DNA of 64,000 bases from Anaspis maculata (taxonomy: Eukaryota > Arthropoda > Insecta > Coleoptera > Scraptiidae), in contig OX421963.1 in the NCBI GenBank assembly GCA_949128115.1, positions 90,715,602-90,779,601 on the forward strand, written 5' to 3'. The position numbers and the translations under genes are program-made. This document shows, in pieces, positions 1 to 64,000 of the stretch. The notes beneath the pieces were generated by a model. That model saw only the letters and a list, made by a program, of their open reading frames with translations. It had not been told where the DNA came from and searched no databases. Every line of letters begins with the position of its first letter. The first letter of the stretch is position 1.

Positions 1-56
1 ACCGCCAAAATGCGAAAAGTCTCGCGTCGGGAGTCGATAAACGAAGGGTTGTTATC

Positions 57-386
57 AATGGAGTATTATACTTTTAAAAAAATACTTTTTTTTCGATGGA
101 ATCAGAAACTATATTGGAAAATAACTGACCCGTATTTTTTTATTCAGCCAAAAATTGTATCGTTTGGCCGCAATAAATGAACGAAATTCCTATATTCTGC
201 CTATTTCTGACGTCATTTACACAGGCGGTATAGGCGGTGACTCGCTGTGACGTCAGAAATAGTTGATGTTTTTTATTCATTGCGCCTAAACGATACGGTT
301 TTTGACTGAATAAAAAAACACAGGTCAATTATTTTTCAATGTAGTTCTCATTTCAATAAAAAAAATTTTTAGTATAATACTCCATT
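57..386. repeat. Palindromic MITE-like element
   Basis: Two inverted copies of AATGGAGTATTATACT (57-72 and 371-386) bound an element whose inner arms also pair: TTCAGCCAAAAATTGTATCG near 144 against the reverse-oriented copy near 290-310. The middle carries TGACGTCA-type repeats. No coding potential beyond mirror-image short frames. The superfamily is not determined; the flanks show no convincing target duplication. Confidence 0.7.
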
Positions 387-913
387 CAGCAATTCAACAT
401 AATTCCGCGTGGGCCGTGCTTCGAAAATCCGTTGGATCATCAAAGGCTTGAGCTGAGGCGCGACGCCTGAAGAAACCAATAGCGAGAGCGTCGTAATCAC
501 TTCCCTTCAAATATCTGTTGCAAAATTCTGTCCAAGGATTGTTAGGATTGTTCCGGGTAAAGCATAATCTCTTAGTCCCACCTTGCTTTAAACCGAAGGT
601 ACCTGTCCTAGTCTATTCATTCACAAGTACCAGAGTCAACAACAAATAGATGTGATAAAATCACTAGTCAACAACAATAGATGTGATAAGATCAGAGCGC
701 ACAGCAGGAAGAATTAGAAGTACAATTAAACCAACGCAATACACAAAATTCTGTCCAAGGATTGTTATTTTCTGCCAGCGGCAACTTCCAGCCACGTCGA
801 AGTAAAATTATTTAAAGAAAGCCACTGTGAGTCTCTTAGCAGTATCTAGGTTTCAGGTGAACTCGAGCCGTCTTGTGGTGAAAAGCCATACCTGCATTTT
901 TCCTTCGGTGCCT
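387..913. other. Unannotated left flank of the LTR retrotransposon
   Basis: No gene seen. A short phrase (ACAAAATTCTGTCCAAGGATT) occurs twice, near 520 and 745, which suggests old repeat debris. The last four bases, GCCT at 910-913, are the left target-site copy of the gypsy insertion. Confidence 0.5.
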
Positions 914-2278
914 TGTAACGGTACCCCGGATACAAGGGCCGCTTCCCCCGAATCCCGGCTGATGATCAGCCGAGTTTGGCTGTGGTCCATTTTCCCAAGA
1001 CTAAGGCCCTTATGGCCGGCGATGATTTATTTCGGGTTAGAGGACAAAGAGGGCCACAGCCCCGGCCGAGGCCTGCTCTTATAGCGGACCTCAGGGTTAT
1101 GGGCCGCGCTCGGTCTAGCTCAGGGTCTATGGATCCGCGAGAGGATGAATGCCAACAGCCCGCCAGCGTTGGAGGAAGGATGCATACGGAATAAAAAAAA
1201 AAGGAATAAAATTAGTAGTGAACAAATTCTCTATTGGACAACAAAATGAAAAAAAAAAAGGTGAACAGCAAGAAAGAAAAACAATAGAGAAGAGTAATGA
1301 TTACACGGACGGTTACACACTCAGATGCAGTGACGAACTTATAAATACGATAAATTTTACGGTTGATGGATCAAAACAAGTTATACACAAATACAGAAAA
1401 ATACTGGTGGCCTCTCTAGCGACCACAGCGACTATAGCCGAAGGCCCAGGTCCTCAGAGTAGCATTTGGGGAAGAGGGCGCCAACGTGCCGTACGAGAGG
1501 TGTGCCTTCTCTGGGACCCGTGATGGAGACGCTGATTCGACACGTCAAATCTGACAAGCCCCCGACTTCAATCGCTGTAGGGCTTTAGAGGCTGCGATAT
1601 AGGTACGGTAAATTTAAGAATACAATAGGCATAGGCAACAGAACTGGCCCTAGAGTCTCGTCGGAGTAGCTTAGCAGGGCTACACCCCCACCGAAGAATA
1701 AAATGAAAAAGGTACGTCACCGAATCTTCGGGTGAGCAGCTGCTGGAGATGCGGGGGTTTTGGGTACGACTCAAGGGCGAAGGTCACTTGCTGTCGGGCG
1801 TAATTCAGCGGTTGTCAGCCGGCGACACGATAGCGCCGGATTGGCGACAAATTGACGTGGACCTGCATGAAGCGTCGGCGATGGCGAGCATGGCGCAGAA
1901 AGTCGGGCTCGCGAGTGCTAGCAGGGGTGACAACGGGAAACGGGCGATAGCTCTAGGCGGGGTGAAAACGGGGGTGACCTTTTGAAAATAATTCGGACAG
2001 TTAGGAATGACACATCGAAAGTAAACGGCTTATTCTTACTGATCGTTGCCGTTTCAGGGGCCCGAGGGGGCTCCAGCCCCATGGTGGTGATTCAGCTACG
2101 CTGCAGCATGTTAAAGTAACGACTTCGGAAAATTTGACTGCCACCAATTTTTGACCCGTCAAAGCAAACAGAAAAAGAAAACAAACAAAAGTCAATCAAC
2201 TCGCTTCCTGCCAACCCTTCCGCCTTCTCGATAAATTCCGCCTCCAAATCTCTCCGTCTGAAAAACGCGACCGTTACA
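914..2278 (-). repeat. 3' LTR of the gypsy element
   Basis: 1365 bp, TGTAACG...CGTTACA, preceded on the element's strand by a polypurine tract. Compared with the other LTR I noticed two substitutions, near 1852 (ATTGACG against ATGGACG) and near 1931 (GTGACAAC against GTTACAAC). Short frames inside the LTRs are mirrored exactly in both copies and are not genes. Confidence 0.93.
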
Positions 2279-2280
2279 TT

Positions 2281-2292
2281 ACCCCCCTCCAA
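2281..2292 (-). other. Polypurine tract of the gypsy element
   Basis: On the minus strand the sequence GGAGGGGGGTAA lies just upstream of the 3' LTR boundary, the expected place and composition for the plus-strand primer of an LTR retrotransposon. Confidence 0.75.
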
Positions 2293-2401
2293 AAATGGGA
2301 GGTTTACCCAGTAAACCGAATAATAAGAAAAAAAAAAAAAAAAAACAACAAAACAACAATAAACAAGAAAGTCCACGTCGGTTTTTCTGTCTCTCACCGG
2401 A

Positions 2402-5400
2402 TTAAACATGGGAGGCCGCTTCTTCTGGCGGCGCGACCTTAAGATCTTTGGCATGCCATATACCTGCAGGTCGTCCTCCCAGTTGTTCTAGTTCATAGGT
2501 CCAACGGTTCAGTGCTCGTCGTATACGAAATGGACCAACAAATTTTGGTGCCAATTTCGCGGTAAAGAATCTGGTTGCGTCGGAGAGTTCAGTGTTCCGT
2601 TTGAGGACCAACTGTCCCACTTCCAGTGCATCCTCTCGGTGTCTGAGGTCATACCGCCTCTTAGCACTTTGCGCTGCATTGCGGAGTCGTTCCTGTACTC
2701 GGGTGAACAGTTCCGCCATTTTACGCGTTCGTTCCTCATCGTCCACCTGGAAGCCATCCAAATTGGCGCGAGGATAGCGCGAACCGTGAAGGAACATCTC
2801 CCGTCCATAATTTAAAAAGTAGGGTGTTCGCCCGGTAACCTCGTGTTTTGCCGTCCGCAGCGCACAGGCAACCTGTGCCAGATTCTCGTCCCAGCGACGG
2901 TGATTTAGCTCACCTCGATCCGACAACAGAGCTCGCAAGACAGTTTTCATATTACGATTCACTCTTTCGGCGGCATTGGCCTGCGGGTGATAGAACGGAT
3001 TATAATGGGCCTGACTACCATATTTGGCCAATAGCAGCGTCATTTCTCTGCTGCGAAATTGTACCCCGTTGTCCATTTGAACCGCTTCAGGGGCTCCAAA
3101 CATCAAAAACACCTGTTCTTCCAGGAGCTTGCAAACAATCCGAGCCGTAGCACTCCTCACCGGCAACAGTAGACAGAACTTCGTAAAAATGTCCGTGACA
3201 ACCAGAATTTGCGTATGACCTTGCATCGAACGAGGCAGAGGCCCAAAAAGATCAACGGCAATCTTTTGCCATGGCCGTGATGGTGGGTCGGCAATTGCCA
3301 TCAGTCCCATCGGACGACGATTGGACGGTTTCACCTTGGCGCAGACCTGGCACCTAGACACGTATCGGTGCACGTCGACGTGATATTTAGGCCACCAATA
3401 TTGTTCTAAAATACGGTGCTTGGTTTTGTACTCTCCCAGATGTCCAGAAGTCGGGTCGTTGTGACATTCTCGCAGTATCTGTCGTCTGAGTTCTTTAGGA
3501 GGTACCAGCTTCCAGTTTGAGTCACATGTCTCCCAGGTCGCTTCACTCATTTTCTTAAAGAGATGACTATCCTGAATACGAAAGAGTGGATATCGCTCGG
3601 AATTCTGCTCTACATCTTCCAGCATACGCCGATACCAAGAGTCACTACCATCATACGGCATAGCCACATTTCCAACTGCAGCCACAGTCTCAGCCTCAAC
3701 CACAGGTATGGAACGAGATAGGAAGTCCGGCACCACGTGTTCACGACCCTTCCGGTGCACGATTACGTAATCATAAGGCAACAATCGTAAAGCCCAGCGA
3801 GCAAGTCGTCCCTGGGGATCTTTAATGTTGTGGAGCCACACGAGACTATGGTGATCTGTGATCACACTGAAACGTCGGCCCTCTAGATAGAAGCGTAGCT
3901 TCTCGACTGCCCAGATTACCCCTAAACATTCCCGTTCGGTAGCGGAATACTTTCTTTCCATTGCCGTGAGTGAGCGCGAAACATAGCAAATAACTCGTTC
4001 TCCATCAGGAAAATTCTGCGTGAGGACAGCACCTAAACCATAGCCGGAGGCATCTGTTTGGAGTGCAAACGGCAAGTCAAAGTCGGGCCGAGCCAAAATT
4101 GGTGGGGATATAAGTCGCTCTTTCAATTCACGAAAGGCGGCGTCGCATTCGGAATTCCACTCAAAGGCACGTCCCTTTCGCGTTAGTTCCGTCAGAGGTG
4201 CTGCTATGCTGGCAAAATCACGAACAAACCGCCTATACCACGAGGCCATCCCGAGGAAAGTCCGAACTTCCTTCACGCACGTCGGGGGTGGGACTCCGGC
4301 CATTGCCTGTACTTTGTCGGGATCTGTTCGCAGACCCTGCCTGTTGATGACGAACCCAAGATATTTTAGTTCTGCTCGGCACAGATGGCACTTGTCAACG
4401 GATACTACTAATCCGGCCTTTTCCAGGCGATCCAACACCGTCTTCAGTAGTTCTATATGAGTTCGGAAATCAGCTGTCGACACCACTATATCATCTAAGT
4501 AGACCCAGACATTGGGTTTAAGATCCTCACCCAGAACGGTGTCTATGATCCGCTGCCAAGTGGCGGGCGCGTTTGTCAACCCAAAGGGCATGCGTACGAA
4601 TTGAAACAGGCCACGACCTTGCACAATGAAAGCGGTTAATGGGCGGGCCTCCAACTCAAGTGGCACCTGCCAGTAGGCGCTTTTTATGTCCAATGTGGAC
4701 AGATACTTTGTGTGACGCAGATGGTCCAAAATGGTATCGACATTGGGTAGTGGGTACGCGTCCTTTACCGTGAGCGAATTCAGGCGTCGAAAATCAATGC
4801 AAAAGCGTTGTGTGCCATCCTTCTTCGGGACTAGGCACACCGGCGACGACCACGGGCTATCGGATTTCTCCACCACTCCCAAGGCCAGCATTCGATCTAG
4901 TTCCGCGTCAATTAGCGTTTGACGAAACGGTGAGACACGATAAGCCTTCTGTTTAACAGGCTCGGTGCCTGGGAGCAGCTTAATCTTGTGTGAAACGGCA
5001 AGGGAACCCAAGGTCTGAGGTAGTTGCTTGAGCCTTCTTCCAATTTCTCGAGCCAGCTGGGTGGTTTCGGCATGGGTGAGCTCCTCTCCAGTAGTTACCG
5101 CCGAAATCATGCGAGAGTCAAAGGAGGACGCAAACTGCCAGACATCGCGATTCAAATCGGGAACGACGCCCATCAGCTTCCAAAAGTCAATTCCGAGAAT
5201 TAGTTGATTCGCGATGCTGGGCACAACCAGTGCCGAAATTACTCTAACTCTCCCCTCTAACACCATAGGAACTTGCACAGTCCCTAAGCATCCACAAGCT
5301 GACCCGTCCGCAACCAGACAGTTAGCCGGACCGGGGCCCAACCCAACCCCACAAGTTTTCAGAAATTCCCAGCCTGGTCGACCAAAAATAGTGCTGGTAG

Positions 5401-5734
5401 CACCACTGTCTAACAATCCCAGTAGAGGCTGATCAAAAACTTGTACCCTTAGGTACGGTCGCCGATCACCGGAAACACTAGCAAAAACGAAATCTAGTTG
5501 TGCTCGTATTGGGCTATCTTCAAACTTAATCGGTGTTGGCTGCATAGCAGCTGTCGCTATCGTGTCGGATTCATATCGAGGTGTCATAATCGGTGTTGTC
5601 ACAGGTCGAAATGTCACAATCGGTGTCGTCGCATGTCGGTAAGTCGGAGTCGGTGTCTGGTTCAACACGGACTTCCCGGGAACGCCAGCCAGACTTACTG
5701 AGCGTCCCGTGGGCCATTTCCCGACGGCGGTACG
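2402..5734 (-). CDS. pol: Gypsy pol polyprotein (protease, RT, RNase H, integrase)
   Basis: The frame is open from 5734; numbering here is from a methionine at 5668 (1088 residues). Aspartic protease has DSGA at about 87-90. Reverse transcriptase has the LDIKSAY aspartate at about 327 and YLDD at 390-393. RNase H has QTDAS near 537-541 and TDHHS near 604-608. Integrase has a His-His-Cys-Cys zinc site (H736, H743, C773, C776) and a D,D,E catalytic set at about D806, D866 and E901. A GPY/F-like region follows and no chromodomain is recognisable. No stop or frameshift is seen. The frame overlaps the end of gag by about 40 nt in the -1 frame with a slippery heptamer in the overlap, so it is probably made as a gag-pol fusion by ribosomal frameshifting. 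Confidence 0.93.
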   Translation of the reverse strand, partial: RTAVGKWPTGRSVSLAGVPGKSVLNQTPTPTYRHATTPIVTFRPVTTPIMTPRYESDTIATAAMQPTPIKFEDSPIRAQLDFVFASVSGDRRPYLRVQVFDQPLLGLLDSGATSTIFGRPGWEFLKTCGVGLGPGPANCLVADGSACGCLGTVQVPMVLEGRVRVISALVVPSIANQLILGIDFWKLMGVVPDLNRDVWQFASSFDSRMISAVTTGEELTHAETTQLAREIGRRLKQLPQTLGSLAVSHKIKLLPGTEPVKQKAYRVSPFRQTLIDAELDRMLALGVVEKSDSPWSSPVCLVPKKDGTQRFCIDFRRLNSLTVKDAYPLPNVDTILDHLRHTKYLSTLDIKSAYWQVPLELEARPLTAFIVQGRGLFQFVRMPFGLTNAPATWQRIIDTVLGEDLKPNVWVYLDDIVVSTADFRTHIELLKTVLDRLEKAGLVVSVDKCHLCRAELKYLGFVINRQGLRTDPDKVQAMAGVPPPTCVKEVRTFLGMASWYRRFVRDFASIAAPLTELTRKGRAFEWNSECDAAFRELKERLISPPILARPDFDLPFALQTDASGYGLGAVLTQNFPDGERVICYVSRSLTAMERKYSATERECLGVIWAVEKLRFYLEGRRFSVITDHHSLVWLHNIKDPQGRLARWALRLLPYDYVIVHRKGREHVVPDFLSRSIPVVEAETVAAVGNVAMPYDGSDSWYRRMLEDVEQNSERYPLFRIQDSHLFKKMSEATWETCDSNWKLVPPKELRRQILRECHNDPTSGHLGEYKTKHRILEQYWWPKYHVDVHRYVSRCQVCAKVKPSNRRPMGLMAIADPPSRPWQKIAVDLFGPLPRSMQGHTQILVVTDIFTKFCLLLPVRSATARIVCKLLEEQVFLMFGAPEAVQMDNGVQFRSREMTLLLAKYGSQAHYNPFYHPQANAAERVNRNMKTVLRALLSDRGELNHRRWDENLAQVACALRTAKHEVTGRTPYFLNYGREMFLHGSRYPRANLDGFQVDDEERTRKMAELFTRVQERLRNAAQSAKRRYDLRHREDALEVGQLVLKRNTELSDATRFFTAKLAPKFVGPFRIRRALNRWTYELEQLGGRPAGIWHAKDLKVAPPEEAASHV

Positions 5735-5839
5735 TTAGCGTCGGGGCAAAATCCAGGTCGTCCGCGACCTCTTGTCGATGCCTGATTGCATCGACTGCAC
5801 GTATTCACCGTAACGCCGTTCAAACCACAACGAAAGCAT
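5695..5839 (-). pseudogene. gag: C-terminal piece of gypsy gag, cut off by an insertion
   Basis: This is the distal part of gag beyond the palindromic insertion. In the gag frame it starts with a CX2CX9C zinc-knuckle-like motif (CFRCG...NTC) in which the usual histidine position is valine. A Gly/Arg-rich stretch follows, and a stop codon at 5695-5697. Taking out the insertion with one CAT copy puts this piece in frame with the main gag frame, which shows that it belonged to the same gene. Confidence 0.75.
5716..5722 (-). promoter_or_regulatory. Probable -1 ribosomal frameshift site GGGAAAT
   Basis: On the minus strand the heptamer G GGA AAT sits in the gag zero frame (X XXY YYZ pattern) inside the only stretch where the gag and pol frames overlap (5695-5734). 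Pol is exactly in the -1 frame relative to gag. I did not work out a downstream stem or pseudoknot. Confidence 0.6.
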
Positions 5840-7462
5840 TAGTCCAGTCAAAATAGGTTTTAACCGGAAATAAATTCGGAAGTTGACAAAATTTGGTGGA
5901 TCGATGCGGAATTTAACGTGGAATAACATACTGAAATTCCCGAAAATTCCAAGGCTTGGCTTTTTTTCTAGGGCCAATAAAAGAGCGCCATCCTTGGAAA
6001 TTTTCGTTTTTTTCTGAATAACTTGTAAACTATCACCTTCAGAGAACAAAGACCAGCAAGGCAAATGTAGTCCGTTAAATTCTCAAGAGATCAGTACTAG
6101 ATTTATTACTCTATGGTCAATAGCCTTTGAGATACAGCGTCTGCTAAGACGCAGTGAAAATTACTCAAAATTTATTTCCGGATTTTACGTAACAATTTGC
6201 ATAATGCCAGTTCCGGGGCTGTAACGTGGACAGCAGATGTGCGAATTTCATTGTGTTTTACATTTTTGGAAAGTCAATTCAACCTTTGGTACCACACTTT
6301 TGTCTAGAAGTCGCCAACTCCAAAATGGTACTTTTCCTCGACCTTTGAAATTGATACTTAATTACCCGAAGAATCCCCCAAAATCGATTTTTTTCATAGC
6401 ATGCCATTTGCCCAATTTTTCAAGTAGAGCAAAATCATCCAGGGAATATATGAAGAATTGAATATCAAAAAAACAACATGTTCTGGAATCTTTTTCCCAG
6501 TGATGGTTCCAGAGTTTCATGAGTTGAAAGACTAAAACGACCTATTTGGACAAAAAACTGGGTGGTCCGACATTAACTGCTGAATACTGTACGGACCTTG
6601 CATTTGAGGTGTAAGATGTCACTTGGCAGACGTGGAAAGTACATAAGTATATTCAATACGTCTGCTAAGTGGCATTTTGCATCATCAAATGCAAGGTCCG
6701 TACAGTATTTAGCAGTTAGTGTCCGAACTACCAATCTTTCTTCCAAATAGATCGTTGTAGTCTTTCAATCCATATAACTCAGGAACCATCACTGGGAAAA
6801 AGATCCCGTTACATGTTGTTTTTTCGGTATTCAATTCTTCATATATTCCCTGGATGGTTTTGCCCTACTTAAAAAATTAGGCAAATGGCATGGTATGAAA
6901 AAAATCGATTTTTGGGGATTCTTCGGGACATCAAGTATCGATTTTAAAGGTCGAGGAAAAGTATCATTTTGAAGTTGACGACTTTTAGACAAAAGTGTGA
7001 TACCGAATGTTGAATTGGCTTCCCAAACACGTGAAACAGATTGAAATCCGCACATTTGCTGTCCACGTTACAACCCGTGAACTGGCACTATGCAAATTGT
7101 TACGTAAAATCCGGAAATAATTTTTGAGCAATTTTCACTGCGTTCCGGCAGACGCTGTATCTCAAAGGCTATTGATCAGAAAGTAGTGAGTTTAGTATTG
7201 ATCTCTTGAGAATTCAACGGGCTACATTTGCCTTGCAAGTATTGGTGTTCTAAAGGTAATAGTTTACAAGTTGTTCAGAAAAAATCGAAGACTTTCAAGG
7301 ATGGTGCTCTTTTATTGGTCCTAAAAAAAAATCCAAGCCTTCAAATTTTCGGGAATTTCAGTATGTTATTCTACGTTGAATTCTGCATCGATCGACAAAA
7401 TTTCGTCAACTTCCGAATTTATTTCCGGTTTGGCCCGATTTTTGCTTAATTTGACTGGACTA
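5840..7462. mobile_element. 1.6-kb palindromic (foldback) element inserted in gag
   Basis: Terminal inverted repeats TAGTCCAGTCAAA (5840-5852) and TTTGACTGGACTA (7450-7462) are the ends of two arms of roughly 0.8 kb each that pair along almost their whole length, with the centre near 6640. The flanking trinucleotide CAT (5837-5839 and 7463-7465) is duplicated; removing the element and one CAT restores the gag reading frame, which identifies the target duplication as 3 bp. The two 74-codon frames at 6237-6461 and 6831-7055 are mirror images and not genes. There is no transposase, so it is non-autonomous. A 3-bp duplication fits CACTA, Harbinger or Zator-like movers; I cannot choose. Confidence 0.85.
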
Positions 7463-8931
7463 CATTTCAGCCGGCTGCCAGTGTCGGTACACTGCACACG
7501 GAGATGACCGTGGCGGCCACAAGTCCAGCATCGGGGGCTAGCTTGTGATTGTGCCGCCGGTCCCTGATTCCGTGGTGTCGTCCTTTCGGCTTCAGCGGCA
7601 GCTACTGCCGGCCTACGTATCTGACCGCCTCGTTGGTAAACCAAGTGTGGCTCACGCACTGATCTCGGCTGAGAGGGTGGTGGAATATACAGCTGTGCTT
7701 GAAGGTGCGCTTGTTCAGCCTCTCGTCCTCTACCCAACAATGCCTCGTAGGACGTCGTGTCCTGGAATGCCAACGCCGTCTGCAGGTGAGGTAACAAGTT
7801 TCGCTTGACGATACTGACTTGGTCACCTTCAACAGGTCGCAAACGTCCAAGTTTCCGAAAAAGATTTTGCATACGGGTCACGTAAAGGAGCAATCCTTCG
7901 TCCAGACCCTGAGTCCTACGCCGAATCTCATCCAACAGATTTTCTTCGTAATTGAGGGGCAAGAAAGCCTCCCTTAACTGTGACGCAAAGTCCTGCCAGG
8001 ATGCAAAACTAGTATGCCGTGGCATATACCAGTCGCGCGCGTCTCCTGATAGTAGTTCGTAGGCGGATCGGAACAACTGTTCTTCTGTGACTCCCCGGGC
8101 CATAGCCATCATTCCTACACTTTCTAAGAAGCCATTGACGCTTCCGCTACCGTCATAGGTAAGTCCCCATTTGTGAACAGGTACCGCGTGCAGTGATCCC
8201 GCGGTGGCACCCTGAAGAGCGGTCATCGGTACACGCTTCGGTGGTAGGCGAATCACGGCTTCCGTCTCGTCTTCAACCACGAGAGGCTCGCGTCGAGTTG
8301 ATTCATCCGGAACGGTGACCGTCGCGGGTGATTCGCGGCTCGAAAACTCCCGGAAGAAACGTTTTCGACAATCGACCACTAGGCTGAGTCGTCCAAGGCT
8401 TTTGGAAAGCTCATCACACCCTGACTCATGGAGTGCAGCTAGCTCACGACGCTCAAAGCGTCGTAATGCAGTCGTCATGTCCTCGTCGTCCGGCGGAACG
8501 TCCATGAGGCTGACCTCAGGTCCGTCTTCAACCGGTTGGTCGGCTAATAGAAGCGCAGTTTGCAGCGCCTCGCGAGCAGACCGTGTAACAAATTTGAGAT
8601 GTTCGTGCTGGCCATGATGGTGCAACTCACCAGTGCGTATGCAACCTAAACGAGTTTCTACATGTACTAGACGGCTGTGGATACGCGCATGCTCGTTGGC
8701 TTTATTCGCAGAATCAAAAGCATGGATGTCTTCCACGAGCTCGTCGAGCTTAGCTGCGCAAGTGGCTAGCTCTTGATCGACATCGTCTTCATTAGTAACT
8801 CGCAAAGACAAGTTAAATCGCACCGCATTCCTCAACTGTGCGCGACGTGTATCGACGCAACGACCCACTTCGCAATCCCGAGCCCGAAGCTCCCACTCCA
8901 GCTCATCAGCACGCAGACGATTCACGTCCAT
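7366..8931 (-). pseudogene. gag: Gypsy gag (truncated by insertion)
   Basis: Structural polyprotein of the retrotransposon. I start it at the first ATG, 8931 (MDVNRLRADELEWEL...), because the frame further upstream has no ATG. The middle holds a capsid-like stretch (VNGFLESVGMMAMARGV, then DARDWYMPRH). A CCHC zinc knuckle, CWTCGRHGHLRVQC, lies near residue 470. Downstream of residue SRLK the frame runs into the palindromic element and picks up about 32 foreign residues before a stop. The second nucleic-acid-binding motif and the route into pol are thereby lost, so this copy should not move by itself. Confidence 0.9.
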
Positions 8932-10172
8932 CCCCGCGGTACGACTCTTTACCGTCAAACACCCGAGCGAAGACGCAACGACAGCAAGTGAACGCGACAA
9001 CGCAATTTTTAAAATAACAGTGCCCTGTAAGCTGGGAGCACTTACCTCTACCCACTCACAAAAAAAATGAACAGAGCAAACTTACCCACAACTAGAAAGG
9101 GCAAAATGAAATAAACACTAATAGAAAACTATGTGATTTTTTTTTTTTTACAATTAGCTGTAAGCTGACAGTCTCCCGCAAGAAACTAATCCAAATACTG
9201 GAAATTCAAATCGTTTGAATATTAAAGAATGATCAAGAAAACCCGGGGCTAAGCTCCTCCGGTTAGCATAAAACTGGCAATTATCAATCACCCCCGTGAG
9301 AGAACAAATAAAAATGGAATCCAGCAAACGGCGGGTCCAAGTTATGAACGACGCGGCATGTGTGCGAAAGCAAGAAAGTAAAGGTAGGGAAATTTGAAGA
9401 ATTTCCTCGACTGACTCCAAAATCCTGTGCGCGAATCCGCGAGATTGCGGAAATAACCGCTTCGGATTAAAGGCAGTCCCAAAAGAAACAAAATGTCGGA
9501 TCAAGCTCAAGACCGGAGACCCCAAGGCTGCATCAGACGTTTTCTCATAGAATCGAGAGATATCCGCTAGCGCGAAAGCTCAATACAGCCTTAGTGACGT
9601 CGACGTCTTGTGAATGCCCCGTGAAAGCGTAAAACCCATTCAATGAAGGTTAAATCCGGGTCACGATCTGACTCGACTTGTCAAATGTTTGCAAGGAAAA
9701 CCAAAATAGAAACAAATAAGATTCCGAGTGAAACTTTTCCACGTTTTCCAAAAATTTGCAAAATCTCGAGCCATGACCTCATGGCCTCTCTACCTTCAGA
9801 CATTCGCAACACACCGTCCGCTCACAAGGACAGACCCCAATCGCAATTAGGAATAAAGAAGGGAAAGGAAAAAAAAAATCGCTTTCGTTTCTACATTGAA
9901 CCGCATGTCCAGCCGCTTGACAAAACCCGATTTATGTACAGCGCTAAATATTTATGATAGAAGAGCAAAAATGTATTTTTTTTGTTCATCTGGTGAAGTG
10001 TGTGGATGCCAATGTACTCTTACAAAATGTGAGAAAAAGGTACTATTTATATATAAAAAAAAAATCTTTGTGTGTAACCTATGCATCTCCCAACTGGCGA
10101 ACCGCAGACATCCAAACCTCTCAACTCTGATTTTTTTTTTTTTACAAAATGCAACTGAAGTTCAAAGGCTTA
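8932..10172 (-). other. Gypsy 5' leader
   Basis: About 1.2 kb between the primer binding site and gag on the element's strand. No convincing coding frame on the sense strand; several homopolymer A/T runs. A 123-codon frame at 9154-9525 lacks recognisable features and I do not call it. Confidence 0.6.
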
Positions 10173-10186
10173 CACGTTGGGCTCCA
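10173..10186 (-). other. tRNA primer binding site of the gypsy element
   Basis: Starting four bases inside the 5' LTR, the minus strand reads TGGAGCCCAACGTG. It begins with the TGG complementary to a tRNA CCA end. It resembles the tRNA-Lys type site (TGGCGCCCAACGTG) with one mismatch; the tRNA assignment is from memory and tentative. Confidence 0.6.
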
Positions 10187-10190
10187 AAAA

Positions 10191-11555
10191 TGTAACGGTA
10201 CCCCGGATACAAGGGCCGCTTCCCCCGAATCCCGGCTGATGATCAGCCGAGTTTGGCTGTGGTCCATTTTCCCAAGACTAAGGCCCTTATGGCCGGCGAT
10301 GATTTATTTCGGGTTAGAGGACAAAGAGGGCCACAGCCCCGGCCGAGGCCTGCTCTTATAGCGGACCTCAGGGTTATGGGCCGCGCTCGGTCTAGCTCAG
10401 GGTCTATGGATCCGCGAGAGGATGAATGCCAACAGCCCGCCAGCGTTGGAGGAAGGATGCATACGGAATAAAAAAAAAAGGAATAAAATTAGTAGTGAAC
10501 AAATTCTCTATTGGACAACAAAATGAAAAAAAAAAAGGTGAACAGCAAGAAAGAAAAACAATAGAGAAGAGTAATGATTACACGGACGGTTACACACTCA
10601 GATGCAGTGACGAACTTATAAATACGATAAATTTTACGGTTGATGGATCAAAACAAGTTATACACAAATACAGAAAAATACTGGTGGCCTCTCTAGCGAC
10701 CACAGCGACTATAGCCGAAGGCCCAGGTCCTCAGAGTAGCATTTGGGGAAGAGGGCGCCAACGTGCCGTACGAGAGGTGTGCCTTCTCTGGGACCCGTGA
10801 TGGAGACGCTGATTCGACACGTCAAATCTGACAAGCCCCCGACTTCAATCGCTGTAGGGCTTTAGAGGCTGCGATATAGGTACGGTAAATTTAAGAATAC
10901 AATAGGCATAGGCAACAGAACTGGCCCTAGAGTCTCGTCGGAGTAGCTTAGCAGGGCTACACCCCCACCGAAGAATAAAATGAAAAAGGTACGTCACCGA
11001 ATCTTCGGGTGAGCAGCTGCTGGAGATGCGGGGGTTTTGGGTACGACTCAAGGGCGAAGGTCACTTGCTGTCGGGCGTAATTCAGCGGTTGTCAGCCGGC
11101 GACACGATAGCGCCGGATTGGCGACAAATGGACGTGGACCTGCATGAAGCGTCGGCGATGGCGAGCATGGCGCAGAAAGTCGGGCTCGCGAGTGCTAGCA
11201 GGGGTTACAACGGGAAACGGGCGATAGCTCTAGGCGGGGTGAAAACGGGGGTGACCTTTTGAAAATAATTCGGACAGTTAGGAATGACACATCGAAAGTA
11301 AACGGCTTATTCTTACTGATCGTTGCCGTTTCAGGGGCCCGAGGGGGCTCCAGCCCCATGGTGGTGATTCAGCTACGCTGCAGCATGTTAAAGTAACGAC
11401 TTCGGAAAATTTGACTGCCACCAATTTTTGACCCGTCAAAGCAAACAGAAAAAGAAAACAAACAAAAGTCAATCAACTCGCTTCCTGCCAACCCTTCCGC
11501 CTTCTCGATAAATTCCGCCTCCAAATCTCTCCGTCTGAAAAACGCGACCGTTACA
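10191..11555 (-). repeat. 5' LTR of the gypsy element
   Basis: 1365 bp, the same length as the other LTR and near-identical to it. Begins TGTAACG, ends CGTTACA, followed by GCCT. It should carry the element's promoter. Confidence 0.93.
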
Positions 11556-11620
11556 GCCTTTAGCTAGGTGTAGTGTAGGAGACCTTTACTGTACTTTTGA
11601 GATCTATGAAAATGGTATTT

Positions 11621-11871
11621 CGATGGCCCCTAATAAGACTAGCGTAACTCGTGAGACACGGTTAGAACTAGCGTATCTCTGCGTTTACCAAATGAACTAG
11701 CGTATCTCTACGTTCACCAAATGAACTAGCGTCCCTCCCATTTGATTTACACAGGCTATACGCTAGTTCATTTGGTGAACGTAGAGATACGCTAGTTCAT
11801 TTGGTAAACGCAGAGATACGCTAGTTCTAACCGTGTCTCACGAGTTACGCTAGTCTTATTAGGGGCCATCG
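11621..11871. repeat. Palindromic MITE with ACTAGCGTATCTC arms
   Basis: CGATGGCCCC (11621) and GGGGCCATCG (11862) bound two arms that are near-perfect inverted copies, each with tandem ACTAGCGTATCTCTGCG/TACG units. Centre near 11746. A half-element of the same family is at 52461-52574. Confidence 0.8.
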
Positions 11872-12128
11872 ATTTGAAGTGTAAAACCGGCAATCATTGT
11901 GCCGTTAGATGATAAAATTATCGAGATGGGAAAATGTCCCATACCTCATTGTTTTGGAGGCATACGATCATAGCCGAAGCTATCGTACAAAGCCAACGAG
12001 TGAAAAATTATAATCAAAATTCCGACTATTATCAAAGTCAAGTCAAAGCACGGCAAATTGTTGGTTTCCAGGACTGGTTGTTGATAAGGCGTAGGTGATT
12101 TGTAAGCCCGCGTCAAGCAATAGAGTTG

Positions 12129-12912
12129 TGTTACAAAATTAGAGTTTCTCTCCCTTTGGTTTAGCTCAAATTTGAATTGTTGTTAAATTTGGATAGGGTT
12201 TTCTTTCAGATATCATGGCATCGTCCACCGTGTTATTTAAATAAGTTAGGTCCGAGGTTAGGTCGTTTACGATAGGTATTTAATCTGCGGGTAGGCAGAG
12301 CCGTACAAACTGTAGCAAGTACCTGATATCACAGCACAAGACCATCTTGGTGGGTTTTCCGTGGTTTCCCCACCAGGTCAATAGGCGAATGCCATGGCTA
12401 TATTTTCCACGCGGAGGTCAATATGACTCCGATTACGCTGAATAATTGAAGAACTGTGATTTGATTCAAGATAGGATGTTTAAAGAAAGCTCCCACTGAC
12501 TAGGGTAGGATTAAGGACCTGTGTATCAATTGTTTTCTCTCTGTTATGACTTTGTTTTAATAAACAGGACTGTGGTTAACTTTCGCGTTATGTCTCTTTG
12601 TTTAGTATCTGTTCTCTTGTGTCACTTATCAATGAAAGAACAAGCGGTTATGAATTAATTTGACAACGTAGTGGAAAGTGAAATGGGACTCCATCAGCGG
12701 AGCCTCTCGTACTGTCACTTTCTTTGACAGAGCCAGTGAAAGGGTTAGTGAGAAGAAAGGGGTGGCTCTATTAGCGGAGCCCACCTCAGTGTTTGTGAAT
12801 CTACTGTAAGAGGCCAGACAACAGTTAAGTATGGGTTTATACTTTTTGTTGAACGATCACGCCGGGGTATCAACTGACGGGTTGAGGAAAAAAAAGGGGT
12901 TGTACCGTTACA
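12129..12912. repeat. Solo-LTR-like repeat, copy 1
   Basis: About 780 bp shared with 25540-26323: both have GTTTAGCTCAAATTTGAA-type starts, an AATAAACAGGA stretch, and end GTACCGTTACAGTACAT. One edge starts TGTTACA and the other ends CGTTACA, as an LTR would, but no matching internal region or target duplication is present. Orientation uncertain. Confidence 0.55.
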
Positions 12913-13480
12913 GTACATAGTATGAGAATATATCAGAATCATTCAAATCGAAAAATAAATACAAAAACCGTTGTCAAGAAGAGTCTACCAGTACCGCGGT
13001 ACCGAGCGGCCCCTGTAATCAGAAGCTCAACTCCTCACTTTCCTGAGAATGCATCAACCAGCTCACAATCGTGAAAGAAAAAAACGAATTCGTTGCTTGA
13101 AAAAAGTTACATAATTATGATACCGAATTTTTGTGATGCTATGATTGCGGTGCAACGGGACACGATACGATCACGTGCCTGAACCGAATAAGAGTGCTCA
13201 CATAAGCAGGGTGGAATATATATTTTTTTATGATTTTTGACTGGATTATTATTTGGTGTTCCTATCAAGTTTCAACTTCACAGCAGGTTAATTATGTTCA
13301 CCTATACATAATTTCTAACTTTTTTCTTTTGTACGGATACACCTCTATAGTTTAGATAGAAGAATTTAATGTCACTTGAAGCGAAAGCTGCTCAATCAAA
13401 GTAAAATATTTTGTCACACTCTTATTCCAGCTACTGCGACCATGTGAAGAATGAAATAAAAATTATTATAATTTTCAAGA
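12913..13480. other. No gene seen
   Basis: AT-rich sequence without a recognisable gene or clear repeat structure. Confidence 0.4.
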
Positions 13481-13482
13481 TT

Positions 13483-14170
13483 TATTTCGAATATGATGTT
13501 CAGAAACAGGGATAGAGGATCAAGGATGGGGTTTAGGGTATTTTTGAAGAATATACATTTTTACGAAACAAGATAATATGGAAGTCCACAACAATTTCCA
13601 TTCATTTGGTTTATGACATGGAAGAAAGTTTTATGCTTCATTATAGTCAACTTCAACCCTCTGTGGGGTGGAAACTGGTCATACGAATGAGTTTTCCCTT
13701 GGTGACCTTGTTTAGCGTATCTGGTAAAGCACAATATCAGAAATTCAGCCGAATTGACCGATGTTTTTTTTTCCAACCCCACCCCCTATTTGGGGGTTTT
13801 GAAAAATAATTTGTGCCAAAACTCATAACTCGACAAAATAGAACCATCCGCATGACTTTCAAACGTAATTTCGAATTTGATACTCACAAGTAGGGGTTGG
13901 GGGTGAGGGATGGGGTTGATTTTTTCTCAAAAGGAAAAGGGAATTGTCATGAACCATATGTGTTAGAAAGGACGTTGAAATGTTCTCACTTACGCTGGAA
14001 CATATTTTTTTACCTTGAAATAACCGATCTTCAACCCTCTATAGACAAAAAACTGTCCATTTTTTTGGGTAACGGACGATGGTTTTTGGCTCGTGTCGAA
14101 TTGGGCTACAACATATAAAAAAATTTGAGAATTTGACCGAGACCCATTTTCCATATGAATCGTGCGGGGT
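13483..14170. repeat. Degenerate tandem duplication, unit about 380 bp
   Basis: Two diverged units: TTCGAATATGATGTTCAGAA... at 13483 and TTCGAATTTGATACTCACAA... at about 13870. The phrase CTTCAACCCTCT recurs near 13651 and 14029, spaced about 380 bp. Open frames inside are short and unsupported. Confidence 0.55.
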
Positions 14171-14189
14171 CCTTTAGATAGCACACCTA

Positions 14190-14590
14190 AACCGTTTCGA
14201 CAAAAAAATTAAATGTAAATTTGTGGGTCAGTTTCCATTTTCAACCGGAAATAATCGACTCATTGTTTGATTGAATTCATTCAAATTCATTTTTTGGCTT
14301 GTCCCTGTTGAATAGAAGGGCTTGGTTGAAGGAAAAGTTCCAGAGCCGACCATTTTTTTAAATGACAAATTCGAGAGTGAAACACAAAAATTGGACTCGA
14401 TTTGGTCGTAAAAAAAAATCTTCGAATTTAGAATTTTTTCTTTCAACCAAGCCCTTCTATTTCACAGAGACAAGCTGAAAAATGAATTTGAATGAACTCA
14501 ATCAAACAATGAGTCGATTATGTCCGGTTGAAAATGAAAACTTACCCACAAATTTCACTTTTAATTTCATTGTCGAAACGGGGCAGGCGT
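14190..14590. repeat. Palindromic element
   Basis: The left arm (CCGTTTCGAC..., CAACCGGAAATAATCGACTC, GAAGGGCTTGGTTGAA) reappears in inverted orientation on the right (CAACCAAGCCCTTC, GAGTCGATTATGTCCGG, GTCGAAACGG). Arms about 180 bp, centre near 14390. Non-coding. Confidence 0.75.
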
Positions 14591-16075
14591 GCCATCTTAA
14601 TTCAAAAGTGATTCTTGAAGCATTTTTCCTTAGCTTTTAGAATCCGATAGCAGTTTTTCAGAAAAGCGGTCTAAAAATGTACTTTTTGATCAAATAACAA
14701 AGGGGCGCATTTTTTCTAACCCGGCCCTGGATTTTGACTTTTTCGATATGGCTTCTGGATAAGTTCCCACAAATGAATATTACTGGTTTTCAACTAAATA
14801 TCTTCAGCCGTTTCAGAAATATCGCTCATCAAAGTTTCACACCAAACACACAAAACACCCTGTATCTTCGTAACCAATAGAGGAAACAAAATTTCTTCTG
14901 TGGATCCTGACTCGCCTCGGAGTTCTCTATCTGTCATCAGCCTATGTAAGGTTACTCATGAATCACCATGTATGATCCCTATTGTCCCTGCTTCAAAGTG
15001 TGATATAGCCGGGATTGAACCCCATTCACAATGATGTATGACCTGCTTGAAACAAGGGACTCATTTGAATTATCTGAACCAAGGAATCATTAGAATTGAT
15101 CTGGCCTTCTGTTGGGCATCGTGGGTTCGCTTGTCAGGAAAACAAATGGAAACAAAATAAAATATCTATTGAGTAACAAAGAAGAGAAATATACAAAAGG
15201 GGTGAATAAAAATAAAGACTGAAGGCAATCTAGACAAAACTTGGTACTTAGGGAAATACTAACAATCATGATCACAATTCTACAAACACCATACGAAGAG
15301 ACTAATTCAGTTCAATTTTCAGGTTGAAAGGGTGGAGTGTACAAGTACATACCAGAGTGCGAGATGGTTCGAGGCACATTTTCGGTACTGTCACTACTTG
15401 TTCCTACCGCCATAGGCGGCAGGAACTATTAGCTTCTATCGGACTTGGTTGTTGCTGTACTCTGGTCTGATATACTTCTGCCGCACTCAAACTGCTCTCC
15501 GTCGATTCTCTACTATCTATTGTCCCTCCACGATTTTTGGGGGTTTTTATATCCGCCCAGTTTTTGGGTGGGTGGTCCATCGCGTGAGATTTTTTCTACT
15601 GGTGTGCGTCAAACCCATAAAAGTCGTTAGTTTGTATAAACACTTGTCAAGCGGTATTTGATTTATTTAGATTTTTATTTATTGCTTTTTTGCCGCGAAA
15701 TGTTTCAGTTAACACCTCGCTTGACACTTGTTTATATGTGGGTTTGATTTATTATATTTGAATGTTGCGCTTCGCGTCTTTTCTCACGGATTGAGTTTCC
15801 TTTGTGTTGGATGGCACGTGCGGCCACTTCAAGTATGCGTCATTCTGTTCTTTGGAAAACGTCGCTTCCCTGGTCGCTCTCTATGTCTAATCAGTATAAG
15901 TTTTGCGTGGCTTCGTTATAAAAATGATAATGCTTTTCTTGACGTCTAGAACCTAACGAGCTATTTGATAACTTTCAATTGCAACTAAAGCAACTTCTAA
16001 TAAAGGAAATTATTTAGATAATTTTTGTGACTACTTATTAGATTATCAAAAACTATTTTCTCTCCTTGGGCACCA
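14591..16075. other. Gene-free repeat debris
   Basis: No coding region supported. A single ACACCCTGTAT phrase at about 14853 matches the ends of the palindromic family seen at 27-53 kb. Frames at 15445-15661 and 15728-15949 have no recognisable domain. Confidence 0.4.
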
Positions 16076-16504
16076 CAAATGAAATACTTGGGATTTTTTT
16101 GTGACCAACCCTTTGAATTCAATTGTGTTCCTTCTGGATTGTCCGTTGCAACATGGTTATTCACGTAGATCATGAAACCAGTTTCAAAATATTTGAGACG
16201 TCAGGGATTGATTTCAGTGGTCTACCTGGATGACTTTCTTATTATTGGCAATTCGGTAGGAAGTTGCACCTTCAATGTGCAAAAAACAATCAACTTCTTG
16301 GAAAATTTGGGTTTCTCAATCAATGGCAAAAAGAGCATGCGTACTTCAAGAGCCAGATGTTCATTTCTAGGGTTCTTGTATGACTCTCATCCAATAAGGA
16401 TGGATGTTCCTTTTTCTAAACAACAAAATGTCTTAATCCTTCTGCAAAAATTTTCAGCAACAAATAGTAACATCAGTGAGAGGATCATATCACTATACAA
16501 ATAA
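16076..16504 (+). pseudogene. DIRS-like reverse transcriptase fragment
   Basis: In one frame the translation gives PFEFNCVPSGLSVATWLF, an in-frame TAG, then MKPVSKYLRRQG, VVYLDDFLIIGNS and CSFLGFLYD. The YLDD catalytic core, the FNC.P.GLS segment before it and the C.FLGF.YD segment after it are typical of DIRS-group elements as I remember them. Only the palm region is present and it has at least one stop, so it is a remnant. A distant non-LTR element cannot be fully excluded. Confidence 0.6.
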
Positions 16505-16519
16505 AAAAGTTACGGCTGT

Positions 16520-17000
16520 TGTGGTGGGTGGGTGAGATCCGGAGATGTTGCAGGCCACTCTATCGGTCCTCGTCTGTCAAACCACTTTTCAGGAGAACAG
16601 GTGTCCAAAAGAAAACGGACAGGTCGCGCATAGTGCGGAGGTACCCCGTCCTGCTGAAATCAAATGGTGTTACTTGGTAGATTGTGATCTACATCCTTAT
16701 TGGGAAACATCTCTGCTGATGTGGGAAGAAGAGAGATTTGCAAAAATTCCAAATATCTTTGCCCTGTGAGATTCTTGTCAAAGAAGAAAGGACCTATGAT
16801 CCGATTTTCCACAATTGCTGCCCAGACATTCACCTTTTGCGTGTATTGAAAATGTGCTTAAACCATCCATGAAGATTTTCTCTGCGCCAGTATCTACAGT
16901 TTTGACGGTTGACTGTGCCATTCAAGCAGAAGGCAGCTCCGTCCGAAAAAAGTATTTTACGAGGAAAGTGTGGAATCATCACATCATCATCATCAATCAT
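16520..17000 (-). pseudogene. Mariner/Tc1-like DDE transposase remnant
   Basis: On the minus strand, in shifting frames, one reads KILFSDGAAFCLNGTVNRQN and CRYWRRENLHGW, then further on HYARPVRFLLDT, EKWFDRRGPIEWPA and TSPDL. These match the catalytic half of the insect transposase family with FSDEA.F.LNG.VN..N...W and RRGPIEWP.RSPDLTPLDF as I know it. Several frameshifts and stops show that it is dead. Confidence 0.6.
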
Positions 17001-17033
17001 CTGGATCATCTTCATTGAAGGAGACCACAACAC

Positions 17034-17130
17034 AAAATAGATAGATAGATAATATTTATTGTTCATTAACACAGAATGTGTTACAACAATTATATATATA
17101 TAGGTATATAAATTACAATAAATAAATAAA
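17034..17130. repeat. Simple repeat (ATAG)n and AT-rich tail
   Basis: GATAGATAGATAATATTTATTG followed by TATATATATA and AATAAATAAATAA runs; microsatellite-like, perhaps the tail of a retroposed element. Confidence 0.5.
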
Positions 17131-17339
17131 CACGTAAATACACAAATACACAACACAAAATACAAGTTGGTCTCAGATGAAAGAGCTGAGACCTGTTCAG
17201 AATGGTGGAGATATGGAGTAAAATGGTAAAATTATGGGATAAAATGATAAAAATACGAAATTATAAGAAAAAAATGAAAAAATCGCTTCAAGTAGCAGTT
17301 TATTCAATAACGTCAGAACGTAATTATGAGAGGACAAAA

Positions 17340-17530
17340 TTAGATGAAGCGATGGTTTTCTTTGTGCTTGGCCAGCAAATGATTCTGGAGGTGGTGCTTG
17401 CGTGTCGAAACGTAACTGCACAGGTGGCAACGAAACTTGGGCATCTGTCCGCACTCGAGCTTCAAGTGCTGCGTCAGGCTCCTCTTGTACTTGTACGGCC
17501 TGTCGCACTTGAAGCAAGTGAATTGTGGGC
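17340..17530 (-). CDS. lola: lola alternative terminal exon (distal-most in window)
   Basis: Terminal exon giving one isoform-specific DNA-binding region of lola, a nuclear BTB/zinc-finger factor. The acceptor is TTTTTCAG followed by GC, which completes a split codon. The product is about 62 residues: finger 1 CFKC-x12-H-LKLE-C, linker GQMPKF, finger 2 CHLC-x12-H-LLAK-H, then a short tail and TAA. An AATAAA polyadenylation signal lies at 17299-17304, about 36 bp past the stop. This is the exon farthest from the shared 5' part. A 106-codon frame on the same strand in another phase is a shadow of it. Confidence 0.9.
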
Positions 17531-17944
17531 CTGAAAAATGATCAGGTCAGAACTGTGAAAATTTCAACACACTCACTGGAGTGAATGGCGTTCGACAAGA
17601 CTTCAACGCCGATGAAAGAATGCCCTTAGTATCTTATCCTATAGAAAGCTATGCATGAAACATACGCGGAACCATCTCAACATTTTTCATTGAATTGAGA
17701 AAAAAAATTTCTATTCAAAAAAATTCAATCAGACAAATTGTTTTAGAAACCTAAAACTATTCCTTAAATTAAATTACTTAAATTAAACGTAAATTAGAAC
17801 TATTCCGTTTTAATTTCAAAAAACCATTTATACACCAACTGTACAAGATTAAACTTTCAAGGTCTACACCCTACTATACCCCGAGTATTCAAATATTCAC
17901 CTTCGTTACTTAAACTTTTCAAGTCTTTAATATTATATTGTTAA

Positions 17945-18523
17945 TTATTCCTTGTTATACAGACCACAATTGGTGGTGAGATGTTGAATTTCTTCAATAA
18001 ATATATTATTCAAAAGAGTTAAAACAAGTTCTTCATCAACATTAGTGGATAAAGAAGAAACGTCAAGTGAAATTAGGATATAATCATTAGGAATGATCAT
18101 ATTAATGATTTTTTCAACAAATTCATAGGAATTTTTGATGTTATATTTAAAAGTTGGTATCAAATCATTAATTATAGTTGTGATGTATTTTGATAGAGAA
18201 AATGATGGAGAACGTATGCAAGACACAATCGGTCTTAATGGATTGTCTTGTTTATGTATTTTTGGTAAACCGTATATTTTTGGTGAATGACCAGCATGAG
18301 AAATTAAGGTGTTATAGATTTTTTTATTGATGATGTTAGAATCTAATAATTGTTTAGAAAATTGGTTTTTCTTTCTTTCGATTGAATTGGTAGGATCTTT
18401 TCTCAATAATTTGTATGTATTAGTATCGTTTACAATTAAGTTATTAATTTTTTCTTTATAATCTCGCCTATTCATTAAAACCGTAACATTACCTTTATCT
18501 GCCCTAGTGACAATTTTCATCAT
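17945..18523 (-). pseudogene. Penelope-like element, reverse transcriptase N-terminal part
   Basis: 192 residues with the N-terminal signature of Penelope-like reverse transcriptases: RADKGNVTVLMNRRDY, then PKIYGLPKIHKQ..PLRPIVS, then ISLDVSSLSTNV. It stops before the YVDD core, so it is truncated on the downstream side. Upstream sequence (18524-18700) is AT-rich and shows only weak traces. This belongs to a different Penelope subfamily from the copies at 22 and 58 kb. Confidence 0.75.
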
Positions 18524-20569
18524 GTTGTTTCAAATAATTTGTTGTGATCTTTTATAGGTTATTGGTGTCATTATTTTTATTTTTATAATTTTTATGGTGT
18601 TTAAGTTTATTATATTGATTATAATTGATATTTATGGCTCTAGATCTATGAATCTTTTTACTATCGTCATTTGGGGAGAGAATCTATTATGTGCTCTAAA
18701 TTTTTTATAATGTTGACAATAGGAAAATCATTTATGTCATGGTCTAGAGTGAATTTATGACCTAAGCTTCACTCAAATCTGCAATAAGGTGTACAATTTA
18801 TCGCGGTGAGCTTCTAATTATTCACCTGCGAAATGATGTTGTTTCTTTTTGTCTTGGAGCATTTTCGAAGCGACACTGAATTTTATTGGGATATTTCAAA
18901 AGGATTCTCTTTTGGAACTCAACCTTATTGCTCATAAACTCCTTGTCGTGCGAAAAGGGTCAGATCTTTTATTCTATGGGGTGAGATAACATGTGAGATT
19001 GTCGCCCAGATTCGATTTGCATGAATACTGCTAGTGTTTTGTCTCAAGCTGATAGAGTATACAAAATCATACTCTGTAGGAAGCTAGATCTCTTCAGAAG
19101 GGTTACTGAGGTTTTCACAATTTTTCTGGTGTCTTGAAGGTGGCTATAAACAAGGTATTGAAAAGCTCACAGCAATTACAGGGTATTGAATTGGTTTGAC
19201 GCTTCCTATCTATGACTGCTCGAAATATCAAGAACAAAACCTACAATCATTTATAGACAAAACAATTACTTCAACCCCAACAAACAATTATCATTTGATT
19301 ACAATGGACATCAGACTTGCCTTTATATTTTCTTTTATTATCAGCGAATCTCACACAAAAATTCGTTGGCCTAAAGTGACCCGTAGCTCAGAAGGAGATG
19401 GGGGTGGGTTGACCTTTCAGCTATTCTCGACGGTTCAAACAACACGAAATTTTTTCAAGGGCGCCACCTGCAATAGTTGATAGTCCAAATCGCATGAACG
19501 ATGGTAATGGTATGCGAAATTTGACGTTTAGAGCGTCTGGAACGATCTCGAATTGGTGTGGCGGCTTGAGCGGATGAAGTGAAGTGTTCAGTTACAGTGG
19601 CTGCTGTAACCCCTATTCAGGGGTTATTGTCGACACCACAAGTGTATTTCCCAAATGCACTCGGCGCATATATGAGTATGTGTGAATGCGATGGATCTAA
19701 CGGATCTATTTACGTACACAGACGTATAAACAGAAAGGATTCTGATGACCTAAAATCGATGAGTATTTTAGCGGACGGATATTTGAAAAATCTAGCTCAC
19801 CATTTGATTCGTGAGTCAACTTCTAACAATTACAATTTTCTACGGTATTCGTACTATACTGCATGTACGCGTAATCGATAAAACTGTGGAAATGTATGAT
19901 GATTTTGGTCGATTTAATTGGAATTCACCAAGCGGGCACGCGGCACCGTTTTTGACGTGAAATCTCAACTCAGAATAAATGTTCTTTCTCTACGGAAAAA
20001 GCTTATCGCCCCTTATCGTATTGCTAAAGACTTCTCTGCCTGTATTTTTGGTCCTATTTCAGCCAGGTTTTACCTCTATTCACAGGGCCTGATTGAATCA
20101 AAATACCAATTGGGCCAGTACGTATGTTTTTCAAATTTTAGCCCGTAATACTTTTCTCGTAACTGGTGCACTACAACTATCAACAATGATCACTTATTTC
20201 TTCTTGATGAATATTAATTTTCTCTTTTCCCACATCTGTCGTTGTCCACTGCTACGACGCTCCATTCCTTCATCCCCGTGTTCTTGGACCCATTCTTTCT
20301 TGCTCCATCCCCTCTGCTAAAATCTCCCTTGACCACCAAGCTCATGTGTCGGTCCCTACTACCTACTTAGTTACTTGCTCGTGCTCCAGTGTTGTTCGAA
20401 ATGAAACAAGAAGCTACTTGTAAATACAGTCTTCATTGACGCAACAGTCACACAGCAGTATATAAATTGTAAAAATGACGAGAAAAATGTGAGTTGAACA
20501 AAAAAATCGCACAAAGTGGCACCACTTTACGCCAGTCACAGAATAGGTTGTATAACTAAAAAAGACAAA
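18524..20569. other. Intronic repeat debris, no gene seen
   Basis: Between two lola exons. Short frames at 19196-19480, 19579-19881 and 19918-20148 show no recognisable domain. No RNA gene seen. Confidence 0.4.
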
Positions 20570-20769
20570 CTAAAGAAACATCAGACTGGCCAGCTGGGGA
20601 TGACGCTTTCTGATGTGCTTGGTCATGTTCTGCTTCCAATTAGAAACGTAGGCACATTTCGGGCAGGCGATGGACGGCAGCTTGCCGCACTCATGTTTGC
20701 CGTGAGCTATCAAATTGCGTCTGTGCTTGTATGACCTGTAGCATTGCTGACACGTCCACAAATATTCCC
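20570..20769 (-). CDS. lola: lola alternative terminal exon
   Basis: Acceptor GTGTTACAG, then GG completing a split codon, then EYLWTC. Finger 1 is CQQC-x12-H-GKHE-C, linker GKLPSIA, finger 2 CPKC-x12-H-IRKR-H, tail PQLASLMFL, stop TAG. The layout is the standard lola pair. It is the second exon from the distal end, about 3 kb upstream of the 17.3-kb exon in transcription order. Confidence 0.92.
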
Positions 20770-21039
20770 CTGTAACACACAAAAATTACCCGTCAGTTTT
20801 TGACTTGGTCACAAGAATAACATACAGAGTGCCTAACTCAAGATTTGAGGCCATCAAACCGATACCAACGCTATAGCTTATCAATCGATGTTGTTTTTCG
20901 CCGGTTCAGACCAGTCCAAGAGATATGAAACATGTCATAGGTACTTGTCAAGTTTCGGCATGAAATTGTGTCACTCCAAGTGAAGCTCTTGATAGGTTTC
21001 AAACAGCGGCAAAATTGCGTCTCTGCCGATATCACTGAA

Positions 21040-22148
21040 AAGTTATAAGCGGAACGGTTGCGGCTACAATTGTGAAACGACTGGACACATCGTCGCTGAA
21101 TGCTTTTCAAATTGTAACGCCCGTAACTTTTTTGTTGTAAAAACTAAGAACGTGATTCTTTCGCTATTGTTTCAAGCTAATCAAGAGCTATATTGTAACA
21201 GTTCCAATAGTGGTTCCAGTTCGGTGTAGCTTGAGATTCATAAAAGGGAAGGGGGAGGAGAAGGAAGAGGGAGAGGAGCATATCCTGAGCGTGGCTATCT
21301 CTAAAATTCACTCCTGGGAAGGTTTGGTTTTGTTAGCCTTGAGCGGCGCAGGGAGTTTCAGTCCATTCAGTTTCTCCATAAACTCATTAATGGCTACTTA
21401 TATCTGCCAAACTTTCTAGCCAAGATACCCTTGAATGGTCCTAGACCAGGGTTGAGAGGTTCTGAGACTTTCTAAAGCAAATCGCGAATAATTTTTGGGC
21501 TGCTTCTCTGACGCTTTTTTTTATTTCATCTTGGATTAAATTTCTTTAAAAAATTCCTACGTAGAATTGGATATTTTGAAAATGGAATTGAACATCATTT
21601 GGATGGCTTCGAAGAATGGAGAAAGAGCCATTTCTTTGTCTCTATTGATAAAAAAAAAATCAGGAATGGGACCTCTGCTGCTACACTTGCGAAAGCGTTA
21701 ACACTTGGTGGCTGAATGCCTTCGAAACAGTAGGTTTGTTCTAACAAAACATCGAACCGCAGTACTTCAACCATTATTTCCACCTAATCACAAGCTATGT
21801 TTCGATAGTTCAATATTGGTTTCATCTCGATTCGATTTTTCCAAAAAGATCTTCGCTTTCGATTAGCGCTATTGAGAACGTATGAACTGAATACCGGTTT
21901 ATCAGCTTCAAACACTGTCGACAGAATCTAGTCTATATCTATATCAATAAAAAAAAGTTACAAGCGAAATTGTTGCTGCTACCATTGCAAATACATTGAT
22001 CACACAACCGCCGTATGCTTTACAAACTGTAACGCCTATAGCTTTTCCACCAATCAAGATAAAACCGCGATTTTTCCGGTAATTGTTCTGCAAAAGAAAT
22101 TGATTAGTTGGTTAGCTTGAAACAATAACGAAAGAAATAGAGTTGTAT
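21040..22148. repeat. Degenerate repeats with GCTACAATTG...CTGTAACGC unit
   Basis: Diverged copies of a 150-300-bp unit lie at about 21050-21240, 21660-21840 and 21950-22120, with further copies at 23850-24020 and 24090-24200. Shared phrases are GC(T)GCTACAATTG, TGCTTT.CAAA.TGTAACGC and AGTTCAATATTGGTTCCATCTCG. Non-coding; class unknown. Confidence 0.5.
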
Positions 22149-22252
22149 AATATCGTAAAAGTTGAGAGATTCTCTTAATGGAGGCATCTTGTAGAAATGA
22201 AGTTGTATAAATAATCTGTTTCTCCACGTAAATTGTATAAATATATTTTTCT

Positions 22253-22297
22253 GACGCGTTTCGGCCTTACAATTGGGGGTAAAGGGCCATCTTCAAA
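22253..22297 (-). ncRNA. Hammerhead-ribozyme-like motif in Penelope end, copy 1
   Basis: The minus strand has TTGAAGA, then TGGCC, a loop, GGCC, GAAA, CGCGTC. The consensus hammerhead core is CUGANGA, stem II, GAAA, stem III. Stem II (GGCC/GGCC) is intact but the first core base is T for C. Hammerheads are known from Penelope-like elements; here it is likely degenerate. Confidence 0.4.
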
Positions 22298-22409
22298 GCA
22301 GTAAGGGTGTAAAATGTATAAAGTGTCAAAGTCAAAGTAAACAATTAAATAATAATAACAATCAAAACAGGTTGATTAGAGACAAGGTATGTATTATTTT
22401 GGTTTATTG

Positions 22410-22763
22410 TTAAGAATTTTGAATTTTTGTAGGAGGATAAAGAAAAGGGAGTAAAATTGATGAATTAAAATAGATTTGGTCGTTCAAACAAAGATTAGGG
22501 AATTTTGAATATAACTTCCTTATTTCTAACTCCTCGAGATAGTTACATGACATTTTATCGTCTGTTGTATGTGATACTTTTTTGAAAAGGGTTTGATCTA
22601 TGTGATGGGATGGGAGTGATAAATGAGAAGTGGATGCTGAATTATTGTCGAGTTTCAAAGTATTTAGAGGTCGCAGGTGTTCTTTAATTCGTACATTGAA
22701 ATTTCGATAAGTTCGGCCAACATAGAATTTTCCACAGCTACATGTCAATTTGAAAAACGCCAC
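22410..22763 (-). pseudogene. Penelope GIY-YIG endonuclease domain, copy 1
   Basis: 117 codons. FKLTCSCGKFYVGRTYRNFN, with KLTC in place of the GIY strand, followed by RIKEHLRPL, matches the GIY-YIG nuclease fold with an added CX..C as in Penelope elements. It is read separately from the reverse transcriptase because of frame breaks. Confidence 0.8.
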
Positions 22764-23215
22764 TTTTTTCGAAAATCGGAATAAATGTTTTGTTTTTTAT
22801 GATTGATGATTTCAAAGGATGAGGTATCAAAAAAGAAATTTTGATGTTCTGACTTTTTAATAGATTCGAGATTTTTTCGGAAATATTTTAAAAATATGTT
22901 AAAGAAATATATGTAATTCTCGAATCTTCCTGAGAAGAATCCAATGAAGTGACTTGATTAATTTGGAATTTGTGAAGTATTTTCTGATATAAAGAATTAT
23001 TTAACTTCAGGGGATAGTAATCATTTACTGCGATTTGTTTGATCAGATTCAATTCTTTATTGAAATTTATATCATCCATTGGAATAGAAAATAAACGATT
23101 GAAACTTGAATGGGAAAATGCTAGTTTGTGCGACATGGGATGAGATGAAAAAAAAATGGAATAATAGAATCTGTAGAAGTTGGTTTATGATAAATTTTGA
23201 AGGAAAATTTATTGT

Positions 23216-23776
23216 TCATAATGGAAATAGATCAAGATAAGAAATTTTGTTGTTTGTGCTAAATTCAACTGTAAATTTTGAATTTTGATGAACATTATTC
23301 AAGAAATCTAGGAACATTCTAACTTCATCTTCAGTTCCATTGAATAAAACTAAGATGTCATCAACATAGCGAAACCAATTGAGCATATGACGTAAAAATA
23401 AAATATTTGTTGAGATCTTTTCCTCTTCGAGAGAATTTAGAAAAACTTCAGCTGAAAATGGGGAAAGTGGGGATCCCATACCTAGTCCAGTTTTTTGTCT
23501 ATAAATTTTATTGTTAAAATTGAAGAAATTTTGTTTAACAGCAGTTTCTAAAAGAGAAAACAAGCTATTTGAATAATTGTCTGGAAGAGAGGAATTGAAT
23601 AGCATATTTTCTATTAAAAGTAGACATTCTGCAATTGGAACGGATGGGAATAAATTTGTGACATCAAAAGAAATCAAAAATAAATTTGGTAGTGGAACAA
23701 TGTTTTCAATTTTGTTGATCAAATCGGTTGTTTTTTTGATACTGAAATTTGGTTTAAAATTCAAAATATCTGGCAA
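23216..23776 (-). pseudogene. Penelope reverse transcriptase core, copy 1
   Basis: 186 codons covering motifs from SFDVTNLFPSVP through GLGMGSPLSP to the catalytic FRYVDDILVLF and a following KFTVEFSTNNKISYLDL. N-terminal part missing and a frame break after SYLDL. Confidence 0.85.
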
Positions 23777-24279
23777 AATTTCAACTAAGGAATTTTGATA
23801 GTTTATAGGCAGGAGAATTTATAAAAGAAACAACGGGTCTTATCGGAAGAGTCATTAGAAACTGCAACGCTCGTAATTTTTTTAACCAAAAAGATAGAAA
23901 CAAAAATTCTTCCACCATGACTTGGGAGCGATCACGAGTTCTATTTCAATAGTTCTATATTGGTTCCATCTCGGTTTGACCCTTCTGGCCGTATTCATGT
24001 TTAGAGGTAGCTATCATGGAAATAATAAAATTCAGTTCATTACATTTGAGCAATGGCCACAGAATCACATACCTATCTCAATAACTGAAAAAATTACGAG
24101 ACACGTTGCTGCTGCAATTGCAAAGACATTGGACACACGGCCGGTGAATGTTCCAAAACTGTAACGCTCACAACTTTTTTATTATAAAGCTAGAAACGTG
24201 ATTTTTTCGCTGCCAAAATAATCTATTTATTTTCAATTTTTCTATTCATTTATTTTTGTGAATGAACTACACACGTTTC

Positions 24280-24491
24280 TTAGGAAATGTTGAGCTCCTT
24301 CAGATGAAGAGTCCTGATGTGCGCGTTGAGGTTGTCTTTGCGCTTGGACACGAAGGGGCAACCGCTGAAGATGCACTTGAACGACGGAATCTTGCCGCAC
24401 TCGAACTTCTTGTGCCTCCTGAGCGAGTGCAAGTGCGAGTACTTCTTGCCGCATCGGATGCAGCAGTACGGCACGAACGGAAAGAAACCGC
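24280..24491 (-). CDS. lola: lola alternative terminal exon (CX4C second finger)
   Basis: Acceptor GTGTGTTTCAG, then GC completing the split codon, then GGFFPFVPYC. Finger 1 is CIRC-x12-H-KKFE-C, linker GKIPSFK, finger 2 CIFSGC-x12-H-IRTL-H (CX4C spacing), tail LKELNIS and stop. An AATAAA signal lies at 24249-24254, close behind the stop. The next exon in the transcript direction's upstream side begins only about 200 bp away. Confidence 0.92.
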
Positions 24492-24687
24492 CTGAAACAC
24501 ACAAAAAAAGAGTAAAACAAAAGAAACTAACTTGGGCGTGTCATGCCGCATGCTGTCTACCAAGCTCCAACTAAAAGCTTCTACAAGGCAAGCACAAGTC
24601 AGTACAGTGGAAAAGGATTCGTGATTATAGGTTAAAAACAACTCGGGAGCAATATTTATCGGCTTTTACTTTGATACAAAATGACTT

Positions 24688-24881
24688 TTATGATGAACTC
24701 TTGTCGGGGTTCATTTTACACCCCTTGATGTGTCTGTTCAAAGTGGAGCGAAAGTGGAATGGTCTCGAGCAGTATGCGCAGGCCAAGCCGGGTGGTTTGC
24801 CGCACCGGACTTTCACGTGAGTAGCCAAGTCTCTCTTGTAGGTGTACTGGCTTCCGCAGGATTCGCATTCAAATTTTGCAC
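24688..24881 (-). CDS. lola: lola alternative terminal exon with two CCHC fingers
   Basis: Acceptor TTGTTCTAG, then GT completing the split codon, then AKFEC. Finger 1 is CESC-x12-H-VKVR-C and finger 2 CAYC-x12-H-IKG-C. Both end in cysteine, unlike most lola exons here, where the second finger ends in histidine. The linker is GKPPGLA and the tail KMNPDKSSS. The frame is open for another 190 bp upstream through the intron, which is chance. Confidence 0.88.
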
Positions 24882-25084
24882 CTAGAACAAAGTTGTCATG
24901 AAATCGCTTGATTTTTTCCATGAAAATGAAATTAGGATCAAAGTTGTGCATATATTTATTGAAGAAACTTAACAACACAACACAATTGTGGTGTGTGCAG
25001 CAAGAAATAGTGCAGAAATGTGAACAAGCGGTCAAATTTCGATTACCAACGAGTTTATTTGTGCATTGATCCAACGTATCTATC

Positions 25085-25460
25085 TTAATGAATTGTTATT
25101 AAATGTTTTCCAACTTGTTTGAGTTCAATTTCAAGTATGAGCCTTGAGTAAAGGGAGCCAGAGACATGTCTAGAGTGGACATAGATGACTCGACTTAATG
25201 GGTTAACATAAAAAAAAACAATATAAGGTGTCAACATATGAGGTGATGCAACGACAGGTGGGTGATGCAATGTCAAGTGCGTAAGTCAATACTGTCCGGG
25301 AGGATAGGGCCCCTGCCCGAGTTCCGGATGTTGATAGAAATCAAGACAATCTTAGGAGAGTGAAGCCCTATAATCATTCTTCAACTGGTGTCAGAACCTA
25401 AAGGGGTTTGAGTTTTCCCTGACACCAGTCAATGTCGATTTTCACAGGTATTATCCTGAG
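25085..25460. repeat. S-type repeat, copy 1
   Basis: Shares with 48350-48690, 49780-50110 and 52590-53510 the phrases TCAAGTA(T/C)GAGCCTTGA.T.A.GG, TGTCCGGGAGGATAGGGCCC and GA(T/C)ACCAGTCAATGTC. Non-coding; probably LTR or another terminal piece of an unidentified element. Confidence 0.6.
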
Positions 25461-25539
25461 CGCCTGCGCGACAATAAGGAAAAATTGAAACTTGAGATTG
25501 AATGGTCCGATGCGAGAATTCGAAATAACTTTCCAATGG

Positions 25540-26323
25540 CGATATGTTTAGCTAGACTGTCTTTTCCTTGGTTCAGCTCAAATTTGAACTATTGTTAAAT
25601 TTGGATAGGTTTTTCTCTCAGATATCATGGCATCGCCCACCGTGCTTGTCAAATAGGTTAGGTAGTTTACGACAGGTACCTAATTTGCGGGTGCGCAAAG
25701 CCCACCTAAATTGTAGCGAGGATCTGATGTCAGAGCGCAAGGCCATTCTAGTGGGTTTTACGTGGTTTCCTCATTGGGTCAATAGGCGAATGTCATGGCT
25801 ATCTTTCTCCACTGGGAGTCCAACGGGACTCCGATTGCTCTGATTAAATGGAGAACTGTGATTAGGGTTAGAATAGGATGTTTAAGGAAATCTCCCACTG
25901 ACTAGGGTAGGACTAAAGACCTGTGTATCAATTAGTCTTGTCTCTGTCATGACTTTGTTTCAATAAACAGGATTGTGGTTTAAATTTCGCGTTACGTCTC
26001 TCTGTTTAGTACCTGTTCTCTTGTGTCACTTATCAATAAAAGAACAAGCGGTTATGGATTATTTCGGCACAACGTAGGTGAAAGAGGAACAGGGAGCTAT
26101 TAGCGGAGCTCCCCGCATTGTCGCTCTCTTTGACAGAGCAAGTGAAAGGGTTCAGTAGGGGAAGGAAGAGGAGGCTTTATTAGCGGAGCTTACCCAAGTG
26201 TTTGTGTTAATCTACTGTAAGAGGCCAGACAGCAGTTAAGTATGTGTTTATTTTTTGTCAGACGATCACGCCTGAGGTATCAATTGAAGGGTTGAGGAGA
26301 GGCAAAGGGGCTGTACCGTTACA
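25540..26323. repeat. Solo-LTR-like repeat, copy 2
   Basis: Diverged copy of 12129-12912, with the same order of phrases (CAGATATCATGGCATCG, CCCACTGACTAGGGTAGGA, AATAAACAGGATTGTGG) and the same end GTACCGTTACA. Old insertion in a lola intron. Confidence 0.6.
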
Positions 26324-26391
26324 GTACATTAACAATTTACCTTCTATTATTTTATTCAGCATATAGAAACGTCTACATAGATTTGTTTTGT

Positions 26392-26603
26392 TTACAAATT
26401 GAGATTGTGGGTTTGTCGCTGATGGGCGTTCAGGGTGTATTTGTAGTGAAACTTTTTGCGGCACAAGTGACACTCGAAGCTGGGCGGTTTGCCGCATTCG
26501 TACTTCAAGTGGCTGGACAGGTGGCGCCTGTACTTGTAGTTCTTCTTGCAGTTGATGCAAAAGTAACGCACTTCGTTCGCCGCGTCGTCCCATATCTCCA
26601 AGA
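26392..26603 (-). CDS. lola: lola alternative terminal exon, duplicate A
   Basis: Acceptor CTTTTTCCAG, then TC completing the split codon, then LEIWDDAANEVRYFC. Finger 1 is CINC-x12-H-LKYE-C, linker GKPPSFE, finger 2 CHLC-x12-H-QRQT-H, tail NLNL, stop. AATAAA at 26351-26356. It is a near copy of the exon at 33917; differences include AAN/ASE, CINC/CTNC, YRRH/YKSH and HQRQ/HKRQ. Confidence 0.93.
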
Positions 26604-26742
26604 CTGGAAAAAGCCGCAATTATTTCATCTTTTCATAAATATTAGTGATTTTGTTACATAAACAAGCATTGATGCATTCACAGTGATTACTGATTTTGTT
26701 ATGACTAGTAATTTATTTACAAGACACACTGTTAGCTACAAA

Positions 26743-26935
26743 CTACTTGACGAATCTTCCGAAAGCGCCCAAGGCCGAATGGCAGTACTTGAAATGCGTT
26801 TTGACTCGGTCTTTGCGCTTGAAAGTGAAATTGAAAGAAGGCGCCAAGAAGCCTGTGTGGAAGAAAGACCACCAGAAGCTGAAAAAAGCTTCCCAGCGAT
26901 ACCAAGCTTGGCACAGTGACGTCAAACTTTAGGTC
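26743..26935 (-). pseudogene. lola: Decayed lola terminal exon, duplicate A
   Basis: The 3' part (KRKDRVKTHFKYCHSALGAF and the FVK stop) matches the exon at 35209 almost exactly, as does the following AATAAATTACTAGTCAT region. The first finger and the CPVC of the second finger are gone: the frame reads SFNFTFKRKD where the other copy has CPVCNRLFNRKD. No acceptor in the shared phase reaches this frame. It is a pseudo-exon left by an exon-pair duplication. Confidence 0.8.
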
Positions 26936-27400
26936 AATAACTGATTGCTGCTGCGTGTTCTGCCCTCTCGCAATAGGGAATCGTCACATGACGTCACGAG
27001 GTGGTGACCGTGGAGGGAGATAGCGCAAAATGTCAGTACCCTTGACAAGCGCCGCTTTTCCCATATGACTCAATGCTAACGCGGAATGCTTTCGTTCAAA
27101 TTCTACGCCATTTTGACGGAAACGTATGCTCGCAAACGCTCTCTCATTCTTTTATCTGAACATACCTGAGCAATTATTGAAGATTTCTTGGTAATAAGAC
27201 GTAAAACAATCATTTTAGGTGAACATGTAACAATTCAAGTCTTCTTGATCCTCTTCGATGAATCTTTGGCTTGATCATTCGGCAGTTTTTGGCCTGGATT
27301 TCAGCATATATACTCGTATTATGACTTTGTTCGGGAGACGTTCAATGTACGACCTGCTACTATGAAGGTTCGCTCGACCATCATCTTCCGCCATTTTGTT
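26936..27400. other. Intronic sequence without a gene
   Basis: No coding region or clear repeat boundary. Contains the sequence TCACATGACGTCACGAGGTG; a TE origin is possible but not shown. Confidence 0.35.
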
Positions 27401-28108
27401 TTTTGATTTTTTGCATCCTAGCTGTACGCGAGAGAGATACCCCCGTAAAAAACTTTCTTTTCGTGGTAATTCCAAAATGAAAAAACTTTTCTTGAACAAT
27501 TTTTTCCGTAGTTTCTGAATATTTCAAGTACAATTTTCTATTTAGTGCCGTATACAAAGTGTCGCAGATTTTTTTTAAACACCCTGTATTTTATCACCAC
27601 AATCGATGCACATTCTTATTCTGATTACAAAAATGTATGACACTTCTGATTTTTTTTTGTGAAAAAAATTGAAAAATTTACAATGACACCTCAAAAAACA
27701 TTATTTTTCTGATGGATTCATTTTACAATGATTCAGATATGTCCCGGATATTTTATTCTGGACATACTTATCTGAATTTTGAAATGAATTCATCATTCTC
27801 AAAAAGAATATTTCTTGAAACGCCATTGTGAATTATTCAAATTTTACTCGGTGAATGTTAGAAGTGTCAGGCATTTTTGTAATCAGGATATAATGTGCAT
27901 CGATTATGGTGATGAAACATATAGGGTGTTTTGAAAAAATGCTAAAATATTGCAACATCCTGTATGTAACACGAAATGGAAAATTATATTTGACATTATT
28001 CAGAAACTACAGAAAAAATTGTTCCAGGAAAGTTTCTTTTTTTTTCAATTATCGTGAAGAGAAAGTTTTTCATATTCATTTGTCTCGCGTGAACACCCTG
28101 TACTTATT
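27400..28108. repeat. Nested palindromic elements with ACACCCTGTA ends
   Basis: The inner palindrome 27577-27940 runs from AACACCCTGTATTTTATCACC to GGTGATGAAACATATAGGGTGTTTT, both arms holding ATCGATG(T)GCAC. Around it, AAAACTTTTCTTGAACAATTT and TTTCTGAATA on the left pair with CAGAAACTACAGAAAAAATTG and GAAAGTTTTTC on the right, giving an outer palindrome ending near AACACCCTGTAC at 28104. Non-coding. Confidence 0.65.
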
Positions 28109-28409
28109 GTGTGAATTGAACGAAATTGTAGAATTTATATTCTATGATCTTTTTTCCAGATTTTGCGGAATATATCAAAGAAATGTTCAGGGCAGAGCTC
28201 TTTGGCTACGTCAAATAGTGTTATCTTATGATCAATCGCCGAAATTAATTTAATTAAATTTTCGTTGAAAATCGACGGCGAGTTGAAAAACTTGTTTTGA
28301 TCATTTAGAGATTAGATCACATAAGATTTGTAATATGTATTCGTGTTTTTTTACTCCATTGTCACAAGTTTGTAATCAAAATCAAAATCTGCATCAATTG
28401 TGAAAATAT

Positions 28410-28617
28410 TTTACAGGGTGTTTTAAAAGTTGACAGAAAATTGCGACAGCCTGTATATGGTGACACTCGAATGATTATGCCCAACATATTCAAATTCCAC
28501 GGGAAAAATTGTCAAGGAATGGTTTTTGGTTTTCTAAATTATTGCTATGAGAAAGCTTCTAGCAAAGGGGTGACATTCTTTGGTGAACCGTAACACCCTG
28601 TATCCACGTCACAATAA
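28410..28617. repeat. TACAGGGTG...CACCCTGTA element, short
   Basis: Bounded by TACAGGGTGTTTTAAAAG (about 28411) and TAACACCCTGTA (ending about 28616). Same end sequence as the larger palindromes; internal pairing is weak. Confidence 0.5.
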
Positions 28618-28947
28618 AAATTAATAATTTCACTTTAAATATGTTGAAATACCTCTAACCATAAATTCTTAGCCACTTTTGGTCAAATCCAGTGATCAAA
28701 ATATTTTTGGCCAGCTTTTTATATCATTAATATAAAAGGGGGTTGTTTCTCTTCTCCAACGGTAAAACACAATAAATCTTCTTCTTTTTACTTCAGGTTA
28801 TCGAGAATTAATGGAATAAGGAAGGTGTTATCAAATATTAGTTGTTCATTAATAAGTTTTTTCTGGTTTTGGAAATGTTGTTTTTTTTAATTTCTAGTAT
28901 CTCAAAAAACTCAATACTTTTACGACCTTCTAGGAGCCAAATAGGTT

Positions 28948-29475
28948 TTAGACAAACAGGTGAAAACCGTTGTGATTCTTTTCAACAATATGTTTCGCAA
29001 AATTTGAAGTGATATCATCGGGAAATTTTATTAATTGTCTGGTATGTTCTTTAAAACGAATTTTGAAAGACCTAATAGTACGGCCAATGTAAATTTCTCC
29101 ACATTCGCAACTCAGTTTATAGATGCCACTACGATCAAAAGGTTCGATAGGATCTTTAGTTTTTACCAATAGAGAATTCAATGTAAGAGATGATCTGAAA
29201 TTGATGTTGATTTTTTATTTTTGGAAAATGTTTGCAATTCTCTTCGAAATATCACCAAAAAATGTTATTGTATGGTATGAAGGTGAATCTGAAGGAGGAA
29301 TAAAAGCAAAATTCTTTTTGATATTATATTCAAAGACTGTTTTCTTATGAAAAGATTCAAAAAGAGACATTGGAAAGCCATTGTTATGAGCAATCTGTTT
29401 TATTATTTTTAATTCTGACTCAAAACTTTCATTTGATAAAGGGGCGTTAAGGAGTCTATGAATGAAACATCTCAA
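28948..29475 (-). pseudogene. Penelope-like element, connector and GIY-YIG domain
   Basis: Two frames on the minus strand. At 29215-29475 is a connector like that of the other Penelope copies (FIHRLLNAPLSNESFESELK, IKQIAHNNGFP). At 28948-29181 is the endonuclease (SGIYKLSCECGEIYIGRTIR, FKIRFKEHTRQL). Here the GIY and YIG halves are well preserved. A frame break separates the parts. It is a different subfamily from the 22-kb and 58-kb copies. Confidence 0.8.
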
Positions 29476-29579
29476 TGAGGCGAATTTATGAGAGTGATGA
29501 TGAAGTGAATCGAATGGAATGATCGTTAGAATGATTGTCTTGATTAGAAAGAACTTTGATTTCTACCAATATTTTTTTT

Positions 29580-29640
29580 AATCATATAGTATATTGGCAT
29601 AGATATGTTGACGATATCATTTGCCCTTTTATATTATATA
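29580..29640 (+). pseudogene. Penelope reverse transcriptase YVDD fragment, opposite strand
   Basis: The plus strand reads IVYWHRYVDDIICPFI, the catalytic motif of a Penelope-like reverse transcriptase, directly behind the minus-strand connector. Only this motif is recognisable. Confidence 0.5.
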
Positions 29641-30205
29641 CACTCCAATTATAAGGACATGGATCCCTACCAAAAATACGATAATTAATATGTTGTAGGT
29701 GATACCTGAATTTTATGTGGCTTTTAATTGACTGCTCGAATCGCAGTTACAGAGGAAAAGAAGAGAAGTTATTTCACATTTTCAAGGATAGAAGACACCA
29801 GGGGCCGAGCTTTGATAGAAGGGCGCAAAGGAGGAGCTTTGGCAAAAAGGGTTCAAGTCACTAAACAACCCAACAGAATTCGTTTAATGAAAAAATTTAT
29901 TGATCAACTGATAAGTGTTTTGTGTAAGTGTAAGACACAATGCGTATTGCGTAATAACTAATAACTTTGTTTACAAAAAATTGAAAAATATTTTCTGGAA
30001 AAATCTCAAAGTCACACATTCGTTGCCCTAAATTGTAGCGAAATCAATAAAGCCCAACTGGACAATTCCTCGTTCAATTTTTGTCCAATCACAAAAATAC
30101 CAAAGATAAAAGACGTAAGATAAAGTTTTGAAATTCCGCAATTTGACACCACGTACATAAAAGGTAAGGACTCCTGAACCTAAAATTTGTTTGCTGTAAT
30201 TGAAC
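29641..30205. other. Intronic, no gene seen
   Basis: No coding region supported; an 77-codon frame at 29728-29961 has no recognisable domain. AATAAA on the minus strand near 29894-29899 could serve the exon at 30206, but is about 310 bp from its stop. Confidence 0.35.
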
Positions 30206-30447
30206 TTAGGCTAGCTTGTCGGTTTCGTTTTGGACTTCCGACGGCGTGATGTCGGGCGTACGGTCGCGCTTGGGGCAATAATTCGAGAGGTGGCGCTTCA
30301 TGGTGGAGTTGCGCTTGAACGTCATGCCACAAAGCGGGCAGGGAAAACGAGTGTGGCTGTCGGTCTGGTGCAGTTCTCGGATGTGACGGTACAAGTGGTG
30401 TTTTCTGGCAAACGACGCCTCGCAGTGTGGGCAGTCGTGTCTAACAC
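30206..30447 (-). CDS. lola: lola alternative terminal exon with reversed finger types
   Basis: Acceptor TTTTGTTGCAG, then GT completing the split codon, then VRHDC. Finger 1 is a classical C2H2 (CPHC-x12-H-IREL-H), the linker is longer (QTDSHTRFP), and finger 2 is CCHC (CPLC-x12-H-LSNY-C). This is the reverse of the other exons, where the first finger ends in cysteine. The tail of about 21 residues (KRDRTPDITPSEVQ...) is Thr/Asp/Glu-rich. The frame and acceptor phase are as in the rest of the array. Confidence 0.9.
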
Positions 30448-30523
30448 CTGCAACAAAATAGGATCAGTACATGCGATACAAAGTACGCTACCACAAAATG
30501 CTACGGTAAGCCCAAACTGATGG

Positions 30524-30650
30524 TGCTCTTCTGTAAAAAAGATACATCGATGCACAAAAGTGAATGTTTCGCATTGTTACACATGTCATCTTACAGCGAT
30601 ACAGCGCTTACATCGATGTATCTTTTTTACAGAATAGCACCGTGAGTGTT
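30524..30650. repeat. Small palindromic MITE
   Basis: GGTGCTCTTCTGTAAAAAAG with ATACATCGATG on the left is mirrored by CATCGATGTATC and TTTTTTACAGAATAGCACC on the right; about 125 bp. Non-coding. Confidence 0.75.
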
Positions 30651-31621
30651 CAACAGAAAAATTGTACGAGTCTGAACGACCCAGATGTGAAAGAAAAACG
30701 ACTCAGTTTTATTGAACGAAAATATATTCACACGTTCAGAAACCAAAAATGACATTGTTTCTGTTTTCGATGTACTGCAACAGCCGTAATTGTACTGATT
30801 ATGGTAGTCGGAAGCAAAATTGTGAGCAAGAATGGAAGAATCAAGTCGCTATTGTGTTCGATAAAAAAGTTATAGAGGTTCCAATATGAAAATACAGTTT
30901 CGAAATCGAAAAACATTACAAAGGGGTCTTCACAAAATATTTGAAACAACGATATCTCTGGAACATTGGGTCCGATTGAGATGAGACAGGTACTGTTGCG
31001 CAGAGATTGTGACTAGCTTAGTGATCGCATAGAAACGCCGGCTACGACACGAATACATTACTTCTAAAAAATTTGAGCTGTAAAATTCACTAACTATGAA
31101 TAACAAACAAAAAAAAAAAAGTGCCATTATGCGTAATTCTTCTCCAGAAATATGTGAATCATCAATTAAGAGGTTGCTCGTAGGTTGTAGACAAAATAAT
31201 TCTTGTTAGGCTCTGAACTGCAGTTGAACGATCAATTCACATTCACTTCATTCTATTTTGTTTTTTTTTATTAACATTCTAATTCAATTACAATCTGTCA
31301 CGAGTGACATTGAATTATTTTGGGAAATGAAAAAGTTCCAACGAAATTTTCTTTTGCGCTGATACAATTGCAGAACGAAAAGACAACTGGCTTTGAATTC
31401 CAATTTTCAAGACTGAGACCCTCGCACCTCAAAACTCCTCATCAATAATTTCGGTGGTTTCAAATTTATAACTTTTCAACTCCCCCTTCTCCTTTTGCTC
31501 CACCCAACCTAACTTTAGAATTTCAACCTAAAAATAAAAAAATTACGTACTTGTGTGGAATCAAATTGAAGATCAAATTCTCTTTGCTGTGGAAAATATC
31601 ATAAAATTTTCTTGTGTGGGT
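30651..31621. other. Intronic, no gene seen
   Basis: AT-rich sequence, no supported feature. Confidence 0.35.
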
Positions 31622-31974
31622 TTATTGCTTTCTTAGGGCCCTCTTGTTCCTGGTGATTGAATTTTCAATGTAAAATTTCACATCAGTCCATTTTCTCTGT
31701 TTCAAAGGAGGGCTTTCTGTTATGCATTCCTCGCAAAGTTGTTTGCCAGGAATTATCTCCTCCTTTATATTCAAATGAAAAAACTTTATTACACAATCAA
31801 TTTCCGCTTTGTCCCATTTCTTACGTTGAACGCTTTTATCGTGGCCTCTCGTCGTTCTTGAAATCAATCAGATGTTGAAAAATTATGCATAACTCATGAA
31901 AAATTATAAGATAAAAATAGAGCTATAGAATGAAGTACCTATAAAGTGTGGTGTCACAGATGCGTAATAAAGAT

Positions 31975-32123
31975 AATAGGTGCTTTCCTTTTAGCACAAA
32001 ACTCACTGATCTGATCTAAGTTAGAGAAAGACAAAGCGAGAAATCACATGCGCGAAAGTGAGATACTACTAGCAACTTAGGTCAGAATACTTAATTTAGG
32101 TGGTAGAAGGAAAGCACCTAATG
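31975..32123. repeat. Small MITE with AGGTGCTTTCC ends
   Basis: AGGTGCTTTCCTTTTAG near 31979 and AGAAGGAAAGCACCT ending near 32121 are inverted; about 145 bp, non-coding. Confidence 0.65.
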
Positions 32124-32184
32124 ACTCGTACCTAGTGAATGCCTGTGATGAGGATTGAGGATAGAGTTTAATTGGTAAAATAAA

Positions 32185-32330
32185 TTAAACCAACAAGTTT
32201 CTAAAGGATTACTGGAACATTTCTTGACGAACAAAAAAATTACAATTGTTTCATAATTTTGAGAGACGTAAAAAATTGAGTACAGAGCCGTTTTTTGAAA
32301 AAAGTTGTCAACAGAAATTTTTTTTGTGGA
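32185..32330. repeat. Repeat that is interrupted by Penelope copy 2 elsewhere
   Basis: GGATTACTGGAACATTTCTTG, then GAGAGACGTAAAAAATTGAG, then TACAGAGCCGTTTTTTGAA, continuous here. The same phrases occur at 57490-57575 and 59222-59270, split by the Penelope element at 57576-59226. This copy therefore represents the empty site. Confidence 0.65.
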
Positions 32331-33363
32331 ATAGCGTTTGAATGATTTGAATTGCAATTTTTGACAATATTCCTGAAAAATTTCTGTTGATGAATTTTTT
32401 GTTGAATCAGCTAAATAGTGCCAAACAATTTATGAACTGCATTTTGTAGCATTTTTCATGTAGTTTCCGAATATGACATCAAATTTCGAAAAAAATCTAT
32501 ACAGGACGACTTTTTCAAAAAAACTCGAAAAACAAAATTTTGAGGACAGTCTTGCATTCTTTTCATAATAAATAGGACGCCACAATAGCCCATGGTGTTG
32601 GAATACACCTGCAAAACTTTAATCGATTCTATTGAGCTATTCATGAGATACGGCCAATTTAACTTTCCGGTTAACACATAAATCACCCTGTATATCAGAA
32701 ACGGAGGATGTCAGGAAAATTTCGAATGCGGATGTTCGACTCCTCAAAAAAGTACCTCTACCCTCAAGCCATGTCGGTTACTTCGTGGGACACCCTGTAT
32801 ACTTGACGCGAAGTAGATGAAATTTATTTTCAGATCATGAAGAGACTGGATACCTACCTTCTCTCTTGTCCCTCTGAGGTTTCGGTAGAACTTCAGATCG
32901 CGGTTCTTCTTCATCTTCTGATGACTGGTTAGGATTCTCATCAATACCCTAATTCTCCCTTCAGGCTTCTGCTCAATAATAGGCTTATGCTCAATAATAA
33001 GCAACATTTCTTTTTCTGTTGCTTCGACTTTAATTCCCAAGTCCACGTCCGGTAAATCTACGAAAAACCATCAGATGAAACCAATAAACTATTGTTTTTT
33101 TAGTTTAGCTAGTAGTTAAAAGTACTGGCACCTTATTGCCTCGTTTTCCAATTATATAGACCAGTCCCAATTTCCGAGACAGTTCTTTCTCGTAATTGGA
33201 CAGCGAGTCTTTTATTTCCTCCACGGAAGTTTCTGTCCATATTGGTCTCTCTTGGTACTGTATTCTGGTCATTTTTTATGCTCTCCAGACCTTCCCTTAT
33301 TGAATAGAACGAGCCCAGCTAAAGTTAGTTTGCATAGTCTATCCCACGTCGATATTTCAGGCT

Positions 33364-33860
33364 TTTGTTCCAACAAATTCGAATCTGACATATCTGGAAC
33401 TTTTCGTTGTGCGTAACCCTTCGTTTCCGCCCTTGCTCAGGAGAGAAGCGACAAGGGAGGGGAAAAAGGGGGAGTTAAATGAAACACGCTCATTGCACAG
33501 AAATTAAAGTGCAAAATGATTCTTTAATGGTTCTCTTCACAAAACACCCAAAAAGACTGACAGAATTGCAAAATGACACACAATGGACAAAATGAACAAA
33601 AAAACAATTAGAAACACAACAACAAAATAGGTTATTCGTCAATCAAAGAAAAAAAAAAGACCGGTTCTGAAAAAGAGCACACAGTGGAAGAACTCGGTCG
33701 AAGAAACCACTGAGTTGAGCCCAAAAAAGGAGAGAAATATTTGAGAAAATGACAAGCAACGCACTGATAATTTCCTGAACGATTTGACTGGAACAGAACA
33801 CGTTCTCTCAAGATCGTACACCAGCAGATGCATCAGCAGCCAACAAATAACCTAGGCGAA
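33364..33860. other. Intronic, no gene seen
   Basis: No coding region supported on either strand. Confidence 0.35.
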
Positions 33861-33916
33861 AACCTTCTATTATTTTATTCAGCATACAGAAACGTTTACA
33901 TAGATATTTGTTTTGT

Positions 33917-34128
33917 TTACAAATTGAGATTGTGGGTTTGTCGCTTGTGGGCGTTCAGGGTGTATTTGTAGTGAAACTTCTTGCGGCACAAGTGACACTC
34001 GAAGCTGGGCGGTTTGCCGCACTCGTACCTCAAGTGGCTGGACAGGTGACTCTTGTACTTGTAGTTCTTCTTGCAGTTGGTGCAAAAGTAACGCACTTCG
34101 CTCGCCGCGTCGTCCCATATCTCCAAGC
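33917..34128 (-). CDS. lola: lola alternative terminal exon, duplicate B
   Basis: Acceptor GGCTTTTTCCAG, then GC completing the split codon, then LEIWDDAASEVRYFC. Finger 1 is CTNC-x12-H-LRYE-C, linker GKPPSFE, finger 2 CHLC-x12-H-KRQT-H, tail NLNL. AATAAA at 33874-33879. It pairs with 26392; both the exon and the 3' region up to CCTTCTATTATTTTATTCAGCAT are shared, so the duplication includes the polyadenylation signal. Confidence 0.93.
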
Positions 34129-34179
34129 CTGGAAAAAGCCGCAATTATCGTATGTTGTCATAAATAGTAGTATTTTATT

Positions 34180-35150
34180 ACATTAAGCGAGCAGAAAGCA
34201 GGAAAGCGGGGTTTGTTGGCCAGGGGTGGTTACAGTTGAAAGGGGGTGGAGAGAGAATCGGTCCGGAAAGAGAAAACGGGGGTGAGAGGACTTGTGTAGG
34301 GGCGTTCGACACGAACGGATGTGTGGCCGGAGGACATTTTGTTTCCGTGAAAGTGAACCAGCAAGAGTGCTAAGCCATTTGTTGATGAAATAAGTGTATC
34401 ATTCTCTAGTGGCAGACTACATCAAGGCAAGTTACTTTCTATGTAATCGAATGAAAATTGTTCAAAGGGGTGAAAAAAGCTGTTTTGTTCATTAACTCTA
34501 TTTATTGGATTGGTTCTGTGTATTTTCAAGAGCCACACGTAGTGTCAAACCGACTTTCAGATACCTTGTTTCAGCTTCCCTCAAGCCACCAGGCAGATGG
34601 TGGAGACAGCAATAATCCTTCTACAAATAGATCTAGCCTTCGACAGGTGATTGTAGGTTCTATTCGCTCGATACAAAGCACTTGCAACATAAATGCAACA
34701 TACCTGGGCGAAAATCTGATGCCTAATCTTTCTCTATGGAAAAAAGAGATATAATCATTTCGCAACGACAAGAGGTTTCATGAGCATTCAAAGTAAAGTT
34801 CCTAGAAAGAACCGATTTGAACATGCCTAGAAATGCAGTGTCGCTTCGAAAAATCTACAGGACATCGAAAAGTAATATAGTTTTCCCGGTTAATGAAACA
34901 AAGGTTCACATCCAGTTGCACATCTGAGTGAAGTTATGTAACACAAAGTGATACAGAGCTGAGTGACAAGTCTTTAAGTTGGAACACATCACCAGCTGGA
35001 CGTAAATTGATCAAACTAAAACACCCAACGTTTAGGTAAATTATTTAATCGGCAATTGAAATAATAATAACAATAATCACAATAATTATTCTATGTTATC
35101 ACTCGTCCGTTTACACTAATAACCGAGGAGCAAGCATTTGACACACACAC
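34180..35150. other. Insert separating the two exons of duplicate B
   Basis: In duplicate A the two exons are about 125 bp apart, in B about 1 kb. The extra sequence has no recognisable gene; a G-rich stretch lies at 34200-34330. It may be an insertion in B or a deletion in A. Confidence 0.5.
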
Positions 35151-35208
35151 ATCAGCTATCTATGTTATGACTAGTAATTTATTGACAAGACACACTGTCG
35201 ATTACAAA

Positions 35209-35414
35209 CTACTTGACGAATCTTTCGAAAGCGCCCAAGGTCGAATGGCAGTCTTTAAAGTGCGTTTTGACCCGGTCTTTGCGATTGAACAGGCGGTTGC
35301 AGACCGGGCAAGGGAACCGCGGCGGTCTACCGCATTCGTGATGCGTGTGCCGGCTCAAACTCGTCTGGTTCTTGTACGATTTCCCACATTTCATGCACGT
35401 GAAATAGACGTAAC
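35209..35414 (-). CDS. lola: lola alternative terminal exon, partner of the decayed copy
   Basis: Acceptor GATTGTATTTCAG, then GT completing the split codon, then YVYFTC. Finger 1 is CMKC-x12-H-THHE-C, linker GRPPRFP, finger 2 CPVC-x12-H-FKDC-H, tail STLGAFERFVK and stop. AATAAA at 35178-35183. This is the intact version of the pseudo-exon at 26743. Confidence 0.92.
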
Positions 35415-35415
35415 C

Positions 35416-37356
35416 TGAAATACAATCGAGTTAGTACAGGTTACACTACGCAGCAATCAGAGTACTTGCAGTGCAGGCATACAGAGAACTGTTTCAAGCT
35501 TAATCTGGATTGTCAGACCTAGGCCTTGGTGAAAAATGACTTGCAGCCACTAAACGTACCTAACAGGATTTTTGAATTATGAAAAATTCATCGATGAACT
35601 GATGAGAGTTTTTTTAAAGTTTTATCAACTCTGATATGAGCGGGATAACTTTAGCTCGGGGTAAGAGCAACAAAAAACGCAAATTATTAACGTTTACTTG
35701 CAAAACTTGTTACATGCCAAAAAGGCCTCGTGCCTTTTCGGTGCGACTTACCATTGGAACACAAACACAGGAACACGGCCCGCCAGCTGATCAGAGGAGA
35801 TAGGCCGGGGTTCTTATTGGATGGTCGGAAGCGCCACAGTATTGTGACCGAATTTCCAAAAAAAAAACTCTAGCACCAAGCAATGACTAAAACAATACTG
35901 AAGATAGAGCAATGATTGGATTTCAAATACAAAGTTTATTTACAAACGGTAATGAAGATGACCAGTGGTGCCGGTTGGCTAATTCTACAATAAAGGGAAT
36001 AAAAGAGATCGGTATGTCGAATAATATTGTCAAATAATGCCACAACAAAGTTTATGTTACGTTCGGAAAAGCAGCTTGGCTCCAGCACAAGCCGGAATTA
36101 AAATGAACGTTATTTGTTCCAAAACGTAGGTACCTGTCGTCCGGTTTTTAACAGTACCAGATAACAATTCAAGTCGAGGTGAACCTAAAACGGAACAGTA
36201 GGTACCTAAGTTGATAAGACACCCCAGAGAGTGTTATCGGCTTCTTTTTCTTACGTTAACAATGTTACAAAAACAATAATAATTAAGTATGAAGTACATG
36301 AATAAGTACATGGAAAGTCGTGAATTTATTTCTGAGATTTTTCATTCGAAATAATAATTGCTGACTTTCAAGTCAAACTAGGACCTTTCGCCCTATAACA
36401 TGTACGTTAATTTCAAAGTCACCAATAACAAGGTACTACAAGACTGTCGGTGGCAAAACTACAGAATTTGTGTACGGATTTCAAACGATAAAGAGTGGTG
36501 TTAATTTGAACAAAGCGTATAATTATACTCTTGGCGAATGGTCGAAAATCGCAACAGTTTAATTGCGAGCAGACTGAATTTTAAATTTCACCCTTTATTG
36601 TCGCCTGAAAACTGTTAATCTATTTTTCTTCCGTCTCTTTCTAGAACGGTACTCGAGTAGTGTTCAGCCAAATATAAACGTGAAAAATGATTTATCGTTT
36701 ACGCATTTTTCAATGGAACACAATTAATAGAGGGAGAATAAAGCAACACAACAGGTGAAATTTCGCCGCTTACTTGACCAAAACGCAAAGCTGTACACAT
36801 GGTGACGGCTTCCTGACGGCCGCGATCGACAATTTGTCGTACGCTGAGACTTCCAGAGTGCGGGTGATGGCTAGACTCGGAACCATCAAGTGTGAAAGAT
36901 ACGACTGCTGTGAGTGGAACCGAACACACTCCTCGGTTCATCATCTCAGTTCATTTTGTGTGGTCAGATGACTTTGAGAGAAATTCACTCGTAACACCTA
37001 ATTTCACGTTCTTGACAATCTGATGGTGACCAGGCAAACCTGGAAAAGAAGGTACAGGGTACCTTATATAATTGCCATAGATAGGAAAAAAAATGCAGCA
37101 TCCATTATAGACCCAACCATTCGCTTTGAAGGTACCTTAGATCAACCAAATTTTGTCAATGATGAGAAAAATCAAATTTATAAACCTACCATCCCTTATT
37201 ATATGTCGAAGTTTAATGTCAAAAATATTTCCATAATTGGCTTACTTTTTGGTTCTCGCGGTACTCTAACAAAAAATTGCATAGAATTTCGAAAAACGTT
37301 CAAATTGCCAAAAACTTTAGATAATGAAATCGTGTTGAAAATTCTCAAATCGTCAA
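35416..37356. other. Long gene-free intronic stretch
   Basis: Nearly 2 kb with no supported gene. Frames at 36699-36944 and 37023-37433 have no recognisable domain, and the latter runs into the palindrome that follows. Traces of TAGGTACCT-type repeats. Confidence 0.4.
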
Positions 37357-38378
37357 CATACAGGGCTGTCCCGAAATTATTGCAACAAAATTTACAGGGA
37401 GGTAGGAAATTGAAAAATAAGAGGACTTCCTGAATAAAAATACTCTCGCGAACGTAATAACGGAGATACAGGCCTTCAAAGTTGATTTTTGAAAACAGTT
37501 TTTTGCATACATTTTGGACCGTTGAGCCGATTTCATCCAAATTTGAACCATAGTTTACTAAAATAGGTCTCTATCGAACAATGATAACGCATTTCATCGA
37601 ACATTTTCAGGGGCGAAGATAATAGGGGGTACCTATTACGTTAATTCTACGTTCAATTTGAAGAAAAAAGTTACTATTGCAAAATTTTTATTGAAGGCTC
37701 CATTTTCGAGATATTTGAGAATGAAACTTTCAAATAAAACTTTCAACTGGGTTTGAAACTTCGGAAAACGAATGAAAATACCACTTCCAAAGGCCTTAAA
37801 AATTAAAATTCAAGAAAACTCAAGATTCCTCAAGTGAAATGAGAATTCCAGGTGTTTGAGGTTGACAAACCAACATTTTTGCTAAAAAACATGAAGTTTT
37901 TCAGGAAAAAAAAATTGGGCCTTGGAAAATGGCGATATTGAGATGTTTTCAAATGTTTCAATCCCAAGTATATTAGAAACGAAGCTTCTAATCAAAACTT
38001 TGCAAGAGTAACTTTTTTCTCTAAATTGAACGTAGGATTCAGAAATTGAAACCATTCCCAAAAATATTGAGGGGGGTGAATAATAGGAGAAAAAGGGGGG
38101 AGATACCCCCTATTATCTTCGCCCCTGAGAATGTTAGATGAAATACGTTATCATTGTTCGATAGAGACCTATTTTAGTAAACTTCGGTTCAAATTTGAAT
38201 GAAATCGGCTCAACGGTTCAAAAGTTATGCAGAAAAAACTGTTTTAAAAAAGCAACTTTGAAGGCCTGTATCTCCGTTATTACGTTTGCGAGAGTATTTT
38301 TATTGATGGAGTCCCCTTATTTTTCAATTTTCTACCTCCCTGTGAATTTTGTTGCAATAATTTCGGGACAGCCTGTAT
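37357..38378. repeat. 1.0-kb palindromic element, TACAGGG ends
   Basis: Starts TACAGGGCTGTCCCG and ends CGGGACAGCCTGTA. The arms, with GAGATACAGGCCTTCAAAGT on the left and AACTTTGAAGGCCTGTATCTC on the right, pair over most of the element. Coding frames on the two arms mirror each other. It abuts the next palindrome directly. Confidence 0.8.
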
Positions 38379-39412
38379 ACAGGGTGGTCCAGGTTATAGT
38401 AGCAAGATTTCACCATTCGATGGTCCATCGAAAGCCAGGTCGACATGCATAATTTTTTTTCCAAAACGCTTTCCAAAGGAGATAGAGCCCTTCAAAGTTC
38501 AGTTTTCAAAATCTTTTTCTTGCAATAACTCTCAACCTTGCTCTCAACTCATTAAAGCGATTTACCAAATTTGATACAAATGCTTACGAAATAGATACCC
38601 ATCACTTGACGTAGATAACTTTTGTCAAAATTGTCCAGTGGCGTAGATTCGGGGAAATTGTTTAACTTCTCCCACCGTATTTTTCACGCCACTGGATATT
38701 TTTGAAAAATTGTACTTTTTCTGAATTACTTGTTCAATTCAGAAAAAAAAGTTACTCTTGTAAAATTTTGATTGGAGGCTTCATTTCCGAGATATTGAGG
38801 TTCGAAATTTTGGAAAACGCTTCGAAATCGCGACTTTCGAAGGCCTAAAAATTAAAATTCAAGAAAACTCATAATTCCTCAACTGGAATAAGTTTTCTAG
38901 GTCGTTCAAGTTGATTTACTGCTATTTTATGCTGAGAAACAAAGCGTTTCCAGAAAAAAACAATTTGGGCTCTGGAAAGTGGCGATTTCGAGATGTTTTC
39001 CAAAGTTTGAAACCCAAATATCTCGAAAATCAAGCCTCTAATCAAAATTTTAAATTGAACAAGGAATTCGAAAAAAAATAGTTTTCCAAAAATATTCAGT
39101 GGCGTAGAGAATAGGGTGTGAGAAGTAAAACAACTCCACCGTATCTACGCCACTGGACAATTTTGACAAAAGTTATCGACGTCAAGTGATTGGTATTTAT
39201 TTCGTAAGTATTTGTTCCAAATTTGGTCAAAATCATTTCGATGACTTGAGAGTTATTGCAAAAAGAAGATTTTAAAAACTGAACTGAAGGGCTGTATCTC
39301 TCTTAGGAAGCGTTTTAGGAAAAAAAAATTATGCATGCCCGTCGACCTAGTTTTCGATGGACTATCGAATGGTGAATCATTGCTACTATAACCTGGACCA
39401 GCCTGTATATTA
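38376..39412. repeat. 1.0-kb palindromic element, TACAGGGTGG ends
   Basis: TACAGGGTGGTCCAGGTTATAG at the left is mirrored by CTATAACCTGGACCAGCCTGTA at the right; inside, CACCATTCGATGGTCCATCG and CGATGGACTATCGAATGGTG pair, and so do inner blocks around CTACGCCACTGGA. Right flank TA. Non-coding. Confidence 0.8.
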
Positions 39413-41697
39413 CGTAATCATTTATTTGGTCCTCCAAAAAATAAAAAAATAAACTTGTTAGGTATTTGATAGTTTCACCTCAGCTATAAGTTTTTGACAT
39501 GAATATGTATATTGATTGTTTTACTTAAATTTCTTTTCAATTTTATGTTAATTTTAGACTGTGTCTTAGTGGCATAATGTTTTTTTACGACAGTCAGTAA
39601 TGTATTCTTTCAATAAAGTACATTTTATTAATCTTTTAAACTGGAAAACTTTGTATGAATCAGCAACCCGGGAAAAACCACAACCAAAGAAACAGAACTA
39701 AAAAATACCAAATCGGTGTGCAAAAAAAGTAACATGATGTGACAAAATATTATATGACAAAAAATTAAAAAGCACCAAATGTTTCAGTTCAAGGCCACTT
39801 ACTTGTGCACGATTCCTGCTGGCAGCGTCTAGCGGAATTGGAGTGATTGACAAAACGAAAAAGCGTATGAAATTTTTATTTGTTAACTAATTATCATTGA
39901 GACGTGGGTGTATAAACTACAGCTACGACCTAAATAGTAAATTACGTATAAACTTAGCTTATGAAATCAAGAACCAAAAAACGCCTGGCCCTTTCGTCGT
40001 ATTGCTCAAACCTTTTGATGCGAGCTATGGTTATTCAAAGCAACAATTACACACTTCAAAAAAGTCAGAACGTCGGTCAGAACAAAATAATAATGGCAAC
40101 TTAATCTAAAAATCTCTCAAGAGAAAATATCGCATGTCTTGTTTCCGTAAAATGATACCGTGGAAAAACTATCAAGCTGGACCAAACAGGGCTGAATTGT
40201 GAACGAGTTTGAAAAAGCTTGAGAAGATACCAATTAGTTTCCACTCAAAGATAGAAACGGCGTCACTTCCGGTTGCAACTGGGAGTGTTTGACAGTTAAA
40301 TAACCCAACTGTCAACTTTCAAATCCGAGTTCAAATCAAAAAGTTAAGTGGGCACTGAGAAAAGTTATTGAAAAAAAAAACTCTTCCTCAACGCTACCAT
40401 TGATTGCGCTACAAGTGAACATCTATGGTCAATTTGTGTTAAAAAGTAAACGTACTTGCATCAAGTTTGGTGTCGTTGAAAAGCTTTTCAGAATCTCTCG
40501 CAGTTAGGCTGTTTTCGTAGAATCTCAACAGAACGTTCCCAAATAAGCGCCTTTTCAAAACTTTGATATTTCAAGAACAGTCTTGTTTACGACGAGTACC
40601 AATACACACGCGTGCCCGCACTGATACCGTATTTTCGAGTAAAGCACCGTCAAAAATCCACTCTTTTTGGCTGGAAGAGGAAGAGGATGATCCCTGAAAC
40701 TGCGTGAACCAGTTTGGTGAGGTCACAATTCCTGAAACTACATTTAATTGCAATATACTCCGAAATAATCATCACAATACGTTCAATGTAATGTAATTTA
40801 TCACCACATGAACATAAGAAACTGTAACCACACAAAAACCAACCGCAGGCACACGGTGATAAATCTCGGAACAAAAATGCAATTAACTAATTTCTCAGAT
40901 ACAAATACAGAGATCACACCAACAAACCAACACAATGAGTCCTATACAGCCAGATCGACAATAAAACCCAAAAACTAAAAGATTGCTATGTAAATACTAC
41001 CAAATCAAATCCTTTAGGTACCTATCCAAACTCCAGATGAGAGATCAAGCTATCGTTACAGACATTTCAAACGATGAAAACAAATTTCTGAAAATTCTTC
41101 AATTATTTTCAACACCGACGAGCCTATCACAAACCCCAAGACTTTCCAAACTGTAGGTACAATCCCAATCCACCCAAGATTCCACCGACTTTCGATTCAA
41201 ACTTCCAGAGCCAAAAATAAACGCGAAAAATGAAAATTCAGAGACAGCGAAACCGACCATAAAAAGCCGAAAATATCCATCTCCAAGGAACCCAACACGA
41301 ACCTAAAAAATCATCATCTACGGAATTACTACTATCGAACATTGACGAAGCTCTCGAACCCATCCAAGAAGAAATAGAACAGAACTCAGACAAATACACT
41401 CACATTCAAAAACTTCTAACGTTTCATAGAAAATGCTCTTCCATCCAAAAAAAATTTTGCAGATAGGCCCAGGATAGATATACAAAATTTTGATCGAACA
41501 TCGTACCTAGAATAAATTGGAGAAGAGCTGAAAATTTGTATTGAGGATCACTTCGGAATTCGATGAGTTCGATGGGGGAGTTAACACACTGAAATTCCCA
41601 CTCTATCCGATGCTTAGCATTTTTCTGTAGGAGGTCGAAGGTCTAAAAAATTACCATTTCTAAAATCGTTGCTTTTTTTATACTTCTTTCATTGGAC
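39413..41697. other. Gene-free intronic stretch
   Basis: About 2.3 kb without a supported gene. The phrase CAAGTTTGGTGTCGTTGAAAAGC near 40468 matches the dispersed unit seen at 42-47 kb. Confidence 0.4.
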
Positions 41698-42160
41698 TAT
41701 ACAGGGTGTTTGCAAACTTGGGGTAGAAAATTGGACCGTAGTTAGAGAGATGTTTCAAAAGTATCGGAAAAATGTTGAAAAAAATTTAGGGTTCTTATTT
41801 TTGAATATATGGAGGATCAAAAGAGAGTCCCTCGACCCCCTTTATTTTCGTGTACCTTTCACGGTCATTTTCGAGGAAAAATGATTTTTCAGAATAAATG
41901 TATATGATACTCACCCTGTACACTAAATGAAATTACAAAATACATTCAAGGGTCAAGAAAATTTGGTTTTTGGTCTGATGGAAGAAATTTGCTAAAATCT
42001 TTCAGAATAACAAAAATAGAGGGGAGCGAAGGACCACGTTTGGACCCTCCATATTTCCGAAAATAAAAGTCAATAATTGTTTCAACGTTTTTCTGGAACT
42101 TTTGAAGCATTTCTCTAATGGCGGTTCAATTTTCTACCCCACGTTTGCAAACACCCTGTA
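41698..42160. repeat. 463-bp palindromic element, TACAGGGTG ends, TA target
   Basis: TACAGGGTGTTTGCAAACTTGG at the left is mirrored by CCACGTTTGCAAACACCCTGTA at the right. Flanked by TA on both sides (GAC-TA and TA-TTTTC), as expected for a TA target duplication. Non-coding. Confidence 0.8.
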
Positions 42161-43023
42161 TATTTTCAAAGTGAGGAACACAATAAGTTCCCAGAAAGCT
42201 TTATGCACCAGTGGAATTTCTCAAAGCGACTAAACTAGCAACGAAAATTCAATCTACATAATAACAAATTTAACGAAGTTAGGTAATGAATAACGCAATC
42301 GATGTATCGTTGAATTTCTTAAATAAAAAAAGACTTTTGGAAGGAAGTTATAAGAATCATCTAGAACTGTGAATGGAGAGATAGATTAGAGCATTCATTA
42401 CTATTTATAACAAAGAAATTAATTGGCTTCATTTCCCATAAAAAACTCCCGAAGTTACTGTTTTTAGTGCTACAATTGCGGTTGAATGGGCATCTAGCGC
42501 CAACTTGAAAAAAAAAGAAGCTCAACGTAGTTATGTCGAGCTGGATATCGTTAGAAACCTCCTTGAAAACGCTTCATAACTAAATTAGCTCCGTTAGAGT
42601 TCAATCGTAAAGCGACGCCTCCAACTATAGCAGGAGAATCAAAGTGATGACTTCTTTCATTTGAGAAAGGTACAAAAAGTCTGGTTTTGTCTTGCTACAA
42701 TTGCGATTTGAATGTGCACTCAACTTCAATTTATTCAAAAAAGTACTGGGTCGGCTTGATTGATATCGCTGGGAGGCTTTTGGAAAACTCTGACATCAAT
42801 AAACGGGAGTGATAAAATTTTTTGACCGTTGGTGAATAAATAGGTAAAGTCGAGCATTTAACTTTCACGAAAGAATCAAATCTTCTTAAATAAAAAAGGT
42901 GTACAGGGTTTCCAACGCTACAATTGCGGTTGAAATGGGCATTTGTCGCCAGTTAGCCCCAAGAAGTAGCAACTTTGAGTGATAGCATCAGGTTTGGTAA
43001 CGTTGAAAAGCTTTTTGAAATCT

Positions 43024-44469
43024 TTGTACAGGATGTTCACGTTAAGGTTGACCTCCCCACTAGCCGGCCCATCTCTGAACCAATTTAAAAAATAAAAACT
43101 GATTCTTGGAGGATTCCTGCTAAATTTTTCAAATTTGCCCACAAAATTCTTCTAGATCCCCAATATACAGGGTGTCTCAAAAAAATCACCTTGTCTTATT
43201 ACATTCACATTCATTTAAATAATACAATAGATGCAGACTTTTGTCCTCAATACAAATATTATATACAGGGTGGTCCATAGTAAAACAGAACAGAGGGGTT
43301 TTTGGACATCATTTTTTCGAAAAAAGCTCAGACAGGTCGATTTTTATATCGAAGGGGACATCTGAAACATACATTGGCAATTTTCTATCTTCAGCCCCCT
43401 CACCCCTACTCACCTCAACTTCAGAATTTCAAATGACACTATCTACTTTGCGATACATCAAATCAAAGAGAATCAAATTCTTTTTCCGAAAAAAATATTT
43501 TCAAAATTTTCAACCTCACCTCCCATCTTCCTAAATTTCTCTGACTGTCCAATTTCATATCCTCGACCCCTCAATTCTCTTCAATTTAATCAGCGTCATC
43601 CTAAATAGCATCTAAGGAGGAAATTTTCGGTGGAGAAAAGTGTTACCCAAATTCACCCCTTTCCTCTCCCCCACCCCAATTTCAAAACTCAACATACACC
43701 ACCTACTTTGTGATACATCGAATAAAAGGAAATTGATTTCTCTTTCTGTAAACAATTTTTTTGAAATTTTCAACCCCTTTCCTGATAAATTGAACATTCG
43801 AAGTATTTTAGGGGGAAAGGGGGCCTTTTGAAAATTCTGAAAATATTTTATCCTGGAAGAGAATTCAATTCTTTTCGATTTGATGTATCACAAAGTAGGT
43901 AGTGTCATTTTAGAATTTGAAGTTGAGGTGGGGGGGTGAAGGGGTGAATTTAGGTGCCACTTTTTACACAGAAAATGTTCTCCCTCGATGCTGTGCAGGA
44001 TGACGTTGACTGTACTGAAGAGAATTAAGAGATCAAAAATATTACATTGAAAACTCTTACAATTTTAGGGGAGAGGGGAGGGGGGTGGGGTTAAAAATTA
44101 TAAGAATATTTTTTCATAAAGAGAATTCAATTCTCTTTAATTTGATGTATCGCAAAGTGGGTGGTGTCATTTGAAACTTCGAAGTTGGGGCGGGTGAGGG
44201 TGAGGGAGCTCAAGATAAAAATCCGCCAATGTATGTTTCAGATGTCCCCCTTGGTATAAAAATCGACCTGTTCGAGCTTTTTTTGAAAAAATAAGGTTAA
44301 ATGCCCGAAAACCCCTCTGCCTGACACCCTGTAAATTATTGGTGTAAAAAATTTTTATTGGCAAATTCAAAAAAATTAGCAGAACTCCTTTAAGAATTAG
44401 TTTTTTTTATTGAAATTGTCCCAGAGATAAGGCAGCTAGTGGGGGGTTAGTCTTAACGTGAACACCCTA
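43024..44469. repeat. Nested palindromes, outer and inner
   Basis: Outer arms: GATGTTCACGTTAAGGTTGACC at 43030 against the mirrored TTAGTCTTAACGTGAACACCC at 44448. Within it sits an inner element from TACAGGGTGGTCCATAGTAAAA (about 43264) to CTGACACCCTGTA (about 44331), whose arms pair at GGTCGATTTTTATA and CATACATTGGC. Two episodes of insertion of the same class of element. Confidence 0.75.
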
Positions 44470-45119
44470 CTCTGTACTATTAATCTGCTTCTACTTTCAA
44501 TCACATGTTTTGAATAATAAAATCGATAGTGAACTGGAAGAAAATAGCCAAAGCTAAGCTTTCGAGCGCAGGGAAAGGATCCAGTCTATATATTTTATGA
44601 AACAAAAGTTTCGAAAGTTGCTGGTTTTTAGTGCTACAACTGCTGTTGAAATGGGCATTCAACGCCCATGAGCCTCAAGAAGTGTTGAATTGACGTGATC
44701 ATGTCGGGTTTGGTGTCGGTGAAAAGTCGTTTAGAATTGCTCCACAACTAACTAGTTCAATTAAAAGTCAGTGACACTATAACAAGTCAGTTTTCATGTT
44801 ACAGATTGAAAAAAATACCTTTATGACAATGAAAAATGAAAAGACAGTTACTACACCAGCTGCAGTTGTATTGGATGAGGGAGTGAGGGTTTATCAATTC
44901 AGGTGATTGGTGTGCAATTTTTGAGTAGTAAAAAAAAAACCTTATCGTAAAGGAATTGTGGATTCAGTCAACTTGAGGGCAATAGTATATGTGTAGCTTG
45001 GGGTTACATACGTACATAATGGTTGGTATCTGATCAACTATGAGTGAATATGATGGTAACCTCTAAAATGTCACCATTTTCATCATCTTTAGGTGTATGC
45101 AAAATATCTTCATAATAAA

Positions 45120-45980
45120 TATTTTGACTCTCGATCTATTGGAAACCTCCATACGGTAAATAATAACTCATTGCCGCACCACAAAGGTTATTAACATCAA
45201 AATACAGAGCATCACGCGAGAATTCCCCCCCTACTGAAGGTTTCCCCTCTGGGATAATTTGAATGGGGGAAAAACTTTTCTTGAGCAAGTTTCTCCGTAG
45301 ATTCTAAAATTGAAAACTATATTTGACAATCTATAAAATAACTACAGGGTGTCGCAAAAAAATTCTTCTGTTGATGGGACATCCTGTATATTCGAATTGC
45401 AATAGATTTAGTTTTGTATTTTAAATACAAATTTGTACCACAGTGTTAAGTCACTTTCGAAGCCAAATTGTCAAAAAATTCAAAGAAATCCCATGATACT
45501 AACTAAACTTGCCTTTATTTGAGAAACAAATTCTGAACTTTGGACAACAATTTTATTCAATAGTGCAAGGCCTATAATTAAGTTTTGAAAGAAATTATCT
45601 CCTCAAAAAACAAATCCAACCAAATTTGAGAAATTTTTGAGCCAAATAAACGGAAGTACAAAAATGTCATTCTTACAGTAGGTACTTCGTTGTTACAGTT
45701 ATCATTGTTATCGTTACAGAAAAACCCCGACTGGAAAAGCCGGCTAATAACCTAGCTGTTGATGCAGAGCAAAAAAAAATAAATTTGGAAATCTACGGAG
45801 AAACTTGCCCAAGAAAAGTTTTTCCCCTTTCAAATTATCTCAAAGAGCAAACCTCCAGTATGGGGGAGATTCTCGCGTGATCACCCTATACTTTGATGTT
45901 GATAATCTCTGTGGTGCCGCAATGAGTTATTATATACCGTATGGAGGTTTCCAGTGGATCGAAAGTTCAACTTTTAGAGT
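45120..45980. repeat. 0.85-kb palindromic element
   Basis: Left arm GATCTATTGGAAACCTCCATAC, then ATTATTTACC...GGTTATTAACATC; the right arm repeats these inverted (GATGTTGATAATCTCTG..., GTATGGAGGTTTCCAGTGGATC). An ACAGGGTGTCGC / CATCCTGTA block sits inside. One arm of another copy lies at 55630-55740. Confidence 0.75.
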
Positions 45981-47351
45981 TTCCAATATAGAATCATCAG
46001 CTAAGCCAGAGGCTGTAGAATAGTGAACACTACTATCATTGTTGAACAAATATGTCTGAAATTTTCAAAAAATATCTACAAGCAATAAGACGCATTGAGC
46101 TGTATGAAAGAAATCATTTGGATTCTCGTACCAAACTAAACCTCAAATATTCATAGTGTTCATCTATTCTTGAGAGTTTACCGATTCTTATCTTGTTTTT
46201 TTTTATAGATCAAATTGGGACGACGACAAAAGTTTGTGGAATGATACGCACTGAGCGCTATAATTGAAAAGGGAGTCGGATGATGAAGAAAGGCAAAGAA
46301 GATGAAGAAAACTTACTCAGACTTTGAAAATGTGCAAACGATATATGAACCGTAGGTCTTCAGAACGATAATTTTTGGATCTTTCCTCCCGTTTCTCTGT
46401 AGAGCGATATATTTTCTCTTTTTTGCGCTGAACAGCGGAACTCCCGAGTCAAAAATCAAGGTATGATTGAACAAAATTTGAGATATCAATTATGAAAGTG
46501 ACTTAGGAAAATAAAACCTTACAACGTATGGAATTACTCTTGAGAACATCGGAGGGAAAACTTTCAACCACCATAACGAAAGCATCAAGTCGATACTTTT
46601 TTTATTTGAAAGAAATTGAAGAATCAGAATTTTTCATCAACACAACTGCGGAAGAAACGGGCATTGAGCACCAACATGCCACAAAAAAAAACAGTTACTG
46701 GACGTGATTATACCAAGCTTGGTATCGTTGAGAAGCTCTTTGAATATCTTCACAACTAAGCTTTGTTTCAGCTGATATCAGTGGCATCTTTCAACGCTAT
46801 AAATTTTTGAAAATTGTGGTTTCACGATTTCAAATCATGGATTTTATGAAAAAAAAATAAGAGGTGATTTTGAAAAATGTTACAAAATCTGTAATTAAAT
46901 TTGCATGAGAGAAAAACAGCTGTTTTGCAAAGATCATGATGGGCTTCTGTCCTGCTTCTGGGGAAAGGCTTCTCAACCCAGTACGAAAAACATACTTTTT
47001 TTTATATACCGGTACTCCGCATCATATTTCAGATAAGATTTGGTGTGATCATCCGAAGCATTTTGAACTAGCGAGGATTTCGAGACATGCTAAGCGTTTA
47101 AAACTTACATTATAAAATAATTAATCTACAACACAAGTCTTAAAAGTACACATTACGTATTATCATGGACACTCGAAGATTATAAAATACCTTAGGGTGA
47201 GGTCATTGTAGAGTATAAATAAACTAAACTAAACGCGTAAAATATTCACACTAGGTACGATTTTGTTCATACAAGAATGCTCAGTATTTTTCTTGGTTGT
47301 TGAAACCTCAGCTACTGAGATTCCAATTGTAAGAACTTCGAATGTTGGGCC
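45981..47351. other. Intronic, no gene seen
   Basis: No coding region supported apart from the repeat unit near 46640. Confidence 0.35.
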
Positions 47352-47578
47352 TCAATAATTGAGAGCTGTTTTGAATCTCACGATGTACTTGTCGCATTCG
47401 ATCATGCCGTGAACGTTGAGCAAATGATGGCGCACGGTATTGGCCCTCGACGCTTTGTACGTGCACCTTCCGAACCGACAGTGATAAGCCCTCGCCTGGC
47501 CGCAGTAGTACGTCTCGTGGACGTACAGCGAGTTCTTTTTCGTGAATATTTTGCCGCACCTTCTGCAGTTGTGCATTC
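47352..47578 (-). CDS. lola: lola alternative terminal exon (CX4C second finger, long tail)
   Basis: Acceptor TTTGTTTAAG, then GA completing the split codon, then MHNC. Finger 1 is CRRC-x12-H-ETYY-C, linker GQARAYH, finger 2 CRFGRC-x12-H-LLNV-H, followed by an 18-residue tail (GMIECDKYIVRF...). The acceptor polypyrimidine tract is weak (AAACAAACGTTTGTTTAAG-like), but phase and layout fit the array. The neighbouring exon's stop is only about 200 bp away. Confidence 0.88.
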
Positions 47579-47782
47579 CTTAAACAAACAAAAAAACACG
47601 TGTAAGAATATGGCACTTGGAAAGCAAAGCCCAACTTCTACGTATTTCCAAAGCACAAGACAGAAGATGAGTGAAGAAGCTTACTTACTGCAACGCCACC
47701 ACCTAGTAAAGTAAAACAAGCGCAAAAGTTTGGGCATTTATTCAGTTTATTCAAATTGTATACAAATTTCAGATTTCACTGC

Positions 47783-48027
47783 TCAAGAAAGCAAGAATTC
47801 TTCGTTATCTTTCCCGATGTAGGAGTTGATGCTGTGGCGGATCGTATGCGTTTTCGAAACGTGTTTCTTGACGTTTTCTTTTCGATTCGATTTGAACGTG
47901 CACTCGGGGAACGTGCAGATGAACGCCTTGCGCTGGCCGCAGTCGTACTTCAAGTGTTTGTACAACGAGTTGCGCTTGGAGTAGTACTTGTGGCAGTTGG
48001 GGCAGCAGAACACCTCCGGACTCACGT
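47783..48027 (-). CDS. lola: lola alternative terminal exon (CX4C second finger)
   Basis: Acceptor TGCTCCATTTCAG, then AC completing the split codon, then VSPEVFCC. Finger 1 is CPNC-x12-H-LKYD-C, linker GQRKAFI, finger 2 CTFPEC-x12-H-VSKT-H, tail of about 20 residues (TIRHSINSYIGK...). Two AATAAA signals at 47737-47742 and 47746-47751 follow the stop. Similar in build to the exon at 47352, so the two may be old tandem duplicates. Confidence 0.92.
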
Positions 48028-48209
48028 CTGAAATGGAGCAATATTAGAACGATTGTCAAGACAGTGTGATACCTGTTTTGATTTACGATTCGTTTCGAAA
48101 AAATGTGAGTTATTCCAACTGTGCTTTCACCTGTTCAGTGAGAAAGCGCTCAACGATCTTTGCAGGAAACTGTTTGTTGCGTTCGAATCGGACCACGCGT
48201 TTCTGAGTT

Positions 48210-49400
48210 ACAAATTCTTGAAATCGAGTGAAAGTACCGTTGGTATTGTTTTTCGACTTTGAAACATTTGTCGAAAGACAGTTTCGTGCATAACTGCATA
48301 ACTTTCCTAGTCCACTGACTTATTCACTTTGTGCAATCATTTAACTTGCCTATTTGAATAAATTGTTGATTATTGCTTTCAACTTGTTCGACTTCAACTT
48401 CAAGTACGAGCCTTGAATGAGGGGAAGCAGAAACATGGCCACAAGAGTTGAAAAAGCTTATGTGATTCAACGTTTCTACATGAGGAAATGATTTGATCTT
48501 ATATGAAGTGTCATATAAGATGATGCAACAATAGGTAGGTAGGGAGTAGGTCAAGTTAGTAAGTCACTGCTATCCGGGAGGATAGGGCCCATGCCCGAGT
48601 TCTGAATGATGATGATAGAAGTCAAAACAATTTTGGGAGTTGACTTTCCCCGATACCAATCAATGTCACAGGTGTTATCCAAGACCGAGTAAAGGCTCGC
48701 GTTCTCTTTCATCCCCTCAGTCTGAGAGCACGTGAATCGTCGTTGGCTGCGGCTCGCCCCGCCTACTGCGTATACAGTGCGCAAGCCGGCCGACGCAGCG
48801 TCATTTCTCACGGACGCTCGGACCGAGAGGAGCTTGGTCTCACATACTCCCAGCTCTATTTGATGCGCAGAAGTCTTTGCCAAAATTATACACAGCACTG
48901 GCTAACTAGTTTTAATCAAACAATGGTGAGACATTCGCACCGGTATTTTTTTTCAAAGTCACTTTTTCCCGCTTACGATTTAGCAATTGATCAGAGCCTC
49001 GATCAGAGCTTGCCCTTGATTGCGTCTTTCGTGAATCCATCAAGGCCCGGAAAGAACTGGAACTCTTGCCAATGGAGATGATATCTGGATTCGGATATCC
49101 ACGGTGATGCAGTAATTTCGCGAAAAAGCTTCCTCCAATTGGCCGCCGGGTTTGAACAACTCGAAGATTTCATCATTTTTTTTTATAGTCCGACATTGAC
49201 GCGTCGAATTTTAACATGACGACTTCGGCAAGCGGTCCTACGACAGGATGTGCCGCGTTGCCTGTCGTCGCGTCTGAAGGAGCAAGCGAAAAAAGCGATT
49301 TTTGCTGACGAGAAGAAATTTGAACCGCTCGCAATTCATGTCATGCGTGTTCCTTACAGGAAAAATTTAAACATTAACTCAGTGTCATAAAACTTGTAGA
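48210..49400. repeat. Direct repeat unit 1 (about 1.2 kb), includes S-type repeat
   Basis: From GTGAAAGTACCGTTGGTATTG onward, this region is repeated at 49655-50835 with high identity. It includes the S-type block (48350-48690), a GC-rich part around CTGCGGCTCGCCCCGCC and a 3' part. On the minus strand the 3' part contains weak coding potential, better preserved in unit 2. Element class unknown. Confidence 0.7.
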
Positions 49401-49654
49401 TTCCAGGATGCGGTTGAACCTTTAGCCTCTCGGAAGTATAATAGTATATTTGGTAGGTGAATGTCGGAACGATTTTGAAGTAAATAAAATAAATTCTTGG
49501 AAAATGAAACGAACCGATTAAGGACTGAGTTAATACTGAGGTTTAGAAAAAAAGGAAAACCACTTTATCGCTTAGTCGGATTTCTTGCCATCTAAAAGGT
49601 AAAGTGCATGGCGCGAACAAATCGGACAACGCGTTTCTGAGTTGAAAATTTTTG

Positions 49655-50840
49655 AAATCGGGTGAAAGTACCGTTGGTATTGTTTTTCGACTTTGAAACA
49701 TTTGTCGAAAGACAGTTTCGTGCAAAACTGCATAACTTTCCTGGTCCACCGACTTATTCACTTTGTGCAATCATTCAACTTGCCTATTTGAATAAATTGT
49801 TGTTTATTGCTTTCAACTTGTTCGACTTCAACTTCAAGTACGAGCCTTGAATGAGGGGAAGCAGAAACATGCCCAGAGTTGAAAAAGCTTATAACGTTTC
49901 TACATGAGGAAATGATTTGAAGTGTCATATAAGATGATGCAACAATAGGTGGGTGATGCAATGTCAAGGGAGTAGGTCAAGTTAGTGAGTCACTGCTATC
50001 CGGGAGGATAGGGCCCATGCCCGAGTTCTGAATGATGATGATACAAGTCAAAACAATTTTGGGAGTTGACTTTTCTCGGTACCAATCAATGTCACAGGTG
50101 TCACCTGAGGCCGAGTAGAGGCTTGCGTTCTCTTCCATCCCCTCAGTCTGAGAGCACGTGGATCGCCATTGGCTGCGGCTCGCCCCGCCCACTGCGTATA
50201 CAGTGCGTGAGCCGGCCGACGCAGGGTCATTTCTCACGGACGCTTGGACCGACAGGAGCTTGATCTTACATACTCCCGGCTCTATTTGATGCGCAGAAGT
50301 CTTTGCCAAAATCATACACAGCACTGGCTAACTAGTTTTAATCAAACAATGGTGAGACATTCGCATCGGTATTTTCTTTCAAAGTCACTTTTTCCCGCCT
50401 ACGATTTAGCAATTGATCAGAGCCTCGATCAGAGCTTGCCCTTGATTGCGTCTTTCGTGAATCCATCAAGGCCCGGAAAGAACTGGAACTCTTGCCAATG
50501 GAGATGATATCTGGATTCGGATATCCACGGTGATGCAGTTATTTCGCAAAAAAGCTTCCTCCAATTGGCCGTCGGGTTTAAAGAACTCGATGATTCCATC
50601 ATCATTTTTTTTGAGATAGTCCGACATTGAGGCGTCGAATTTCAACATGACGACTTCGGCAAGCGGTCCTACAGCACGATGTGCCGCGTTGCCTATCATC
50701 GAGTCTAGAGGAGCAAACAAAAAAAAAAGCGATTTTTCGCTGGCGAGAGAAAATTTCAACTGCTCGTAATTCATGTCATACGTGGTTCCTAACAGAAAAA
50801 ATTTCAACAGCAAGTCGGTGTCATAAAACTAGAAGATTCT
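49655..50840. repeat. Direct repeat unit 2 (about 1.2 kb)
   Basis: Second copy of the 48.2-kb unit; about 250 bp separate the two. Both share GTATACAGTGCG, CTTTGCCAAAAT.ATACACAGCAC and the coding-like segment at the right end. Segmental duplication or two insertions of one element. Confidence 0.7.
50466..50813 (-). pseudogene. Unidentified coding-like frame in direct repeat 2
   Basis: 115 codons on the minus strand, with a matching but broken frame in unit 1 (about 49030-49340). It contains FDASMSDYLKKNDDGIIEFF, PDGQLEEAFLRNN and VDIRIQI. Composition looks like a real protein and the frame is conserved between the two units, but I do not recognise the family. It is probably part of a transposon or endogenised element. 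Confidence 0.4.
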
Positions 50841-50874
50841 CAGCATGCGGTTCAACCAAGTCATCGTGACGTCG

Positions 50875-51885
50875 TCAGCGGGCACCAATGTTGTGTTTGT
50901 CATCCGCTTCATTGAATTGACGTAGTTTATTGTCAAATGTTGCAACAAATGCTCCAGCTATGCGATCATCTTTCCGCCCGTCATCTTCACGTCTTTGCTC
51001 AAGAAATCTCTGCCGTCGTTTGTTTCGCTTTCGCTGCCCACAATGCTCACGCATCCTGAATCCATCATGATCAGTAACAGAGAGACGTTGATTTGTCAAA
51101 AATGTCCTTTTATGCCGTCGAAGCCTCCTCTAAACAACTCGACTATCTCATCTTGGTTTTTTCTAGCTTTTGACAAGCTCAAACCTCAATTCAAAACTGT
51201 TGTTGCGGACATTTTTCGAAAGGTCCTTGATGTCTAGCAGCGTGTTGTTCATCTCCAATTTCAGTTTCTTCAGCACCGTCATCTAAATGCGCAAGCAGTC
51301 TTTGCGTCTCCATGCCGCCAAACAAGTAAAGAGCTGTCAACTGAAATATCTTGTACTTGAGTTATCTTTTTTTGGTACGGGTTGTAGCAGTGGACGTGGG
51401 ACGTGCCGTCGATTTCTTTCTCTATGTGAAGTGGCCGAGTTTTTTGAGGAGGAAAAGAAAAAAAATTTTCGCCCTGTTTTGTGCCCAGTCTAGACGTTCC
51501 CTCAGAAGATCGTGATCAAGAGTAGCCACGGTCATTCAGTTCTTCTTTGTCATAGTGCCGGCATCGGCATGATGTATCTGCGGTCTGCACGGCTATGGTT
51601 TCGTGGAAGTCGAGGTGAAAGTTCTCCCGCGGCATCCAAGTGGATATTGTTCGGGGAAATGCCCCGCAGGGATATGTTTCGCCGTTCTTTTGGGTGAAAA
51701 ATAAAATATAAGAAATACAGGTTTTATAGCGCCTGCGCCGTGTATCGTTGGATTTCCAGTGCGAACCGTTGCCATTTGTCGATGAAAATTTTCACGGCGG
51801 CTGGCGCCCATCTCGTGAACAACTTTCTTAGCGTTTCTCATAAAGTTTCCGACTCGGTTTCCGACGATAGTTCCAAAGTCCACAG
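50875..51885 (-). other. Unrecognised minus-strand coding-like segments
   Basis: Two open stretches, 50875-51099 (Arg/Asp-rich: RKRNKRRQRFLEQRREDDGR) and 51593-51883 (GNRVGNFMRNAKKVVHEMGA), separated by stops. GC content is higher than in the surroundings. They continue the coding-like region of the direct repeat. I do not recognise them; a decayed transposon polyprotein is my best guess. Confidence 0.3.
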
Positions 51886-51899
51886 TGCTTCAATTCTTA

Positions 51900-52440
51900 T
51901 AGGAGATTTGCTGAGAACGTTGCGTCGTCACTTAGCGACGGAGTTCTTCCACTCAACTGCCAACTGCCAATGAAAGTTACATCATTACATCATTACATCA
52001 TTTGTTACATGACACGTAGACATTCATTTTCATTCTATAATCAGTTTTGAAAATGGCTTGGTGCATTTATTGAAAGCCGGAATTCGAGTTAACTCATATG
52101 TATAAAAACAAGTGGAGAAGACATACTCGTAGTTACTACAATCTATCATTAACTTCAAGTGTGCAAATATTGGTCACGCCTCGCTGACACGCTTAAAGTT
52201 GACCTAATTATTCTTGAAATGAGTGACACTACACGTAACCCAGTAGGAGTGCTACCATTTTCTCTCCAACAGTCAGCTAGCTTTTGATTCAATGAATATT
52301 ATCAAGCTTCAGCTTTATTGTATTCAAATGTTGTTGAAATTATGCGATTACTTTGAATACAGTTAAAAGTTTGTTTAGATAATATGAACAATCAAAAAAT
52401 TGGATTGTCCAACAATAAATTAAACAACAATTGCACTGTT
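51900..52440. other. Intronic, no gene seen
   Basis: A short run of ACATCATT units at about 51972-51998; otherwise nothing recognised. Confidence 0.35.
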
Positions 52441-52460
52441 CAAACAATAAACAATTGACA

Positions 52461-52574
52461 CTCCCATTTGATTTGCATAGGAGATACGCTAGTTCATTTG
52501 GTACACGCAGAGATACGCTAGTTGTAATCATGTCTCACGAGTCGCGTTAGTCTCATTAGGGGTCATCGATTTGA
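52461..52574. repeat. Half copy of the ACTAGCGTATCTC MITE
   Basis: CCCATTTGATTTGCATAGGAG, then ATACGCTAGTTCATTTGGTA and AGTCTCATTAGGGGTCATCGAT, match the right half of 11621-11871. The left arm is missing. Confidence 0.75.
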
Positions 52575-52589
52575 TGAGTTATCATTCTT

Positions 52590-53510
52590 CAAACTTGTTT
52601 GAATTGAACTTCCAGTTTAGACTTTGAGCGAAGGGAGCCAGAGACATGTCTAGAATGAACATGGATGATTCGACTTGACGAGTTGGATGAAAATATAATT
52701 TGAGGTAGCAACATGAGGTAATGCAACGACAGGTAGCTAATGCTATCTCAAGTATACAAGGTGTTTCAGGGATGATAGCAAAAAATTCAACTGTGCGTAG
52801 ATCTCGTCAAAATATGACAAAAATCTATATACCATTTTGCAAAGTTCGGCCTAATGACGAAGATACAGCCCTCCAAAGTTCACTTTTTTCGGATTTCAAA
52901 ATTTGTAACTCAGGAACGTTTCGACAAATCTAGCTTTACTTTAGCAAAAACTGGTTCGTCATAATCATCTATCAACCTGCCAAATTTGGAAAGAACCCAA
53001 CCAGTGGTATAGGAGGTTTGAGGGTCAATAATTTAGAAAGCATCCGAAGAGAAGTTGACTTGAGGTGACCCCTCATAACTTCTACGCCACTAATTGGATT
53101 CTCTGCTAATTTGGCGAGTTGATAGATAATCATGACAAACTAGCTTATGCTGGATTAAAGCTAAATTTGTTGAAACGTTCCTGAGTTACAAATTTTTGAA
53201 ATCCGAAAAAAGTTGACTTTGGAGGGCTGTATCTTCATTATTAGGCCAAACTTTGCAAAATGGTACATAGGTTTTCGTCATATTTTGACGAGATCTACCC
53301 ACAATTCAATTTTTTGCTATCATCCCTGAAACACCCTGTATAAGACAATACTGTCCGGGAGGACAGGACCCATGCCCGAATTCTGTACGTTGGATAAAAC
53401 CATAACAATCTTGCGAGTTGAAGCCCAATACAAGTTCTTCAACACTGGTGTCAGAAACTGAAGGGTTGTGAACTTTTCCTGATACCAATCCTTATCACAG
53501 TTATTAGCCT
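52590..53510. repeat. S-type repeat, copy 4, split by a palindrome
   Basis: The first part, 52590-52755, matches the start of the repeat at 25085. The rest, from AAGACAATACTGTCCGGGAGG (53343) to CCTGATACCAATCCTTATCAC, resumes it. The palindrome at 52758-53339 interrupts it at a TA. Confidence 0.7.
52758..53339. repeat. 0.58-kb palindromic element, TA target duplication
   Basis: TACAAGGTGTTTCAGGGATGA at the left is mirrored by TCATCCCTGAAACACCCTGTA at the right; GATCTCGTCAAAATATGACA and GTCATATTTTGACGAGATC pair inside. TA flanks both ends, and the host repeat is known without the insertion at 25.3 kb, where a single TA is present. Non-coding. Confidence 0.85.
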
Positions 53511-53531
53511 ATTCAAAGACTAAAAGCAAAT

Positions 53532-53647
53532 TTACAACTGTTCGAAAATTTTGAAATTTTTGGAGAAATCTTGAGCTGGGCACACATTGTGAAGGACTGT
53601 GGAAGAAAAGTCTTTTCCGCACACCCCGCACAGCAGCATGTTCTTTG
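53532..53647 (-). pseudogene. Possible degenerate single-finger lola-type exon
   Basis: The minus strand reads MLLCGVCGKDFSSTVLHNVC and then about 15 more residues to a TAA. CGVC...H..C is like half of a short zinc finger. An AG at 53648-53649 would give the array's phase, but the stretch before it is not pyrimidine-rich. It lies next to genuine lola exons. It may be an eroded exon or chance. Confidence 0.25.
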
Positions 53648-53813
53648 CTTTCAGCTTCTACAAGACACTTTCAGTAAAACGCATCCACCTACATGAAATA
53701 CAAGCAAGCTTCGTGTTATTGCAATAAGACACCAGACGTGTGAAATTGTAGCAATGGTTTTATTTGTCCAAATCTCACAAATTCACAGTGACAAGTTGAA
53801 GATAACTTCGGTT

Positions 53814-54052
53814 TCAAATGTCTGAAGTTCCCATCTGCGAGTGATCGTAGCTGTTCTTCTCCCGTGACGGCACCATGTCAATGCAGTCTGGATGGTGAAT
53901 GGACATGTGGCGTTGCAGCGACAACTTTCGCGTGTACGCTTTGAGGCAAAGCTGGCAGACGAAATGAGAGATGCCCTCGCAGTTGTACTTCATGTGCCGG
54001 TACAAGTTGCAGCGGTGCTTGTACCAGCGCTGGCATCTCTGGCAGGTGTAGC
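53814..54052 (-). CDS. lola: lola alternative terminal exon
   Basis: Acceptor GCCGTGTTTCAG, then GC completing the split codon, then YTC. Finger 1 is CQRC-x12-H-MKYN-C, linker EGISHFV, finger 2 CQLC-x12-H-MSIH-H, then a long polar tail (PDCIDMVPSREKNSYDHSQ...). AATAAA at 53759-53764. The tail, with Ser, Asp and Lys/Arg, has no recognised domain. Confidence 0.9.
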
Positions 54053-54553
54053 CTGAAACACGGCATCTATTAGTGCCATTATCGTGATTTTGATGGTTTT
54101 CGACAAGAACCGACTGTTACGTCTACGAAATGATCATACAGAAATACAAGGTTAGCAATACTGGTACTTTATTATTGAAGTGAATCACAGTTGAAAGTGG
54201 ACAGTGCGCAAGTGGTTGCTTCAAGAACACGAAAGTTACAGAGGTGCTTTTGTGATGCTACAATTGCGAAAGAAAATACCATATAGCACCTACATATTCC
54301 CCAAAATAGTAGCTCAAGAAAACTTCATTGTCTTTCACTTCCATAATCGCCAAATTTCTCCTCAGCCAAGCTTGTCTCAGTCGATTTAGCCTGCGCGTTT
54401 ACGAGCTATGATTTTTTCCAGGTACCGCTACCCTGATTTTTTTTTTGAACCTTGATCATTTGCAACTCGATAGCGAGCAGTACAATTGGAAGAAAACTAA
54501 AAACAGATTGTAGTGGTTAGAATAATGCTTCGGCAGGTCGATAAAAAACTCGT

Positions 54554-54744
54554 TTATTTATTTTGCTCGACATATGAGTGGACCGTACGTAAGTGCGTGA
54601 TGACGCTGGATTTTTGTGTAAAGCGTTTCTGGCACAGGTGGCACTCAAAGGACTTGTTGCCGCCGCATTCGTACCGGATATGGCGGTTCAGCGTGATTTT
54701 GTATCTGTAAGAGCGTCCGCAGGCGCCGCAGGGATACAAGTGAC
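54554..54744 (-). CDS. lola: lola alternative terminal exon, stop inside an AATAAATAA run
   Basis: Acceptor TTTGTATTTCAG, then GT completing the split codon, then HLYPC. Finger 1 is CGAC-x12-H-IRYE-C, linker GGNKSFE, finger 2 CHLC-x12-H-LRTV-H, tail SYVEQNK and TAA. The last codons read AAT AAA TAA AC, so a polyadenylation hexamer overlaps the end of the coding sequence; another signal farther on may be used. Start of this exon is set by the acceptor. Confidence 0.92.
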
Positions 54745-55115
54745 CTGAAATACAAAAGTATTAGTAATTGATGTTGGAAGTCATTCGGCTTAGCCCTTTT
54801 GTGTAATTTTCAAGCTTAACCCTTTTGTGCCCGTCTTCAGCTTAATTCACACATCTTCAGTTGATAAGGATAAGTTTAATAAGTCGAATCAAACCTTGCC
54901 TTGTTGACACTTGTCATATTGTCTTGTTGCTTGTCTCCCTGCTGCGTACGTGTAGAAATGCACCTGTACTAAAGCTTCGAAACACGAAGATCAAAGAAGA
55001 AAAATAAAACTCTTCAATTGATATTTCAGATTCTCAATATAATTTGTACCTATTCATCATGATTTTGTTTATTGAAAAATAAAATTGGAGCTTTTCTTCA
55101 TCATTCTTGGCAGCT

Positions 55116-55324
55116 TCAAGACTTTGGCAGTAGGCAAGCGGCGACGCCGACCTTGGTCAGCTTGTGCTTGGTCATCATGTGAACCTTCAGGTTGTCGATC
55201 TGCGTCAGCTTGGCGAAACAAATGGGACAAGCGAACTGGGGATCTTTCTGGCATTCGTACAGCACATGCCTTTTCAGACTGCTCTTGTACTTGTACCTTC
55301 TGCCGCAAACGTCGCAAACGTGAC
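55116..55324 (-). CDS. lola: lola alternative terminal exon
   Basis: Acceptor GTGTTTTTTGCAG, then GT completing the split codon, then HVC. Finger 1 is CDVC-x12-H-VLYE-C, linker QKDPQFA (Gln in place of the usual Gly), finger 2 CPIC-x12-H-MMTK-H, tail KLTKVGVAACLLPKS. AATAAA at 55068-55073. The finger 2 helix has FAKLTQIDNLKV, lacking the common basic residue before the helix. Confidence 0.92.
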
Positions 55325-56054
55325 CTGCAAAAAACACCCGGTATAAAAATCCGGTGTAGAAGTCGGCCACATTATTATTTCAGAAAGTTTGGACAAAAAT
55401 TCAAAATTGAGGAAAAAACTTTGGAAAAGTTAGCTGGGTCTCTCTTTTCACTTACTAAAAGCCCAGAGCTGAGGGGTTGAAAATTTTAAACTTGGACCTG
55501 GAGGAATAAGGTGCTGACAACAAAGAGGTAGGTCCTTACGTTTATCGAATAGGTATATTGGGTATTCAAGATCAACCTCCAAAATGTAACCATAGTAAAT
55601 AGCTTTAGGTGTATTCATGATATCTTCATGATGATTATCTTGACTTTCAATCCACTGGAAACCTCCATACACGGTAAATGATAACTCATTGCTGCACCAT
55701 AAAGGTTATCAACATCAAAGTACATGAGAAACGGAGAATCTAGATTGGGATCATAATCTGATCCCATCCCATGTACTTATCATTTGCTTTACCTTAACGA
55801 TTTGAGCATTGTAAAACCCCTATTGTGAACTTAGAAGAGTAGGGAAGCAAAACAAAAGAACCAGCGGATCAGCCTAAGCCCCCCACGAACGCCTACTTTA
55901 CTATGCATGCATAGATTAACTGAATGATTGAATGTTGAATAATTATAATTTTCTTGATATTTTCGCTCATTTTTTATTGTGTTAAGTTGCGATTGCACAT
56001 AAAGCACCATCTTGTCACTCATCATCACATAAACTACTATCGATACTTCTTTAC
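55325..56054. other. Intronic, palindrome arm and no gene
   Basis: One arm of the 45.1-kb palindrome family lies at about 55630-55740 (CCACTGGAAACCTCCATAC, GGTTATCAACATCAAAGTAC). Otherwise nothing. Confidence 0.5.
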
Positions 56055-56260
56055 TTATGGATGTAGCATTATGTAATGCTTCTTGAGGCTGCTCTTGTGC
56101 TTGAATCTACGCATGCAGATCTTGCATTGGAACTGCGGTTCGACGCCGCATTCGTACTTGATGTGCCTGGCCAAGTGTCCTTTCTGCTTGTATGAAGACG
56201 TGCACTGCGGGCACATGTACCGGCCTTCCAGGTCTTGCGAAAACGTCATGTCTCTGAAAA
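56055..56260 (-). CDS. lola: lola alternative terminal exon, duplicate C1
   Basis: I place the start at the acceptor ACATGTTTGTAG, followed by TT, which completes the split codon, then FRDMTFSQDLEGRYMC. A second in-phase acceptor, TTATTTCCAG at 56321-56322, would add 20 residues, but it is not conserved in the duplicate. Finger 1 is CPQC-x12-H-IKYE-C, linker GVEPQFQ, finger 2 CKIC-x12-H-YIML-H and a stop right after HP. It is one of an exon pair duplicated at 61968/62607. Confidence 0.9.
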
Positions 56261-56647
56261 CTACAAACATGTTATTAGAAAAGGCCTCGCGCGCGCTGAC
56301 TACAACTGGGAAACCTTCACCTGGAAATAACACAAGCATTCGCTCAGTTTAGAACTTTATTCAATCAATATTGCATACAACAGATCGTTACCGAACCCAA
56401 AAATGTTAAAAAAGGAGGTATTAATAAAGGTAAAATACAGAAATAATAATGTGTGTCTTGAGCGTACTGGGTCATAACTGACTCACGATTGAACGTCAGA
56501 CTCTATACATATAAAACCGAGTATAAAACTAAGAAAAGCTGAGCAAGCAGTATACATGAAATAAGCGACTTTAGCACTATAACGAAGGAAAACTGTGATA
56601 CAGATAATTTAATAACCTAAATAAAATACACACGCGCATGCGCCAGC

Positions 56648-56883
56648 TCACATGCGATGTGAAGACCACATGTGCGCCTTGTAGTTGCTCTTTTGCTTGA
56701 ACTTGCTGCCGCAAAAGCACTTGAATTTCGGTTCCATGCCGCATTCGTGGTTCAAGTGTCTGACCAAGTGGGTCTTGTTCTTGTACGAGGCGCCGCACTT
56801 GTGACACGGAAACCTCCCGTTCGAATCCATAAGATACTTGCTAGGCTTGGTGGGCTTGGTAAATCGACCGGGACACCAGAAAG
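56648..56883 (-). CDS. lola: lola alternative terminal exon with CX1C finger, duplicate C2
   Basis: Acceptor TTTCATTTCCAG, then CT completing the split codon, then FWCPGRFTKPTKPSKYLM and DSNGRFPC. Finger 1 is CHKC-x12-H-LNHE-C, linker GMEPKFK. Finger 2 is unusual: C-F-C-x12-H-MWSS-H, with only one residue between the cysteines. Stop after SHRM. The N-terminal lead of about 27 residues is longer than in most exons and Pro/Lys-rich. The CX1C spacing is shared by the duplicate, so it is not a recent error. Confidence 0.9.
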
Positions 56884-56999
56884 CTGGAAATGAAACAAAA
56901 AAATTATTTCAATGACCCATAATTTATTTATAAAATTTCAAACATGTACACAAATTACTCAAAAAACTACACAAAATGCATGCATATGGTTGCGCAAGA

Positions 57000-57574
57000 A
57001 ATGGCATGGCTCGTTTATATTTGGCTTTACTCCGTGGCTCACAGTTTACCATGCCACAGAGGGAGCCAGAACCTGGTCAGGACCTGGGTCGTTCTACCGC
57101 GGAACTGGTGTAGCAGGATTAAGGTCAATTTTTGATCAATTCAAATCAGGCAATGTTCAACGAAGCTCAAGAAATGATAGTGCAAATTGTGATAAAAACA
57201 ACAGATTTGGCACAATTATTCCTTGGAGGAAAATAAACGATTTGGCCCGCTGCACTGATCGATCAACCGCCGGGGGGGCCGAGATTTTGAGGGGGCCAAC
57301 CAAAGGGCAAATTTTTTCTTGGGCATCGAATGCCGCTACAGAATCATGCTAGGCGACGTCCCTTAAGGCTGTGTACGCAGGTTATCGAAATTTCCCCCTC
57401 AAAAATAAAGGTAAAGAGATAAGATATACCTTTTTCCAGTTTGGATCACCCCATTTTTTTTTAAAAGCCCAATAGCCCTGAAATACTACAAAAGTTTTTC
57501 AAGGATTGCTGGAACATTTTTTGACAAACGAAAAAATTATCAACTTATAATTTTGAGAGACGTAGAAAATTGAG
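57000..57574. other. Transposon debris left of Penelope copy 2
   Basis: No gene. At 57490-57574 lies the left part of the repeat also seen intact at 32185-32330. A G-rich stretch is at 57268-57290. Confidence 0.4.
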
Positions 57575-59226
57575 TATATCGTAAAAGTTGAGGAATTCTC
57601 TTAATGGAGGCATCTTGTAGAAATAAAGTTGTATAAATAATCTGTCTCTTCACGTAAATTGTATAAATATATTTTGCTGACGCGTTTCGGCCTTACAATT
57701 CGGGGCAAAGGGCCATCTTCGAAGCAGTAAAGGTGTAAAATGTGTAGAGTGTCAAAGTCAATGTAAACAATTGAATAATAATAACAATTAAAACGAAGTT
57801 GGTCAGAGACAAGGGATGTATTATTTTGGTTTATTGTTGAGAATTTTGAATTTTTGCAGGAGGATAAAGAAAAGAGAGTGAAATTGATGAATTAAAATAG
57901 ATTTGGTCGTTCAAACAAAGATTGGGGAATTTTGAATAAAACTTCCTTATTTCTAACTCATCGAGATAGTTACATAAAATTTTATCGTCTGTTGTATGTA
58001 ATACTTTTTTGGAAAGGGTTTGATCTATGTGATGGGATGAGAGTGATCAATGAGAAGTGAATTCTGAATTATTGTCAAAATTCAATGTATTTAGAGGTCG
58101 CAGGTGTTCTTTAATTCGTACATTAAAATTTCGATGAGATTGGCCAACATAAAATTTTCCACAGCTACATGTCAATTTGTAAACGCCACTTTTTTTCAAA
58201 AATCGGAATCAATGTTTTGTTTTTTATGATTGATGATTTCAAGGGATGAGGTATCGAAGAAGAAATTTTGATATTCTGACTTTTTAATAGTTTCGAGATT
58301 TTTTTTTCGGAACTATTTATTTGAAAAATATGGTTAAAAAATATATGTAATTGTCAAATTTTCTTGAGAAGAATTAAGTGGAGTTACTTGATTTATTTGA
58401 AATTTATGGAGTATTTTCTGATATAAAGAATTAATTAACTCCAGGGGATAGTAATTGTTCATTTCTATTTGTTTGATCAGATTCAATTCTCTATTGAAAT
58501 TTATATCATCCATTGGAATAGGAAATAAACGATGAAAACTTGAATGGAAAAATGCTAGTTTGTGCGACATGGGATGAGATGGAAAAAAATGGAATAATAG
58601 AATCTGTAGAAGTTGGTTTATGATAAATTTCGAGAGAAAATTTATTGTTTATATTAGATAGATAGATCAATATAAGAAATTTTGTTGTCTATGCTAAGTT
58701 CAACTGTAAATTTCAAATTTGGATGAACATTATTCAAGAAATCTAGGAACATTCCAACTTCATCTTCAGTTCCATTGAATAAAACTAAGATGTCATCAAC
58801 AAAGCGAAACCAGTTGAGTATATGACGTGAAAATAAAATATTTGTTGAGATCTTTTCCTGTTCGAGAGAATTTAGGAAAACTCCAGCTAAAAATGGGGAA
58901 AGTGGGGATCCCATACCTAGTCCAGTTTGTCTATAAATTTTATTGTTAAAATTGAAGAAATTTTGTTCAACAGCAGTTTCTAAAAGAAAAAACAAGCTAT
59001 TTGAATAATTGTCTGAATGAGAGGAATTGAATAGCATATTTTTTATTAAAAGTAGACATTCTGCAATTGGAACGGATGGGAATAAATTTGTGACATCAAA
59101 GGAAATTAAAAATGAATTTGGTGGTGGAACAATGTTTTAATTCTGTTGATCAACTCGGTTATGTTTTTGACAGTAAAACTTGGTTTAAAATTTATAATAT
59201 CTGGTACAATTTTTACCATTTTGAAA
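57575..59226 (-). mobile_element. Penelope-like element, copy 2
   Basis: Minus-strand element closely related to 22149-23860: reverse transcriptase core (58654-59105; GLGMGSPLSP, FRFVDDILVLF), connector (58334-58570) and GIY-YIG domain (about 57860-58200; KLTCSCGKFYVGQSH), the latter with an in-frame stop. It interrupts a repeat whose empty form is at 32.2 kb; AAATTGAGTA flanks both ends, indicating a target duplication of about 10 bp. Confidence 0.85.
57679..57724 (-). ncRNA. Hammerhead-like motif in Penelope copy 2
   Basis: Same layout as in copy 1: CGAAGA, TGGCC, loop, GGCC, GAAA, CGCGTC. The core CUGANGA reads TTCGAAGA here, so the ribozyme is probably inactive. Confidence 0.35.
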
Positions 59227-59394
59227 TTGAGTACATTCCAGAGCCGTTTTTTGGAAAAAGTTCTCAACAAGAAAGAAACAAAAATCACATAATTGAAAAA
59301 CGCTCTGTATCAAGTTTTTTAATACATTTAGTCCTAGTGATGGGCAGTAGCGATAAATTTCACTATCGAACAATCGACTATCGAATGATTCATC

Positions 59395-59520
59395 TTAATT
59401 CATTCATTCATTCACATTATTCTATTGAATTCATTCATGTGTCATCGAATCATCTATTCATTCATTCATTCATTCATTCATTCTATTTATTCATTCATTT
59501 ATTTATTTCATTCCATCTAA
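59395..59520. repeat. (ATTC)n microsatellite
   Basis: Runs of ATTCATTCATTC with interruptions; a second block of the same kind at about 60095-60245. Confidence 0.8.
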
Positions 59521-59721
59521 TCACCAATCATCAAATTTGATCAATATTATATATATTCGTTTACTTTCTCAATTTTTATCCATTCATCCATTTGATCCAT
59601 AAAATCAACTGAAACATTAAATATTTTCAAATTTCAAAGTTCAAACTGATTCAAACTTATTGATTGTTGTTCACGAAACGGCACCTCGTACAATCAACCA
59701 TTCGTTAAGAAATTGAATTGT

Positions 59722-59920
59722 TGAGGCTGAAAACATACTAGAGCGGTGAGCAACGCGACGATGCGAGCGAAGAGCGTCGAAAATAACAATACGTATTGTG
59801 TGGAAAGGCGACGCTTCAGTATGTGCATCCTAATAGGAATATGTGTGTTTGATTTCGCCGCTTTGCTTCCCGCTCTCATCGTCGCTTTGCTCACCGCCTC
59901 AGTATGTTTTCAGCCTGAGG
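59722..59920. repeat. 195-bp palindrome
   Basis: GGCTGAAAACATACTAGAGCG and GGTGAGCAACGCGACGATG on the left are mirrored by CATCGTCGCTTTGCTCACCG and AGTATGTTTTCAGCC on the right. GC-richer than the surroundings. Non-coding MITE-like. Confidence 0.75.
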
Positions 59921-60344
59921 TAAGTTCTAGGTAGAGGTACTATAGGAACTAGGACCAAGTATTCTGTTTTCAGTTGTCATTGTCGTAAATCGTGAGTGAT
60001 TTTTGCAACTGAATGGCCTTGACTGAAGCCACATGTCATTTATTGTAATAGAACAGATTTGTTGAATAACAAGTGAAAATTCCATTCATTCATCAATTAA
60101 TTCTGTTTTGCATTCAAAATTATTCAATTCCTCTGTCAAATCCACTCGTATATTGAATCATTCGTCCATTTATTCGTTTATTCATTCGTTCATCTATTCG
60201 TTCATTTATTCGTTCATTCGTTCATTCATTTATTCATTCATTTGAACGTGCTATAGAATAAACAACAACCATGATTTACAAATTAATTTACATCTATAAA
60301 AGCTCTTTACACAATTATCATGTTATCTTTTATACTGTATTCCT

Positions 60345-60440
60345 TTTAGAAGCCTTGATAAAGTCGACATACCATCGACGAAACGTCGGCAGTCTAAAAA
60401 AGGAAAAAATAAACGTTGTCCAATATATCCAATAGTTTTA
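60345..60440 (+). ncRNA. Hammerhead-like motif of a Penelope-type remnant
   Basis: TTGATAA, GTCGA, CATACCA, TCGAC, GAAA, CGTCGGC at 60355-60390: stem II (GTCGA/TCGAC) and GAAA are perfect, the CUGANGA core has two mismatches. AAACGTCGGCAGTCTAAAAA and CAATATATCC that follow are like Penelope ends known from other insects, from memory. Confidence 0.45.
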
Positions 60441-60467
60441 AATACTATTATTTGATAGTATTTATTC

Positions 60468-61109
60468 TAGTGATGTGAAAAAAGGAAGGATTCGTTCCTA
60501 AGTAATCGTTACCTGTCGTGTACTCGTTGGAACGAATCCTGACTTTGAAAAGTATTCGTTCTTTTTCGGTTTCGTTACTGGACGAGTTATGCGGAGTTAG
60601 ATCTATAGCCATTCTCATTTACCTGGGGTCTTCGGGGCACAGGTTCACCTATATTGGCTGTCATTGGTCGAGTTCAAGCAACCAGCTCGATCGATAACCG
60701 CTCCCGGTTTAACAACCAATTGAACCAGTGAGCTTGTCTACTTGAAGACCTGCGCACGAGCTGTGAGCTAAGGGAACCGCCTATATGAGAAGGTCTATTC
60801 TGTGGTTAGAGCAGAGAGGGAGAACTACTCGTGGTTAGTAATTCGATATTTTTCCGGAAGTAAACGAAAACCAAAACAAAGCGGGCGAATTTCTTGAACT
60901 CCAATTTTTTATTGTTATCATTATGTAAGGGATACTCAATACTCATTTTTTTCTAATAAAAACCGTAGAATGTGGTCAATTCAATTGATCTCAATATTTT
61001 CGCAAATTGTAAACGAGAGTAACGATAACGAATACAAAAGAACTAATACTGTTAACGGAAGTAACGAGTAGTAACGAGTATCCGAAAGTAACTGTTATTC
61101 ACATCACTA
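60468..61109. mobile_element. hAT-type non-autonomous element, inner
   Basis: Terminal inverted repeats TAGTGATGTGAA and TTCACATCACTA bound 642 bp. A perfect 8-bp target duplication, ATTTATTC, flanks it (60460-60467 and 61110-61117). Non-coding; inserted in the outer hAT-type element. Confidence 0.9.
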
Positions 61110-61133
61110 ATTTATTCGATAGTGCCCATCACT

Positions 61134-61966
61134 ACTCAGTACACAGTCGGCCGCAGCCAGTCAATCCGTCGAGCACCGCCTGTGTGCGCCCTAGGTGTTG
61201 CCTTGCCGATTGCGACTGCACACTGCACGAACTGCGTGTCTTTTAATGACTGGTGCATAATCTGTATATTGTCTTCACAAAGACGAGTATACAGATGATC
61301 CAATGGTATTGAATGCTGTGGTCGGACGTCGGACGTGTTAACTCTATTCACGTTGGTTCGTTGGTCGCGGGGCGGTGGTTTGGCCGCACGGCGCCCTCTC
61401 TTGGTCACCGTTGGGACCTCCTACTCGCAGCTTGCTGAGTGCGCTTGCTACCTATTCATAATAATTCCCTGGCGTTTCCTAAACGCTTTATGACAACTGT
61501 TTTATACTTGAAGAGAATCTGTAATAAATTAATTTTCAATCATTCACACGTTCATAGCTAGTCAATCAATTTGAACAATACAAGCAGTGTGTGATGAGCT
61601 TGTGAAGAGCTTTCCAGCAATATCAAGCACGACTTATTTACAGCTGGATTATTTTCTTGCAATCACAGCTGCTCCCTTCCGCGAAACTTTGGCCATCAAT
61701 AACTTTTTCATCCGACGAGATAGGAACGTATTTTTTTCGCTGCGAGTAAGGCCTAGCCGAGAGCTACATTTTGACTTCATACAATCAAACTTAGCTAGAC
61801 AAGGACACATCGATGTCGACTTTGTGTCGACGTTTTGTTTCATCGAACAATACCTTATACTAAACAAAACAAAATATGGCAAATCTTGTTGGAAATGTTC
61901 TTATTTGTTTTTAATCCATTACAATCAGTCAATTACATCGATATCGTTATTGTACATGAAAGTGTC
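61134..61966. other. No gene seen
   Basis: GC-richer at 61136-61440, where a 90-codon minus-strand frame has no recognisable domain. The rest is intron-like. Confidence 0.4.
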
Positions 61967-61967
61967 A

Positions 61968-62212
61968 TCAATTAATTCTCAAATATTTTTCTGCTTTACT
62001 TATGGAGAGATTATGTGTTGTTGTGTAATGCTTTTTGAGGTCGCCCTTGTGCTTGAATTTCCGCGTGCACATCTTGCATTGGAACTGGGGCTCGACGCCG
62101 CACTCGTACTTGATGTGCCTGGTCAAGTGTGCTTTCTGCTTGTACGAAGACGTGCACTGCGGGCACATGTACCGGCCATCAAGGTCTTGCGAAAACGTCA
62201 TGTCCCTGAAAA
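61968..62212 (-). CDS. lola: lola alternative terminal exon, duplicate D1
   Basis: Acceptor AACCTGTTGTAG, then TT completing the split codon, then FRDMTFSQDLDGRYMC. Finger 1 is CPQC-x12-H-IKYE-C, linker GVEPQFQ, finger 2 CKMC-x12-H-YTTT-H, then a 17-residue tail (NLSISKAEKYLRIN) because the stop of the C copy is lost. Compared with C1 the finger 2 helix reads KHKGDLKKH for KHKSSLKKH and finger 1 KAHLTRH for KGHLARH. The upstream acceptor of C1 is out of frame here. Confidence 0.9.
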
Positions 62213-62942
62213 CTACAACAGGTTATTAGAAAAGGCCTCGTGCGCGCTGACCATACAACTGGTGAACCTTCATCTAAAAATAACACAAGAATTCACTCAG
62301 TTTAGCACTTTATTTGATCAATATTGCATACAAAAAATTGTTATGTTATAAAACTGATATTATCGTACCCGAGAATGTTAAAAAGAAAGGTGTTAATAAA
62401 CGTAGAATACAGGAATAATGATGTGTGTCTTAAGCGTACTGGGTCGTAACTGACTCGCGCTTGAACGCGATACTCTTTATAAAACTAAGAAAAACTGAGC
62501 AAGCGGTATACATAAAATAAGCGACTTAAGCACTATAAAGAAGAAAAAAATTGTGATAAAGATGATTTTAATATATTGGATAGAATACACACGCGCATGC
62601 GTCAGCTCACATGCGATGTGAAGACCACATGTGCGCCTTGTAGTTGCTATTTTGCTTAAACCTGCTGCCGCAAAAGCACACGAATTTCGGTTCCATGCCG
62701 CATTCGACGTTCAAGTGTCTGACCAAGTGACTCTTATTCTTGTACGTGGAGCCGCACTTGTGACACGGATACCTCCCGTTCGAATCCATAAGATATATGG
62801 TGGGTTTGCTAGGTGGACCGGGGCGCCAGAAAGCTGGAAATTAAACAAAAAAATCATCCAGTTGCACATAATTTATTATTAAAATTTCAAACATGTACAC
62901 AAATTACTATAAAAACTGCACAGAAGGCATGCATATGGTTGC
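61995..62942 (-). repeat. Segmental duplication, copy D (two lola exons)
   Basis: Partner of 56049-56993. Similarity ends at GCATGCATATGGTTGC, after which a gypsy remnant begins. Confidence 0.85.
62607..62833 (-). CDS. lola: lola alternative terminal exon with CX1C finger, duplicate D2
   Basis: Acceptor GTTTAATTTCCAG, then CT completing the split codon, then FWRPGPPSKPTIYLM and DSNGRYPC. Finger 1 is CHKC-x12-H-LNVE-C, linker GMEPKFV, finger 2 C-F-C-x12-H-MWSS-H, stop after SHRM. The lead is shorter than in C2 by about three residues. This is the most upstream lola terminal exon in the window and nearest to the expected shared exons. Confidence 0.9.
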
Positions 62943-64000
62943 ACGCCATCACATGGCGATCCTATGAAAAGAAATCTGCAAGAGGTTAAAGTGATGGAGA
63001 TACAAAAGTAGAACGAGAGCAGCAGCCACACCGGAGATGCAGCATAAGGAGAGGAAAAGATAATTGAAATTGTTGACGACCACAGCACCCTTTTACATGC
63101 AAATGAAAAATTTGCAGCGACTACGGCACACCCAACTACGGCACCGACTACGGCACACCCAACCAAACAAGCGAGATCAACAAAATGTACCAGCCATGCA
63201 AAAATTCGTTTGAAATAAACATACCCTTCAAACGCTGCGTTGATTGTGGATATGAAATTGCATCTTCTAACAAACAAATCAGCAGCGAGTTTGTCTTCGA
63301 AATCAAACTCTTCAGAACAAGGCAGTCGAACGATCGACGATTTCGGAAAATCCACAGAACAGTTATTCATGGACCTAACAATATCCCAGTCCAAAGATAT
63401 TGCCGGATCAACGGACTTTTCGTTACAGGTAAACGAAAAGCTAGCCATCAGCTTCGTCGCTAACGGAATCAATAGTAACGATTCGTGAACAATAGTAAAA
63501 ACGCAAAATTGTACCACTGTATCGCAAGATATACGGGGAGCCAAAAACAAAGAAGGTAGTTCATGTCAGAAACAGATATTTAGAGTCAGAAATAATAGAA
63601 ATAGACGGCCTCAATTTCATAGATGTGACGGACAATTAAAAAAATGTCCAGTTTCTGCTGGACTGCGAGGCTTCAATTAGCCTAATGCCTATGTTAAAAC
63701 ATTATTCCACAAAGCGAAACAATAGATAAGGCACAGAAAATCGAAGTTCACGGAATAGGAGGTTTCATATTCACTTTAGGCAAAGCCGACATTTAATTTT
63801 AAATTGGTCAAGATTCACTGACTCATGACTTCAACATTATAGAGAATTTTGGCAATAGAGAAATACATGGCGCAGATTTTCTCCAAAAACTCGAAGGTAT
63901 AATAAATCATCAGGAATTTACTTTTATTCACAATCACTATGGTAATAGACTCATTACTGACTTTTAAAAAGTTGGAAAAGGACGCTCTGTTGATGATTTT
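62943..64000 (+). pseudogene. Decayed Ty3/gypsy gag/protease remnant, runs off the edge
   Basis: The plus strand shows, in broken frames, VQFLLDCEASISLMPM at about 63650 (an aspartic protease DTGAS-like site, here DCEAS), then IEVHGIGGFIFTLGKAD, a stop, and IIENFGNREIHGADFLQKLE, like the ILG.DFL end of gypsy proteases. A gag-like region with charged residues (63185-63490) precedes it. TGGCGATCCTATGA at about 62955 could be a primer binding site. Several stops; it continues past 64000. Confidence 0.6.

What the first reader, a model, noticed from the sequence alone, without database searches (positions are those of the whole stretch)
17340..62833. Seventeen lola 3'-terminal exons, all with one acceptor phase
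Seen: seventeen separate minus-strand exons, each with a finger pair and its own stop. In every one I could place an AG acceptor so that exactly two bases complete a split codon before the frame into the fingers. No exon carries a usable donor. Known: in Drosophila, lola joins shared BTB exons to many alternative zinc-finger 3' exons, some by trans-splicing. Inferred: all seventeen are mutually exclusive ends of one gene, and the number is at least comparable to flies. The shared exons must lie beyond 64 kb.
Basis: partly seen in the sequence, partly recalled or inferred. Interest (0 to 1): 0.85.

Follow-up and report, generated by a model that had tools for sequence, protein, structure and literature searches.

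The report
Giant lola exon array in a beetle
The seventeen zinc-finger exons are a small slice of a 1.4-million-base array of several hundred candidate alternative endings of one beetle gene, lola, which appear to share a single front end.

Summary
All 17 minus-strand finger exons exist, each with an acceptor leaving two bases. The genome is a beetle's, probably Tenebrionidae: its lola common region is 90-91% identical to Tenebrio, Zophobas and Tribolium lola, and it has TCAGG repeats. The shared lola exons lie 1.02 Mb right of the window: two BTB-coding exons and a 90-base hub exon ending CACAAG|GTAAGA, the donor phase the acceptors predict. In relatives, 117 of 117 listed lola proteins with this junction start the variable part with G, D, V, E or A (GNN codons). 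The array spans about 1.42 Mb (C3:90.368-91.793 Mb). At least 371 finger-exon loci were located, all on one strand; the probe matches hold no stops. Correcting for missed exons gives about 450. Drosophila has about 20 isoforms; Nasonia, the largest I found in print, over 180. All 14 close exon pairs have dN/dS below 1, so many copies are probably functional. Joining of each exon to the hub, by cis- or trans-splicing, is inferred; no RNA was available. It is an extreme member of a known kind, outside the order where giant lola arrays were reported.

The parts
17340..17530 (-). alternative lola 3' exon 1 (C2HC + C2H2 fingers; acceptor to stop)
   Evidence: TTTTTCAG|GC; two residual bases
20570..20769 (-). 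alternative lola 3' exon 2
   Evidence: TTACAG|GG
24280..24491 (-). alternative lola 3' exon 3
   Evidence: GTTTCAG|GC
24688..24881 (-). alternative lola 3' exon 4
   Evidence: TTCTAG|GT
26392..26603 (-). alternative lola 3' exon 5 (tandem paralogue of exon 7)
   Evidence: TTTCCAG|TC; 91% identical to exon 7, dN/dS 0.25
30206..30447 (-). alternative lola 3' exon 6 (C2H2 first, C2HC second)
   Evidence: TTGCAG|GT
33917..34128 (-). alternative lola 3' exon 7
   Evidence: TTTCCAG|GC
35209..35414 (-). alternative lola 3' exon 8
   Evidence: TTTCAG|GT
47352..47578 (-). alternative lola 3' exon 9 (unusual acceptor TTTAAG)
47783..48027 (-). alternative lola 3' exon 10
   Evidence: ATTTCAG|AC
53814..54052 (-). 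alternative lola 3' exon 11
   Evidence: GTTTCAG|GC
54554..54744 (-). alternative lola 3' exon 12
   Evidence: ATTTCAG|GT
55116..55324 (-). alternative lola 3' exon 13
   Evidence: TTTGCAG|GT
56055..56260 (-). alternative lola 3' exon 14; 56320 is a possible longer acceptor, also two-base
   Evidence: Leptinotarsa and Diabrotica lola tails (VFRNM, DFRYM) begin at the 56260 site
56648..56883 (-). alternative lola 3' exon 15 (second finger C-x-C)
   Evidence: TTTCCAG|CT
61968..62212 (-). alternative lola 3' exon 16 (copy of exon 14)
   Evidence: 81% identical to exon 14, dN/dS 0.37
62607..62833 (-). alternative lola 3' exon 17 (copy of exon 15)
   Evidence: 85% identical to exon 15, dN/dS 0.64

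Best explanation
The exons are alternative 3'-terminal exons of the single lola gene of a tenebrionid-like beetle. Shown from sequence: BTB exon A, exon B and a 90-base hub exon C lie on the same strand at C3:91796612-91802909, and exons B and C both end one base into a codon (G|GT). To their left lie at least 371, probably about 450, finger exons in one orientation over 1.42 Mb; those read have an acceptor leaving the two completing bases and their own stop, with AATAAA enriched just behind. Inferred: the hub donor is spliced to one acceptor at a time, so one front end (a BTB domain that oligomerises) is fitted with one of hundreds of two-finger DNA-binding ends. The strict common orientation and shared phase suggest that most joining happens within one very long transcript (cis); added trans-splicing from internal promoters, as in Drosophila, is possible for distal exons. 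The array grew by local tandem copies (about 1-16 kb) and by copying of a block about 0.92-0.94 Mb away, with copies kept under purifying selection.
For: Six own-genome probes: 896 of 900 scored matches fall in C3:90368512-91790986, all minus, none with a stop. Union 355 loci, 371 with read exons that the probes missed; 61 of 77 read exons recovered, estimate 448. Hub exons with phase-1 donors; one full-length exon B match in the genome, the next 37% identical. 117 of 117 relatives' junctions GNN. 10 of 40 matching relatives' tails align from residue 1 to the first predicted residue of our exon, involving four exons, none in the window. Acceptor phase 70 of 76 against 186 of 541 in decoys. AATAAA within 300 bases of the stop in 46 of 76, against 28 of 76 on the opposite strand and 29% of random places. 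All 14 pairs at 60% identity or more have dN/dS 0.10-0.67. Degenerate copies outside open exons: 3 in the 264 kb, 0 in the 50 kb at the hub.
Against: No RNA evidence was available. About 314 kb of the 1.43 Mb was read base by base, plus 10 kb at the far end; the rest is known from probe matches. A 1.43 Mb reach is extreme for an insect gene (judgement, not searched). 27 of 76 segments have an in-frame ATG before the first finger. Without the open-frame condition the acceptor score picks a two-base open site in only 44 of 76. 77 of 117 relatives' tails had no match at 55% or more over 48 residues among the exons read, and P0001 starts three residues after the site that I predict for its best match.
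Confidence: 0.93

Rival explanations
1. The distal exons are not reached by the hub transcript; they are made from internal promoters and joined to the hub RNA by trans-splicing, as for part of Drosophila lola and for mod(mdg4).
For: Drosophila lola and mod(mdg4) do this (passages read; start of an abstract in a listing). The window lies 1.02 Mb from the hub donor, which implies hours of transcription (rates recalled, not searched).
Against: All 896 array matches and all two-finger segments read lie on one strand, unlike mod(mdg4), where some variable exons lie on the opposite strand. Tandem copying alone could also keep orientation.
Confidence: 0.35
2. A cluster of independent zinc-finger genes unrelated in expression to the BTB gene.
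For: Each segment is a compact open frame with its own stop; 27 of 76 contain an in-frame ATG before the fingers.
Against: 49 of 76 lack such an ATG; acceptors share one phase matching the hub donor; some relatives' lola proteins carry closely matching tails.
Confidence: 0.03
3. Much of the array is decaying duplicates, with few ends in use.
For: Three degenerate copies in the 264 kb; two window exons with a degenerate second finger; a lone-finger segment at C3:91792062; some weak acceptors.
Against: No stops in 896 array matches; dN/dS below 1 in all 14 close pairs (one of them with saturated dS); 3 degenerate copies beside 60 open segments.
Confidence: 0.1
4. The size of the array is inflated by assembly error or uncollapsed haplotypes.
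For: Ordered block copies 0.92-0.94 Mb apart.
Against: Those copies differ by dS 0.12-0.55, and the lowest dS among the 14 close pairs is 0.12; only 76 exons were compared.
Confidence: 0.03

Closest known systems
lola of Nasonia vitripennis and Apis mellifera (PMC5000498, passages read)
   Same: One hub exon branching to many 3' ends: over 180 in Nasonia over 325-350 kb (the authors think up to 250 may fit), 58 in Apis over 200 kb; median spacing about 1400 bases against 1329 in the 264 kb here
   Different: Here at least 371 loci, about 450 estimated, over 1.42 Mb, and in a beetle; that paper says non-hymenopteran insects showed no similarly large expansion. Theirs are read-supported, ours are not
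lola of Drosophila melanogaster (PMC1947980, PMC11426971, passages read)
   Same: BTB common region joined to alternative ends with C2H2 and C2HC fingers
   Different: 20 isoforms, 17 with fingers; made by cis- and trans-splicing
annotated lola of Tenebrio, Zophobas, Tribolium, Leptinotarsa, Diabrotica
   Same: Common region 82-91% identical, same junction; isoforms numbered up to X50 in Tribolium madens
   Different: Listed ends number dozens; their genomes could not be searched here, so their true exon numbers are unknown
mod(mdg4) of Drosophila (passages)
   Same: BTB hub with about 30 alternative ends
   Different: Mostly FLYWCH ends, some exons on the opposite strand, trans-spliced

Membership tests
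lola | N-terminal BTB common region of lola type | tested here: met
   Pfam BTB E 1.7e-27; 90-91% identity over 100% of the query to named tenebrionid lola proteins
lola | Alternative 3' exons with a C2HC/C2H2 finger pair | tested here: met
   77 segments read, 371 loci located
lola | Common donor phase matches the acceptors | tested here: met
   best open-frame acceptor two-base in 70 of 76, decoys 186 of 541; relatives 117 of 117
lola | Transcripts joining common exons to each variable exon | not testable with these tools
   no RNA data; only relatives' annotated proteins
lola | Trans-splicing of some isoforms (Drosophila) | not testable with these tools
   needs allele-specific RNA
mod(mdg4) | Variable exons on both strands | tested here: not met
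   all 896 array matches on the minus strand; no two-finger segment on the plus strand of the 314 kb scanned
mod(mdg4) | FLYWCH ends | tested here: not met
   14 of the 17 window segments were sent to Pfam (8, 4; 2 of the set were the only ones without a finger-family hit listing at all or below cut-off); no FLYWCH hit was listed
giant hymenopteran-type lola array | More than 100 ends from one hub | tested here: inconclusive
   371 loci and a single hub, but use of each end is not shown; host is a beetle by lola identity and TCAGG repeats

The most novel reading that the evidence does not exclude
A single beetle gene has the largest set of alternative terminal exons known, about 450, used one at a time from one 90-base hub exon across up to 1.43 Mb. 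It would give one transcription factor hundreds of DNA-binding specificities under a shared oligomerising BTB domain, and show that giant lola arrays are not a hymenopteran speciality.
Probability: 0.6. Interest if true: 0.75.

Novelty: new member of a known kind. Interest (0 to 1): 0.66.

Why it matters
It contradicts the published impression that giant lola arrays are confined to Hymenoptera, is the largest such array that I found described, and makes two questions testable: how splicing picks one of hundreds of equivalent acceptors across more than a megabase, and whether cis- or trans-splicing does it. Among the exons read, 69 of 77 first fingers and 63 of 68 second fingers scored have distinct sets of the four DNA-contact residues (contact numbering recalled), so the array could greatly widen the DNA-binding repertoire of one gene.

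Tried and rejected
Protein search with one exon alone found nothing (too few shared words). Searching the genome with an alignment was not accepted. A lola end with a homeodomain, seen in Leptinotarsa, was looked for: 41 homeodomain-like matches, none in C3:90.36-91.80 Mb. Copies of exon B, exon C or the helix-turn-helix exon in the 264 kb were sought and not found. Sequences of relatives' 22 tails without finger motifs had no match in the DNA read. tRNA and Rfam scans of the window gave nothing. Independent genes, decay and assembly error were considered and set aside for the reasons given under rivals. Paper searches listed no report of a giant lola array outside Hymenoptera; the library lacks most subscription journals and holds no preprints, and only titles and abstract starts were seen except for the four papers whose passages were read.
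Full report
Observation. The window is C3:90715602-90779601 of a 757.8 Mb genome held in 50 contigs. A six-frame scan finds the 17 minus-strand segments reported, at 17340-62833. Fifteen hold two canonical fingers, mostly C2HC then C2H2; two (56651, 62610) have a degenerate second finger. An AG leaving exactly two bases lies in the open frame in 17 of 17; an AG leaving none or one does so in 7 and 10 of 17. With a generic, phase-blind acceptor score the best open-frame site is the two-base one in 16 of 17 window exons and 70 of 76 exons overall; the other six favour no residual base (3) or one (3). In 586 finger-free open segments of the same DNA, treated alike, 541 had an open-frame AG and the best was two-base in 186, or 34%. 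Without the open-frame condition the two-base open site is the top one in 44 of 76. The window exception has a weaker two-base site; its sister exon 56058 has lola tails in Leptinotarsa (P0038) and Diabrotica (P0051) that begin at the matching site. A simple strong-donor motif between fingers and stop was found in 0 of 76.

Which organism. The lola common region is 90-91% identical to lola of Tenebrio, Asbolus, Zophobas and Tribolium; every species named among the 120 rows listed (of 2425 matches) is a beetle (placement of the genera recalled, Tenebrio checked). The repeat TTAGG (six units) is absent and TCAGG gives 15,758 overlapping matches. TCAGG as a beetle-type telomere repeat is recalled, in line with papers seen only as a listing. 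Family Tenebrionidae is likely; the species is unknown.

The shared exons. A BTB search of the whole genome and 10 kb of sequence give, on the minus strand, exon A (ATG at C3:91802909, ending SPFFE|GTAAGA), exon B (91797226-91797970, ending GGATCAAGTCAAG|GTAAAA, phase 1) and exon C (91796612-91796701, 90 bases, phase 1 at both ends, ending CACAAG|GTAAGA). The protein has a BTB domain (Pfam E 1.7e-27). Exon B occurs once in the genome; the next match is 37% identical. The hub donor is thus 1.02 Mb from the right edge of the window.

Junction in relatives. Of 120 listed proteins, 117 contain the hub ending HRDSQ followed by a variable tail. In all 117 the first variable residue is G (44), D (30), V (18), E (16) or A (9), a GNN codon, as a donor ending in G demands. 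These are representatives of 90% clusters, many from one species, and are annotated proteins, not RNA. Of the other three, two (P0015, P0030) skip the hub and end in a helix-turn-helix like that of an exon found here between B and C, and one (P0075) differs at the hub. Forty of the 117 tails match one of our read exons at 55% or more over 48 residues. Ten of the 40 align from residue 1 of both, for example AQDLRVSRPWERWP in Tenebrio against AQDLRVTRPWEQWP here, and two more begin at residues 2-4 with an offset of one. These ten concern four exons (C3:90942485, 91754357, 91760027, 91790774), none in the window. In one case (P0001) the relative starts three residues after my predicted site.

Extent of the array. 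I read 200 kb to the right, 50 kb at and next to the hub and 10 kb at the far left. In window plus right flank (264 kb) there are 60 finger segments on the minus strand, one of them cut by the edge; four plus-strand segments carried a motif, none with two fingers. In the 50 kb at the hub there are 17, one of them (91792062) with a lone finger. Six finger-pair probes against the whole genome, each limited to 150 scored matches, placed 896 of 900 matches in C3:90368512-91790986, all on the minus strand and all without a stop; four lay elsewhere. Their union is 355 loci; with read exons that the probes missed the count is 371, unchanged when neighbours up to 250 bases apart are merged and 364 when merged at 300. 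The probes recovered 61 of 77 read exons, so the array probably holds about 450 (448), if sensitivity is the same in the unread part. The leftmost exon seen is at 90368467, with no similar minus-strand segment in the 6.9 kb beyond it. Median spacing in the 264 kb is 1329 bases, mean 4177.

Are the copies alive? Among 76 exons there are 14 pairs at 60% identity or more; all have dN/dS below 1 (0.10-0.67), though one of the two values of 0.10 rests on a saturated dS. Seven pairs are local (1-16 kb), including a copied two-exon unit within the window (56058 and 56651 to 61971 and 62610). Five pairs form an ordered series 919-936 kb apart (90829849, 90830445/90831443, 90835752, 90859425 against 91760027, 91760544, 91771982, 91778546), so a large block was probably copied too. 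dS of 0.12-0.55 argues against uncollapsed haplotypes. Three degenerate copies were found in the 264 kb and none in the 50 kb at the hub; stops in other alignments lay at exon boundaries, none inside the open exons. AATAAA lies within 300 bases of the stop in 46 of 76, against 28 of 76 on the opposite strand of the same stretches and 29% of random places. An in-frame ATG before the fingers is missing in 49 of 76.

Mechanism. Shown: one hub, one donor phase, one orientation, several hundred finger exons, with acceptors in that phase and own stops in those read. Inferred: one acceptor is chosen per transcript; the BTB domain (LOLA forms hexamers in Drosophila, PMC11426971, passages read) then brings different finger pairs together. 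Contact residues differ in nearly every exon read: 69 distinct sets among 77 first fingers and 63 among 68 second fingers scored. Contact positions are somewhat more variable than the rest (mean entropy 2.81 against 2.33, and 2.97 against 2.56). The common orientation favours cis-splicing, but Drosophila lola is partly trans-spliced (passages), and a 1.43 Mb reach makes internal promoters plausible. This is left open.

What is known. Nasonia lola has over 180 alternative ends over 325-350 kb, with up to 250 thought possible, and Apis 58 over 200 kb; the authors saw no similar expansion outside Hymenoptera (PMC5000498, passages). Drosophila has 20 isoforms, 17 with fingers (PMC11426971, PMC1947980, passages). 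The present case has the same plan, is about twice as rich and four times as long, and lies in a beetle. Whether other beetles share it could not be tested: listed isoforms reach X50 in Tribolium madens, and annotation may undercount. My paper searches listed no report of it.

Verdict. The finding is real and the interpretation right as far as sequence can show; the window holds 17 of at least 371 such exons. It is a new and extreme member of a known kind.

Noticed in passing
L029, C3:91796785-91797062 (minus): A terminal exon with a psq-like helix-turn-helix (Pfam HTH_psq E 0.0095, below cut-off) lies between exon B and hub exon C, again with a two-base acceptor (TTCTAG|AT); Asbolus P0015 and Exocentrus P0030 show a similar end on lola proteins that skip the hub.
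   Followed up: partly
proteins P0035, P0046, P0092 (relatives): Some beetle lola isoforms end not in fingers but in a homeodomain (Leptinotarsa, E 1.5e-15), a weak DDE-transposase-type zinc finger (Diabrotica, just below cut-off) or DUF4806 (Coccinella): such arrays seem to capture other domains, perhaps from transposons.
   Followed up: partly
window 2405-5734 (minus): Open 1110-residue LTR-retroelement frame with reverse transcriptase, RNase H and integrase domains, inside the lola array.
   Followed up: no
window 17948-23818 (minus): Pieces of a reverse-transcriptase element (RVT_1 at 23219-23818; the other pieces had no Pfam hit and resemble a Penelope-like element by eye only) between finger exons.
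   Followed up: no
window 26395-26619, 33920-34144 and C3:91693158-91693316: Two near-identical exons 7.5 kb apart have a third close relative (92% to the probe modelled on them) almost 1 Mb away, nearer the hub.
   Followed up: no
C1 start, from base 1018: Short TCAGG tracts recur about every 2,252 bases in the listed matches, a composite repeat at the contig end.
   Followed up: no
C3:90877100-90889400, in L018-L019: Long stretch of tandem repeat readable in several frames within the array.
   Followed up: no
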